Origin: Branchiostoma floridae
Taxonomy: Eukaryota; Chordata; Leptocardii; Amphioxiformes; Branchiostomatidae
DNA length: 64,000 nt
Assembly (NCBI RefSeq): GCF_000003815.2
Contig: NC_049986.1
Span: forward strand, 11,175,827 to 11,239,826
Direction: 5' to 3'
The first letter of the stretch is position 1. Each line of letters starts with the position of its first letter. The notes under the pieces were generated by a model, which had not been told where the DNA came from, searched no databases, and was given only the letters and a program-made list of their open reading frames with translations. Made by a program: the position numbers and the translations under genes. This document shows positions 1 through 64,000 of this stretch, piece by piece.

Positions 1-719
1 CCTCATTGATTTTTGTCTGTTCTCAACAACAACAACAAAAGTTTGGCCACATATCACCCCATATCAAACAGAATTTCATGCTCACCAGAGGACCTGGTTT
101 TGAGATACAGGGTGGGGGCATAGGCCATAGCGCCCATGTTCCCTCTTTAGACAAAAATGGCAATGCAAACATGATTGAACTGGCAACAAGTGCCTCTTAC
201 AGTCTTACTGGAGGTGAACATGAGACAAACCAAGCCTGGGAAAGAATGATCTGAATGTGCAGTCCTATGGTTTGGTAGCACTTTTTAGTTTTGCTGGATT
301 TTTCTTGTTTTCGCCTGCACGCATTAGTATTCTGGTCTCCAAACGATGTCATCCATAAAATTAAGTCGGTGTGGCCTTACAGGAAATACAGCCCAGGATC
401 ATTATTCCAACTGCATACATGTATACATTGTATATGCAAAGGCCCAGGAACAGGCTCAGAATGCGCACCCCACATCAGAGAGTGTCGCATTTCTGAGCAA
501 TCCAGGCAAAGTCTTTTCATACTATAAACTCTGGCTACTTAAGTCAGTCAAACTCCCACACATACATTTTATGATAGCCTTAAATGCTTAAAAAAAAACG
601 AGCTGCTCTGCCGTGCACCAAGTACCAGTCATACCTCGGATTCCACGTACGCGGCGGCACGCGGCTACTCTCAGAGACTGTTTGGATGAATCACACCGTA
701 CAACAAGGAAAGCGGGAGA
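1..719. other. Upstream flank of the fibrinogen-domain gene; no gene recognised
   Basis: I see only short open frames here, none resembling a known protein. The stretch just before position 720 should hold the promoter and 5' UTR of the downstream gene. An in-frame TGA at 687-689 closes the frame upstream of the chosen ATG. Confidence 0.5.
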
Positions 720-3700
720 ATGTCCAAGAATCCGAGATGTGCCACGGATCCACTTCCAAAGTTACCCGATGAGGGTCAAGACTCCATATGCCCTTCAACA
801 GGTATGATTTTCATAGATAGCGTCCGAAAAGTGAGGTGAATTTTATATCTGATGTGCTTTAAACAACATACATGTAGGTAACACCAAAGGTTGCTTACTG
901 TAGTAAAATTATTGAAGCCAGTTAAACATAATGGGGGAAAAACTTGATGTGTATAAAAAAACAGCGAGTTTAAACTGCAAAAGCGTGCTGCAGAAATAAC
1001 TTGATGGCAATCAGCAAAACAAGGAGCAAAGAAAACAATTGTAGCCTGTAAGAAATGAACGCCGGTACCCTGAATGTATGATAAGAGATTTATGCATGAT
1101 TATTCCTATGATGATATTTTATTTCCTTTATCACAGTTACACAGCTGGGAGTAAACAGTTATGAAGATGTTGATAGAAATGTACCAAGAACACATCTGGG
1201 AAGACCTTGGCCAACAAAAGAAGGTAACATGCATTGGCATAATACCACCAGGTTTGCTGCAATCTCTCAATGTTACAATAATGTATTTGTCAATCAACTG
1301 CTCAATGAGTAATTTCACTCAGTATAAGAGTATTGCTTTCCTTTTATTCATAAAAGTCACAAATAGGCATTTGAGTTCAACCTGCACCATGTGTAGTCTG
1401 CACTAGTTTGATATAACATTAGCATTTTAAGTACGATCTACATAGCCAGCAGTATAACTGACCTTTAGCATAACACACCAACAACTGGCGCATGGCTGGA
1501 TTCAAGGCAATGAATTTGTTACAGATGGTTCTGAATTTGTTCAAATTTGTATATTGGGTACTGAGAATTTGGTTGCAGTGCACTAACTGATTCTCCACAA
1601 ACACAAAGGACATTTAGGATCAACCTGGAACTTAGAACTAACACTGATTACCACAAAAACATGTCAACCAATCAATCAATCAAACAATCAATCAATCACT
1701 TGCATCATAACAGTCTGACGCATAGCCTCTATCGTTACAGATGCCATATGAATACATGTAATGCTGATTTCACTTAAATTTTCTTTTAGCTTCCAAGTCA
1801 GGGAGGGTCAATGCTGAATTTCAGGGAGGGATTGAAGGCAGAAGGGACAGAGGGAAGGAAACAACGGACACCAGATCTCCCATGGACCCTCTGCCCATAC
1901 CTCCTGATGATCCCTGCACTGCTCGTCTGTTTTTAGGTAAGAAAACCAGAAAATGTATGCAGCACTTAACTGTTAAAACGACTATTTGAAGATTCAACAA
2001 TATAATTGACAATTTATGTAGCAGTTCCTGTTGCACTTGAAAGATACACGTATATGGCTATCAACTGTTTTGTCTCAATACTCAGGTGAAAGATGTATCG
2101 TTAGGTAAAAATAGGGTATTTCGGGATCGTCAAGTCGAAAGACGGTAGTTTCACACTGCAGTATTTTGGAAATATTTTAATTTGAAATCAGAAGCAGAAG
2201 CAGAAATCCCTAGATATCGATACACATTTTTTTAACGCAACGAATATAGGTTACCACATGGATAAAGGTAACCCAACGTTATTCATTGGAAGTGAGAATG
2301 AAATTGATTGCCTCCACACTTGGTCTTTTCCTTTTTGATTTTTGTGTTGTTCCTAATGGCACCCAGCAGCCCAGCCTAGAGTAGACGCTACTGGAGATCG
2401 GGCAGAAACACATACCAGCAGGTATGCAGGCATTGATGACAACGTTGTTGAGGAACATCATGGAAAAGATGAGATAACCGAAGATACTGGTCAGTATTAA
2501 TAAATATCTTTATTTCATGTACATGGAACCATATAGCCTCACTAAGATTGCACTCCTATCGGCCAGCCTTACAGTTACCACCACAGGAGAGGGTCATTAA
2601 CCCCAGCCAGGGAGAGATTGTGTAAATACAGGCTATATGGACCCTATAATCTAAGCAACATAATACAGACAAATACATTTTCTCTATACATACATTTCTA
2701 TACACATACATTTCTATACAAATTTGACTGAACACACAACAAGTTACTACTAGCTTTCGCTTGCTATTAAACCACGGTTTGGTTAGCAAGCAAAAGTATT
2801 GAGCCAGCGGTCAATACGGAGTATGGTACTCAGGCTAACAAGTTGTATCATTTCAAGGAAGCTTCCTGTTGTAGCAGTCAAATTTCAATGTAATGAAATT
2901 TTATGACTCTGTTATAGATTATCTATTTATCTCCAACCAGACCCAGGCTATCATTACTACACTGGCATGAACCAAGCTTACCTGGATGCACAAAAAGCCG
3001 GTAGTTCTCCACAAGGTCAGTGTGCCGAGGACGTCACATTCTTCAGGAGATGTGTCCAGAAGCTGAATTCGACGCCCGGATACGTGCTGGCCTTTTGTGC
3101 AGGCGTTGCCGTCGCTGCAGTGATGGCCGTGATCGTCAATAACATTGTCATCACGAACCATAAGGGACCACCGGGCCATCAGAGACCGAGGACTCATTTG
3201 CCGGTATGCACTTGAAACACAAATCTTTTGTCTGGATTTGCAGTATCACTGACAAAAGTGATCGGATGGTGTCTGAAATGTCTAACCGCTTCCAAAATCA
3301 TATCCAGTTGCTTGAGTTTAAACTGTTTGTTTTTTTGGCATATCTTATTTCCTGAATGTCTAACCTTCATCAACATATTTTGACGGGAATGTTTTATTTT
3401 CTCACAATATAGAATTTTCATCTCCAGCAACGTTAATGAAAAAAAAAGTATTGTGTATAATTAAGAGTCTTTCAGTAACTGTTGTAATGTTTTGATGTTC
3501 TTAAGTGAGCATCTATTTCTTGTATTTTCTCCTCTAGACTAGAGATCCAAACATAGCTCCTACAAACACAACAATAGCACAACACCAACGGGTAACCATG
3601 GGAACCACAGCGTCAACTGTGACAATGCTGCCGGCATCCACAACAGCGGATGGTATTTCTGAATATATATCATGATAAATCTTTATTCAAGATGAAGCAC

Positions 3701-5657
3701 TAAGATAAAAATTTAAAAAACAGATATTATGATAGGTAACTTTAATAAGTGGAGCAACCTTTGCAAGATAATCAAGTTATACGCTTATTTTTCAAAAGCT
3801 TTAATAATTTAGTTTTCCTGATCCTAAACTGATTTTAGTCACTTTTGTCTGGGTAGCACACAGAATGCACAGAAACGATATGTTCCTAAGACCTTATAAA
3901 GTTGTTGGTCTTAAGAAATTTACATTTTTTGTATTATTTTTTGTTCCAATCATGTACAGACAAATGCAGGATAGAACCATCGTTGAATGATTCATCCTGT
4001 GCATCTCTCGGTCCACTGCTTGGTTCCAGTACTGGAGTCTACACCATCAACATTGCTGGGCAGAACGTACCTGTACGCTGTGACATGAACACAACAGGAG
4101 GAGGTACTGTAGACTGTACTGATAAAGGCCTTAATAAGGTCACATTTCCAAACCGGGGCCCGGCCGGGCAGCTTTTGGGAACAAAAAGTATATAAAAGAC
4201 ACCAAACTACACAAGACGTAAAGACTGAGATAGTCATGGATATTATTTGTGCATATTTTAACATACCCCATGATATATTTCTATTTTTCATTTCCACAAA
4301 AAGCCCGGCTGGGCCCCGGTTTAAAAATGTGATGGGACACCCCTGGGTATGATCTCAGAAGCTGTAGGGAGGAATGTGAATTTTTTAAAGTCTATCAGAC
4401 GTGCTTTCCATTGTTTTTTGGTGGCAGAGTGGCAGAGACATATTTTCATTGTGTTTCAATTCTTCCTTAATCTTCTCCTTGCTGCCTTATAATTCTTTCT
4501 AACTCCATAAATGTTAAGCCATTACCTTTATGCAGAACAACATCTTTCTGGTCGCTCAATGACTTAAATATCTTGCTATCACAATTCATGTTTGCAGCCA
4601 ATATCACACACATACCAGAAAGGACTTTGCCCTTCAGCTTACTAAGTTATGTGTCTGAACAAGGTAGATGATATTGGCTCCAAAAATGAGTTGTGACAAC
4701 AAGATATTATTAAGTCATTGAGTGACCAGAAAGATGTTGTTCTGCATTTCATTATTTTAGTTATTGGTTTATCTATTATTTATTTAGTATATTTGCAGGA
4801 CAAGTTATAGGCCAGGCATGGCTACATGTAACATGTGGTCTATGTTCTGTTGACTCCCAGGTTGGACAGTCATCCAGCGGCGTTTTGACGGAAGTGTCGA
4901 CTTCAACAGAGAGTGGAGGGACTACAGGGATGGCTTCGGTCATCCGTCCGGAGAGTACTGGCTAGGCCTGGAACATGTCCATCAACTGACCAGTCAGGGC
5001 AGCTGGACACTCAGGATTGAACTTGAGAGACGTGGAACGTAAGGATTTTTGATATGCATTTAATCTTGGGGTTCAGTGAGTTTATAGTATCACCAGGTAC
5101 AAGTACCATTGCTTTGATATACATGTACCAAGGACCCTGAATATACAAATAGACTGAGTCTGGGAATAGAACTGTTGTGGGGAAAAGACTGTTATAAGCA
5201 TCTCTTTAAATGTTTGTTCTACAGTGTACGACACATCGTTTCCGGTCGCTTCGTCGACCAAACTCTAAACCCTGTGGATGAACCTGAAGGTGGCTTTTGG
5301 GCTGAATATGGCTTCAGTGTGGCCAGTCAGAGTACCAACTACCAGCTCCATCTGTCAGGTTTCAGTGGTACTGCAGGGAACTCCATGAATGCCATCGGCT
5401 ACCCGTGGACCGCAGCCACCGGCATGATGTTCTCCACACGAGACCGAGACAACGACGGGTCCCTGGGCAGACACTGTGGCAGGGAACTGAAGGGTGGCTG
5501 GTGGTACAACGACTGTACCCTGTCAGGACTCAACAACAAGTATCCCAATGACAACGTGCACTGCAATAGTAAGAAGTACATAGAATGGCACACGTTGTCG
5601 GATAGATTTCACTGTTTGATCAAAGTCTCAATGAAAATAAGACCAACTGAGTTCTGA
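720..5657 (+). CDS. Type II transmembrane protein with C-terminal fibrinogen-related domain (FIBCD1/ficolin-like)
   Basis: Nine exons are predicted: 720-801, 1137-1223, 1790-1936, 2370-2489, 2941-3203, 3538-3652, 3960-4103, 4861-5038 and 5225-5657, giving 522 residues. Phases close at every junction. Residues 1-190 form a polar, acidic, presumably cytoplasmic tail; there is no signal peptide. One hydrophobic segment lies at about 193-217, then a Thr/Pro-rich stalk, then a fibrinogen-related domain from about 272 to the end. Domain hallmarks are SCASLGPLL, WTVIQRRFDGSVDF, the calcium-loop sequence DRDNDG, GGWWYNDC and the terminal MKIRP. Such domains bind acetylated or other glycan ligands in ficolins and FIBCD1, so a cell-surface recognition receptor is inferred. 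The segment usually containing DWEGN is replaced by a longer one (RHIVSGRFVDQTLN onward). Exons 1-4 are predicted from open frame, splice sites and phase only, so they are less certain than exons 5 and 7-9. Confidence 0.82.
2100..2286. repeat. MITE-like repeat, relative of the element at 16015-16222
   Basis: This lies in intron 3 of the fibrinogen-domain gene. It shares with 16015-16222 the internal pieces aaatcccta and atataggtta, and a terminal part reading ataaaggt followed by an aacgtta-type end. The left boundary is uncertain. Confidence 0.5.
4139..4332. mobile_element. MITE with about 32-bp GC-rich terminal inverted repeats (copy 1)
   Basis: The left end reads TCACATTTCCAAACCGGGG followed by CCCGGCCGGG. 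The right end is its reverse complement with a few changes. It sits in intron 7 of the fibrinogen-domain gene. The internal sequence matches, in reverse orientation, the element at 58741-58914, which confirms a dispersed family. No transposase is present, so it is non-autonomous. Confidence 0.85.
4531..4746. mobile_element. Inverted-repeat element with about 80-bp arms
   Basis: The left arm begins TGCAGAACAACATCTTTCTG at 4531. The right arm ends with its reverse complement at 4746. Matching continues through a CTCAATGACTTAA / TTAAGTCATTGAG pair to a GCCAATATCA / GATATTGGC pair around a loop of about 60 bp. It lies about 200 bp from the previous MITE in the same intron. Confidence 0.8.
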
Positions 5658-5861
5658 TGACATCATCAATGATCACAGCAATTTGAATTCGCACAAACAT
5701 TATGACTGAAGTTCTGACAGGGAACAGTTGTATATATTGTATATTGTATATTGTTTACAGCAATTATTGAGTAATGAACTACTGGCAGATTTTTAGTAGA
5801 AGCTAAATGGGAGGTAGTCCCATAGCCTTTTTTTGAGGCTGTAGGTTCAGTTGGTCGTCAA

Positions 5862-6594
5862 NNNNNNNNNNNNNNNNNNNNNNNNNNNNNNNNNNNNNNN
5901 NNNNNNNNNNNNNNNNNNNNNNNNNNNNNNNNNNNNNNNNNNNNNNNNNNNNNNNNNNNNNNNNNNNNNNNNNNNNNNNNNNNNNNNNNNNNNNNNNNNN
6001 NNNNNNNNNNNNNNNNNNNNNNNNNNNNNNNNNNNNNNNNNNNNNNNNNNNNNNNNNNNNNNNNNNNNNNNNNNNNNNNNNNNNNNNNNNNNNNNNNNNN
6101 NNNNNNNNNNNNNNNNNNNNNNNNNNNNNNNNNNNNNNNNNNNNNNNNNNNNNNNNNNNNNNNNNNNNNNNNNNNNNNNNNNNNNNNNNNNNNNNNNNNN
6201 NNNNNNNNNNNNNNNNNNNNNNNNNNNNNNNNNNNNNNNNNNNNNNNNNNNNNNNNNNNNNNNNNNNNNNNNNNNNNNNNNNNNNNNNNNNNNNNNNNNN
6301 NNNNNNNNNNNNNNNNNNNNNNNNNNNNNNNNNNNNNNNNNNNNNNNNNNNNNNNNNNNNNNNNNNNNNNNNNNNNNNNNNNNNNNNNNNNNNNNNNNNN
6401 NNNNNNNNNNNNNNNNNNNNNNNNNNNNNNNNNNNNNNNNNNNNNNNNNNNNNNNNNNNNNNNNNNNNNNNNNNNNNNNNNNNNNNNNNNNNNNNNNNNN
6501 NNNNNNNNNNNNNNNNNNNNNNNNNNNNNNNNNNNNNNNNNNNNNNNNNNNNNNNNNNNNNNNNNNNNNNNNNNNNNNNNNNNNCGAAGAAGGG
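5862..6594. other. Assembly gap (N run)
   Basis: An unbroken run of N. Any open frames across it are artefacts. Confidence 0.99.
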
Positions 6595-7005
6595 GCAATT
6601 AGTACCAATTCCTAACTTTCTAAGACACCTTAAGCTGAGCAAATTAACAAATCTTGATGGTGTAAAGTTGGACAGTTTATCTACAAAGGCTCATCTTTTG
6701 ACAACTCATTGTGACAATTGTTCAGCTCACATTGTTAACTGATCCATAAATAGCTGTTACTTTGTGGTTGAAGTCATATAACTATATGTTCTTTACTTTT
6801 CTAGTCACTATGTCTCAGTCAGTGTATGCGTATGTTGCAACACTGTAAATATGGCATATATTGGTTATCAATTGTTACTTGTATATATTTCTGTTTATCA
6901 ATTTGATATTTTGTATGCACCATGTAAGGATATAATGTTATAGCTGCCAGCTATGAAATGAATCGAATCACTGCATCAACAATTAAAATGTGTATTCTTA
7001 TCATG

Positions 7006-7011
7006 AATAAA
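7006..7011 (+). terminator. Candidate polyadenylation signal AATAAA
   Basis: This is a canonical hexamer in AT-rich DNA downstream of the fibrinogen-domain stop codon and the gap. Assignment to that gene is inferred because the gap hides the intervening sequence. Confidence 0.35.
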
Positions 7012-8584
7012 TGTCATTTCGTTGAAAACTAAACTTGTGTATTGCTTTTATTATTGTGTATTGGTCTACAGAAAAATACAATCTTTAAATGACTGAAAAT
7101 GACTATAGAATGGTGTGGCTCTGAAATAAAAATAAAAAACTTAACGTTACATCTTGGAAAGTTATTGTGTTTTATCATTATGATAATCGTGCATGCAAAA
7201 AAAGTTATTTTCTGTACTGGTACATATTTTTCTGATTGGAAAGGGACGAGCTTATGTAGCGACAGTTATATGAAAAAAAAGTAAAAAAATTGTGACCAAT
7301 CATTCAAGATAAACATTATCCAGGGTATTGAGGAATTTTTTTGTTCAATAAGTCACCTTTGATAATGCAGTATCCCTACTCCTTTCCACTCAACGAAAAC
7401 AACTCATTGGCAACAATTCGTGCAGTCGGTGCCTTACCTTTGCGTGTCAAGGGCGCCACTAAGCGAACTACAAAAGAACGACATTAAAGTAATGTTGCTA
7501 ATACGATTTTACATTGATTAGTTAAGAGCGACCCCTAGCAGGTAATGAAATAAATGCAGATTGACTAGAGCGCCATTAGTAGCCGCACATGCACACGGTG
7601 ACTGGTCAATGGTCATTATTGAAAACTCAGAACACGACAGTATTTGATGATACGCGGTAATATTGATGATATTATCCGTATGTATATCGACATGACCAAT
7701 CAGCGTTATTTTTATTAAGGTAAATTCAGGTTTAGAAATATCAATTCGATGATTGTTGATGCTGCACAACTCAGACTAATATTAACGTTACTTATCCCTG
7801 ATAAAAATTAGTGCAACTGAAATCTTGAACCTATTGATACTGTATTTGTGTCCTTATCGCCATTTGCACACCATTTTTAAACACTTAAATATGAACGCCA
7901 ACTTCGCTGTGTGGTGCAAAAATAACGTTACGGTGAATTTATCTTTTTCCTGCATTTATATTCTATTCCGCAACGAGGCGCTCGTGACACGTAGCCTGGA
8001 AATGTACTTGTTGATGAAGATGAGAACGACTGGTGTCAGACTAAAACGGAAAGTGACGCGTAAAATTGACTTATCTTGGTTTAAATAACGTTACATGATG
8101 TATCATTTTTATTTGTTGTAGACAAGAAGGAATACTTACAACAGGAATAGTATAAATGCAAGTGAGTGATCTCACCCCCACCTATCAGAATGGTCTCTTC
8201 AAGCGGTCACAGGTCACGGGAGGTCAGATGTCATGTTTTTGGATGGGCTACAATTTCTGGCCGGTTGATTCAGCCGCTGTTTTTAGTCACCTTTTCTCAA
8301 CCGCCTCAATCAACGCTGCGTTAAAACCAATTAGATAGCGTTTTGTAAATCCAGGCGCCGCCAAATCTGACTACAAAGCGATGCAAGGTGGTTTTCTTTG
8401 CGGAAAATTCGCCGCAATTGTCGGAAGGTGCTAACCACACCCCTGCCGTGCACACTTGTTCCAGACAGCCCGTCTGGCTGTACCGTTAGAACCGCTACCG
8501 GGTGAGATCAGAACCGGGGTCTGGACGGTTGCCGAGGTTTTCACCTGGAGGGAAGCTGAGGTAACGATATGAATCGGTGCGAAC

Positions 8585-8772
8585 ATGTCTGACGAAGAAA
8601 TACCGGAGCAAGAGAGGAAGATTGTGACTGAGTTCTGCTATCTGCTGGACAAGTCCAAACAACTCTTCAATGGACTCAGGTAACAATTATGATTACCTAG
8701 GGACCCGGAGTGAAGTATTCTCTGCCTCTCAGTCTCTACCTCCCCGTCCCTTTCCCTCTGAAGTTCTTTTCT

Positions 8773-8847
<75 letters not shown>

Positions 8848-11800
8848 GTTTCATGCATCTAATATTGCACTGTACATGTAAATCATTAGTCTAGCATTAT
8901 ATAGGATACACAATATTTATGGTCTAACTTGATCAGTAGTATTGCTTTCAGGTATCTTATCATAGTTTAGAGACTTTCAGACTTGTGAACCCTGGGGGTA
9001 ACAATTCTACAAAAGGGAAGCTGTACATCGAACCTTTCAGTTTTACGAACATTTAATGTGACCATCACACCTAAAGTGTGCAGTTCAAATCCAATGTAAA
9101 TTGATCGGGAATTATCATCTCACTTCAGCTGGAGAATCATTATCTTATTGGGGTCACCTGAGAAAGGGATAAATCCCAGGCAAGAGCTAGACCTTTTCCT
9201 TGCTTTTAGCCTTTTGGTACCAAAATTGCAGCGTGAAGGTTGAAATACTAATGCCCACCTGCAACCTTTGAGTTTAAAAGATATAGCGCTAGTGAAGATT
9301 GTATAGTTTCAGAACACTTCGAAATTTTGTAGTAAAAAATCAGGACGTTGTGAATCACAATTGTGTTTTAAATTTTGATTGTAAAATATTATCTGATGAG
9401 ATAATGTAAGGACTGTCAGATATTGAAATGTCCTCACCTTTTAAAGTACTGTACAGCCTTTTCCAAAAAAATCCAGTATTCCAGGAGATTGGAGGTCAGC
9501 TGTACCCATGGCTGAGCAACCTTTCACTCAGTATGCCTGTCCAGAGAAAGTGCCATAAAGGTGCAGTTTATAGTTATAGGGTCTTTGGGGATGAGATAAT
9601 TTCATTATGTCATCTCTCTTTGCACCTGGTGGACCAGCTGTATTATAATCAATTATAAGTGTCCCATATGAATCAAATATGGGACATAAAAGTGCTACAT
9701 TTAACACATGTTTGAGATCATAATCGTTAGATTGTTAAAATGTCTACCAATTCTCAAAGTTATGTTAGTACTGTTACTATATTCCATTCATGGCCTCAGC
9801 GGATGGTTGATTTCCATTAGATGATAAATGATGATGATGATGGTGTTGATAAGGACCAATTTAAACTATCTGCTCAGAAATTCTCTTTGACTCTGCAACA
9901 TAAGCATAATATGACATTATTATGCAGAATTTGAATCTGAGTCAGTTATTTCATGTGACGCACTACAAACTGCCTACAACGTATGCAAAAACTTAATTAC
10001 ACTCTCCTTTTTGTCTGTCCATTACACCATTCCCAACAGCTTTCATTTCTTGTAATTGTAAGAATAATTTAGGATCTCTCGTACATTTTCAATGGTTCAG
10101 TTACTCTCCTGGTTGTTGTGTACACAAAATCAGCTCCAAGGACATGGAACCACACAAGTACAGTTATTGCATAAAGCTGCATTATGTTAGAAGTACAGCG
10201 AGTTCTGCCTGAGTGTTGTACCAGCTAATGTACCCTGTGAATGGTACGTATAGTGAAGAGGGCCTCTGTAAAGTTGAAGAACCCGTAGCCAGGGCCTCTC
10301 ATGACCCTCAATCAAGAAGGTGCCATTCCTGCACAAGGGTCACTGATGGTTAACACTTGGCTGGTATACAGCTGTGAACTTTCCGATGAATGATGTAGAA
10401 TATCCGATATATCGCCGTGGAAACGCCATGTGGTAAATATGGTGAAGTTGGCATGGGGTGCCAAGGAATGAGATTAATATGGAGGCAACAGGCTTCCAGG
10501 TTCAAATGCAGAGATTAATCATACTGGTACTCTCCAATCTTATTCTGTAGGTCTCTTGGACCAGTGCAGTGTTAGGCAAATGAATGTTTTGCTACTAATA
10601 TGGTAGAGTGAATCATAGCACTATCATTGATAGGCACAGTCTGAAATTATTAATCTTTTTTGCTTTCTTATCTGCAATGTTTCTCAATTTTTCTCAAACA
10701 AGTTTTTTCTTTTTTCTAAAGCTGCCATTTTAAATGTTGCAGTTGGTTCTATTGAGCTCTGAGTATATGTTACAAGATGTAGGTTGTATATAGAATTGTC
10801 AACTTTTACTTTAACCCTTAGTCACCTGTGCCCCCCTGCTGTATTTTGCAGAGATTTACCCCAGTATGGGCAGCGTCAGTGGCAGGCGTACTTTGGCAGA
10901 ACCTTTGATGTCTACACCAAACTGTGGAAGTTCCAACAACAGAACAGGTAACGCCATCAGTATTACTATTAGCACCAACCCTACAGTTTGAACATGTACT
11001 GAACACTGTCTTGTACCCTGATTTACAATTGTCAAGATAAGCCCTGTGTAAATGTTTACTTGTAGAAAATCAGTTATACATGTATTCCTCTTTCTCCCTG
11101 TAGCCTACTCCTGGTAGCTTTTGTTCGCTTAATTGTCCTCTTTCAGATTTGATATCATTTTCTTTATTCATCAATGCACACAGAGACAGCTAGGCTAATG
11201 TCTTTACTAGTAATCTTGTCAATGCTGTTGACATCAAACTTGTGTTTGCTAGAAAGCTATGAGAAGGTTAATAGCATTTTATCCTTCTCTGTTACTGCTG
11301 TGCTAAACACAAATTATAGCAACTGTGCATTGCTAGCACTAAGAGTATAAACCTAGATGTGTGACTATGTGCTCAAATGTCAATATATTTGGCACACTCA
11401 CAATGTTCCATTCATATATCAGAACAATAGCGTGTATGATGTTCAGACGCTTTGTTTACCTTAGTCTACCTGGTCCCGAAAAGTCTGTTATCCTTTGGGT
11501 TGTATTTCATTCTCACCTGGACAGGTGACACCAGGTACAAAACAGGTGAAACATACACCTGGACCCAGTTTTTTTTTCTTCATGTTCCTATGTTTAGACC
11601 ACCTTTCTTTGTTATTTTTTTACATCTTAGAGGTTTTTGCTCTGAATGTTGAAAGTTTTAAAAAGATTTTTAACATCGTCTTATTCCTGACTTTGAGAGT
11701 ACATATGTTTTTGTTATGTTGTTTGAAAGAATGTCTCACAGGTAAAGGTGATGCTTAAGTTAACAAAGTAACTGAATCTTCCACAACAAGACATGTCAAG

Positions 11801-14800
11801 GGTTATGGCTGGCCACAGAGTGCTGGGTGATCGCAAACATGGTGTGCTTTGAAGCAGGAATGTTGAAGAGTAGGTTTACAATATTTAGGGTTAAGTTGAC
11901 AGAAGATGCAGGTAGAAATGAGGGCCCTGTACTAACACCAGTAACATGCAGGCTTTTTGTTTGCTCAGGGGATTTTTAGGCATTAGAGTGGCTTGAAATG
12001 TTTTCCTTCATACATGAAATCCTAGGTTTTGTCATGTCTTTTTTTACATTCTAAACATTCTCCCTCCAAATTAAGATTTTCTAAAGGACGATATTATTCG
12101 AGATAGACTTCTTGATGAAATATCATGCATTCATGTTTTCATAATTTTCAATCTTATTTTCAAAAACATTTTTGTATAATTTTAATCAACCAGTAAGAAA
12201 GTAACAGACAATATTTGCCAATCCAAAAGATGAAACTACTAGTAATGTAAAATGGGGTCTATACTTTTGGAATGCTTTATTCATACTTTTTTGTGTTTAC
12301 CTTTAACATCCACTCAAAATTTGTCATGTTCATTATTTGTACTATGAAAATGGCACTGTGAATACTTATAGCATTGTTTGATTATATTATTCACTCCATG
12401 ATATATCTCCCGGGCTCTATCATAATCTTATTACAAATTCTTTTATAGCCTAATTATCTCCGCACCACCTAAATAATTCAGGCCACCAGAGATGCGCACA
12501 GTGCAAACAGAATCAGTGTTCTACCAGACAACCTAATTGGCTTAGGAAATCAACTGAAGAAGAATCTGGTCAAAGGTCGCAGTGGTGATTGGTATTTTTG
12601 GCAGAGTCTAGTCACAGTTAATGAAATTGGGTTAATTTATTAATTATATTCGTCTGGTCAACACAATTGAATTACTGATCATGAATATTGATAATTGCTC
12701 TAAAATAGATATTTTTAGATTGTGAACCCAAGAATATTTTAATGTTTTGATCTTGCACATGAATAAAAATCTAGGATTGGTAGAAAATATGTGATAGATC
12801 TGTATAATCTTTAGTTGGTCATGGGTCACAGTTGAAAAGGCTAGGGGTTAACAGTGTATACGCAGCTCAATGCTTATCCATAAACTTGAATTTTCTGTAG
12901 CTATATGATACATACTGTACTACGTACAGCACACATGACATACAGGTAATACAACTAAATCAGGTGGGCAGTACTGCTGATAGCCTTGGGGGAAACATCA
13001 GCCCCTGCTGATGACAGTGGGACTGTGTAACACAAGATTTGTGAGATCACCCATAATCGGCAGTGCATTGGGCTTAGGCCCAAGATCTAGAGGTCCCGGG
13101 TTCAAACCCGTGTCACCGATCTTGTGCCGTTAAGAAAGGCTGACTTTGCATGACTTTCCCCACTTCACTCAGGTGAAAATGAGGGACATCCCTCGAATAG
13201 GAAGTTAAATAAAGACTGTGCCATAATGATCGACATAATGATTGTGGGCACTAAAGGAATAAAGAAAGAAAGGTTTGTAGGTGTAAAATACAGTTAACAT
13301 TAGGACAAGGTGTAGTAACGCATTTAGCCCTATCAAATTAACACCTGTAGGTTAAGGTAGTGTGTAAACAGTTCTACCCAGAGGCATGTGTATAGAGCCT
13401 ATAAATGGCCCCTTTGTTCAATGGCAACGTCTGGAAAAATGTCAACATGGGGGCCAAGGCCAAGGCACGGAAAGTTCTTTCCCATTGTTACAGACTAAAA
13501 CTGCATAAAAGATTCTGTTTGCAAAACAAGTTTATATATTAAGAAATGCTCAGAATGTTTCATTTTATACATGGTACAAAATGTAATAGAATTACTTTCG
13601 AAAGGGATTTTCAACCGTAAGTATACTGAAGTAGGCTACCAATTTTTTATTGGACACTTACTAAGCTCATGGAGAGGATAAGTTAAAAGGACTTTAAGAA
13701 CAGTTTTCTTGTCTTTGGGAGTCTTGGTCTTCAAAATTGCATCACAAAATTGATTTTGATGAGCATAATAAGTCTGGATGGACTGTACTGTCAAGATGTG
13801 TCAGATTTTCTGGACGGACCAGACATGCCGGGCCAGACATGCCGGATTGTTTGGACGACCCGATGACTCAGTATTCATCTACCTGACCATAACCATGTTT
13901 TTGTCCTCTCCCACTCAGACAAGTACTGGACACCAGATATGGGCTGAAGAGATGGCAGATTGGGGAGATCGCCTCCAAGATTGGCCAGTTGTACTACCAT
14001 TACTAGTGAGTCTTCTCAAATATTGCTCCAAAGTCTAGAATTATAGCATTCTGTCACTAGTGAACTCTACAGTACTTACCTATACTTCTGTAAGTTCTGT
14101 AAAGAATATCATAATTGTTTCATACATAGAAGTTATGATTCTGTCATTACCTATAGTCATTAAGCTTATAATTATTGATGTATATTGAATGATAACTGTT
14201 GTACACCCTCCAGCCTCCGGACCAGTGAGACCAACTATCTCCATGAGTCCTTCTCCTTCTACTCTGCCATCCGCATGCGAGCGTACTACTCCAAGGCCAA
14301 CAAGGAAGACAAGTGAGTCACTGTGACAGCAAGTGGATATACTGGATGATGATGTCATTCCAATCTTTATTACCTTCAAGAAGATAGTTATGTTTTGGGG
14401 AGCGTCTGTGAGTGTGCTAGAGTCAATTCCACACTACCAAGAGGGTGTTTCTTGCCTTTTGTTCCAACATTTTGGAAATCTTTATAACATAATAATTGTG
14501 ATAAGTAACTGTTTAGAACTGTTAATAACATCATTGTAATGTTCTAAATATTTTCTACAGTATTCAAACATGTTAGAAACATTTCTAACTTCAAAGTCAT
14601 TATTTCTGATAGTTTCTAAACTGTTCCAACATAGATTCATCATTTGTGATCACATGTGATCACATGTTCGAACATGGAAACAATATGATGAAACTGGGTC
14701 AGTGGGCTGGGAAGAGGGCGATTCACACATCCCTGCCAAGTACAGGAAATTGTGTCTGTCTGACACCTTCTGACAAAGGAATCACCTGTCTACTAAAGAA

Positions 14801-17800
14801 AATCTAAAGATACAACACCCAAACAAAAGGCCCAGCTTAGCAGCTTGGTTTATGGGGGTAATTAAAGTTTTTATGGAGGGAAAAAATTACACAAATTGTT
14901 GGAACATATGATCACATGTTTCTAAATTGTTCTAAATAAAGAGTTATTTGTACCATTACTTTCCCAATGTTTCCAACATATGCAGGTAGGTTCAAACATG
15001 TTCAAACTTTCATTTTTAATTGTTTGAACAATTTAGAACTTAAGTGACTGAAATATTCTTTTGCTTAGAATAGTTCAAACTTATGACAAATATTATTTTA
15101 AAATCCTCTCGGTGACTCGGAATTGACTCTAATGTGACGTATGTCTGTGTGATGATTGACATATCAATTAAATGACATTTATGTAAATCAAGATTTGACT
15201 TGCATGATGAAAAGTCATAAATTCAATGTATTGAGGTACTATAGAGTACAGTATATTGTATACATGTGTTGTTTGCCTGCAGGCCTGACCTGATGGTGAA
15301 GAAGCTGAGATATTATGCCAGGTTCATCGTGGTCTGTCTGCTACTCAACAAGACTCACCTGGTCAGGGACCTGGTTAGGGTAAGTCTACAGTCGTTCCTC
15401 AAGTTATCTTACGTCACACTGTGTACATCTTTGTTTCTGGTACATATGTTTGTTACCGTTGGGGTGTTCCCATAGTACACTGTAAGTAGAGTGGCAGGAA
15501 GTGAGTAGGGAGATAGCAGCAAAGGTCAAAGTTGAAGTACAGTTCAGAGGTGGCAGAACTAGTTGTTATTCAGACATGCATATGAAAGTCATGAGGTCAA
15601 TTGAAGATGCTACTAATTCACCAGAGGCTATTATTTTTGGTATAATGTCTCATTGTCTGTGCTTTCACAGTTATATACTTTTGATATGCTAATGACAGTC
15701 ACCATAGACTGACTGTTGGAGGAAAAGACCAATGACACATGTAATGTTAACTGAAACCTTATTTGCATAATCAATAAAATAAGTACAACTTAACCAGGCA
15801 CTGTAAATATTTCATGGAGTCGTGAGATCTTTATACTCTTGTTGAATATGTGGCATGTACAAATTGGCAATGTTAATACATCACCACTTCAAAAGTATTT
15901 TTACTTACAGTGTTTGTTATAAAAGGAAATTTCACATCCTGGTAATATAAATTTAGTATATCCTGTTATGCATACTGTAAAATGTGAACATTTGGCAATC
16001 TAAAATTTGATGTGCTAACGTTAGTTCACCTTTATTCGTGGGGTGAACAATATCCGTTGTGTTGATTAAAAGAGTATCTAGGGATATCAAGTTGATGCGC
16101 AATGACGGACAGTGGTTTCAAATTACCATATTTTGATATTATTACAGTTTGAAATCCCTAAATACTTTGTTCTTAAAAACGGATATAGGTTACGGTGTCA
16201 GATAAAGGTGAACTAGCGTTACATGTATAAGATTTAAAATGTTCAATGAAATATCATTCATCACATACATATGTAGTCTAGCAAGGAGGTTATATCACTA
16301 TATGTGATATAACCTCCTTGAGTCTAGCAAATAGTGCTTTTTACTAACTTGCTTGCCACTCCAAAATCATATAAGATGAATACTGAAACCTATGATTAAG
16401 CCACCTGATATAACAGATTTACTTTATAATGTTAGCCTTGATGATTTAGTGAGTAGAACTATAATATGTACATTTATTTTGTACTTCTATTTTGTAGTTT
16501 GTAGTTGACAATATGAAATACATATTGTATTTGTATGATGTACATTTTGTTGCACCAATGAAGCTTCTTTTTTTTTTTCTTTTTGTATGGTCCCTCCAAG
16601 TTAAAGCATTTTACAGTACTGTATAACCTTTACGAATAAAATTGTCCTATTGTTTGTTTTTTTTCCCTGAAGGAGTTGTCCAAGCAGATCCAGGACTATG
16701 GGAGTACCTACGACCCTGGTGACCAGCTAGAGTGGTCACTGGTGCTGGGGGAGGTCCAGGCTTTTCTGGACGCCGAGCCACTGGTCATTCTGGACACGGA
16801 GTCGTCCCCCGTCACGATATCCCAGCGCCTGCAGAAGGACACCGTACCGCCGCTGGAACCAGGCACTGAAGTCAGACTGTCTCTACAGGAGGTCATCATA
16901 GTGGGCAACAGGAAGGACCAGGTGAGTGTCGTATACATTGTGAATTGTGATACTGTAAATTCAGTTATTTTTTAAGGGACTTAATTGCATTATAGGGGGA
17001 AAGGAAGTTTTTAACTGTGTTTTAGGTTTGTGTTTGAAACAAATACAGTCACCATTGAAAAACAACACGTAGTCCCAGTATCATGATTTCACATGCAGTA
17101 AGAGGTCACAGAGAAAACTGCAAATATGCAACCAATGCAAACATTTCAAGATTTACAGTACTGTAGCATGCTTAAGAGAAAAGATCACAAATCTGTCCTT
17201 GGTGCTGAAACCCCTCCACACAAAAGTTAAGATACCTGCCCTTGGTGCTGAATATCTCACAAGAGAAGGATGAATAATTACATCCAACAGCATCTGCTAC
17301 ATAAACAACAAGAGTCTGAAAACTCAAACCTGCTTGAAATATTTTGTTTTGTGATGGTGCGCATGGTGTGTTGTGGGGGTTGATATGGTTTGACGTTTGG
17401 CAAAATTATTCCATCATTGTTCTTAAGTTATATATCTACCTATGGTAAACAGTCAGATCCAAAACTACACCTTTCTGATGTCCTCATCATTTCATTTTTA
17501 TTTCTTATTGTTACACCTGCACCTGGCACATACATTGTATCTCAATGTGTATATAATGGTTAACACCATACAGAGGTGACAGCGATGGTCACAGTTGCTC
17601 TTTTTTGCTCCTTGGAAGATTTTGACCAGAATGCCCCAGCAGTTCTAGAGCAAGCTGCTAGAGGGCCCAAACATACAACACTTCTTCCTTACACCACAAG
17701 CTATGTGCCACCAAAAAATCAAGACCATAGCATATCCATGTCAAAAGATACAAAAATCCAAGTTCTGTTGCAGTACCAAGGTCACACACCAGGGGATCCA

Positions 17801-20800
17801 AACTTGACTTTGACCTTCGTCTTTCAAACATCTACCCAAATACCAAATATCATTACAATCCATCAACAGGTTCTAAAGTTATGCTGACCACAAATATGTG
17901 GAAACACAAACAGACACACACACAGACACACCAAAAACTATACCTCCATTTTTCATGGAGGTAAATATCATCACAATCACACGTTCTGTTCTGGAGATAT
18001 AGCACTGGAAACGACCCTTCCACACACTCCCATGCTACTGAAAATACAAAACAGATGTTACAGCTGCTAGCTGTCCCCAAGGAGGTTGAGACAGAGGGAA
18101 TGAGGCCAGATCACTCCATAACAGGAAAAGGGGTGTAAATATTTTTTTTTAAACGAACCACAAAACAACAGCAAACTTCTAATCTACTTAATAGCACAAT
18201 AGGTCACACACTCTATCCCCATAGCAAAGGAAATCGCAATCCATCCAGAGGTTCTAAAGATATAGGTCCGGAATCACAAAGATCCCTACCAGAAACAGTA
18301 CATGCTTTTTTCAAGCATGTAACAAATAAATCCTTCTGCAACCTTCCTCAGGACAATAATGATCAGTTCTACTTCCCACTGCTAGGTGGCGCTTCAGCAG
18401 TAATGATGCAGTCCCTATCATGATTAAGCTTATGTCCCCCATCATCAAACATATGTTGTACTATGTTGAACCTGCAGGTGAAGTTTAGTGAGCTGACAGT
18501 GGACATGTTCAGGATGCTGCAGACATTGGAGCGGGAGCCAGAGGGCCTCGATGCAACAGAGCAGACCACTAATGGTGCCCAACCGGAGAAGGAAGGGGAA
18601 ACAGGAGAGGTAAACAGCAATAACAACAATGGAACACAATTTTCTTGGAACACCCTGTCTTCCTTATGTCCTAGGTCAGAAAAGGTATGGACAATTAATC
18701 AGTGTTTAGCTGGGAGAGGTAAGGGATTGCAGTTGAATGGTTACGTAAAGCTAGTGCCTCTCGTATGAGAGATCTTCAGGTGTCAGCCTCAGTATTAAAC
18801 CTCTGCTGGTAAAAGAACCCAACACACGTTTAAAGAATACAATGTAGATCTAGAACATGTTACCCAGACCAACGGGCAAATGTGAGCCATATAGTGCTAC
18901 TAGTTACTTGAACACGCAATTAAAGATTATAATTGAAGAAGAAGAGATTGTTGATTGTGTGACACATGTATGAGGCAATATGCTCAGACTCAAACTCATG
19001 TTAACTCTCCCACTCCTGCTACAGAATGATGAAAACATCCCAGGAAAGAGAGAGAACCCACACAAGTACCTCCTGTACAAACCCACCTTCAGCCAACTCT
19101 ACACCTTCCTGGCTTCAGGATTCAAGGTATGGATGGAAACTAAAAAATCTGAAGGTTTTGAAACAATTTATGATTTAAAATCTTAATTCAAAGACTCAAA
19201 TTTATCTGACACATATTTTTGTATAATTTCAGGAGCTGCCACCAGATGGAGTTATGCTGGTGTACCTTTCTTCAACTGGGTCTACAGGCTGTTCTAAACC
19301 AGAGGATGAAGGTATCATATCAATCATACCAAGATAATTATTGATTATGATTCGTACATGAGGCACTAAAAAGAAGCCAAGTATGCATCCCTGCTATACA
19401 ATAATGTATTGCAAATCAACACCTATGAAGAATTGTAAACAAAGCAAAAATACCTATTATACCTACTTGGTCTCTACCATTCTCCCTGCCATGGATGTAT
19501 ATTGTGAATCAATTTTCCAATTTTCTCAAAATAGAGACAGAATGTTATTAAGTTATTTGAAGGTATGTAGAAAAATGTAAATGTCCACCCCATCATCCCT
19601 GATGGTTTGTCCCACCCCAGGTGCGTATGACTATGGAGGGGTGCTGACCAATAGCAGGAAGGAGGGGGAGGAGCTTATGAAGAAGTCAAAGCTGCTGAAG
19701 GACATGCACTGGTGAGGGAACATTTCTTTTTCACTATTGAACAAATGGCTGCTGACTATAGCAAACATGTGGTCCTGACAATAGTCACAGAGTAACAATA
19801 TACACAGCAATTTTTTAATGATTGCTTAATGATTACACACTACTGTTACTCTTCCAGTCTTGTGACAAAACATCATGTTTAATCATTTTGAAACAAAAAG
19901 TTCATGTCATTTAAACATTCTTTGGCCCACAATAATTTTGAATGATGGAATGATAATGTCCAGTAGTGTTCTCTGAGTTGAAACAACTCGTTACATGATG
20001 TCCCCCTGTTGTTCTGCTGTAGTCTCCATCCAGGTGACCTGTACCCCTTCACAAGGAAGCCTCTATTCCTGGTGGTGGACAGTGAAAACAGTGAGGTGTT
20101 CAAGGTAAGACTGTTTCCTACACAAACAATAGTAGGTAAAGTGTTCACACTTCATAGTGAAATATTTTAAAGACATTCAACAGGGCTGTCTCCGCAACCC
20201 GTCCCTCCGTCCTGGGATGGAAATCTACTTGTAGTTGGAACGGCAAAAAATTTCACGCCATCTGTCCAAAAATCTGAACTTCATGACATGAAACTAATGA
20301 AGACATTTTTGTAAGCTCAAAAATATTCTAAGCTGGAGACAGCCTTTACTTATTACAATATTCTTTTGATAAGTTATGAAAATTCTGGATCCATTTCCAT
20401 TTGTTTTCTATACTCTATGATACACAACAAAACAAGATTTAAAACCCATAGTAAGTTGTACATGTTTTTTTCTAGAACATGCCGAACCTGTTTGGCCAGC
20501 CCCGGTTGTGTCTGCTGTCTCCTGTTGCAGTTCCCACTGATGTTGTAGGTAAGATCTTAGGACTGTTGTTAACTTGTTAGACCTTGAAACAGTATAAATG
20601 TGTAGTCTCATGAATTAGAAAGAATTTAATAATGATGTCCACTTATAAACTACATCTATGATATGCATTTTTTGTTATCTGTAAATTGTTTTGTTTCAAC
20701 CAAATGATTTTGGTACTTTTAAACAAAAACTGATCTACAATGCACTTAACTCTCTTAATCTTATTACCCCATCCCCAGATGAAATAGCCAAGGGGAGCCT

Positions 20801-22049
20801 GTTTACCTTGTTCCTGCACTGCCCCCTGACCGGCCTCCTCACCATCTGTAAGCTGTCGGACATTCCCATTGCATCCTGGGAGCGTGCCCAGAGGCAGGTG
20901 GGAAGGATCCTGGAGGAGATTGCCAGACTGCTGATGGGCTGCAAGAGCGTGGGTGAGTTATGGGTGGGGAACATGGGTTGGTAACATGGGTGAGTTATGT
21001 CATGGGTGGGGAACATGGGTCAGTGTGTAACAATGTGGGTGAGTTACAATGTCATGGGTGGGGAACATGAGTTGGTAACTTGGGTGGGTAATGTGTGTGG
21101 GGTGACTTCATGGTGAGTAATGTGGTTAAGTAGTAATGTGTGTGGGTAGCCTCATTAGTGAGTAAGTTATGTGGTTATTTTCAAACATGATGGATAATCT
21201 CTTGTAACAAATTGTTATTGCAAGTCTGGAGAAAATTGTAGCCATAGTGCCTTATCTGTACAGAAATCTGAAGAAAAACTTGAATTATTTCTCCTCTGTA
21301 TGTCTTAGATGGAATGTACCACCAGTTCTATGGAGATGAGTTCCTGCGGCTGTTGTTGCTGCGGTTCGTGTTCTGTTACTGCGTCTTCAGACTGCACAGG
21401 GCATTCAAGGTCAGTTTATATGTTGCCATATGTACATTCCTTCTTCTCTTACAAATTTTTAATAGATCTGTGCAAAAAAGGTTGAATTCTATTACAACTT
21501 TCATCCTGCTATCTTCTCCACGTATAGCAAATCTGACGCTATCTGGCTTTTAGCTAGGATTTTATTGTAGGGGATCCAAATTTCTTAGTGACTAAGATTC
21601 ACCACGTGGGGAACACTATAGATGCAAGGTTTTATAGAAGTTTAAGTTAAAATGGTGCATTCTCAGGTATCCTGAAGGGCAAATTACTGTCCTAGTGGTC
21701 TTCAACTGTGACCTAGTGGCATTGCTGGTCAATTTTTATGCTCATCAGAGGATCTGCTCCCGAGTGTAAGGGCCTCTTCAGGGTGTCTAGAGCATCCACT
21801 TTCTTATTATTTTCAGAACAGTGTGTTAAATTGATGCCTGGCTATAAGCCTGGTTGCTACATGTGTTTTTGCCAAAGTAACTATTTTTTACATATTCCCC
21901 AGGGCCCAGCATACTACCCCCAGTGTCACCCCGAGCTGCCGAAGAACGAAGTTCTGGAGGCGCTGACCGTGCAGAAACAGCTGCTGGATCTGGCTTCCAC
22001 CCTGGACATCAGAGCCATGTTCTACGAGATAGATGAGTCTCTAGAGTAA
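8585..22049 (+). CDS. SCAI: SCAI, suppressor of cancer cell invasion
   Basis: Fifteen exons: 8585-8679, 10852-10947, 13919-14005, 14214-14312, 15283-15379, 16673-16921, 18478-18609, 19025-19126, 19233-19311, 19621-19711, 20023-20104, 20476-20548, 20779-20952, 21309-21409 and 21903-22049. They encode 567 residues; human SCAI has about 606. Blocks matching vertebrate SCAI nearly word for word include FCYLLDKSKQLFNGLRDLPQ, RWQIGEIASKIGQLYYHYYL, KKLRYYARFIVVCLLLNK, VKFSELTVDMFRMLQ, RENPHKYLLYKPTFSQLYTF, LHPGDLYPFTRKPLF and FGDEFLRLLL. In vertebrates SCAI is a nuclear cofactor that represses MRTF/SRF transcription and also acts with 53BP1 in DNA repair. The start is the first ATG in a frame continuous with the conserved exon. 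The regions around residues 170-240 and 270-290 diverge most. All introns appear GT-AG. Confidence 0.97.
8776..8845. repeat. (CT)n microsatellite
   Basis: About 70 bp of uninterrupted CT dinucleotide in SCAI intron 1, about 100 bp after the exon 1 donor. Confidence 0.97.
11514..11561. promoter_or_regulatory. Cluster of four CAGGTG/CACCTG E-boxes
   Basis: Perfect E-box hexamers occur at 11514-11519, 11522-11527, 11543-11548 and 11556-11561 in SCAI intron 2. CAGGTG is the site class bound by Snail/ZEB and class I bHLH proteins. Function is inferred only. Confidence 0.35.
13050..13272 (+). mobile_element. tRNA-derived SINE
   Basis: The head at about 13055-13119 is tRNA-like: a TCGG start pairs with a CCGA end, and a B-box-like GGGTTCAAACCCG is present. 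It is followed by a conserved SINE body (CTTGTGCCGTTAAGAAAGGC, then CACTTCACTCAGGTGAAAAT) and an A-rich tail. The body resembles those of deuterostome tRNA-SINEs. It lies in SCAI intron 2 and is not a functional tRNA gene. Confidence 0.8.
14418..15132. mobile_element. Inverted-repeat MITE in SCAI intron 4
   Basis: The left end AGAGTCAATTCC at about 14419 matches the inverse GGAATTGACTCT ending at about 15131. A similar CCAAGAGG / CCTCTCGG pair lies just inside. The interior is rich in TTCTAAA and GAACA motifs on both strands. No clear target duplication was found. Confidence 0.6.
16015..16222. mobile_element. MITE with TAACGTTAGTTCACC-type ends
   Basis: The left end TAACGTTAGTTCACCTTTAT is mirrored at the right end (ATAAAGGTGAACTAGCGTTA) with one change. 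A second inner pair, ATATCCGTT / AACGGATAT, extends the inverted repeat. It is in SCAI intron 5 and related to 2100-2286. Confidence 0.82.
16275..16327. mobile_element. Micro-palindrome element 1 with 7-bp target duplication
   Basis: The 39-bp near-perfect palindrome at 16282-16320 starts CAAGGAGGTTATATCAC and ends with the inverse. It is flanked by the identical 7-mer AGTCTAG at 16275-16281 and 16321-16327. It lies in SCAI intron 5. Confidence 0.85.
17580..17965. repeat. Dispersed repeat ending in a CCTCCAT hairpin
   Basis: It ends with an ACACA-rich stretch, then CAGACACACCAAAAAC, then a short hairpin with arms CCTCCAT and ATGGAGG. The same tail occurs at about 33241-33282, with a shared TTGACCTTCGT piece upstream. 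The left limit is a guess. Confidence 0.65.
20951..21180. repeat. Degenerate minisatellite containing the SCAI exon 13 donor
   Basis: Imperfect repeats are built from GGGTGAGTTA and CATGGGTGGGGAACATG. The decamer GGGTGAGTTA occurs at 20951-20960, which spans the exon 13 splice donor, and again at 20988-20997 and 21037-21046. Confidence 0.8.
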
Positions 22050-24230
22050 CAGTCTTATATGTGGTAACCAATATGTTTGACCTACTGTGTAGTGTATGAA
22101 CTGTATGAACAAAAAGGTTTATCCTTGTCAAAAGTCAATCTTTTATTAGATAAAAAAAATCATTGATCCTTTCAACAGTCAATCTTTTATTAGATAAAAA
22201 AATCATTAATACGTTGGGAGCAAAACTTTCTATAGAAAGATAAAGAGCTTCCACTAGTCAGTCAGAGACAGGTCAAAGAATTATGATTTTTTAATGCATT
22301 TGTGTAGCATGACAGTTGTTTTACCCATCTTGCCAGCAACAGTACATGACACTTAGTTTTGCTTGCCGATCTGGTATATGCACATGGACAGGTGCAATTA
22401 AAATTTGCATGGGAGTTTAGATTACCATCTATTACCATTGAGACAATAAAAGATATCTTTAGCATCTGAAGCTCCATTCATATAGGTACATGTAGATATG
22501 ATTTTGTTCTAGTGGAATTGTTTGATCATCTCACATATAGGCCCACATCCTTAGCTGAATTCTGCACTAAAAGCATTCAAAATGTGCATGTACATCAATG
22601 AAGGGTCTCTTTTTTTCAGTTCCACCTCAGTTGTATAAGGTAGAAACAGATTTTTGTTATGGCAAACTTATTACATGTAATAGAACTGTACTCTCTACAT
22701 CAAGCCATTACCCATTTACCTCCTGGATGTGATAAAACTCAGAACTTCTAGATCACAGGTATGTGTAGTTCAGTAAGTAGACTTGTCCCATGAATGTTTA
22801 GGTAGCTAGTTACATGTACCAAGGAGTTTGTGATATTACAACAATAAGTAGATAGGAAAACGTCTGAAGTGTCCGCTGTAAGTATTTGCTGTTGATAAAA
22901 AGTATTTATTGTTGACGAATGTTAAAGTACTACTGTTGTACATATGGATATATCTCTATATATATTGCTGTGTTGCAAAGCCACATATTGCTGTGCCAAA
23001 TGAACATTTGTTGCCAATGTCCTTCCTTTCAAGTTAATGTATGACAGATATCATCATGTAGAAACTGTCACAATAGATGTGAGTTAGTAATGTGCTAGTA
23101 TGCTAAAAAGCTTTTTGTAAACCTATGGTAGCTATCGTTGTTTCATATTAGCCAGATCATTCATAACAGTCTAGAGTGAAATTCAGAATCTTTGTAGGTG
23201 GTTTCAATGATTAAGCATTTATAACTCTGAATTCTTATGTAGGAATGTTAGTGTGTAGCACAGGTTATAGATAAATAAATGAAAATAAAGTGAAAAACAA
23301 GTAATCAAAGTCATATAGACAGACTTCACCATATTGACAAGTCATCAACAATATTGACAGACTTAAACTGTCTGAACCAGTTTGTTTGAGTGAGTGTTTC
23401 TAACATTTACTGTTGGATATTACTGTCTTGTATGTCATTTTCATCCTGTCACAAGATGTAACAGTGATGCTGATTGGACTATTCCCACCTAAATCAAAAT
23501 GTAATACTAATAGCTATCCTTATTGTTAAATTCCCACCCATACCAAAATGAAACAACCAACCTGATTGAAGGATTCCAAATGAAACTCATGCTTTTTAAG
23601 TTTTTGAAAGCCCTTGTGTACTCTGTTATAACAATTCTATGAAGTTTGGTTTAAAAAGGTATATATTTATATATTTGGATCCATTTATTTTCTATCATAA
23701 GTTTTATTAAAAACTTTAGGCTAATTTTACTCATACTTACTTGTTTATGTTTTCTTAAGAGGCATGTAAGTTGTACAATTCTATAATACTTTTTAATCAT
23801 TGTTGGTTTGTATCTGTTCAACATTTGTATATTCATATTCGTTGTTGAATGTGATATATGTTTTTTTCTGCTTACCTGGCTATTTTCATGTATAATTTGT
23901 GTAACTTTCTTATTTCAAGTATGTTTACAGACAGGAATTACACTTCCAATTATATACTTTTAGTTACACATAGAGTATATTAAATGTGTCTTTATTCTGG
24001 CTATTGTAGATATAGCATTGGAGCTGTGTACATTTGTATGACAACAGTTTCAGTATTGTCTTGAAGCTTCAATTACATGTATTTACATTGTTGTTGGATA
24101 TTTTGTTGTACTTTGTTCATTTGTTATAATGCTTAACCAACCAGTCCACTTCTTTACCCTTTTGTACAATCTCTTTAGCTTGGGCTTTGATATTGTTCAT
24201 TGAAATAAAACATCGAAATATTGAATAACC
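22050..24230 (+). other. Probable SCAI 3' UTR
   Basis: AT-rich non-coding sequence follows the SCAI stop. It contains an imperfect 45-bp-period tandem duplication at 22133-22208. Candidate polyadenylation signals are at 23274-23279 and 24204-24209. Confidence 0.5.
24204..24209 (+). terminator. Candidate SCAI polyadenylation signal AATAAA
   Basis: A canonical hexamer 2.15 kb after the SCAI stop, at the edge of transposon-rich DNA. An earlier one is at 23274. Confidence 0.4.
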
Positions 24231-24405
24231 AACACTCAGGGATCTTTTAGATTGTAACCATATTAGCAATATAGAAAATTAAGATATTCTATCTACTACA
24301 CAGACTATATAGATGATCTTGGGTAATACATTTGTAGGTTCACACAACAAATCCTAATGTCTATATTGCCCCGAGGACGGTAGGAAACGACATGTATTCA
24401 CATAC

Positions 24406-24540
24406 CCTGGGAGCCAGGCAGGACCGGGTAGCTAGCGAGTTTTGTTCAGGGATCCAAGGCAGTCAGCTAGCCCGCCGATCTCACATAAGCACTCCGGGGA
24501 GTTTAAGCCTGAAGGAGTTATAAAAGAACTCTGCTAACGC
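24406..24540. mobile_element. MITE of the TACCCTGGGAGCCAG family, half copy
   Basis: The sequence from TACCCTGGGAGCCAG through CTCCGGGGAGTTTAAGCCTG matches the left half of the copy at 24702-24905. The inverted right half is missing. Confidence 0.75.
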
Positions 24541-24701
24541 TTTACACTAATTCCACACACTGCCCCTTTCACTTGTGGTACCCACAACCAAAAAGACAGA
24601 TGGGTCAATTATGTTTATGTCATCTACAGCACTTGTTATCATAATCAATATGCATTAGTCATGCCAAACGGTGGGGACTTGCCAAGATATCTGTGAATAC
24701 T

Positions 24702-24905
24702 ACCCTGGGAGCCAGCCGGGATCGGACAGCTAGCGAGTTTTGTTCAGGGATCCAAGGCAGTTAGCCTGCCGATCTCACATTAGCGCTCCGGGGAGTTTAA
24801 GCCTGAAGAAGTTATTAAAGGGCAGGTGGACTTCATCGGGCTTAAACTCCCCGGGGTGCTAATAGGAGATCGGTGGGCCTGACTGTCCGGACCACCGAAT
24901 AAACT
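24702..24905. mobile_element. MITE of the TACCCTGGGAGCCAG family, second copy
   Basis: The left arm repeats the sequence at 24406-24540. It is followed by an inverted arm containing GGGCTTAAACTCCCCGG and GGAGATCGG. The extreme right end has decayed. Confidence 0.8.
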
Positions 24906-26573
24906 GTCCTAGGTTTGCTATCAAGTTGATGTCAAACATAGTTTCCCCTTCCAATATGAGATATTGATTTGTGGGTTGTTTATTTAACATCCTCGACAGA
25001 ACGTAGAGGCTGATGTTGTAAAATATAGACTTGCATTTAAAGTATTTGTTGAGATAGGGCCCTGTTAATGACCTGAAATTCCCATAATGAGAAGCTAATC
25101 ATGAGAAGCTTGATGATCGCCTTGTCTGACCTGAAACATAATGACTTCAGCAATTATTTACTTGCACGCCATTGATAGTAACCTCTGGCAGTTTTGTATT
25201 CGGCCTGGTCTCATATATCTTGTTTCAAATAGCACAATGTGGAACATCTGTATGCATAGGCATTCCAATAATAAGAGTCACTAAACAAGTCTTTTACATT
25301 TTGTCTTATTCGTTTAATACACCAGTACATCCAGAAGGATTTTTTTTTCTCGATAAAACAGCGATTCTGTAACGCCCATCTCTGTGCGGGTAAATTATGA
25401 TGATAGGCAGCACCTGTGCCACGATATTCATTGGGGATGAGGAAGGTGGTTGTAAGAACAAGATAACACACATTGTCAAGTAAACAATACATTATTGTTC
25501 TTTCGGGGGTATAAATATTTTATTGTTTCACAAAATAGATAACATAGATGAATGTGATGACTTATCAGATATGTTAACCAATCCACACACCCTATAATTA
25601 TATATACAGAATTCTACAGGAAAATTTCATCTAACGTTACATGTACAAGCTAGTAGACAAACAGGCTTTCACAAAATAAGATTAAACTTTTGATGTGGCA
25701 GCCCTTCAGAAAGAGACAATCACAGGGAATGTACACCTGAACACCGCTTTTGGCAAAGTGCTAAGGAAACGTCTCGTGTATGATCCACTAACCAATTGTT
25801 ATATTCTTAAGATTGTCTTGAATATCATCATTCTTCATTTTAAATGGTCGTACTTTCGAACTTTAGGCCAATTAAGGCTCCAAAATTCTAACCCCTTTGC
25901 GAGCCTTCCGCTATTTCCCCATTCTCGAAAAGATCTATATTTTGGCAATTTGGCGGTCGTTTAACAGTTTTCTGGCCGCGGTCGTGATCGGTACTGCAGA
26001 TTAGGCTCTGATAGGGTATAACCTCCCAATTTGTAAATCTGTCAAAACGTACAACAGATCAAGCTCAAATTCAGCAAATGCCTTCCCTAACAGATCACGA
26101 CACCATCACAAATATTTAGAATTAGATTTCAGACTTTTCAAAAACACCAGTTGACAATTTGTGGATGACTCACGCGTAGCCATTTAACAAGGTGCCCGTC
26201 CGTCAAAGCGCCCCCTACATTAATGTACAGATTACCTTTTGTGCGTAATGAGTTCATTTAAGATATATATGGACATCATCCGCCTTTCCATGACAATTTT
26301 GGCATTTCATTCAACTGTTTGTCCGCTTGTATGGGGTGATGGACTGTCAGAGAAGCCCGACCATCACTCAGAAAACATTACGATTTCACCCCGACATCTG
26401 CTCGGAGACCTGATCCGATTTCTCATGAGTCTTACAACTTTGGCCTTTTACTTTACTTTTCATCCTCTTATGTAACAAACATTTGGAAAACAAGCCGTCA
26501 TTGATATAACAAAGAGATATACCTGCAAAAGGTATAGATTGGTAGACTGATTTTCTAAAAAAAATACTGTACT

Positions 26574-26601
26574 GTGTGTCCAAGGAGCTCCTTGGTGTGT
26601 C
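26574..26601. mobile_element. Micro-palindrome element 4, only 14 bp, with 7-bp target duplication
   Basis: The perfect palindrome CAAGGAGCTCCTTG at 26581-26594 is flanked by identical GTGTGTC 7-mers at 26574-26580 and 26595-26601. It lies inside the spacer of the foldback element. Confidence 0.75.
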
Positions 26602-27099
26602 TTAGCCTCTTTGCAACAATGCCATTTTTTAGATATCAAATATCAGACTGGCATGGTTTGCTGATGATACTGTTCTCAAATAAATCATTCATACCAGAAG
26701 GAAAGACATCGAACGTCCAACCTACAATTCCAGACTGCTAGGAAATTTCCAAAATGACAGCCAATGTTGAGTAAAAGGCTAGATTTGTCAGGAGAAAGCG
26801 GGTGATGTCTTCCTTTATACTTTATCGAACAAAAACATGATGTGTTTATGAATGTAGGCGGCGCTTCGAAAAACGGCCACCATGTAACATGGGCTCCTTG
26901 CAAGGCGCATAGAAGTTTATAATTTTTATGTCAACTCGTGTACTTACAATTCTGACATCTCATTCTAGATGTAAGTGAGGACGTCTTGACCTGTTTGGAA
27001 AAGTATTCACGGGCTTTAGCCTAAAGTCGTATATATTTTCGCATTTTTACAAGTTGGAGGTTATACCCTTTGAGAGCCTAATCTGCAGTACCGCTCCCG

Positions 27100-27302
27100 N
27101 NNNNNNNNNNNNNNNNNNNNNNNNNNNNNNNNNNNNNNNNNNNNNNNNNNNNNNNNNNNNNNNNNNNNNNNNNNNNNNNNNNNNNNNNNNNNNNNNNNNN
27201 NNNNNNNNNNNNNNNNNNNNNNNNNNNNNNNNNNNNNNNNNNNNNNNNNNNNNNNNNNNNNNNNNNNNNNNNNNNNNNNNNNNNNNNNNNNNNNNNNNNN
27301 NN
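27100..27302. other. Assembly gap (N run)
   Basis: A 203-bp run of N inside the right arm of an inverted-repeat element. The fold-back structure may be why assembly failed here. Confidence 0.98.
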
Positions 27303-27392
27303 ATATGACATGTCTCCTTTACACTGTTGAATAGAAGTGGTCGATTTTGCAAATTCTCTGTGATTGTCTCTTTCTGAACAATAGCCACATTC

Positions 27393-28554
27393 GTTGAGAT
27401 AAATATGTGACAGTGCTTTGTCTGTTGTCTATCGATCGATTCAATTTGGAATGCATGATAATATATGTGGACTATCTAATGAATAACAGTGCAATATAAC
27501 ATCGGACGCTGGGAGGTGCTTCTTGATGGCTGGCCGCGAATTTCAAAATTATCCAAGATTTCTTTCAGGGGTTCCATTCTATAATACAAAATGATGAATT
27601 CCAGTTCAGATTTCATTCTGATTACCCTGATGATTATTTTCACATACATAGACACATACCTGGCGTTGAAACTTTATCTTTCTGTACAGGTAATACTACC
27701 TAGCTACTTAATTCTTTTCCTGAGAGTCATATCCGATATCTGTTACATAACTTTGCTATGCTTCCAATTGTTATCTGTTTTTGTCGAATATCAAAATCTC
27801 ACTTATCATGTTTTCAGAATTGATACCGAGGATAATGAGAGTAAAGACTGCGACGCTGGAATGGCTTCACAAATTTACGTCATCTTTAAGCAATTTATAC
27901 AGTTTTCTTTACCCCGTTTGCCTCATTGCGAGGTTTACGTTGTTTATTACATAATTATACGAATGAAAAAGCTCAACACATAAAAGCAGGATAGATCCAT
28001 CTGCATTGGAGGAGAGCAGGCCATTTATTTACACATGCGGCATGTAAAGTTAAGTTTGGTAAAAAAAAGAATCTCACAATTTCTTACTTCGACAATTCTA
28101 GCAACAAAGACAACATCAACAAAACATGACAAGACAAAGTCCATTCATTAACTATTTTGGCTGCCATGAACTCTACCATGGAGAGCTAGTCGAAACATAA
28201 AAGAAAATTCACTGAAAATAGCGTCAACATTCTCTTTACCAAATCTAGCTAGTCTTTTGTCATGAAAGAGTTTTCACACTTTTCATCACCCCTTTCCAGA
28301 ATTCCTACAAGTACATTTATCATCACAAAATCGCACACTGAAAAATAAAGCAAGCAAAAAAACTGAATAAATCTTTGTACTTTGTACAATATATAGATTC
28401 ACATATGTCATTTCACATGGTGACAACAAACATGTTATGTTGCATTGATAGGCAATTGATATGGACGTTTCCAAAGTTTCCGAGGTGGGAAAGGGGTTAA
28501 GAGAAAACAATTCTGTCAGAGGTCTTAACAAACAAAACCTGATAGTAGGATGGA
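27393..28554. other. Intergenic DNA, no gene recognised
   Basis: A 130-residue hydrophobic open frame at 27591-27983 has no recognisable family and AT-rich composition. I regard it as chance. Nothing else was seen. Confidence 0.4.
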
Positions 28555-28912
28555 AGCCTGGTATCCATATCATACTACAGCTAGCACCAGTCCGCTCATC
28601 TGATGACTTCTAGCTTGCCAAATCGCCCAGCACCCGGCCGTCATAATTTGGACGTCATTGATTATTCCGGGTATTCTTTACTATAGAAGCAGTGAATCGG
28701 GGACGGAACTACTGTGTACATGTTCAATCCCTTTCATCATACCGTTGCGAAGACCGCGTAACCTGCAGCCAATCAAAGCTCTCGCTCATAATTCTAGTCG
28801 AGTATCATACTGCCAAACGGTCTTGTATTTAACGGGTACCGGACTTTTTGGCTTGCAACCAATCAGAGGTCAGAGGAGCGACCCGGAGATAGAATAGTAT
28901 GGATACCAGGCT
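28555..28912. mobile_element. MITE with AGCCTGGTATCCAT terminal inverted repeats
   Basis: The left end AGCCTGGTATCCATA is matched by the inverse TATGGATACCAGGCT at the right end. A further inner ATACTA / TAGTAT match is present. It lies between SCAI and neverland. The termini resemble those of the 32954-33078 family but the interior differs. Confidence 0.8.
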
Positions 28913-29267
28913 GACAAGGCCTTGCCTTCCCCTCAGACCATTATGTTGGAAAATGGCGCCCTTACAGTAATTCCTTTTCAAAAGTTGAAGGGTTACAATA
29001 TGTTGGGATACAATATATTGAACGATGGTCCTCAAGAAAATGTTGCTTTGTGAGAATTCGAAGATCTTAACATTCTAAGATTTAAATTTGCTCTGTTCTT
29101 TTGACATCAAGGAGCCTTCATCTTGATGATACATAAGCATCATCGGACAAGAAAATATATCATATTCATGTGAAGTTCGTATTGGATAGCAATCAACATA
29201 AACGAGAGATGGAGATGAAATTTGGCCCCTTTCAACTTTTGAAATGGAATCTCCGTGCAGACGACAT

Positions 29268-31696
29268 CTACCAGTCCAGACTGTTCCTCTCAAACTTGAA
29301 CCTGGGGCTGTTCTGGCTGTAGAACTGGGAGTACCAGCGGCGGTGCCGGGAGATGCTGGAGTCTTCCCGCACCAGCAGCGGTCTCGGCACGTAGCACTTG
29401 TTGTTCCAGATCATGATGTCTCTCTCCACCTGGGGACAAGTGGAAGAGAAATATATAGTTCTATATTTCCTGCGTAGATTTGGTATTTAAAAAAATTCAG
29501 TACCTTATTACCTTTCGATGAGAAAGTCGTTCACATCACGTAAGTCAAAACTATAGCTAGTCATACAATAAAACGAGAACAGCGCATATTACTTCTGACC
29601 ATTTCTGTCATCGCATCTTGATGTTAAAACAATTTCGCAAGCAAAAGTTTAATTTCCAGTAAGAAAAGACGTCTTGGGAAGTTGTTACCTGTACGGACTC
29701 TCCCCAGAGTAAGAACTTGGCGAGGCAGGTGGGCACCCACCGCCCGGTGTACACGCTGTGAGTCAGCCTCTGCAGCAGGGGTTCCACAGGTGTGATGGAC
29801 TGCACCAGCATGAAGTTCCCAAATCCGGACTCCAGGAACAGGAACACGATACCAGGGCCGATCTGGGGAAGGACAGACCGACTCTATAATGAAATGTGCG
29901 CCCCAAGCTTATGGCTCATTAACATCTCATTAAATGTACAACATGTACGCCCCAGAAGCCTGCAGCCTCAAACGGACCATCGTATGGGCCTGATACGGGA
30001 TAGTAGAATCTGGCATAAAATCTGGAAATTGGCCAGGGGAGTCGGTCCACGACAAAGTAACTCCACTAGTAGCAAACCTTCCCTGCATGGCAAATCATTG
30101 TCCCTATAATAGCCAGCGTAGTCAGTCTGGTAGAGACTAGCATCTTTAATTTGGCTGCCGTTTCGGTCTACACACTAATCTCAGCAGGACCATTTGAGTT
30201 TCATGAATGCGCAAGTAAATGCGCAAGCAAACAATGCAAAAATAGCCCCTTATTGATAGATTTCAATATTCTTCAATCAGAGGTTTCGGTCGGGGTTATT
30301 TTTGTATGGCCATTTCTACGATTCTGTTTCCGTAGAGGGGGGAAATGAAAACCTCTGCTTTCAATATTCTAGATACAAATATACAAAATCTGTAAAGTCA
30401 AGTTCAACTGTAGTCAACCCGAGTGTCACTCACCTGTCGGGCAGTGGCCTTGATGTCTGCGATGGAGATCCTATGACCGAACAGGTACATCATGTGCTGT
30501 GTGAGCATGGTGCTGCTATGCGCGTCAGGTGCCGGGTCAGGCTGCCACTCCGCCCGCCACACGTGCTTAGCGAAGTCCCAGGAGGAGGAGTAGATACTGG
30601 AGAGGTCCACACCGGCGGCCACGATCGGTCCGTGCAGGTAGTTCAGGTGAGCGATGTCTGCCGCGTTCTCTGGAACCTCCTGGTTAACATTCAAGTTCAG
30701 CAGAATTTAACATACCTCGAGTTAGACTCTTCGATTTCCAAACTTAAACTTGGGTGGTAATAATGATTGAGTTACTATCAGAAAATTTTCGTGAATGACA
30801 ACATCAAGTCTTCTTTGAATCACCTCAAAGGCTTGAAGTTCTGCATGCCTGACACGTGCACGTGAGACACATGTATGATAGAACAGAGAGGGCAAGTAAT
30901 ACATATCAAATTACTATAGCATGTCATGTTTTTATTAGATTTTAATGAAATAGCGCATGGTTTAAATGGGACACGTCTGTCGTCAAAGCACCTTTTCGGC
31001 TTGATAAGCAAAGTATCTGTCGAACTAGCACTCGGTAATTTCAAAGGTGCTGATTTCTTCCGTTCAGCTCACAACACATACACTGTGATAGAAAATGCGT
31101 TTAACAGTTTACGAGGCCTATTATGGTTCTAGATTTTAATGCAATAACGCATGCTCTAATTCAGGTACGTCTGTCTTCAAAGCAGGCTTGTCATAAGCAA
31201 AGTACATGTGCATGTCCAACTAGCATTCATCGGAAATGTCAATAGTCCCGATTTCTTCGTTCAGTTTACAACACACTGCGACAACATATTCCTTAAAGTT
31301 AAACAGTTTACGGTGTCTGTATTTACCTCGATATGTGCGTTGATGATGTGTTCGGTGGTGCCCCGACAGGTCCAGTCGCCGCTGGCTATCTCATCTATGA
31401 TGGGCGGTGTCCAGGTGGGCTCTATCCCGTCACAGTGATACCAGATGTAGACACACCCATTCCTCTCCAGGCACGGCCACGACTTCACTCGGGCGAAATC
31501 AGGAACTAATCAAGTACAAAGTAGTGTTGTTAGAAATGCTGGGTCACATCTGCGAACAGGGGCCCCACTGGGCTGTTTGCGAGGACAACAAACAAAAGTG
31601 TATAATGATCAAGAAATATACATAGCTTATGCTCATAACTATCTTTTAGGCGTTTTTGTTTTGTTTTACTTGTTTTGTGTTACTTTTTAATGTTTT

Positions 31697-31776
<80 letters not shown>

Positions 31777-34700
31777 CGCATCTTTTGTATCGCATATCGT
31801 GCTTTTCTTTTCCGCACTTCTTTCTTCTGACCTTCCTTCAATTTGGAAGCGTGACAGAAGCATTACGCTGAGAATGTAGTAATTATCGATTACCAATACG
31901 GGATTATCGTTGCGTATCGAATACAAGTATCACACTAGTATCGCACAAAGCAAGCGATGAAATAAACCGAAATGATTTAGATGTAGAGTGTTAGCTGGGA
32001 GTCAGTGATCATGTGATTACATTATCTGGCCACAACGTTCCCAGATAAATGAGTTATTGGTCTGTCTATATCTGTAAAAAATCAAAGAGAATGGCGTAAC
32101 CTGAAATAAGACAAAAAGGAAATTGGAGCAAATGAGATAAGGTATAAATGGAATCAACCTAATGAAATAAAGTAAAGTGAAGAAGATGAAACAGAATGAA
32201 ACGAAATGGAAGAATATCCAAAGAAGGATGCGTGGCAGATGTACTTTAGATCCTCAACGGACTCCATAATCAATGGACCAGTTACAAAGTTGTTCCAACA
32301 CGAAGGAAGCACTCACCATGAATCTACACAGATGAGTTTTCATTCGAATAGTCAAGACCAGCTTTAATTCTTTTTTTCCGTCCCTCTCATTGTTTGGGAG
32401 TCAATGTTGTTGATTTTCATCAATTTTATGTACTGAAGTTCAGATTTTGGGAACGGATGGGGTGAAATTTTTGTTCGTTTCAACAAGCAAATTTCTGTCC
32501 CGGGACAGAGGAATGGATCCTGGAGACTGCCCTGGCACTCACTACCCACCTTTCTCGGCGTATGGGATGCCCATACACTTGCCGTCCTCTCCCCTGAACT
32601 TCCAGCCGTGGAAGGGGCACTGTAGACAGTCTCCCACCACCGTGCCTCCCATGGACAGGTCCGCACCCAGGTGGGGACAGTAGGCATCCAGCACAGACAC
32701 GCTCCCACCAGCACTCCGGAACACGGCAAGCTTCTCTCCTAGAAAAACGGGGTTTTGTTACGGTGGTACAAAGAATATTAAATGCCTTTGGTCCTTCCGG
32801 AACACAGCAGGTTTCTACGCCAGAAAAACGTGCTTTTGTTACCATGTTTCAATGAATAGGAAGGCAAGTAAAATGTGTTTAATTGGTCCAAAAGGATTTA
32901 TTTTTGTAGCCTCCGCTAGGCCTTCCTAATGGGATCTGGATAGTAGAATTCGGTAGCCTGGGTACCATACGGATAGTAGTTCGCTCCTATGTTCGCTTCT
33001 GCTATCCACAGAGAAGCGACTGTATATAGTGTATAATGAACACCGGAGCGAACCACTTTCCGGATGGTACCCAGGCTAAGAATTCGGTAAATGTATGGTG
33101 AACAAGATATAAAAAACGGAAGTTCCGCTGCAGTGTCTTGGACAGCCGATAGGGGGCCCACAATAGAACTTGACCTTCGTTTTCTTGCCACCAACCAAGT
33201 ATCACGCACACACGTACACACACAGACACACGCACACGAGCAGACAGACCAAAAACAATGCCTCCATTTTTCATGAAGGTAACAATGGTAACTGCGCTAG
33301 CAAATAAAACCCTATGGTGGCCAAATTCCTTCCAGTAAATCAGTCTTTCTTTAGCTACATAATATAACTTCAACTTAAACGATTTCAGCTAGCGTTATTA
33401 GTCTGGTGGAGACTATTCTTACTCAGGGTATTATCTCATTATTTTTGTACAATGCACACATAAAGATATAGTGACAATTTGTCCCCATATCTTTATGTAT
33501 GCAATGAAAAAAGAAGAAGTGTAATAAAATTGTAATTTCCATCGCTGTATCAACATCTCACGTGACAAGCCGACTACCTTATGATGTAAGGTAGTCGGCG
33601 TCATTAGGGCAAAAGAAATTGCCACACCTCATTTGCAGAAGATCCTGTATCTATTTGTTTAGAACAAACCGTTGAAGACCACGCCCCCACCAATTGACTG
33701 TGATTTCAAAGTGCCCCTCCCACTATTCATTGTGCAGTGTGTAATTTGTGACACGGCCCCGCCCCGGGCCGGTTAATTGCTACTCTAAATGAAGATGTAA
33801 TTGTAACTGCAGATTTAAATGCACTGTTAAGTTAAGTCCAGTGCATGAGGCAAGGTTGTCTTGGCGGATGCCTGCACTTTACCAGTAACAGCCTTTGTAA
33901 AAAAAACTTGTTAAAATACATTTCCTGACGCCCCTTGGGATTTTCAAATGGTACCGCCCTAGTAATTAGATTGTGTTGAGCAGATCAAGGGCTCAGCATT
34001 TGTTACTGAGTAATTCATGGCTTGTTTTCGGACGCATTGATCGCCGTTGAGCGTGCTGAATACACGTATGTTGACAGTAGTCCCAGTGACATGCCACACC
34101 CCAACGAAACTCAGAATGGCCGCTTCCGGAATCAACAAAGCGTGACTATTGGTCTGTTGGAAGTCTGTGTCGGTGCGACATTGGCATGACATGTCGGGAC
34201 AATTGGGGTATTGCAGGTCTTACTTTGGCAACCCAAGCCAAACTGACTCATTTTTCTTTACACGTGCAACAGAGCGCTGAAAATGGATCACGCTGTGGTT
34301 AACCCTGCTCTTTGTTCTCAGTAGAAAGGGTTAACACGCTTTGTAGACACACTGTAGTGTGTGATGGGACAATTCCGTTAGAAACATACGCCACCCCGCC
34401 CACCAACACACATACACACAAGCACACACTAATAATGCATATTCGAGAAATATAGAATGACTGTCCCTGTGTGGGTTAGCCTGGGTACCCAATCCTGAAG
34501 GTACTAAGTAGTTCGCTCTGACGTTTATCATACACTATAACGTTATACAGTCGCTTCTTTGCTGTTCCAGAGAGATTATAGGAGCGAACTAATAGTACTA
34601 ACCGGATGGTACTAATGCTAAATATGGGTCGCCAAGCATTGACATGTAAGCTGTAACGCTACAATAAAAAGTTACACGATTACTTTACACCAATAGAGCA

Positions 34701-35213
34701 TCAATGAACGCGGCCTGTGCGTTGATATATCTCGACAAAGAGCTGTAAAAACCGTGACTCAGAAATTCAAACACGCAAAGCCTTACCGAGTACTGTTACT
34801 CCCTCCACTTGGTTAGGTCGGAGTTGACAGGAGTCCATCACCCTGAACCAGCCGTTCGGGTACACGGGCGGCAGCTCGCCTCTCCTCCGCCGCCGACGCA
34901 CGTCGTTCGCAACGTCCTTGCGAGTGTAGCCGGCAAGTTTGTTGTACCCGACATCGTGAAGAGTCCGACTGATCTTCAATGGACACAGTAGAAGCCGGTA
35001 AAGCCAGGCCGCTATGGCAACACCAACGCCATACAGGGCGAGTTGACTAACAGGTGGGCACTGCCATGGTGTTGACCAGAACTTGTCCCCGATGAGGGCT
35101 AGCGCCCATGCAGCATGGATATCCACTGCCTTGTCCTGTACCAACCCTACCGTAGCTAGGGACGGCACTAGTATGACCAACACCAGTAGGAAAAGGTACC
35201 TGTAGGTCGGCAT
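29268..35213 (-). CDS. nvd: Cholesterol 7-desaturase, Rieske oxygenase Neverland/DAF-36
   Basis: Six exons on the minus strand: 35213-34787, 32738-32550, 31505-31327, 30679-30434, 29862-29689 and 29429-29268, giving 458 residues, typical for the family. Hydrophobic segments near residues 6-24 and 57-77 suggest membrane anchoring. The basic [20 protein letters not shown] block is characteristic. The Rieske [2Fe-2S] site is C163-x-H165 and C183-x2-H186 (YCPHLG, CPFHGW). The mononuclear iron motif is E269-N-A-A-D-I-A-H276-L-N-Y-L-H281. Family members convert cholesterol to 7-dehydrocholesterol, the first step of ecdysteroid and dafachronic acid synthesis; the role in chordates is unknown. It is divergent from HSD17B8 with 1.24 kb between starts. 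Intron 1 carries two MITEs and intron 2 a GT microsatellite. Confidence 0.96.
31702..31774. repeat. (GT)n microsatellite
   Basis: About 73 bp of GT dinucleotide in neverland intron 2. Confidence 0.97.
32945..33087. mobile_element. Intact MITE with 9-bp target duplication
   Basis: The 125-bp element at 32954-33078 has ends TAGCCTGGGTACCAT and GGTACCCAGGCTA and an inner GTTCGCTCC / GGAGCGAAC pair. It is flanked by identical AGAATTCGG at 32945-32953 and 33079-33087. It lies in neverland intron 1. Confidence 0.92.
33108..33285. repeat. Dispersed repeat with CCTCCAT hairpin tail (second copy)
   Basis: It starts with CGGAAGTTCCGCTGCAGTG, which is also present at 57597-57615. It ends with an AGACC-AAAAAC-CCTCCATTTTTCATG tail shared with 17923-17964, preceded by TTGACCTTCGT and a CA-rich stretch. 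Confidence 0.7.
33449..33506. repeat. Short inverted repeat, 17-bp arms
   Basis: TGCACACATAAAGATAT pairs with ATATCTTTATGTATGCA with one mismatch across an 18-bp loop. It lies in neverland intron 1. Confidence 0.7.
33569..33599. repeat. 31-bp perfect hairpin
   Basis: The arms GCCGACTACCTTA and TAAGGTAGTCGGC surround a 5-base loop. No flanking direct repeat was found, unlike the CAAGGA palindromes. Confidence 0.8.
34477..34620. mobile_element. Second copy of the TAGCCTGGGTACC MITE
   Basis: Ends TAGCCTGGGTACC and GGATGGTACTAATGCTA plus an inner GTTCGCTC / GAGCGAAC pair match the copy at 32954-33078. The flanks TGTGTGGGT and AATATGGGT agree at 6 of 9 positions, suggesting an older insertion. 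Confidence 0.8.
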
Positions 35214-36456
35214 CGCTGTTGAGTCCGTACCTCTGCCCAGGTGTCACCCCCCTCAGTAACACGAGCGGCCGCTTTGTTTACGCTATAAGATGCGGCTGTT
35301 TTACGACATGGTAAACAGAAGCTGGAGTCACCAAGCACGCTGCCATGACGGCAACAAAACAAAACAAAAAGAACGTAACCCTAGCTTCAGGACGAATCGA
35401 ACAGGTGTTTTGAAAGTCAACGCCCTGTCGTACGTACGTTCGACGTGTTCCAACGTACGGCTCTGACAGAAGACGTTACCAAACTATGATGCTTGTTACC
35501 ATGACGACGTTACGAGTTTGTCATCGCAAGGCTACCGAGTCTTTGATCTACAGTACTGCTGACGCTGTTGAGGCAAATATCAAACGAATCCACCCACTCA
35601 GACGGCACAAAGACTTTTGATTGGTACATGGGATTAGCCAGATAAAATCGCGCGCTTCGGAGGGCCCCAGGTAACAACCGGTCTTCAGCACAATGAGTTG
35701 TTACGTGACGAGCCTGTGACGAAGGTGGAAATATTTCATTGTCGTCAGAAGCAACGAGAACTTACGAAATCAAACCAAATGTAGAAAAGGGGCAGTTCTT
35801 CCTCTTATTTTCTTGAGTCTGCCGTGTTCAACTTATTGAAGATTCTGTATCCTATGACGTTACTTGTTAGACATTATAATGAAGATTGATTGATTAAGGA
35901 GAGTTGTCACAGGTGTTCAAGGTGTGGTTTACCTGTAAAATCACACTGTCATTGTTGTTAACATGTTGGTTACTAAACACCCATTGATGTACAACTTTAC
36001 GATATTGGTGATCCACAGACACTAAATATGTCTATCAGACAAAGAGAGGCCAAAACATCAAAAAAATATTTCCTGTCTGCCTGAATCTTTTTCTCTATTG
36101 TAAAAGTTAGAATCACAGACACAACGTAACAGGTGCCAGCTCCATTTTGAGTACGAATCCCTGCTGATATGTGCGTCATCTATCAACATTAATCTGAACT
36201 GCAGGGAAGCTTGCGCTTCTGTACATCTTTGAGTAATGACCTTGCATTCAATCAACCAATGGTGTGGCCGTTTTTCTCAAAGGTATTTAAACCATGTATT
36301 TCGAGTTTTGCGCTGTCAAACTAACAAACGATGGTGAAAACCATATTCAAACTTCGCGGGTGACAGAAAAGTGAGACCTGTTCTCTTATTGGTCAGGTAT
36401 AACACGACGTCTTTCATTGGCGGAGAGGGCTTTCTACTCTAGTTTCGCAAGGCAAG
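35214..36456. other. Divergent intergenic region of neverland and HSD17B8
   Basis: This 1.24-kb stretch should contain both promoters. No further gene was seen. Confidence 0.5.
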
Positions 36457-36464
36457 ATGGCGGC
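36453..36464 (+). promoter_or_regulatory. YY1-type element overlapping the HSD17B8 start codon
   Basis: CAAGATGGCGGC matches the classical YY1 consensus and spans the initiator ATG. This arrangement is common in animal housekeeping genes, where the site usually sits just downstream of the transcription start. Confidence 0.55.
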
Positions 36465-39054
36465 CGGTACTGGACGTTTGGTAGGACGGTTGGCACTTGT
36501 TACAGGTGATCATAGCTGCAATAAAGTTACATGGATATCAGAAATGTTTAGTATGGAGTATGTTAAAGTGGTGGCTACAACGAGACTGAAATTTCGTGAT
36601 TTGCCTAGCTCCTCAGTTCAAAGTTTGCCCTTTAACAGCAATGCCAATAAAACCATGCAGGTCATCAATGCAGTGGTCGAATACTTCATGTACATTTAAA
36701 ACATTGAAACAAAAAGGCTCGTTTATATGGAAGGTTATCATTTACATAAAGGCTCAGCAAAACCCACTGACAACATATATTATTTGGTTGACCAAGAATA
36801 TAGATTTAGGTTTAGAATATATCAAAGACCCATGAAAAAATAAATTTAGGTTGACATTTGCATTTTGAAGTGAGATTTGAAGCATCATCTGCATCCTTCA
36901 GTCTCAGATTTGATGCTAAATTATTCATGTAGCACTTTTCAGATTAATGGTTAATGTTATGTTTTATGACTAAAACTATCCATTTCATTGCAATTAGTTC
37001 CATTACAGCATAATCCCTCATTTTGCACATTTTATGAAATGCTGTGCCATCATTCCCAAGCTGGAAGATTTTGCATATTGCTGTCAACTTAACTTCCGTC
37101 CGGAAACTGATTTTTGAAGCTACTAGTAAACGTGTGTCAACTTTTTACTAGGTGGAGGCAGTGGCATTGGGAGAGCAGTCTGTCAGGCATTGGCAGCCCA
37201 GGGGTCAAAGGTGGCAGTGGTGGACATCAATGAAGCACCAGCCAATGAGACGCTCCAGTCCCTGTCATGTGACCAAGGCTTACAACATCACAGTTTTGGC
37301 TGTGATGTGTCCTCTACCCAGTCTGTCAGTCGACTACTGACTGATGTTACCCAGAAGTTTTCCTGTGCTCCTTGTATCACTGTGAACTGTGCTGGAATCA
37401 CCAAGGATGAGTTCCTCTTGAAAATGGACAACAGAATGTTTGATCAAGTTATCAAAGTCAATCTCAAGGTAAGATCTTAGAAATTTATCAAACAGTATAA
37501 AAGGGGTAGTTTCTGCTGATATGGTCTTGTAAAAGTTTGTTTGCGGTTGTCATTGACTTTGCATAATTGAAAAACTTTTTCACTTCATGATATATTTCTG
37601 ATAGCCCAGCTGTCTGATATGGTCTTGTCAAATTATGTCGGTAAATATCAGTGACTTTTACAATTGAATACTAGTACCACCTTTTTTCCAGGGCACATTT
37701 CTGATAACCCAGGCAGTAGGCAGGGCTATGGTAGAGGGCAAAATCCAAAATGGTTCCATCATCAACATGGCCAGTATTGTTGGCAAGGTGAGGACCTTAA
37801 GTTGGACTTGTACAATTTTACTATTCTATATACCAATAAATTACCTGTATCTATGGTACAAGAGATTTACATTTTTCTTCCTCTATACTAAAAATTGTAA
37901 TCTATTCCATTTAACTAACAGGTTGGAAATCTTGGTCAATGCAACTATGCTGCCTCTAAAGCTGGAGTGGAGGGGCTCACCAGGACAAGTGCCAAGGAAC
38001 TAGCCAAGTGAGGATAATACTCTGCGTATGACCTTTGTTAAGAGTCAAAGCATGTGCATGTACTACAGGGAATTCATACATGGAAGAGGAGTTTATTGAC
38101 AGATATGCACACAAATTTGCCACTTTGTTTTTCAAAGAATTTGTCACACTCAATAACTCATAGCAAATCTATGGACATTATCATTATCAGCTGTCTTTAT
38201 GCAGTTTTGATTTCTGCCATTTTCTTGCTTTATTTATAGGTTTGGAATCAGGTGTAATGCCGTTCTGCCTGGATTTATTGAAACACCAATGACTGATGCT
38301 GTGCCACAGAAAGTTCTGGACAAGGTGAGATGAAAGAACCTCTTTGATTGGTAATATCAAATCAACAATGACTGATGCTGAATCAAATGAAGTGCTGGAT
38401 GAGGTCAGATGAAGGAGTCTATTTGATTAGTGAGATCAAACAACACCATTCAATGGCCACCTTACTATGTAAAAACATCAATTTACACATGTATATTTTC
38501 CATTTCAGTTTAGAGATGTTATACCAATGGGCAGGCTTGGCAAACCGTCAGGTAAGAAGGTCATGTTAAATGATAACATTCTTTATTTCCTTTGTCAATT
38601 TCTTTGTCAATAGATGATGCTATACAATGACTTAAAAAGGCCTGAGCAAATGAGGATTTTTTCCAGATATAGCAGATGTTTGTGTATTCCTGGCTTCTGA
38701 AGAGAGCAGTTATATAACAGGAGCAAGTATTGAAGTAACAGGTACGTTGTCTTAACATAATCACCTTATGTAGAAACAAGAATAAATTTGTGAATCTGAA
38801 ATATGCAAAACCAAGGACGTTATATTATATGTGATATAACGTCCTTGGCAAAACCAATGACCTACATCTCTGGCAACCTAACAGGAAAAAGTGCAACTGA
38901 TTTTTTGCTTGTGTATGCCTAATCATGATGACTACTGTCATATTTTAAGGTCCAATATTAAGTCAGATATTGTTCTTGATTCAAGCATGAGCTGTGGTAT
39001 AGATAATAAATAACAGATGGTTTTGTTATTCCCTTAGGTGGCCTGAACATATAA
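36457..39054 (+). CDS. HSD17B8: HSD17B8, (3R)-3-hydroxyacyl-CoA / 17-beta-hydroxysteroid dehydrogenase
   Basis: Eight exons: 36457-36505, 37152-37468, 37692-37787, 37922-38007, 38240-38324, 38509-38551, 38667-38741 and 39038-39054, giving 255 residues; human has 261. This is a short-chain dehydrogenase: the nucleotide-binding motif TGGGSGIG is formed across the exon 1/2 junction, NCAG follows, the catalytic Ser is in NMASIVGK, Y-x3-K is in NYAASKAG, and the substrate loop is [10 protein letters not shown]. Family-specific blocks [22 protein letters not shown] and the terminal EVTGGL separate it from other FabG-like enzymes. In mammals it pairs with CBR4 as the mitochondrial 3-ketoacyl-ACP reductase, supplying the NAD-linked alpha subunit, and can oxidise estradiol. 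Exon 8 codes for only six residues including the split glycine. Confidence 0.95.
38805..38854. mobile_element. Micro-palindrome element 2 with 7-bp target duplication
   Basis: The 36-bp palindrome at 38812-38847 starts CAAGGACGTTATAT and ends with the inverse. It is flanked by identical GCAAAAC at 38805-38811 and 38848-38854. It lies in HSD17B8 intron 7 and is very similar to element 1 apart from a 3-bp central deletion and a compensated arm change. Confidence 0.85.
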
Positions 39055-39408
39055 CAACCTGCTATGAGGACTATGCAGACAGCTCAGGGATCAATTTAGA
39101 GTCATTTCTATCTTAAAAAAACTGTTTGGTTTTCAACCAGTTTTGTACAAAATTTGATAGACAAAGGTTTCATCTTGTAAGATTAATGTAAGTGGGATGG
39201 AAGGGAAGAATACTTTAAGGAAAAAAAATGAGCGTAATTGTGAGGAATTAAAAATTTTAAGCTACATAAAATCCTGGTTGCTTTGGTCAAATGATGACCT
39301 TGATTTCATATTCATAAAAATCTATTGAGAGTGCCTCTCCATTCTTGATAATAACTCAAGATTTTGCTACCATTATGACTACCATATATATATATATGCA
39401 TACACAGG

Positions 39409-39435
39409 CTTATATAAGAGTCACTCTTATATAAG
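39409..39435. repeat. 27-bp hairpin next to a TA-rich stretch
   Basis: CTTATATAAGAG and CTCTTATATAAG surround a TCA loop. There is no flanking direct repeat. It lies in the HSD17B8 3' region. Confidence 0.75.
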
Positions 39436-40299
39436 GTTGACCCATATAATACTTATGTAAGTCAAGATTACATATCTCAAGATATTAATAGCCATACTTT
39501 ATTGTACAGTTCTTTGCAAACCAGTTATACAGTAAAGCAACTTTATGTACAAAACAACAAACTCAAAATGAGTGTGGAACTGAAAATAATTGGAACTACA
39601 GGAGTAAAATATAAGGCAAATAAACTTGTGATCAAATCATGATAAAGTGACTCAAGTAACCAATGTTGATCCATGGTTTTGTATAAACTAAGTGTTAATA
39701 TAGTGGCTTTGTAAGTAGTGTGGTTAATGTGCAGAGCTCCAGATAATGATCAATCCTCTGTAGAAGGGTAAATACCAATTCCTTGCAATCCTGGCACGCC
39801 CATGCATCTATCATTCTTTTCTTCTTTTAAAAGTCTTTCCACACATACCACATCATTGCACAATAACAGGTGTAAAACTGGAAAATACAATCCATGTGTA
39901 ATAATATGCTTTAATAATCTGATGGCACAGGCAGAAATATTGGTACATGTACATGTACATCTATGTTACTGTTTTTTCATGGGTTCCTTTCAAGCATCCT
40001 TTATGTGTACGCATATCTATATACATCTTCACAGCTATTTTGTACCCACTGCACTTCATCCATGACCTGACAAAAACACCTTTGCACAAAGAGCAGCAAC
40101 AACATACAGCAGCACACTAAGCCCTGCCTATTTATCTCTAATCCGCTGGTCGTGCATTGCAAGAGAACTCCATAGGAATAAATACTCATCCATACAAAGT
40201 TATAGCATAGAAAATATCAATTGCATTGATAATCTGCTTATCCTTTAGTGCTATATACGTAACATATCAAACTTTGACAAAGACCTTAAAGGTTGTATA

Positions 40300-40508
40300 T
40301 ACTATAAATGCAATTAAGTTCGCGGGGATTTAATTTCGCAGTAGCGGGGAAAATGACTTCGCGTGGTTTTAATTTCGCGGTAACACCATAGACTGCAGTC
40401 TAATACCATTATAAAAAAATGTTTGCGGTGGTTTTAAATTCGCGGTGAAGTGGTCACCGCAAAAACCATGAACATTAATCCACCGCGAACATTTCTGCAT
40501 TTACAGTA
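40300..40508. mobile_element. MITE with TA target duplication and TTCGCGG repeats
   Basis: The 205-bp element at 40302-40506 starts CTATAAATGCAATTAAG and ends GAACATTTCTGCATTTACAG, bounded by TA on both sides. The interior carries repeated TTCGCGG and CCGCGAA motifs. Elements of this look are widespread in marine invertebrate genomes. Confidence 0.85.
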
Positions 40509-40867
40509 CATCCTCAAACATATATAAGCCCACTGCTAATCAGGACAAAGCTGCGCTGTCCTTGTAGTTCAGTCATTCTTGGATGATGCAAATGACCATC
40601 ATCACTTCACAAAGTAACATAGGTACTCGACATACATTTGTACTACAAAATGGACAACTTTTATATTTACAAGGTGATGAACATTTTCTTTTGTTCAGTC
40701 AAGAGTTACAGTCCTCTGCAGCTCAGTGAATGAGGCTACACATCCCTTATAAAGGTGGTAATATGGCCCACATTGGAGCAACCTATTTCCAGATTGGTTG
40801 AAACCATTCAGAACCATTCAGCCTGCTTTTACTAGATCAACACCTGTGAAGGCCAGACATGTCCTCA

Positions 40868-43800
40868 TCACTTCTGTTTCTTCAGTCTCTTCATGTGTCG
40901 ACTCGCTCCTGATGGGCGTTTCTTCCTCAGCTTCTCCTGAACATCGGAGTACTTCTTCTTGTTATACCTAAAAGATAAAGGGAAATTGCTTCATGTCCAG
41001 GTACTTCCAGCCTGCTACCTTAATGGGAGGGATTACCAAATAGACTTTCCTATGCCATACATGGTTAAGACATGCAAATACAATCACTTCAAAACACAGT
41101 TATTTACCTACATTTCAAATTTTAACCCCCACTGCAAAGCTGGCAGGTCTGAATTGGTTCAAAACGCTACAGGTCATCTCCGGAATTTCAATGAGCTACA
41201 GCTAAAAGAATGAAATAACACCAGGATTTCACCCCCTATTTCAATGGGTCAGTCCAGCCAGTGACCTCCAATTCAGAGGTCACCTACAGGTCTAACATGA
41301 CACAAAAGTCACAGCAAGGAGCTTTTACCTGATATAAAAGCTCCTTGGTCACAGGTTGTTTGTTTTTTTGCAAACTTTTAGAATAGACATGCTTCTGTCA
41401 TGCGTAACAGAAAACTCAACCTTTTTCATTTAAAAAATTGCCCAGGAAAATATATTTGATTTAATGTTCGGGCTAAGTGTGCCCTAAACTGCATAACTCC
41501 AATTTTTGCCCCTTCCCCAAAGTCCCTCTTTTCAACCTCCTTGCTGTTATTAAGTGATGGCAAAGAAAATATGGATGCATGTCCTGTTTCTTCATGTCTC
41601 GTGTTTGGCCACAAGACATGAAGAAAAAGGTACGAAATGGGAAGCCTGATAAAAATGCCTAAAAACACGTCAGAACAGCTTAGAGAGTAGCATTTGGGTA
41701 TACCACAAGATGCCAGTGTCATTTTATTTTGCCAGCTCCAAAATTAGAGAATCTTGAAATTCTTTGGGATCATAGGTGCTTTGTCACATAAATACAGGTA
41801 GTATTGAAGTGAATCCAAAACTGTCAATTTTACCTGCAGTTTTAACCCCAGCTAATAGGAGGCGCTGGTGAAATGGGTCCTCTTAGGTAGGCACAAACAC
41901 TCATCATCATGGCTGCCTTAGGGTAATTATTTACACCTGTCAATTCCATCCAATGCTAATCAGGTGTTTAGTACTTTATGGAAAGACCCAAATCAAATGT
42001 TATAATTATCTTTATATAAATAAATCCTCATATGTTGTAAGTTGGGACCAGATGTCAACATTAGATTTTAGGATCAGAATAGTAACACACTTATACTAGC
42101 ATCACATATTTTGTCTGATGCAATAAAGTGAACCCTCTATCATGGCCACAAGAGAGACTTTCTTTCGGACCCACCAATCGCCTAGTTTCTCTCAGCTTTT
42201 AGGTACATAAATGAATATTTAGTCATCGCAATGAGCAAAAGTGTTCATTAATACCGGGTTATTTGCAATAAGAAAGTTCTCAGACTAGAGGTAACTATTT
42301 TTGTTGCTTTCAACATACTTACTTTCTGAACTCGGCATCTGCCAGTAGTTCATCCACAATGGTAGCCTTCCTGTCCTTCTTTGGGACCCGTGAACGGTAG
42401 AAGTCAGCGGGGCTGTCCTCCACTGTACCCATCTACATGTATGTGTGTAGCAATACATTAGCAACATTCAGAGAGCCTACTTAGATATGTACACACTTGC
42501 AGAGTACACAATATAAGACAAATGAAAAATTTTCAGCTAAATTCTAAATAAATTTTTGTGTCAAAATATTTTGGATCCAAATTAATTTTCTCAGAAGGCC
42601 ACGCTAATAATCACAATTTTATTTTTCAGAAAACTGAACTTTTAATTTTAATTCTATTTAAAAAATTTTAAATGTCCTTGTTGTTCAGATCTTTACTTTA
42701 CTATGCTATACTAACATTAATTATTGAAAGTAATACGTACCTGGAAGTACTTAGGGTATGCCTCTCTGTCATTTTTCTTGTAGAATCTTTTGGGGTCCAA
42801 AACCTTTCGCATCTTCAACACATCCAGGTCATTCTTAGTTTCAGCTGTCAGCTCAGGAGCCTTCATGTCAAACCATTTCCTGCCTGTCGATGCTTCGCGT
42901 TCCTCCTGTAATCATGCACACAAACATATTATGTTAATGTTCACAGAAGGTAAACATCGTTTTTGCCCTGTTTCTTCTCCAAACAAATAAGGTCCAGGAC
43001 CAGGCAGCTGTTACCATGGTTACCGGTAAAGTAGCAGGCACCCTATGGTATTTGGTTACATAATGTAAAAAATGGCTTGATACAGAGCTAGAGGGGCTCA
43101 GGTCACTAAATTTAGAAATGTGTTGGAATAAGAATAAACATAACAGTTGCCATTGTTAGACTACAACATGTGAAGGTGAACATTATGTATTTGCTGTTAC
43201 CTTTCTAGTTACATTATGTATTATGCTAAAATATAACAAATTCATGCACCTATCCAATTCTTAAAGGTCATCCCCTATATGTGTAGCATATAAAATTTTA
43301 GAAATTATAAAAGTATAAAGAAAATTCCTTGGGGGAAAACTATTCAGCCATGGTACAGGAAATATAACCTGTAACTTAGCTGTGACATATACAATACAGT
43401 TCCATGTAAGTCATGCTACAATGCTAAAGTACAAGGCACCTTTCTTTTCTTCTTCAGCTGCTTGACAGTTTCCTTGTAAGGAGGCACGCTGTGCTTCTGC
43501 TCAAAGTCTGGAGTCACCACACTCTTTTTCATTATCTGGAAGAAACAACAAGAATTAAGTCTTCTTTCCAAAAAGTTTAACCATGTTTCCGTCTACTTTT
43601 GATCACCATCTTTCACGAATACTTTATATCTTTTTAGTACCACACCAATTTTATTTGTTGCTTCTCAAATTCTGCTGTCCTATTTTTTCCACTTTGAGGA
43701 AGGAAAGAAAAATTTACTGCCTCTCCTGACTTCCAAATAAACGATGGGCCTCAAATTTCTGTGCCTGTACATGTTAATATTGGATGGTAGGTATATTATT

Positions 43801-46800
43801 TTTTTCACAATTAGAGTTTTGCTTATTAGGAACCACCATAAATATTGATTTGTTGCGTAAAATGTACCAAGGAAATCTGAAAACTTATTATTTGTTAAAT
43901 CTGTTGTTATCTATGTTGTGTACATGTATCTTGATCAAGCCCCTCGATCTCTACACCCCAGACTTTTTCAACAACAACAAAATTTCTGCCTGCCAGTCCA
44001 ATGTTTTTCTGAAAGAATTCAAGAAGGGACAAATTAAATTGGTGTGGCCTAGAATTGAGAAAAAATTATCTGCAATCAAGCAGTACAGATACATGTTACA
44101 TAGTGCAGAGTAAATAATTATAAATGGCAGGGCTATTTGTCCTAGTAGTCTAGTTATTGGCCTAACAGACTGATTACATGTACTTAGTTAATGGAGTATG
44201 CTTCTCACTTTGCCATATATAGATTTAAAAAAATAAAATGACCTATAAATTGTCCTACAACAACCATCTGCCAATCATTTTGCATAGTTTCTAACTCTAA
44301 CCATTTCCAGCTTATATCTGAGCACAAGATCTCAGGGATTCCTGAAATGGGTGTCTGATTCATCAAGACATTCACAATGAGTTATAATGGAGGGCCATTT
44401 GTTCAATTCTTCACAAACAATGGGATGTAATACTGGGAGAAGGATCTCAGTATGATGGTCACCGTAACTGTAAACTGGTTATTAGATCTATGAGTATGGA
44501 AAACAATGGGGATATCAGATCCTGTTTGGCTGTTTTCCAAACTTTGAATGTTTTTTCTTCCTTCTAGTACTCTGTAGTAAACAACATGACATTTGGTCAA
44601 TGACCTCGCTTCAACACTGATTGATTGGTACAAACCAGTCCAACAACTGTACAGTTGACTGGATCCCGCCACTCTCAAATTACAACACACCTTTTTCTTC
44701 TTTGGTGATCCTAATTTTTTAACAAGTGTACAATGTGGTTTAAGTTAAGTGTAAATGCACTTGAATATTGAGTCTTTTATCAAGTCCATTCTGACATTGA
44801 CAGCACTGAGGTTACTGAGTGAGAAAATTGATATAAAAATCTTACAAAATGTCAAAGTTAGTTCTTTAATGAAGCCTTTTGATTTTAGCAAATCCACCTC
44901 ATCAAAAGAATCTCAGACCAAAAACACCAAATCCTACAGCTGTTTATATGTTACCAAGCCAGGTACTGAACCTTTGCTCCACACAATTGCGGTATGCCAC
45001 ACTTTTATGTACATGTGAAATTATTTGAAAATTTTAGTGTCCCAAAATCCATGATCCAAGCGCTACAATAGTGCAGGGATACGAGGATTGAAAATATAAT
45101 TCTCCATGCAGAGGTTCTATTTGAGGGTTTTTTTCAGGTCTACATTTTTTCGTCTGCCTTAGCCCAAGCAGAGTATTTGGGTGGGAGGGTATAAGGTGGG
45201 GCTTATATAGTCACTGTTTTGTATCTGCCCTGGAGGGAGGCAGATGAAAAAAAACGTGGAGAATAGAAAATACTGCATATTAACACAGAATTATCTGATG
45301 TTTTTATCAGCAGGTCTTTGGTACTTTACAATGGTAAGGGCAGTGATAGTGAACACACTTTATCTTTGCAAGGGCCACAGACAATTTTGTATCAATACAG
45401 AATCGATACAAAATGGATACAGAACAGCAGGTAAGTTAGTTATGCTGTCCTAGATACATGTATCTGTAGGACAGATCTTTCTCGAAAATAGGAACAAATC
45501 CAGCAAACATGTACATACATGACTCTACATTGTACAATAGGGTCTGTAATTCAAGAAACATATTTGAAACCATCATCCAGGTTGCACCAACCATGGCACA
45601 GACTAATCATTACATATATGACCCTTTCCATGTTTCACTGAAGTCTAAACTGCTCCAATGCTGCTCTCTTTCTTTCTTTCCTAATCATAGACAGTTCTGA
45701 TGTTATATTCTGATGTTTATCAAGACATGATCACACAGAAACTATAACCCAGAATGGTCTGTGTAAAAATCATCAAAGATGCACAAAGTACAGATAAAAA
45801 TATGTAGCCATGTATTTCTAATCTGAGTGAAAAACAACAACTGCAGACCACTTGGCATATTAAAATTTCAAACATCTTCCAGTAGATCTTGAACCCTGTC
45901 TATATCGTGACTTTTGCTGTAAATACAGCATGTCTGTTGACCAGATGAGCAAATAGCAGTGGAAACTGGAAAGCTAAGTATAGTGTTAAGTTAACACTGC
46001 AATGAAGCATCCACAAAGTTGTTTGTATGCAGACGTGCAACTCCTGCGTGCCCCCAGGGTGTAGAATGCTGCAATTTACGCAGGAACGACCCTTCAGATA
46101 AGCCCTTTTAACCTGTGTGCATAACTGTCATTATTACTAGTAGCAGGGTGGGGCAGACATTCATCACAAAAAGATATTGTTCAATCCTGCTTTTAGTAGT
46201 GTCAACCAATAAACCTAGAAAATGCAGCATACTTATCATAATGGCTGAATAACCCGATGGTAATGATAAAAAATGACTGGGTTATAATCAGGAATTTGAC
46301 ACAACCTTGAACCTGAGATTTAACAAGGCTATGCTGTATTGCATCTACATGACATTTGTACATGTCAAATTGTTACTTTGAAGCATTGTTACTGTTAATC
46401 AACATGAAAGAACTGTGATGAAGACATCTTGTAAAATGTCTGTAAACCTGAAATGTCAGGGTTAATTTGATCAGTCCTGCTGAAACAAAGACCATAACAG
46501 GATACCCAGCACACATGCACATTTAGTGTAGTTGTGGGGGACTAAATTTCAGACATGTTTTGCTCTTGGTTTCAAAAGGAAATATGGCACACTGACATCT
46601 ATGATCAAGGATATACAGACACATCATCCAATTCCAAATCATGACCTTACTGCACTGGAAAGGCGTATCTGAAAATGCAAAATAAACTTCTAAAACATAA
46701 AATAGCTAACTATAAAGGTGTCAATTTTTTAAAAATTCAGACAATGTGCTGTACATTTTATACATTGACTGATATAGTTGCCACAGTGATACTAAGTCCA

Positions 46801-49800
46801 TGATGATGAAACAGAAAACTATCTAGCCAGCCAGAAGACACAAGAATGAAGCACAGCCAGCCATCCTACAATACCATCATCATAAGTCTTGTCCACACAT
46901 TGTGGAGAACCAGATGTTGAACAGGATCATAACTCAAATGACAGTCCTGAACAACTATGATCTGGATCATGAACAACTATGATCTGGATCATGGTTCCTT
47001 TAGAGGACAACTTATCATTTACTCTCATGTTAAATCCAACTATTTGCATCATATGCACAACTGCTTCAGCAGAGGAATGTGGCAGTGCACAGTAAACAAT
47101 ATCAAGAGGTCAAGGGTCACTTCAGCTGTGCTTCAGTTCCAAAGGACAAAAACAGAAACACACACGGTAAACGTGATAGGATGTATATGTCCTCAGTAAT
47201 ACATGTAGCCTCTTGATGCAGTAATTAATTTTGCTTATGCTTCTCTGACAAATAAATTCCCAATTTCTTGTTTTCATTTTCATGCTATTTTGGGGCAACT
47301 AAGCAAAATGTACTCTACTGTAAAGCTACTGCTTGCATAAAAGCTGTTTAATTAAAATCATTAGCCCTGTTTCACTAGTTTACTAACTGGTAATAAGTAA
47401 ACAATAAAAACAAAGGTGAACACTAAGCCTATTGTGCTGTTTCAGTTAGCCTTGAAAATAATTTGTCATGGCCTTTGGCCATGTATGTATTGTTCCCAGC
47501 AACATCAGTCAGTCACATGATTGTGCAGGGGTGATTGTTTATCCAACCGAACATTCAACATGTGCATTTGATAACATGTCATGTTTATAAAAATATACAA
47601 GTCAGTATCTTTTTGGCAACTAAAATTCCCACAATAACCAGGATCCAGGTTCTAGTTTGTGGAAACATTCTATTGTTCTTTTCTGATTTGAGCAAAAAAA
47701 GTACAAATGTATTATTCTGGTTAGATGTAATATGATGTATCCTATCCCAAAACACGAATATTCTAGGACCCACAATTTAGGAAAGCCCTCGCCTTCTTAG
47801 GTTTTTCAATGTATTCATGTATCAAATGCTCAACATTCATTGTTTGAAATGTCTGACAGCTAAATGGCTATACTGTGGTACAAAATGTTGTTTTTCTATT
47901 TTAAAGCCCACTCTAGTCTATTATATATAGTATTAATTGAAATGCTTTTCCTGAAAAATCTGGGAACCAAGAAATCATTTAAGTGAGGCCTAAAACACTC
48001 TTGGGCAAAAAAGGCAGTCACAACGATTATGGAAGATAAAGGATGTTAAGTGCAGATGGTGTACACAGATCACAAAATGTAATAATTAGTGTTACATATA
48101 CAAACATGGGTGTGTATGGATAGTGTCTTCCACTGTAGAACATGCGGTTTGTTGACAATCAACCCTTCTGCCTTCGCATGTTATAGCTCACCTTACCAGT
48201 CACCTGTCCAAGTACATGTACACAGCTGTGTCCGATCACAACATTGTGGACAAATTAGTTGTTCCTTTTGTTGAAAACTGTTTTCTAGCTGTAGCCTGTA
48301 TCCCATTTACTGTTCTTGACAAGCACTATTGTTTCTTTGACAAAAATATGACATCAATCAAGGTATGGAACAACTTAGTATTTTACCTAATAATAGGTAA
48401 TTCATTTCCAAATCATGTATTTGCTTGAATTTTGTATTCATCAGCAACAGCATTAGACATATTCCTGAGGGGTTAAATTCCATTGACAGCTCTCCACTCT
48501 AGCTGCATTTTCCCTTTGGAGTATCTAACAAACAGCAGTACAGGTGTTGAAGTATGTATTTGGGGAGTAAATGTACGTTGTAAGTGTATTTGTTGTTGTC
48601 TGCATTCCCACGGTGCAATTCAGCCAACTAAGCATATCATGTTGACTGCCATACTGTTATGTTTGAAACTTTGAATAAAACCAAATAATCATCATCATCA
48701 TGATATTTGGTATGTTGGTCAGTGCTGAAAGTGAAAAAAAATTATATCATGGGGCCCCTGACATGCAGTTATGATATCTTGTGTACTGGACATGTTTTCC
48801 CAAGGCAGCTCTTGGGCTTGCACAGACGTGGTAAATGTTTTTGGCCCCTAGCAGCTTCTTTGGAACTGCAGGGCAAATTTGGACATTTTGATGGAGGAAA
48901 ATTTTCAAAATAGGTCACAGATTATAGACTTTATATTTGTAGGTATTGGCAGTATGATGTACATATTTATGCTAATCATGCAGATGAGTGCCTCATTTGC
49001 ATAAATTGCTACAATGACCTTCTTTGCTAGGATAACACTATACTTATTCACTGTTCTTGTGTAAGGGGTTATCTACAGTATATAAAAGTGATACACAGTG
49101 ACATTCTGGTTGCAATCTCCAGTTTTGGACTCTCAAAGTATCAACTTGATATGTATGCAAATGATTTCACTATCGGAGACAAACCTCCTGTCACAAAGGC
49201 AGCATATTCCTACATCATGAACATTACATATTTTCATGGAGTACGTAGGACATACATTTAACTTCATACCCCCCCAATTTTAACATCACTTTTTCTTATC
49301 AAAATTTTGTAGCTGGATAGAATTTGTCACAATGGTTACAAATAAATTCAAATTGTGGCTATAGCATGCTACCTTCAACCATTACGTCATTTTGGAAAAT
49401 ATTTTCCACAGACTTTTTTTTCAAATGCCTAGAGGCTTGAACCTTGAACGTGGACATCTTTTTGGATGCCATCACGGGTCACAATGGATCCTTAAAATTG
49501 GCTTAAAATTCAATCAACTGTGAAAAATTACCATTAACACATTCAAGTTAATCATATACAGGTGGTATCAAGATCTTAAGCTCAATTAGTATCACACACC
49601 AAAAAGGTTTTATTCTGGCATGCACCAAGGAGATTCTATTTAGGCAAACACCAATTAATACTACCTCTTCATCCTGTCTATCCTTCATCAGGATGTTTGT
49701 CATGGTGGTGGTTTCTGCTGTCGGGTGTCGGTTGTCCAGGTTCAGGTACGTCTCCCCGACATCAATGCCAGGGTCAAGTTCAGAAGACAGCTGAATCCTG

Positions 49801-52800
49801 GGGGAAAACATGTCAACTGATATAAAAATCATGATCACAGACTATTACAAAATATTTAACGCTAACAAACTCAATACAGCATATACCAATGCCAGTCTAG
49901 AGTATAATTTCAAGACTTTTCAATACCCCCCTCCCCATGCATACACCCACCCACACACATTCCTATCTTTGTTCATACTAGTGGGATACACAGGTGGGAT
50001 AAATAACTACTAGTACTTGCTGTCACCAATGCTTCACATGTAGTGAGAAAGGTAGGTGTTCATGTGTCAAGTGTTCCCCTTACCAAAAGTCTTTCACCTA
50101 ACAATGAGCAGCTGACTATACCTTCACTGAATCACTCTTTCAAAAGTCTTTCTGGCTGGGAATCTGTGTTGTTGATTTTCTGTGACTACTATATACACAC
50201 TGGGGCTGTGATCTAGTCAAAATCTTAAACATCATCATAACATTAGTTCAGAGTTTTTAAAAATAAAACATATATCCTTGTAAGAGCTTTTGGAGGATTA
50301 CTGTCTTACAATGTACATGCATAACGTTAATACATGTATCACCTCTTTCAAAGTAGTAATGCCACTTAGGTCAATTTTTGCCATTTTTATACCCTAGCCC
50401 CCAGATTCTTTGCTTTGGCCTTAAATTAATATCACAATAATGTGATGTACATCCGTACATGACTACATGTATTGAAATTTGAATTCATGATAAATGCTTC
50501 AATGACCATGCTAATTGTTAACTTACAAATTTATTTTACTTACATACCCCCAAACACCATCCATGTAATATCATGTGCTATTTATCATATACATTTTTAT
50601 TGATATTCATGTTCACCACAAACAATGTAAAATATATAAGAGATATCTCTTGCACTCTTTTTTTTCACTCTTTTTTTTTTAAACAGGTATGTTTCCATGC
50701 TGGCTTCTGACATGGCATGGGTAATTTTACCACCTTTTCATACACCCATCTACTCCTTTTTGTTATAACAACAAAGAGTCCAGCTTTTGGGGCGTGTGAT
50801 CCTTGGCAATTGGATGAATCTAAATGTTGTAGCCAATTAGACACAGACTTCACCATCACAGCCAGACTGCAGCACTTCCAGTAGCTTGTGTCCTTGGTTG
50901 TAATTGTTTGCTACCTGCAGTACCCTGCCTACACTGTATGTGGGCCATCAGATAACTGTGAATAAACCTTGTATAATATAGTAATGTTGAACCTTTTCAT
51001 ACCATGTAAAATAAACAAGGTTGGCCCTTTTCAAAGAGCCATTAGGTTACAAATAGACACATCATTAAGTCTGCAGAGCCGTTTCAGGAACTGGCTCATT
51101 CAATCAATCTGCCCTACTTTTTTCTGAACAGGTCCGAGAAGATGTCATCTTCATTTTAGTACCCTGGAACCAGACGATACCCAGGGGCGGCAGGCAGTTT
51201 CTTTGGTGGCTCAATGCAGTCTGCCCGCCATTCCAATTAATGCTCCTGGGAGATTTAGCCTGAGGGAGTTCCTTGGGCTTTTACTCCCCGGAGCGCTAAT
51301 TTTAGATCTGCCGGCAGACTCTCTTGGGCTGCAGAACAAACTATGTAGCTGGCTGCTCGGTCCAGTCTGGCACCCAGGGTACATTTTATTGGCAATAGTA
51401 TACAACATGAACCCTTCAGTGTATATAGATCAGTATGCAGTTTTCCACCATTCTACGAATGGATATACGTTTTCACATATACATGTATCTGCATTTCACT
51501 TTTATCAGCCATCTACTGATAACTGTTAGTGTTATGCAACATGTAAGGCACATCATATGACATCGCACATCATGCGCTGCTGTACTGCTTTGATGTAATG
51601 ATGAACTACAATGTATGTCTTTACAATCTGAACCTTGAATGTGAGTGGGTGTGTACATCCTGTACCTGGTGGCAGTTCCATGTAACACAATCAATACCTT
51701 AACCATTATGAAGATCTGTAACTAAAAAACAATCACTAATACACATACGCGTAATGCCACGTTGGGTATATTTAGTGGAGCAGGACTGGCGTTCCAATGT
51801 ATCTTCCCATGTAGATGTGGTATATCATGATGCAAACAAGGCCTTTTTTGGCCAACTTTGTTTTGCTAGCATATTGACCACAAGCAGACTCTTTTGCAGC
51901 AGCAGGCCACTTTGTGGAGTGGATAAGAATGTTTATCATTCAAAATACCCAGGTGAAATACTTGGGTGCATATGTTGCCGGGACCTTCAATTAATTACAC
52001 AATCCTGTTTAGACTACAACTTACAGTACAAGTATCATGCTCAGGCAAATAACATCCTTGTTTCAGCACAGAGAAACAAGTACCCATAGTAGTCCATACC
52101 ATCATGGCATGATAGTGAGTGTCCTTCTGCACCAAATCCACTGTTTTCCATTCAACCATATAGACTTACCTTGTGGTGGTCCTTCATGCCACAAAAAATG
52201 CCTTCCTGTTAGTGTTACATACATGTACATCACTACAAGAAGAAGCACTCCACTGCATGTACAGTTTGGCCCTAGGCACCACATTCCATGTGTAACTGTT
52301 AATAAATGTAATGTTGGCTAGGTTGTGTTCCCACTTCTCGCTTACCATGCAATAAAGCCATCAAAGCCTGCAGGTTGCTTGAGTGCCTCACCACTACCGG
52401 TACACTTTTTAAGTATAACCTATATGACAAGTTGGCAGGGTTTATGCCCCGTCTAATAGCACTTGCCCCAACAATCTGTACTGTAGGTAGCCACTATCAG
52501 GTTACACATAAACACGAGCAGGGTGGAATATGAATCTTCTTGCAACCACCACCCTACAAACAGTTTATATATGATTATCAGTGTGAGGTGAATATACGAT
52601 TCAGGATTTTCAGCATACCCAGTAATCATTTGGCCAAGCATACCCGGTAGATTTCAGGGGGCACAGTACATTAAGCCCACCGTGCAGTGTTATGTTTCAA
52701 AAACACACATCAATTCTTCAATTGAAACCCTTTCTTTGAGTTTGACTCTTTGCGATCGTATAGTGGTCTGGCATGAAATTGTGCCAAAATGAAAAATTGC

Positions 52801-53841
52801 CATTTCAATTTTCATTTTTGTCAGTGTGATTTGGTAGGAGGTTGTTTCAGGTCACCCATGTGGGCCCACAAGACCCTACCAATCAGCCTATTTTTCAGTT
52901 AACCACTAAGTTCTGAATTACCAGGAGGCTTATTATTTCCTTTACCTCAATCCCTGCTTGTACTTACCTTTGTAGAGGCTGTATATCATATGTGGCCTAC
53001 TGAAATAACGACAAGTCAGGTTACAGGCCCTGAAGAATGATTCATTAAGAGTTAAACAATCTCATTGGCCAAATAATCCGTAACAAACGTCTGATCATTT
53101 GATAGTCGCTTTTCATTGGCTGGGGCAGATTTATTCCATGACGTCAAACCATTTACTGGCTTCTGATTGGCCAAGGTCACATCATGCGGTACCCCCATCG
53201 AAAAGCACCTGGACCGTCTATGCCCCGTGGCCCAATAAAAAGAGACCGTAGCCACCGTATTAGTAGTTTGCTAAAACAATGTAAACATACATAAACTCCT
53301 CCCGTCCATTTCGTATGCGTGAAAGAAAGTGAAGGAAATCTACACGTTAATTATGGAGCGTTGGGGTTTTCACACGGACATGTCTTTCACACTTTGAGAC
53401 TTCAGCTAGAAGCTGAGAGAGACATGATGCTAGAAGTTTTGCTCACTGTTTCTTGCGCCACGAAGACTTTCCAGGCTTCGGGCCCGACAAATCGGGTACG
53501 ATGACTTCGGCCTGCTGCTCGTCTTCAGCCGACGGCCGCTTGTCGATCATGAACGAGGCGGCAGATGTGGCTGTAGACGTTCCCGCCTCGGCAGCGGCGG
53601 CCGAACTCGTGGCTGAGGCTGACTCCGCCATCTTGGCCCGCATGCTCCGACTTGCCATCGCCACCAGTTCCTCCATTCCCCCCTCGTCGTCGCTCTCAGA
53701 CGACTCCATAGCCGAGTCAGAGTCTCGGGGATCTCGGGAGGGTCTGGAGGAAGCCTCTGGTTTAGACTGTGGAGGACTAGTCTTGCAAAGTCCGCCCGTC
53801 ACCCGCCGCGCTGGGTCCGTTCTGCGAACCATGTTGCCCAA
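40868..53841 (-). CDS. DNTTIP2: DNTTIP2 / Fcf2-family pre-rRNA processing protein
   Basis: Six exons on the minus strand: 53841-53447, 49797-49665, 43535-43440, 42905-42741, 42432-42323 and 40967-40868, giving 332 residues. The C-terminal Fcf2 domain (about 210-320) is diagnostic: KWFDMKAPELT, LDPKRFYKKND, YPKYFQMGTVEDSPADFYRS, PKKDRKATIVDELLADAEF and YNKKKYS. Upstream, SSELDPGIDVG and VVTPDFEQKHSVPPY also match human DNTTIP2. Family members are nucleolar and act in the small-subunit processome during early 18S rRNA cleavages. Residues 1-130 are Ser/Ala/Glu-rich and probably disordered. The protein is less than half the length of human DNTTIP2 (about 756) and closer to yeast Fcf2. The alternative start is the second Met at 53832. 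The exon 1 donor CA|GTGAGC joins in phase to exon 2. Confidence 0.93.
41308..41354. mobile_element. Micro-palindrome element 3 with 7-bp target duplication
   Basis: The 33-bp palindrome at 41315-41347 starts CAAGGAGCTTTTA and ends with the near-inverse TAAAAGCTCCTTG. It is flanked by identical GTCACAG at 41308-41314 and 41348-41354. It lies in DNTTIP2 intron 5. Confidence 0.85.
43536..49664 (-). other. DNTTIP2 intron 2
   Basis: This is a 6.1-kb AT-rich intron. I found no other gene in it. A 22-bp perfect tandem duplication lies at 46949-46992. Confidence 0.6.
46949..46992. repeat. 22-bp perfect tandem duplication
   Basis: Two adjacent identical copies beginning GAACAACTATGATCTGG. Confidence 0.95.
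49798..53446 (-). other. DNTTIP2 intron 1
   Basis: A 3.6-kb intron containing a MITE at 51162-51381. The part near exon 1 (53060-53240) holds several CCAAT/ATTGG boxes and a TGACGTCA at 53139-53146. No other gene was recognised. Confidence 0.55.
51162..51381. mobile_element. Complete MITE of the TACCCTGGGAGCCAG family
   Basis: The left end TACCCTGGAACCAGAC and right end GTCTGGCACCCAGGGTA are inverse repeats. The centre contains inverse CTCCTGGGAGATTTAGCCTG and CTTTTACTCCCCGGAG arms as in the copies at 24406 and 24702. It is in DNTTIP2 intron 1. Confidence 0.85.
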
Positions 53842-56800
53842 TCTTGTTTGGGACTAGACAGATGGATACCCACGGCCGGAAGTCGGCTGTAGCAGCGCCC
53901 CCGTGCGGATAATTCCGCCCACCGCGAACGGACTCAGGGCGCAGCTCCGGCAACTCAGACCAGTCTCGAGCTTCACTTAGCATAACTGTAACCTTGCCTA
54001 ATCAATTAACAAACTTACCAATCAATTCGCTTAAAACATCCAATAGCTGATCGATTAAACCTTTAATATATCTGTCCCTATGTTGATGACCCCTGACGCT
54101 TTAGTCCAGGGATGGCCATGGACAGCCACCCCATTTGCCATACATTTCCCATTCTCAGACAAGTTGAAAATACTTTCCTGTAAAAATGTTACTCCTATTA
54201 CATACCTGCTGCTTCAGAATTTCTAGGTCATTCAGTCTTGTTGGTATGCAAACCGCGGGCCATGATTCCCATTTGCCTCAACATATGGTGTTTGGGGGTT
54301 GATGGTTTCATCAAGCCAATATTGTGATTAACTATACAGTGAGCTTTACAAATCACAGTTGATTGCTTGTTGTTGCTTGTCCAAAGAAATTTTAAGTTTG
54401 TGTGTCTTTTTTCGCTATTGAAATGAAACAAGAAGTAACTACGATTATTTTGTCGGTATATCATTGGGTAGGTATTTGGGGATGGTCCTGATAACTTATG
54501 TTAACTTTAATGTATTAATTGGCAATTATAGGGAACGCCATGGGCCTATATGTTATAATATTATCTGATGTCATTGGTATTATTCTACCAGACTCCATTG
54601 GCTGTTGGAAAAATGGTAGTGATTTGGCAATTTGTTAGATTAATCAGTCGGCCATAGACATAGAGTGACCATTTGCGACCAGCGGCCACTTGTATTTTAA
54701 TGACCTCTGATAAGACAGCCCCCCTATTTCACGCCCATGTCCACATTTTTTTTTTCAGTTCACCGAAAGGTCTATTAGAGAGTATGTATCATAGCTGTTT
54801 AACGGCATACCGTCGCATGCCTTATACGTACAGGTCATAGGTGATATTTGCAGGTGAACATTCCCAGTGAGTTCGATCTATGGACAATCAGCAGAGACGT
54901 TTGCTGCCCTGTGGAGCTATAGAAGAATTTTGACAAAGTTATAGTTATTGACATATTTGGCGTGACACGGAGTGACCCCCAAGATAAGTGCCGTGCTGAT
55001 TGTTACCCACACACATCTAGATATGAACGTAGATCTCAATCAACAATGGCTCGAGCGCTGTTGCCGGTGGGAAAGGCTTTCAGAGGAGCCTCCACCTTGG
55101 AACGGAGAAGTTGAACGTTTTGACGCGGTCTGGGATTACATCAACGTCTTTATAAACTATACAAACATTGTCAGATTAGGCCGGCTTAGGGAAAAACCCC
55201 GTAGCATTGGTGATAATTTTGGCATTCCCGTTGGGGTGCGCTTAAACTCCTCACCCCCCCCCCCCTATTTTACAACTACATTAAATTTGTACTCCCATTT
55301 CACACAGTGACAAAGAATTGATTAGTGAGTTCTCTTGTCTGTACTGAAGGGCCTGAAAGTGAGTGGGTAGGGTAGTGAGTCACCCCACAAAAATGCCCGT
55401 TGTTCACAGTGAGCAGCAGAGAAGTACCGGGCGGCTTCCTGATCTGACGCGCGTTCAAGTACTAGCCTCCACTGAACAGCCGTTTTGACTTGCATGTACA
55501 GTTTTTAAGTTCTAATTGTAAGGCCAGTTTTCTGACAGTGGTTCACCCAAACCACGGGTGACAAATATTTGTGTCTCGCGATGGATCTGTAGCACATGCT
55601 TGGTATTGGTCTTGTTGTATCTTGTTGTTAGTATTCGGTTCTCAAATGTCGAGCATATGCCGTGTTTTTTCAGTTTTTATGCAGTACTCATGTTCCTGTC
55701 TTCACCGTAAAAAAGATTAGACAGTTCTTGAAGTAGTTATCGAGTCCAAAAACGGGTGGGTTGCTGCTGCAGTGAACTGTCGCGCCTGACAGGGTCACGG
55801 TCAGGTCGATCACGCCCGAAGATGACTATTAAACCGCCGAGGGCAACTTCACCACTGGACGGCACTGTCAGTGTTGAGTGCCAGTTGTAACTTGTTACAT
55901 ATATGGTGTAGGGAACAAAATGATTTTCAAAGTAGTGCTGGATTTCTTACTAGGGCCATACGGAGTCATGGTCACCAGGCCACAACGAAGTATTGTGGAT
56001 GTCGATGGGCATAATGTTATGATGAATTTCCGTGCCAATGATTAAGGGTGGAGTGTTAACATGCACGGTGCTGTTTAACCAATTATGTGGGGAAATAATG
56101 CATATAGCAATTTTAGGCTGATGTATGATGATACATATCTATTAAGAATACTTTTGACCGATTAACAAAAAAACAAGAGCGATTGGATCATTTCTAGTCG
56201 CAATTCTCTACTGCGCAGACGTGGCATCGTTTTAACTTAAAGCGCCAGGAGTTTTCGGCAGTATCTGTGACATCCCATGCAACCCAAATAACAACAGATC
56301 AAAGATTCACTCTATATAAAAACACTCCATGTCTAAAACTGGGGGCACCGTGAATGACTTAGTACGTGACGACTGGTAGGTGTCCGTGGCAAATCAACAT
56401 GGTGGCTTAATTAGGCACCCGGAAGTGGCGGTGCATCGCCGCTAGTGGTCGCTTTGCCGCGGAGTGATACAACCCAGATACTACACAATAATTCTATTCA
56501 CTGCGTCATGTGTTGATCGCAATGGCACAAGAAGGGTTATATAATCATTACCGGTGTTAAGGCCTGCAATCTCCCAGAGTGTCATATAGCAATTAAGCAA
56601 GTCGTTATATACGTTACAAAGCAATTAAACAAGTCATTTTTTGTGAGATTATGTGAGTCAAGCTCCGACATAAGGATGAATGGAATCTTTAGATGAGCAT
56701 GTCTATCATTCTGCCCTGAAGTTGTCACTACCTGTAAAAAGATCAGAATTCGAAAGCAACAACTTGATTGTACTACTAGAAATATAATGAATAATAAATT

Positions 56801-58033
56801 CATTGCGCGATACACGCAATTGACTATTGAGTCATAAAAAACAAAATGCAATTATTCATACATCATGAATGATTAATAACTATCTTTAAAGCGAATCGAC
56901 CAATAACGCTACTCAACGCTACTCAGCGCTTACTTCACAACAGAAGAAGAAGAATGTGCATGCATGCTTGTGGGTTGGACGTAACGTTATGTATTCATGT
57001 TGAAGTGCTGTGCTACGAATGAATGAATGTATGCATGCATGGACTTTGGCATGCATGTTTGAATGATAGGAATGAATGTATGTATGCATAAATGCATGCT
57101 TGTTTATATGAACACATGCTTTTAGCCTTATCGACTGATAATAAGCGACGTATCACGAGTGTTTCTCCGAAGTTTGATTTTGCAAGTAAGGTTCCCATTT
57201 GCTAATATCACTAGATCATCTTCTCTAGTCATTTTGCCCAGGCCAAAGTAGTTTTATCTTACAAGGGATAATATCATGGCTTTTTCTGATCAACCATGCA
57301 AATGGGGACCTCGTTTTAATAATCCATATATAACAAACTTAACAAAAATAACTTACCTTTCAAATGCCACAAGTATGGAAATCAGATCATTTACTTCTAT
57401 GGAATGTTCGTATAGGCCGGGGGGGGGGGGGGGCAGGTTTATAGCATTTTGTCATTAATTACGAAAATTTTGGATTCTGATTTTGAAGACCCGTCAGCCC
57501 CCTTTGTGTTATTCTCCTTCAAAGTCTGGAACAATACCGGCTCCTGTAGTTCATGTAGTATGTCCATAGTATGTACATAAGTCATGATACCAAAACCGGA
57601 AGTTCCGCTGCAGTGCCGTAACAAAGCACACACACACACACACACTGTGACACACCCATACACACACACAAACATACCATATAATGGAGTCTACTAAATT
57701 TTGTATACCATAAAGGGTTGTAATTTTATTGCTGGTGTACACAATAAAACTGCCGATACACAAAAGCCTGAATAACTACTTATAATTACTAGTGTATTAG
57801 CACAGCGTTTGTTTTTGTCCCAGTGTTGTTTACACTTCAATCTGCTGTCCAAAATAGATCTCCCTAAAAACCAGTCTGGTCATATGCATCACCGTTAAAG
57901 ACGATGCTACAACAGAATTTGTTTCCTGGCCCCTTTGTAACGAAATTCTTAAACTAGTATGAAACATTTGCAATTGCTTACATGTACTGCTGAAATAACT
58001 AGTGTCCGGCAAACCCAGTGTATATACCTTCAA
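53842..58033. other. Intergenic region between DNTTIP2 and NMRAL1
   Basis: The first 150 bp are GC-rich and should be the DNTTIP2 promoter. A 112-residue open frame at 54972-55310 has no recognisable family. Homopolymer runs lie at about 55254-55263 (C) and 57420-57433 (G). A fragment at 57594-57615 shares CGGAAGTTCCGCTGCAGTG with 33116-33134. Repeated ATGCATG and GAATGAATGTATG words lie at 57015-57110. Confidence 0.45.
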
Positions 58034-61000
58034 TTATTTCACATATTGAGCTTTGCCCGCTGTTTTGTCCATGGCTAGCACGCTCAACAGCGCCTCCTTG
58101 TTGTCCTGCACCCACTGGTCCAGGCTCCTGGTGCCCGGGTACAGCTGGCGGGTCAGCTCGGCGCTACGGTCCGGGTTACCCAGGCGGTAGAACTTGAACA
58201 TGTCGCCGAGGTGCTTCGCTCCCGGGAACGGCAGTTTGCCGAACGCGTCCGAGGTCATCTGTGAACATAAAGGATAGACAGGTTATAAGTTGTCTACAGC
58301 ATACAGGTCGTGGATTGATCAATCTGTTCTGTGACCGTTACCTACCGTATATACTTTCATCACTTTTGGACATGAAATCCACGGCCGTGGAAGTACTCAA
58401 TGCTATTTTGGGCCGTGAAATTCTTATTCTTATCAACCTCACACAAGTTTTCCCCCGCTTACCTTGGTCGGCTTGAACACCTTCGGCGCCAGGTGCTTGG
58501 AGAGAATGTCTGCGTGTTGCTGGATGGTGATGTTGTCCGCACACAAGCCCACGGTCCGGCCCAGCCATTCCGCCCTGTTCTTGAAGATCCCCCTGATCGC
58601 AAAACCCGCGTCAGGAACACTGATGCCCTGCATAGGAGCGCCCTCCATCGCCCATCCTGTAAAATTACACCAAGTAACAAAAAGTCAGTTGTTGAAATGT
58701 TTTTGTTTAAAACTAATCATTGCACCTGATGTCACATACTATCACATTTCCAAACCGGGGCCCGACCGGGATGTTTGTGAAAACAAAAAATAGAAATATA
58801 GTATACGTAAAAAATAAAAACAACGACTATTCTCTTTACGTTTTGTGTCACGGTTTGGTGTCATACTTTTCGTCCCCAAAAGCTGCCCGGCCGGGCCCCG
58901 GTTAGGTAATGTGACGTAGGCCTTAGCTGGAAGAGCTATTTACTGTACTGCAATTACACTAGCCATTCTATATACATAAGACTGAATTCGTCGATCAAGG
59001 TTATGAAAGATCCGCAGCACAATTTTTTTGTCAAGAATGAGTGATATACCTAGCTCATACGTCCCATCCTCCAGTTGACGCGGCTTGAACACGGTGAGGT
59101 AGTTGTCGTAGTAGGCGGGAAACATGATGTAAGTGGCGGGTAGGTCGATAGACCTCATGTACTCCTCGATGTGCGCTTTGGTTTCGAAGTGCAGACACGG
59201 GAACCCCGCGGTCTTCTGGACGTCTTCGAGGCTGCTGAACACCACGTGTTGTACACCGGCAGCTTTTGCTGCATCCGCCACAGCCTTTCCCTAGAGTAGA
59301 TACAATTTGAACTAATTGGGCGAAATATCCGCGATATCATACGTAGTACTACGAACTAGATCAATAGAAGACACTCTTGGTATCATATATTTGCCGACTT
59401 CCGTCAATTTTTTTTCTGAGTGTAAAGTTTACTTCCGAACCAGTGGGAAATTATTTCTTTCTAGTCTAGTTCACAAAAATGTTTAAAAAGCTTACCTGCT
59501 TTATTTCCAGTTGATCGAAGTCTGGGAGTTCAAAATACTGCTGGGTCATGATATAAGTACCGTATGCACCCTGGACAGGAGAAATATATGTTGCGATAAA
59601 CTGCATGTTTGAGTACCAAGCCGCTTTCAAATCTTATCAAATATAAACCCAATGATAAACCTAAAAGTTTTACCACCTGTGATTACGTTTAAGTTTTCGA
59701 AATGTCCAGCATAGTTACAGATGTAGGTTTTTTTTTTCTTCGGATGTGTTAATTTTCTTCTATCTTTTCTTACTTCTTTCTTTTTATATTTCTGACATGA
59801 GAGTTCAATGAAAGCACCCATGCAAAACTTGTCTATGTTCGTATATACTTATTCTTGTAAATGGGATTCTAAGGAAATGACAATGTTAGAACTATACCAC
59901 ACAAATGCACAAGAAGAAACTGATTTTGTCAAGAACAATTGCGCATATTTGATTGCATGCTGAACATTTTGACATGTTTACATTAATTACATGAATTCAT
60001 AACTAAATTATGTTAATTTTGGCGACACCTCAGGGCAAGCCTAATGGTATAGTATTGCGTGCGAGTAGCATGACAAAAGACAAATAACTGTGAGATAAAC
60101 ATCTTGTATGTTCCAGAAGGCTGACCTGCAATGCCCTCTCCAGTGAGCCGGGATCGTCATAACTGCCTTCAACGACCTCAGCACCTCTCTCCTGCAGTGC
60201 CTTAGCCTTGGCGCTAGAGGCGCTCCTCGTCAATATCCGGACTTTGAAATCAGAATCTTCCAGAAGGGCATTGGCCACCCCGCCTCCTTGTGATCCTGTG
60301 TAGATAAGACAATGAAGGTGTATCAATCAGTTAATCGATATTGGGATATGTCATACCTGTCTGCTCTTGTTTCGATAGGAATCTGCACCATGCAGTGTTG
60401 TGATGTCTCAGCACTTATGAAATACAAAAAGAGGCATTTGCTTCGACATCGAGTTTAGCCCCCTTAGCACATATGTTGAAAGTGTACAAAGACAAATATT
60501 TAGATATTTACTTCCGCCCACTCCGTGATGTCCCGCAGTATTACACAACGTCCGGTTTAGTTTTGACATGGCTGCTTTGATCACCATGCACAAAATGTAT
60601 ACATGGTAATCTTGATCATATGGAGAGCATGTGAAATTGTTCCAGAGAGTTGGTATCAAACGTGATGCTGGAACTCTAGCCAAATCATCTACAGGGATAA
60701 CAATCTTCGGACTATTCTTGAGGATAGACTAGTACACACCGTCAGCAAAATACCAGCGGAGCTAGATTCGGACTCGAGACAAAGAAACTGTCGCTGGTAA
60801 CTTATCATAACTTGAGAAATGCTGTGTAGTTACGTTTATCATGAGGTCTATCATTATACAGTGCTTTGATTTCTACGAGGGTGAGTCAGAAAGTAATGCA
60901 AGTGGTTTCATAACAGAGTCGTTCTTTGATGGAATGAGTTGAAATTTGGCACAAAGGTTAAGACATATCTCCTTTTGAGGTTGAAATATCTAAATTTGTT

Positions 61001-62590
61001 GCTCATTATTTTATGAGTGACTGAGCTGCTTTCAAGGTGACCACACCCTTGGTATCCCGTCAGAAGAAAAGTGAGGTCCAATTAACGTACAATTAAGAAT
61101 TTCCCTAAACCAATTTTTGCTATTGTAGGAGACACAGCCTGCACATGTAATAAGCTGCATTTTTCTATAAGCCACATGCTTAATTTCAACTCTGAAATCC
61201 GAGCAGTTTTTCTTTTTTCGTTGCTGGTATTGAGTGAGGCATAAGCGGTCGTCAGGGTCATGAGATCTGTAGCGTTTTGATTAAAACTGCCTGTAGCCTT
61301 CTTTCCCATTAACAAAGAGAAATGAAACTTAGCACACTTTTTGGACTTTAAACAGTTAATAACTGTGTAAAGTTTCGTTTCTTTTGATTAATGAAAAAGT
61401 AGTCTTTTTACCAACAACTCACGAATTCGCGTATAAATCCAACAGCTCTATAACACAACTTATCACATCCTAGCAGCTGTAAATATAGAACCATTACGAG
61501 TTTAGAGATGAAAATTGGCACGCAACCTATAGAGACATTTGGTATTATACATGTATAATTTCAACCTCCTACAGTGATTTTCAGTGGGTCATATTTAGAG
61601 GAATTGATAGCCTGACAAGCTACCAAGGGTGTGTTCATCTTGAAATCAACTCAGTTGCTCAAAAAAATGATAAAGACCAAATCTGAAACATTCAATCTCA
61701 AGAAGACATATATCTCTACTTTTGTGCCAAATTTCAACTCAATTGATTAAAAATCGAGTCTGTTATGAAACCACTTGCATTACTTTCTGACTCACCCTCG
61801 TACTTTGATGAACCCCAGGCCTCCAGTCCTGACTGGACCTCCAGACAAGCCAGAGAGAACCAAGACGACATGTGATGGATGGCCTGGCTGGTTGATGGAT
61901 GAGTTTTGCACTCGGGGCGAGGCGTGTGACGCTCCACGGCGTAAACACCGTGCAAGACATATCCCGTAAATTCGCTGACGTAAGATTCTAAGATATGGAG
62001 ACATCTCTGCTCGTCCACCACACACTCACACCATCTCTCTCCCTTTTGCCCACTCCGAACTCTCATGATCTCAACGTGTCCACTTCACAATACCCCCTGT
62101 CGCACAGTCGGCGAGCTTCGGTCGTATTTGCTGATCGCCAGAAAAATCACCACCGTTTTAAATCTGAAATATTTACACTGGACGACTATAGTATGGGGGG
62201 CTGGGAGAGCAGTTAACCTTGGGACGACCGTGCATATTACGGCCAAAAATGTCATGATTTAACTATCTACCTTGCAGATTCGTCGGCCGCTCGCCTTTTC
62301 CTGCTGTGACTCACACAAACACTAAAACCTCCTTGCTATAAGTGTAAGAATACCTCAGTGGCTCTCCGTGGAAAACATAAGCACATTTCAAAGTAGATCA
62401 AGGCATTATGGAATTGGAGGGCCATACAGCAATCGGATTTCTGACCTCTAAGAAGATAACATAACAATTTCACCAGTTCTAGTCGTTTTGTTAATTATTT
62501 TAATATGTAACTGATACTGCTTAACCATACGTAAAACGAAGGAGGATAAAACTCGCCTGTTGCTCCGAAAACGGTGATGAGTTTCGCCAT
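58034..62590 (-). CDS. NMRAL1: NmrA-like family domain-containing protein 1 (HSCARG)
   Basis: Six exons on the minus strand: 62590-62557, 60295-60126, 59570-59496, 59290-59050, 58656-58463 and 58258-58034, giving 312 residues; human NMRAL1 has 299. The N-terminal Rossmann motif ITVFGATGSQGG spans the exon 1/2 junction and is followed by VRILTRSAS. Family blocks are GAEVVEGSYDDPGSLERAL, GAYGTYIMTQQYFE, HVVFSSLEDVQK, HFETKAHIEEYMR and LPFPGAKHLGDMFKFY. NMRAL1 is an NADPH-binding member of the atypical SDR group without the catalytic Tyr-x3-Lys. It senses NADPH/NADP and moves between dimer and monomer to regulate argininosuccinate synthetase and NF-kB signalling. Intron 1 begins with GC rather than GT, the only choice keeping the nucleotide-binding loop intact, and carries a mariner-type element. 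Confidence 0.94.
58741..58914. mobile_element. MITE with GC-rich terminal inverted repeats (copy 2)
   Basis: The ends ATCACATTTCCAAACCGGGG and CCCCGGTTAGGTAATGTGAC match the family at 4139-4332. The interior (AATAGAAATATA, TCTTTACGT, GGTTTGGTGTC) aligns with the reverse complement of copy 1. It is in NMRAL1 intron 4. Confidence 0.85.
60874..61802. mobile_element. Non-autonomous mariner-type element with long terminal inverted repeats
   Basis: The 925-bp element at 60876-61800 is bounded by TA on both sides. Both ends read CGAGGGTGAGTCAGAAAGTA (inverted), continuing through TGCAAGTGGTTTCATAACAGA and then imperfectly for well over 100 bp per arm. Mariner-class termini often begin GAGGGTG and use a TA target. 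No transposase frame is seen. It lies in NMRAL1 intron 1. Confidence 0.88.
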
Positions 62591-63650
62591 GTTTCCCTGA
62601 GTCGGTTGTTGTTTAATATCCAAACCACAATGAACAAAGCTCTAGATGTTGTATCTCTCTAGATCTTGGTGTTCTGCCAACTGTTCAATCACCACACGAA
62701 GTGTTGTTTTTATGCACACGCCTACCCCGTGGGTTGTCCCATTATCCAAATGGGTACACCTAGGGTCAACAGTCAAACTTTGGGCAAATTATGCGAATAG
62801 CTGGGCGTGTGGTTCAATATTGAATGACTGCGTTACGCCTTAGAGTACCAACAACAGAAACAAATACGCAAATGAAGCTCTTTGACAAAAGTTGAAATAG
62901 ATCTATATATGTAGCCTCCAAAGCAGGCTCTATGACGTTTGTTTCACTGTTTATTTGTGTTGTTTTCTGATTATATAAAGTCTGTACTAAGAGCTACCTT
63001 TCTTTAAACACCATTGCGCAGCAACAAGTCTGAAGCTGTTTAATGGATAAAAAAAACGTCACCTTATATAGGAATTAAAATGGCATGTCATGAAGCCTTC
63101 TATGGAGGCTATAGCTTATCAGGAAGGGTTGTACCATTATAAATCCGGTTGGGGGTGCAGAACAAAAAGTGCAAGTCATGCGATTTAGCAAACACTTAAT
63201 ATCTAGATAAGGCCATGCCCTTCAAAACACGTTCTACAATGGGAATTCTATGCAAACTAGAAAGGCAACATTTTTGTAAAAATGCAGAATGTTTTCCCTG
63301 TAGCCTTTTGTAAAGCTAGGCACACAATACTATACCAATAGGCTAGCATATACAGTACATGTATATGTATTATGTGCGAAGGAAAAAAAGGGACACCTTA
63401 CATCTGCTTGTCTTTTGACCAGGTCACTAAACATATAATTATAGGCTCGCCCTATGATATTTGTGTAGGATTAAAAAGGCCCGCCCTACATCTGCTTGTT
63501 TTCTACCAGGTCATTAATGTAATTTATGCAACTAGGGCCATTTATTGAAGTACTGTGACAATGAATATACTTTTGGGCATACAAAAGAATATTCGCAATT
63601 GTGCTTGACATATTCAGTTTCTTTTTGTTCATTTTTGTGAAATAGATGTC

Positions 63651-63728
63651 ATTTGGAAAAGTCTCATAGGAAAAGTCTCAAGTAATTTGGAAAAGTCTCA
63701 TTTGGAAAAGTCTCAAGTCTCATTTGGA
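63651..63728. repeat. Short tandem repeat of TTTGGAAAAGTCTCA
   Basis: Four to five imperfect copies of a 14-18-bp unit. Confidence 0.85.
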
Positions 63729-63843
63729 CATTAATAATGAAGGCTTCCCCCACATTATTGAGAGAACTTTCTGCATCAACAGAGCTGCGCCATACATCTA
63801 CTTGATGTCTGTCCACCCTACATTTGCTGGCCGTGGAAAGTAC

Positions 63844-63875
63844 AGACGTCATCGTTGACGTCACCGTTGACGTCA
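63844..63875. promoter_or_regulatory. Paired CRE (TGACGTCA) sites
   Basis: Perfect palindromic CREs at 63856-63863 and 63868-63875 are spaced 12 bp apart, preceded by a related AGACGTCA at 63844-63851. CREB/ATF binding is inferred. Confidence 0.45.
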
Positions 63876-64000
63876 CTGTCAGTTGTAAGCTCTGATTGGT
63901 TCGTGGCAGAAGAAGAACACACCAGCAAAGACATTGTGTTTTTTGTCCCTATCGGGGACAACATAATAACCTCGTGAAAAGGGAGTCAAAATCTCATCTC

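Follow-up and report, generated by a model that had tools for sequence, protein, structure and literature searches.

The window analyzed here, a stretch of 64,000 nt from Branchiostoma floridae (GCF_000003815.2, NC_049986.1:11,175,827-11,239,826, forward strand), contains four short palindromes that begin with CAAGGA and end with TCCTTG. An earlier sequence-only reading had given their coordinates and lengths (39, 14, 36 and 33 bp) correctly, and had also correctly described a perfect 7-bp direct repeat, different at each of the four, on either side of them. In window coordinates, with no strand assigned, these putative excision scars and their target-site duplications (TSDs) are as follows.

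16282..16320: scar 1, 39 bp, read from its sequence as a 17-nt terminal repeat (CAAGGAGGTTATATCAC), TATAT and a second 17-nt terminal repeat (17+5+17)
16275..16281 (left) and 16321..16327 (right): scar 1 TSD, AGTCTAG, perfect 7-bp repeat
26581..26594: scar 2, 14 bp, CAAGGAGCTCCTTG, two short arms
26574..26580 (left) and 26595..26601 (right): scar 2 TSD, GTGTGTC, perfect 7-bp repeat
38812..38847: scar 3, 36 bp, CAAGGACGTTATATCAC-type arms
38805..38811 (left) and 38848..38854 (right): scar 3 TSD, GCAAAAC, perfect 7-bp repeat
41315..41347: scar 4, 33 bp, CAAGGAGCTTTTA-type arms
41308..41314 (left) and 41348..41354 (right): scar 4 TSD, GTCACAG, perfect 7-bp repeat

The right arm of scar 4, TATATCAG, is a variant of the TATCAG of a known parent, by which we mean the C19/L051 type of full-length element described below, with a terminal inverted repeat of ~33 bp. 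The arms of scar 2, 7 nt each, may be read as overlapping on the self-complementary AGCT of the CAAGGAGCTT terminus, and are too short for its parent type to be named with certainty. The pattern CAAGGA-N(2-30)-TCCTTG occurs four times in the window, versus a mean of 0.10 and a maximum of 2 in 100 dinucleotide-preserving shuffles.

Such palindromes are abundant throughout the genome. At gaps of 2-30 we found 6,814 CAAGGA/TCCTTG sites versus 826 for the reversed pattern, and at gaps of 31-60 there were 2,091 versus 873, with the latter excess consisting in part of adjacent scars read as one and in part of an unrelated conserved repeat of ~59-70 bp. When three terminus types were counted genome-wide with at least 10 bp at each end, there were 1,535 sites of the CAAGGAGGTT pattern (scar 1 type), 564 of the CAAGGAGCTT pattern (scar 4 type) and 403 of the CAAGGACGTT pattern (scar 3 type), against a control count of 0 for each.

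We examined flanking duplications in a non-random sample of 313,706 bp that comprised the window and loci mostly around the first listed places on C1, leaving out L004 and L025-L027, which are covered by other loci. Among the 52 palindromes in this sample, the 7-bp repeat was perfect (7/7) at 22 and matched at 6/7 positions at 8 more, versus 0.04% and 0.49%, respectively, when flanks were swapped between sites. The remaining 22 matched at five or fewer positions, one of them (L002) showing a repeat of 8 bp in place of 7. When exact repeats directly adjoining the 52 palindromes were tallied by length, 1, 0, 0, 22, 1 and 0 palindromes had one of 4, 5, 6, 7, 8 and 9 bp, respectively. For the known-parent type, 20 of the 564 flanks were checked; 19 were 7/7 and one was 6/7, and all 20 duplications differed. 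Thus the excess of 7-bp flanking repeats, the absence of which genome-wide would have spoken against transposition according to the sequence-only reading, is present in the sampled loci, and the repeats behave as the target-site duplications of a DNA transposon. At 2,320 CAAGG/CCTTG pairs lying >45 bp apart in the loci sampled, a 7/7 duplication was found at none and a 6/7 duplication at two, one of which merely spans two adjacent scars. The 41 scar sites with exact duplications gave the target motif TNNGTNNNACNNA, with G at 0.57 and T at 0.72 in duplication positions 1-2 and T at 0.73 three bases outside; the motif was orientation-averaged, so that its symmetry is built in. Read in this orientation-averaged form, the preferred target is a palindrome in which GT...AC bounds the duplication, as in the P superfamily.

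One insertion site lies in a duplicated segment (79% identical), and its two copies, L005:158 and L005:4952, bear two different scars. A paralogue of this site, L123, has the right part of one scar in common. Two others, L124 and L125, respectively do not align at the scar site, and have no palindrome yet are too diverged to be called empty. Among the L005 site and these three further paralogues, no intact or clearly empty copy was found to pair with a scar at the same site.

The CAAGGAG(C/G)TT ends and 7-bp duplications also occur on full-length elements, both non-autonomous copies of ~1.2 kb and two large elements. L051 is an intact non-autonomous element of 1,190 bp with TTCAAAC on each side. 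At ten further places the right end was located in eight, with a duplication of 7/7 at seven and 6/7 at one; for one of the other two places the right end was located later, and that pair together with four more was 7/7, these five being judged by eye from the sequence. A second type was found at ten places, of which four are complete and all four have a 7/7 duplication, while the other six share one common flank (a single insertion within another repeat) and are uninformative. The large elements are 8,442 bp (C19:10308832-10317273, CTCTAAC on both sides) and 8,684 bp (C11:17071456-17080139, AAGTCAT on both sides), each with a 7/7 duplication. First-guess right ends for them (L028:9728 and L029:183) were rejected when the duplication did not match; a genome-wide 27-mer count and extended sequence placed the true right ends farther out.

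The large elements encode P-superfamily transposase domains. Pfam matches in the C19 element were PF21787 (TNP-like RNaseH_N; 7.2e-22), PF21788 (GBD; 1.9e-5) and PF21789 (RNaseH_C; 2.9e-8), and in the C11 element, scanned over its RNaseH_N and RNaseH_C parts, PF21787 (3.7e-21) and PF21789 (3.3e-7). Judging by these matches, the parents appear to carry the P-type catalytic core with its GTP-binding insertion, and large and non-autonomous copies alike have the TSD of 7 or 8 bp flanking terminal inverted repeats that characterizes the superfamily. The 'P-like' assignment that the sequence-only reading had offered as a guess fits, and a transposase between CAAGGA termini, for which it had proposed to search, is present in both elements. 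An N-terminal THAP DNA-binding domain is typical of the P superfamily, though not universal in it; ten protein scans that covered some of the exons of the C19 and C11 elements gave no match to it, and a RAG1-N-like region occupies the upstream part in its place. A phmmer search of PDB sequences with a 360-aa transposase stretch found no P transposase, and a P-transposase fragment on C6 (L030) had no CAAGGAG(C/G)TT end within the 10 kb examined. None of the elements examined was an intact parent of the scar 1 (CAAGGAGGTTATATCAC) or scar 3 (CAAGGACGTT) type. That two of the four types in the window thus lack an intact parent counts against reading the palindromes as scars.

How much of the terminal repeat do the palindromes keep? 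We compared arms with the known-parent repeat in 50 listed rows of the 564, which are the initial entries from C1 and C2; two of these rows overlap, and the pattern span is at most 50 bp. Matches were 10-19 nt long and none reached 20 nt. Plain two-arm palindromes accounted for 24/50 rows with arms of up to 17 nt and 28/50 with arms of up to 18 nt, and raising the limit to 27 nt still gave 28/50. The other 22 contained inserted or other bases, as did 18/50 rows of the CAAGGACGTT type, for which the 17-nt strings came from the scars themselves and so provide no independent ceiling. The exact first 27 nt of the known-parent end occurs 71 times genome-wide, and 58 of these occurrences make up 29 inverted pairs with spacings of 1.2-8.4 kb; only 13 are unpaired, and therefore few scars can keep 27 nt. 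The retained arms of C19-type scars end at 17-18 nt. For the C11 type, among few assignable rows, two keep 19 and 19-21 nt, and its ceiling may be slightly longer. Clearly longer arms are rare (34 nt at C1:3569083; 26 and 28 nt at C1:10092319, by eye comparison). Gap-free joins of the known-parent type overlapped by 1-2 nt in 18/28 cases versus 30/64 simulated blunt joins, so that junction overlaps are not clearly enriched.

Excision of a known element leaves both TSDs around its truncated ends, and this arrangement was found at 20/20 sampled palindromes of the known-parent type. Similar products are known from the Drosophila P element, whose transposase leaves 17-nt 3' overhangs and for which end-joined excision products have been described (PMC2895639, PMC7776569). 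As in the scars, both TSDs persist in those products together with no more than 17 nt of either terminal repeat, and the joins are direct, rely on microhomology or contain inserted bases. They differ in being experimental recoveries, whereas the amphioxus scars arose naturally and are counted in the thousands, and Drosophila P has an 8-bp duplication and CATGATGAAATAACATA ends rather than 7 bp and CAAGGAG(C/G)TT. Given the known-parent ends, arms shorter than 20 nt from a repeat of ~33 bp, and this likeness to Drosophila P, we conclude that the palindromes are end-joined excision footprints of P-superfamily cut-and-paste transposons (probability about 0.93). Besides the two missing parents, this reading has against it the rows with inserted or other bases, the few clearly longer arms, the lack of clear overlap enrichment, the recurrence of some junctions, the L005 paralogues with no intact or clearly empty copy, and the 2,320 more widely spaced pairs with no 7/7 duplication.

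The sequence-only reading had instead taken the palindromes for ultra-short mobile elements, that is, non-autonomous units of 14-39 bp on which a transposase acts directly by cut and paste. Perfect 7-bp duplications and palindromes in the thousands agree with this, and recurrent identical junctions, such as one 31-mer in 7/50 known-parent rows, could also be explained by a tiny mobile unit. Nonetheless, the same 50 listed rows contain 35 distinct junctions, arms measure only 7 nt in scar 2 and 5 nt at L003:914, the terminal repeats break off well within the ~33 bp repeat, and the same ends are found on full-length elements. Judging by the listed rows, palindromes of the known-parent type are not a conserved unit multiplied with both complete terminal repeats, as a MITE would be. 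Furthermore, transposase binding sites in Drosophila P are internal to the terminal repeats (PMC7776569), and by analogy such sites would be absent from units this short. Mobility of the palindromes themselves is thus highly improbable, and they are better read as remnants of excised full-length P-like elements. Still less probable is that the palindromes are internal deletion derivatives, produced when gap repair following excision was interrupted and not by straightforward joining of the cut ends, since this accommodates the few copies with arms >20 nt (C1:3569083, C1:10092319) but predicts many arm lengths up to the whole element, whereas none of the 50 listed known-parent rows reaches 20 nt, unpaired exact 27-nt ends are at most 13/71, and counts drop from 6,814 (control 826) at gaps of 2-30 to 2,091 (control 873) at gaps of 31-60.

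Under the excision-footprint reading, a P-like element would insert at a TNNGTNNNACNNA-like target and duplicate 7 bp, the duplication being seen at intact copies and the motif coming from scars. A P-type transposase would then excise it by a long stagger, so that a 3' overhang with ~17 nt of terminal repeat would remain on either flank, a length suggested by the retained arms and the Drosophila enzyme. Host repair may then join the overhangs directly or across short overlaps, or add a few bases of filler. In the lasting scar the two duplications would enclose two stretches of terminal repeat, each usually no longer than 17-18 nt, with or without filler between them; such a scar would probably not be mobile itself. 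Scars outnumber intact copies of the known-parent type by roughly 15 to 1, presumably because the trace of every excision is permanent.

Within the P superfamily, Galileo of Drosophila likewise has a 7-bp duplication and a palindromic target motif, with the consensus GTANTAC (PMC4168063) as opposed to TNNGTNNNACNNA here. Its terminal repeats are long and internally repetitive (PMC3573991), compared with ~33-40 bp in amphioxus, and no excision scars are described for it in the available text of PMC4168063. The scars suggest that the P-type staggered cut of ~17 nt also operates in a 7-bp-duplication lineage distant from flies. What appeared to be a new class of miniature transposon would become a readable record of excision, in which the starting ends of thousands of repaired breaks are known and the end-joining preferences of a chordate germline could be measured from sequence data. 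Repeat surveys that seek inverted repeats with duplications can take such scars for elements, and caution is warranted as the scars can exceed their source elements in number.

Both the C19 and the C11 element also encode, upstream of the P transposase core, a region resembling the N terminus of RAG1. If region and core are part of one protein, the vertebrate RAG1 N terminus, whose source is N-RAG-TP-like, could derive from the P superfamily, the RAG1 core having come from Transib; P elements with such a region, together with an end-joining record of several thousand events, make up a picture that we consider possible but put forward tentatively, at less than even odds. Another RAG1-N-like locus lies on C9 (L126), where the 1.5 kb examined consists of a RAG1-N end and then a long linker, stopping before any catalytic part. 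A mobile element bearing a RAG1 N-terminal-like region is also known from Aplysia, where N-RAG-TP is a transposon composed entirely of RAG1-N-like sequence and is given no superfamily in the available text of PMC8355894. Unlike N-RAG-TP, the C19 and C11 elements carry this region beside P-superfamily transposase domains.

The sequence-only reading had described four palindromes in the window that start CAAGGA, end TCCTTG and carry 7-bp flanking repeats. All four, with their flanks, were exactly reproduced, against a mean of 0.10 and a maximum of 2 such palindromes in 100 shuffles of the window. Across the genome (513,431,437 bp, 431 contigs) the motif was also in strong excess, with 6,814 sites at gaps of 2-30 versus 826 for the reversed pattern, dropping to 2,091 versus 873 at gaps of 31-60. 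A strict pattern for the terminus type with a known parent (the C19/L051 type; at least 10 bp matched at each end) gave 564 sites against 0 for its reversed control, and two other strict terminus patterns gave 1,535 and 403 against 0 and 0. Single CAAGGAGGTT ends, for which neither partner nor duplication was found, also occur in the window and are perhaps one-sided scars or eroded elements:

window 18078, forward strand, single CAAGGAGGTT end
window 41543, reverse strand, single CAAGGAGGTT end
window 62335, reverse strand, single CAAGGAGGTT end

Unlike the scars, a palindromic repeat of 59-70 bp, CAAGGAGTATAGCCGGC...TCCTTG, is largely conserved in its interior:

C1:939227, 1650953, 4380295, 6728129 and 6761967, CAAGGAGTATAGCCGGC...TCCTTG repeat

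Flanking repeats were likewise present at palindromes beyond the window. In a non-random 313,706-bp sample (the window and loci mostly near the first-listed places on contig C1, chance palindromes included), they were perfect at 22 of 52 palindromes and one base off at 8 more, compared with 0.04% and 0.49%, respectively, for swapped flanks. For 20 C19/L051-type scars, drawn in list order from the first 50 listed of the 564 sites, duplications matched at 7/7 positions in 19 and 6/7 in one, every duplication being different; swapped flanks gave seven matches in 0/380 and six in 3/380. The target motif, TNNGTNNNACNNA (41 sites), is akin in kind to those reported for P, 1360 and Galileo (PMC4168063).

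We then turn to full-length parents. A Pfam profile search of the genome for the P-element catalytic domain gave three places, two of them collinear across about 7-8 kb. With the first 160 bp of one large element as query (40 of 61 candidates scored), 38 of the 40 listed matches, self included, start at the first base of CAAGGA. L051, a non-autonomous copy extracted whole, is 1,190 bp long, is flanked on both sides by TTCAAAC and has terminal repeats roughly 33 bp in length. Among ten further copies, eight had their right end within the extracted stretch (duplication 7/7 at seven, 6/7 at one); one of the other two was later placed (7/7), and the right end of the last was sought and not found. 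Four additional end pairs had 7/7 duplications. The exact terminal 27-mer of this type occurs 71 times genome-wide: 58 of these copies make up 29 inverted pairs, of which 25 span 1,179-1,208 bp and the others 1,371, 1,547, 4,111 and 8,442 bp, and 13 are unpaired, one being part of a scar. The pair 8,442 bp in length corresponds to the C19 element (C19:10308832-10317273), which has CTCTAAC on each flank and a P RNase H domain and is a transposase-bearing element bounded by CAAGGA termini, of the kind for which a search had been proposed. The C11 element (C11:17071456-17080139; 8,684 bp) has AAGTCAT on each flank and identical terminal 38 bp. Relatives of its ends were complete at 4 of 10 places, all four with 7/7 duplications; the other six have one flank common to all, and are one insertion carried inside another repeat. 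These six hold the same half-eroded element inside what looks like one larger repeat:

C3:4867490-4868175, half-eroded C11-type copy
C3:4876550-4877290, half-eroded C11-type copy
C4:23230705-23231380, half-eroded C11-type copy
C5:6599590-6600270, half-eroded C11-type copy
C6:525195-525880, half-eroded C11-type copy
C18:4135030-4135500, half-eroded C11-type copy

The proposal that the palindromes are themselves ultra-short elements was not supported. Elements should have whole ends, and we therefore read the palindromes as excision scars of P-like transposons (probability about 0.93): none of 100 C19/L051-type arms matched the parent for 20 nt, the range being 10-19 nt in the 50 listed palindromes (those listed first on C1 and C2, two overlapping, pattern length at most 50 bp). 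With arms limited to 17 nt, a pair of them accounted for 24 of these 50; a limit of 18 nt raised this to 28, and one of 27 nt left it at 28. Genome-wide and with no length ceiling, no more than 13 of the 71 exact 27-nt ends lack a partner, in agreement with short retained arms. In the CAAGGACGTT type, 43 of the 50 listed palindromes are at most 34 bp long and 32 fit a pair of arms no longer than 17 nt, including exact 17+17 joins, a fit limited by 17-nt strings that come from the scars themselves, with no known parent; 4-base overlaps occur at 10 of these 32, versus 7.5% of simulated blunt joins. Few C11-type palindromes were assignable, two of which retain 19 and 19-21 nt; for the CAAGGAGGTT pattern, 47 of the 50 listed are at most 40 bp long. 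The 39-bp palindrome of the window is laid out as 17 + TATAT + 17. In sampled loci, 2,320 end pairs were separated by more than 45 bp; none of them had a 7/7 duplication and two had 6/7, in a test of limited power as loci other than the window were at most 10 kb.

One insertion site lies within a duplicated segment, and the two copies hold different scars there (L005:158-185 and L005:4952-4976); the left arm is retained to a greater extent in one and the right arm in the other. A single old scar altered by mutation is conceivable here, the copies being 79% identical. By eye, both adjoin a repeated stretch resembling zinc-finger coding sequence. For the C19/L051 type there are 13-19 scars per intact copy (564 scars versus 29 exact pairs, or 42 at most if each unpaired 27-nt end is counted as an element), an upper estimate because the 564-site pattern may take in sister types that share the first ten bases.

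The P transposase of Drosophila cuts so as to leave 3' overhangs of 17 nt; end joining there gives an architecture like that of the amphioxus scars, and the inserts are often A- and T-rich (PMC2895639, PMC7776569). P-element excision products are already known from experiments; no account of such scars was found in a literature mostly restricted to papers free of subscription, nor was the combination of a RAG1 N-terminal-like region with a P transposase described there.

That combination occurs in the C19 element, where the P RNase H domain shares a 767-aa open frame with a RAG1 N-terminal-like region; PF12560 matches the whole frame at 7.1e-8 and its first 103 aa alone at 3.5e-10. Against PDB, the region matched RAG1 (whole-sequence value 6e-4). 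The GTP-binding piece and the C-terminal RNase H piece are found downstream, in a different frame, and could be exons. In the C11 element the RAG1-N-like region (7.2e-10) has its own frame, starting upstream of the RNase H frame. Genome-wide, the PF12560 profile gave 7 matches, with the C19 element included and the C11 element absent. Near its right end, on the opposite strand, each element also carries a second gene, similar in the two and about 350 aa long, for which Pfam gave no match. In the stretches containing the C19 (L028) and C11 (L029) elements, these features are:

L028:3192-5492, forward strand, RAG1 N-terminal-like region (PF12560) of the C19 element, in a frame common to P RNase H
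L029:6251-7009, reverse strand, RAG1 N-terminal-like region (PF12560) of the C11 element
L028:8177-9235, reverse strand, second gene of the C19 element
L029:543-1595, forward strand, second gene of the C11 element
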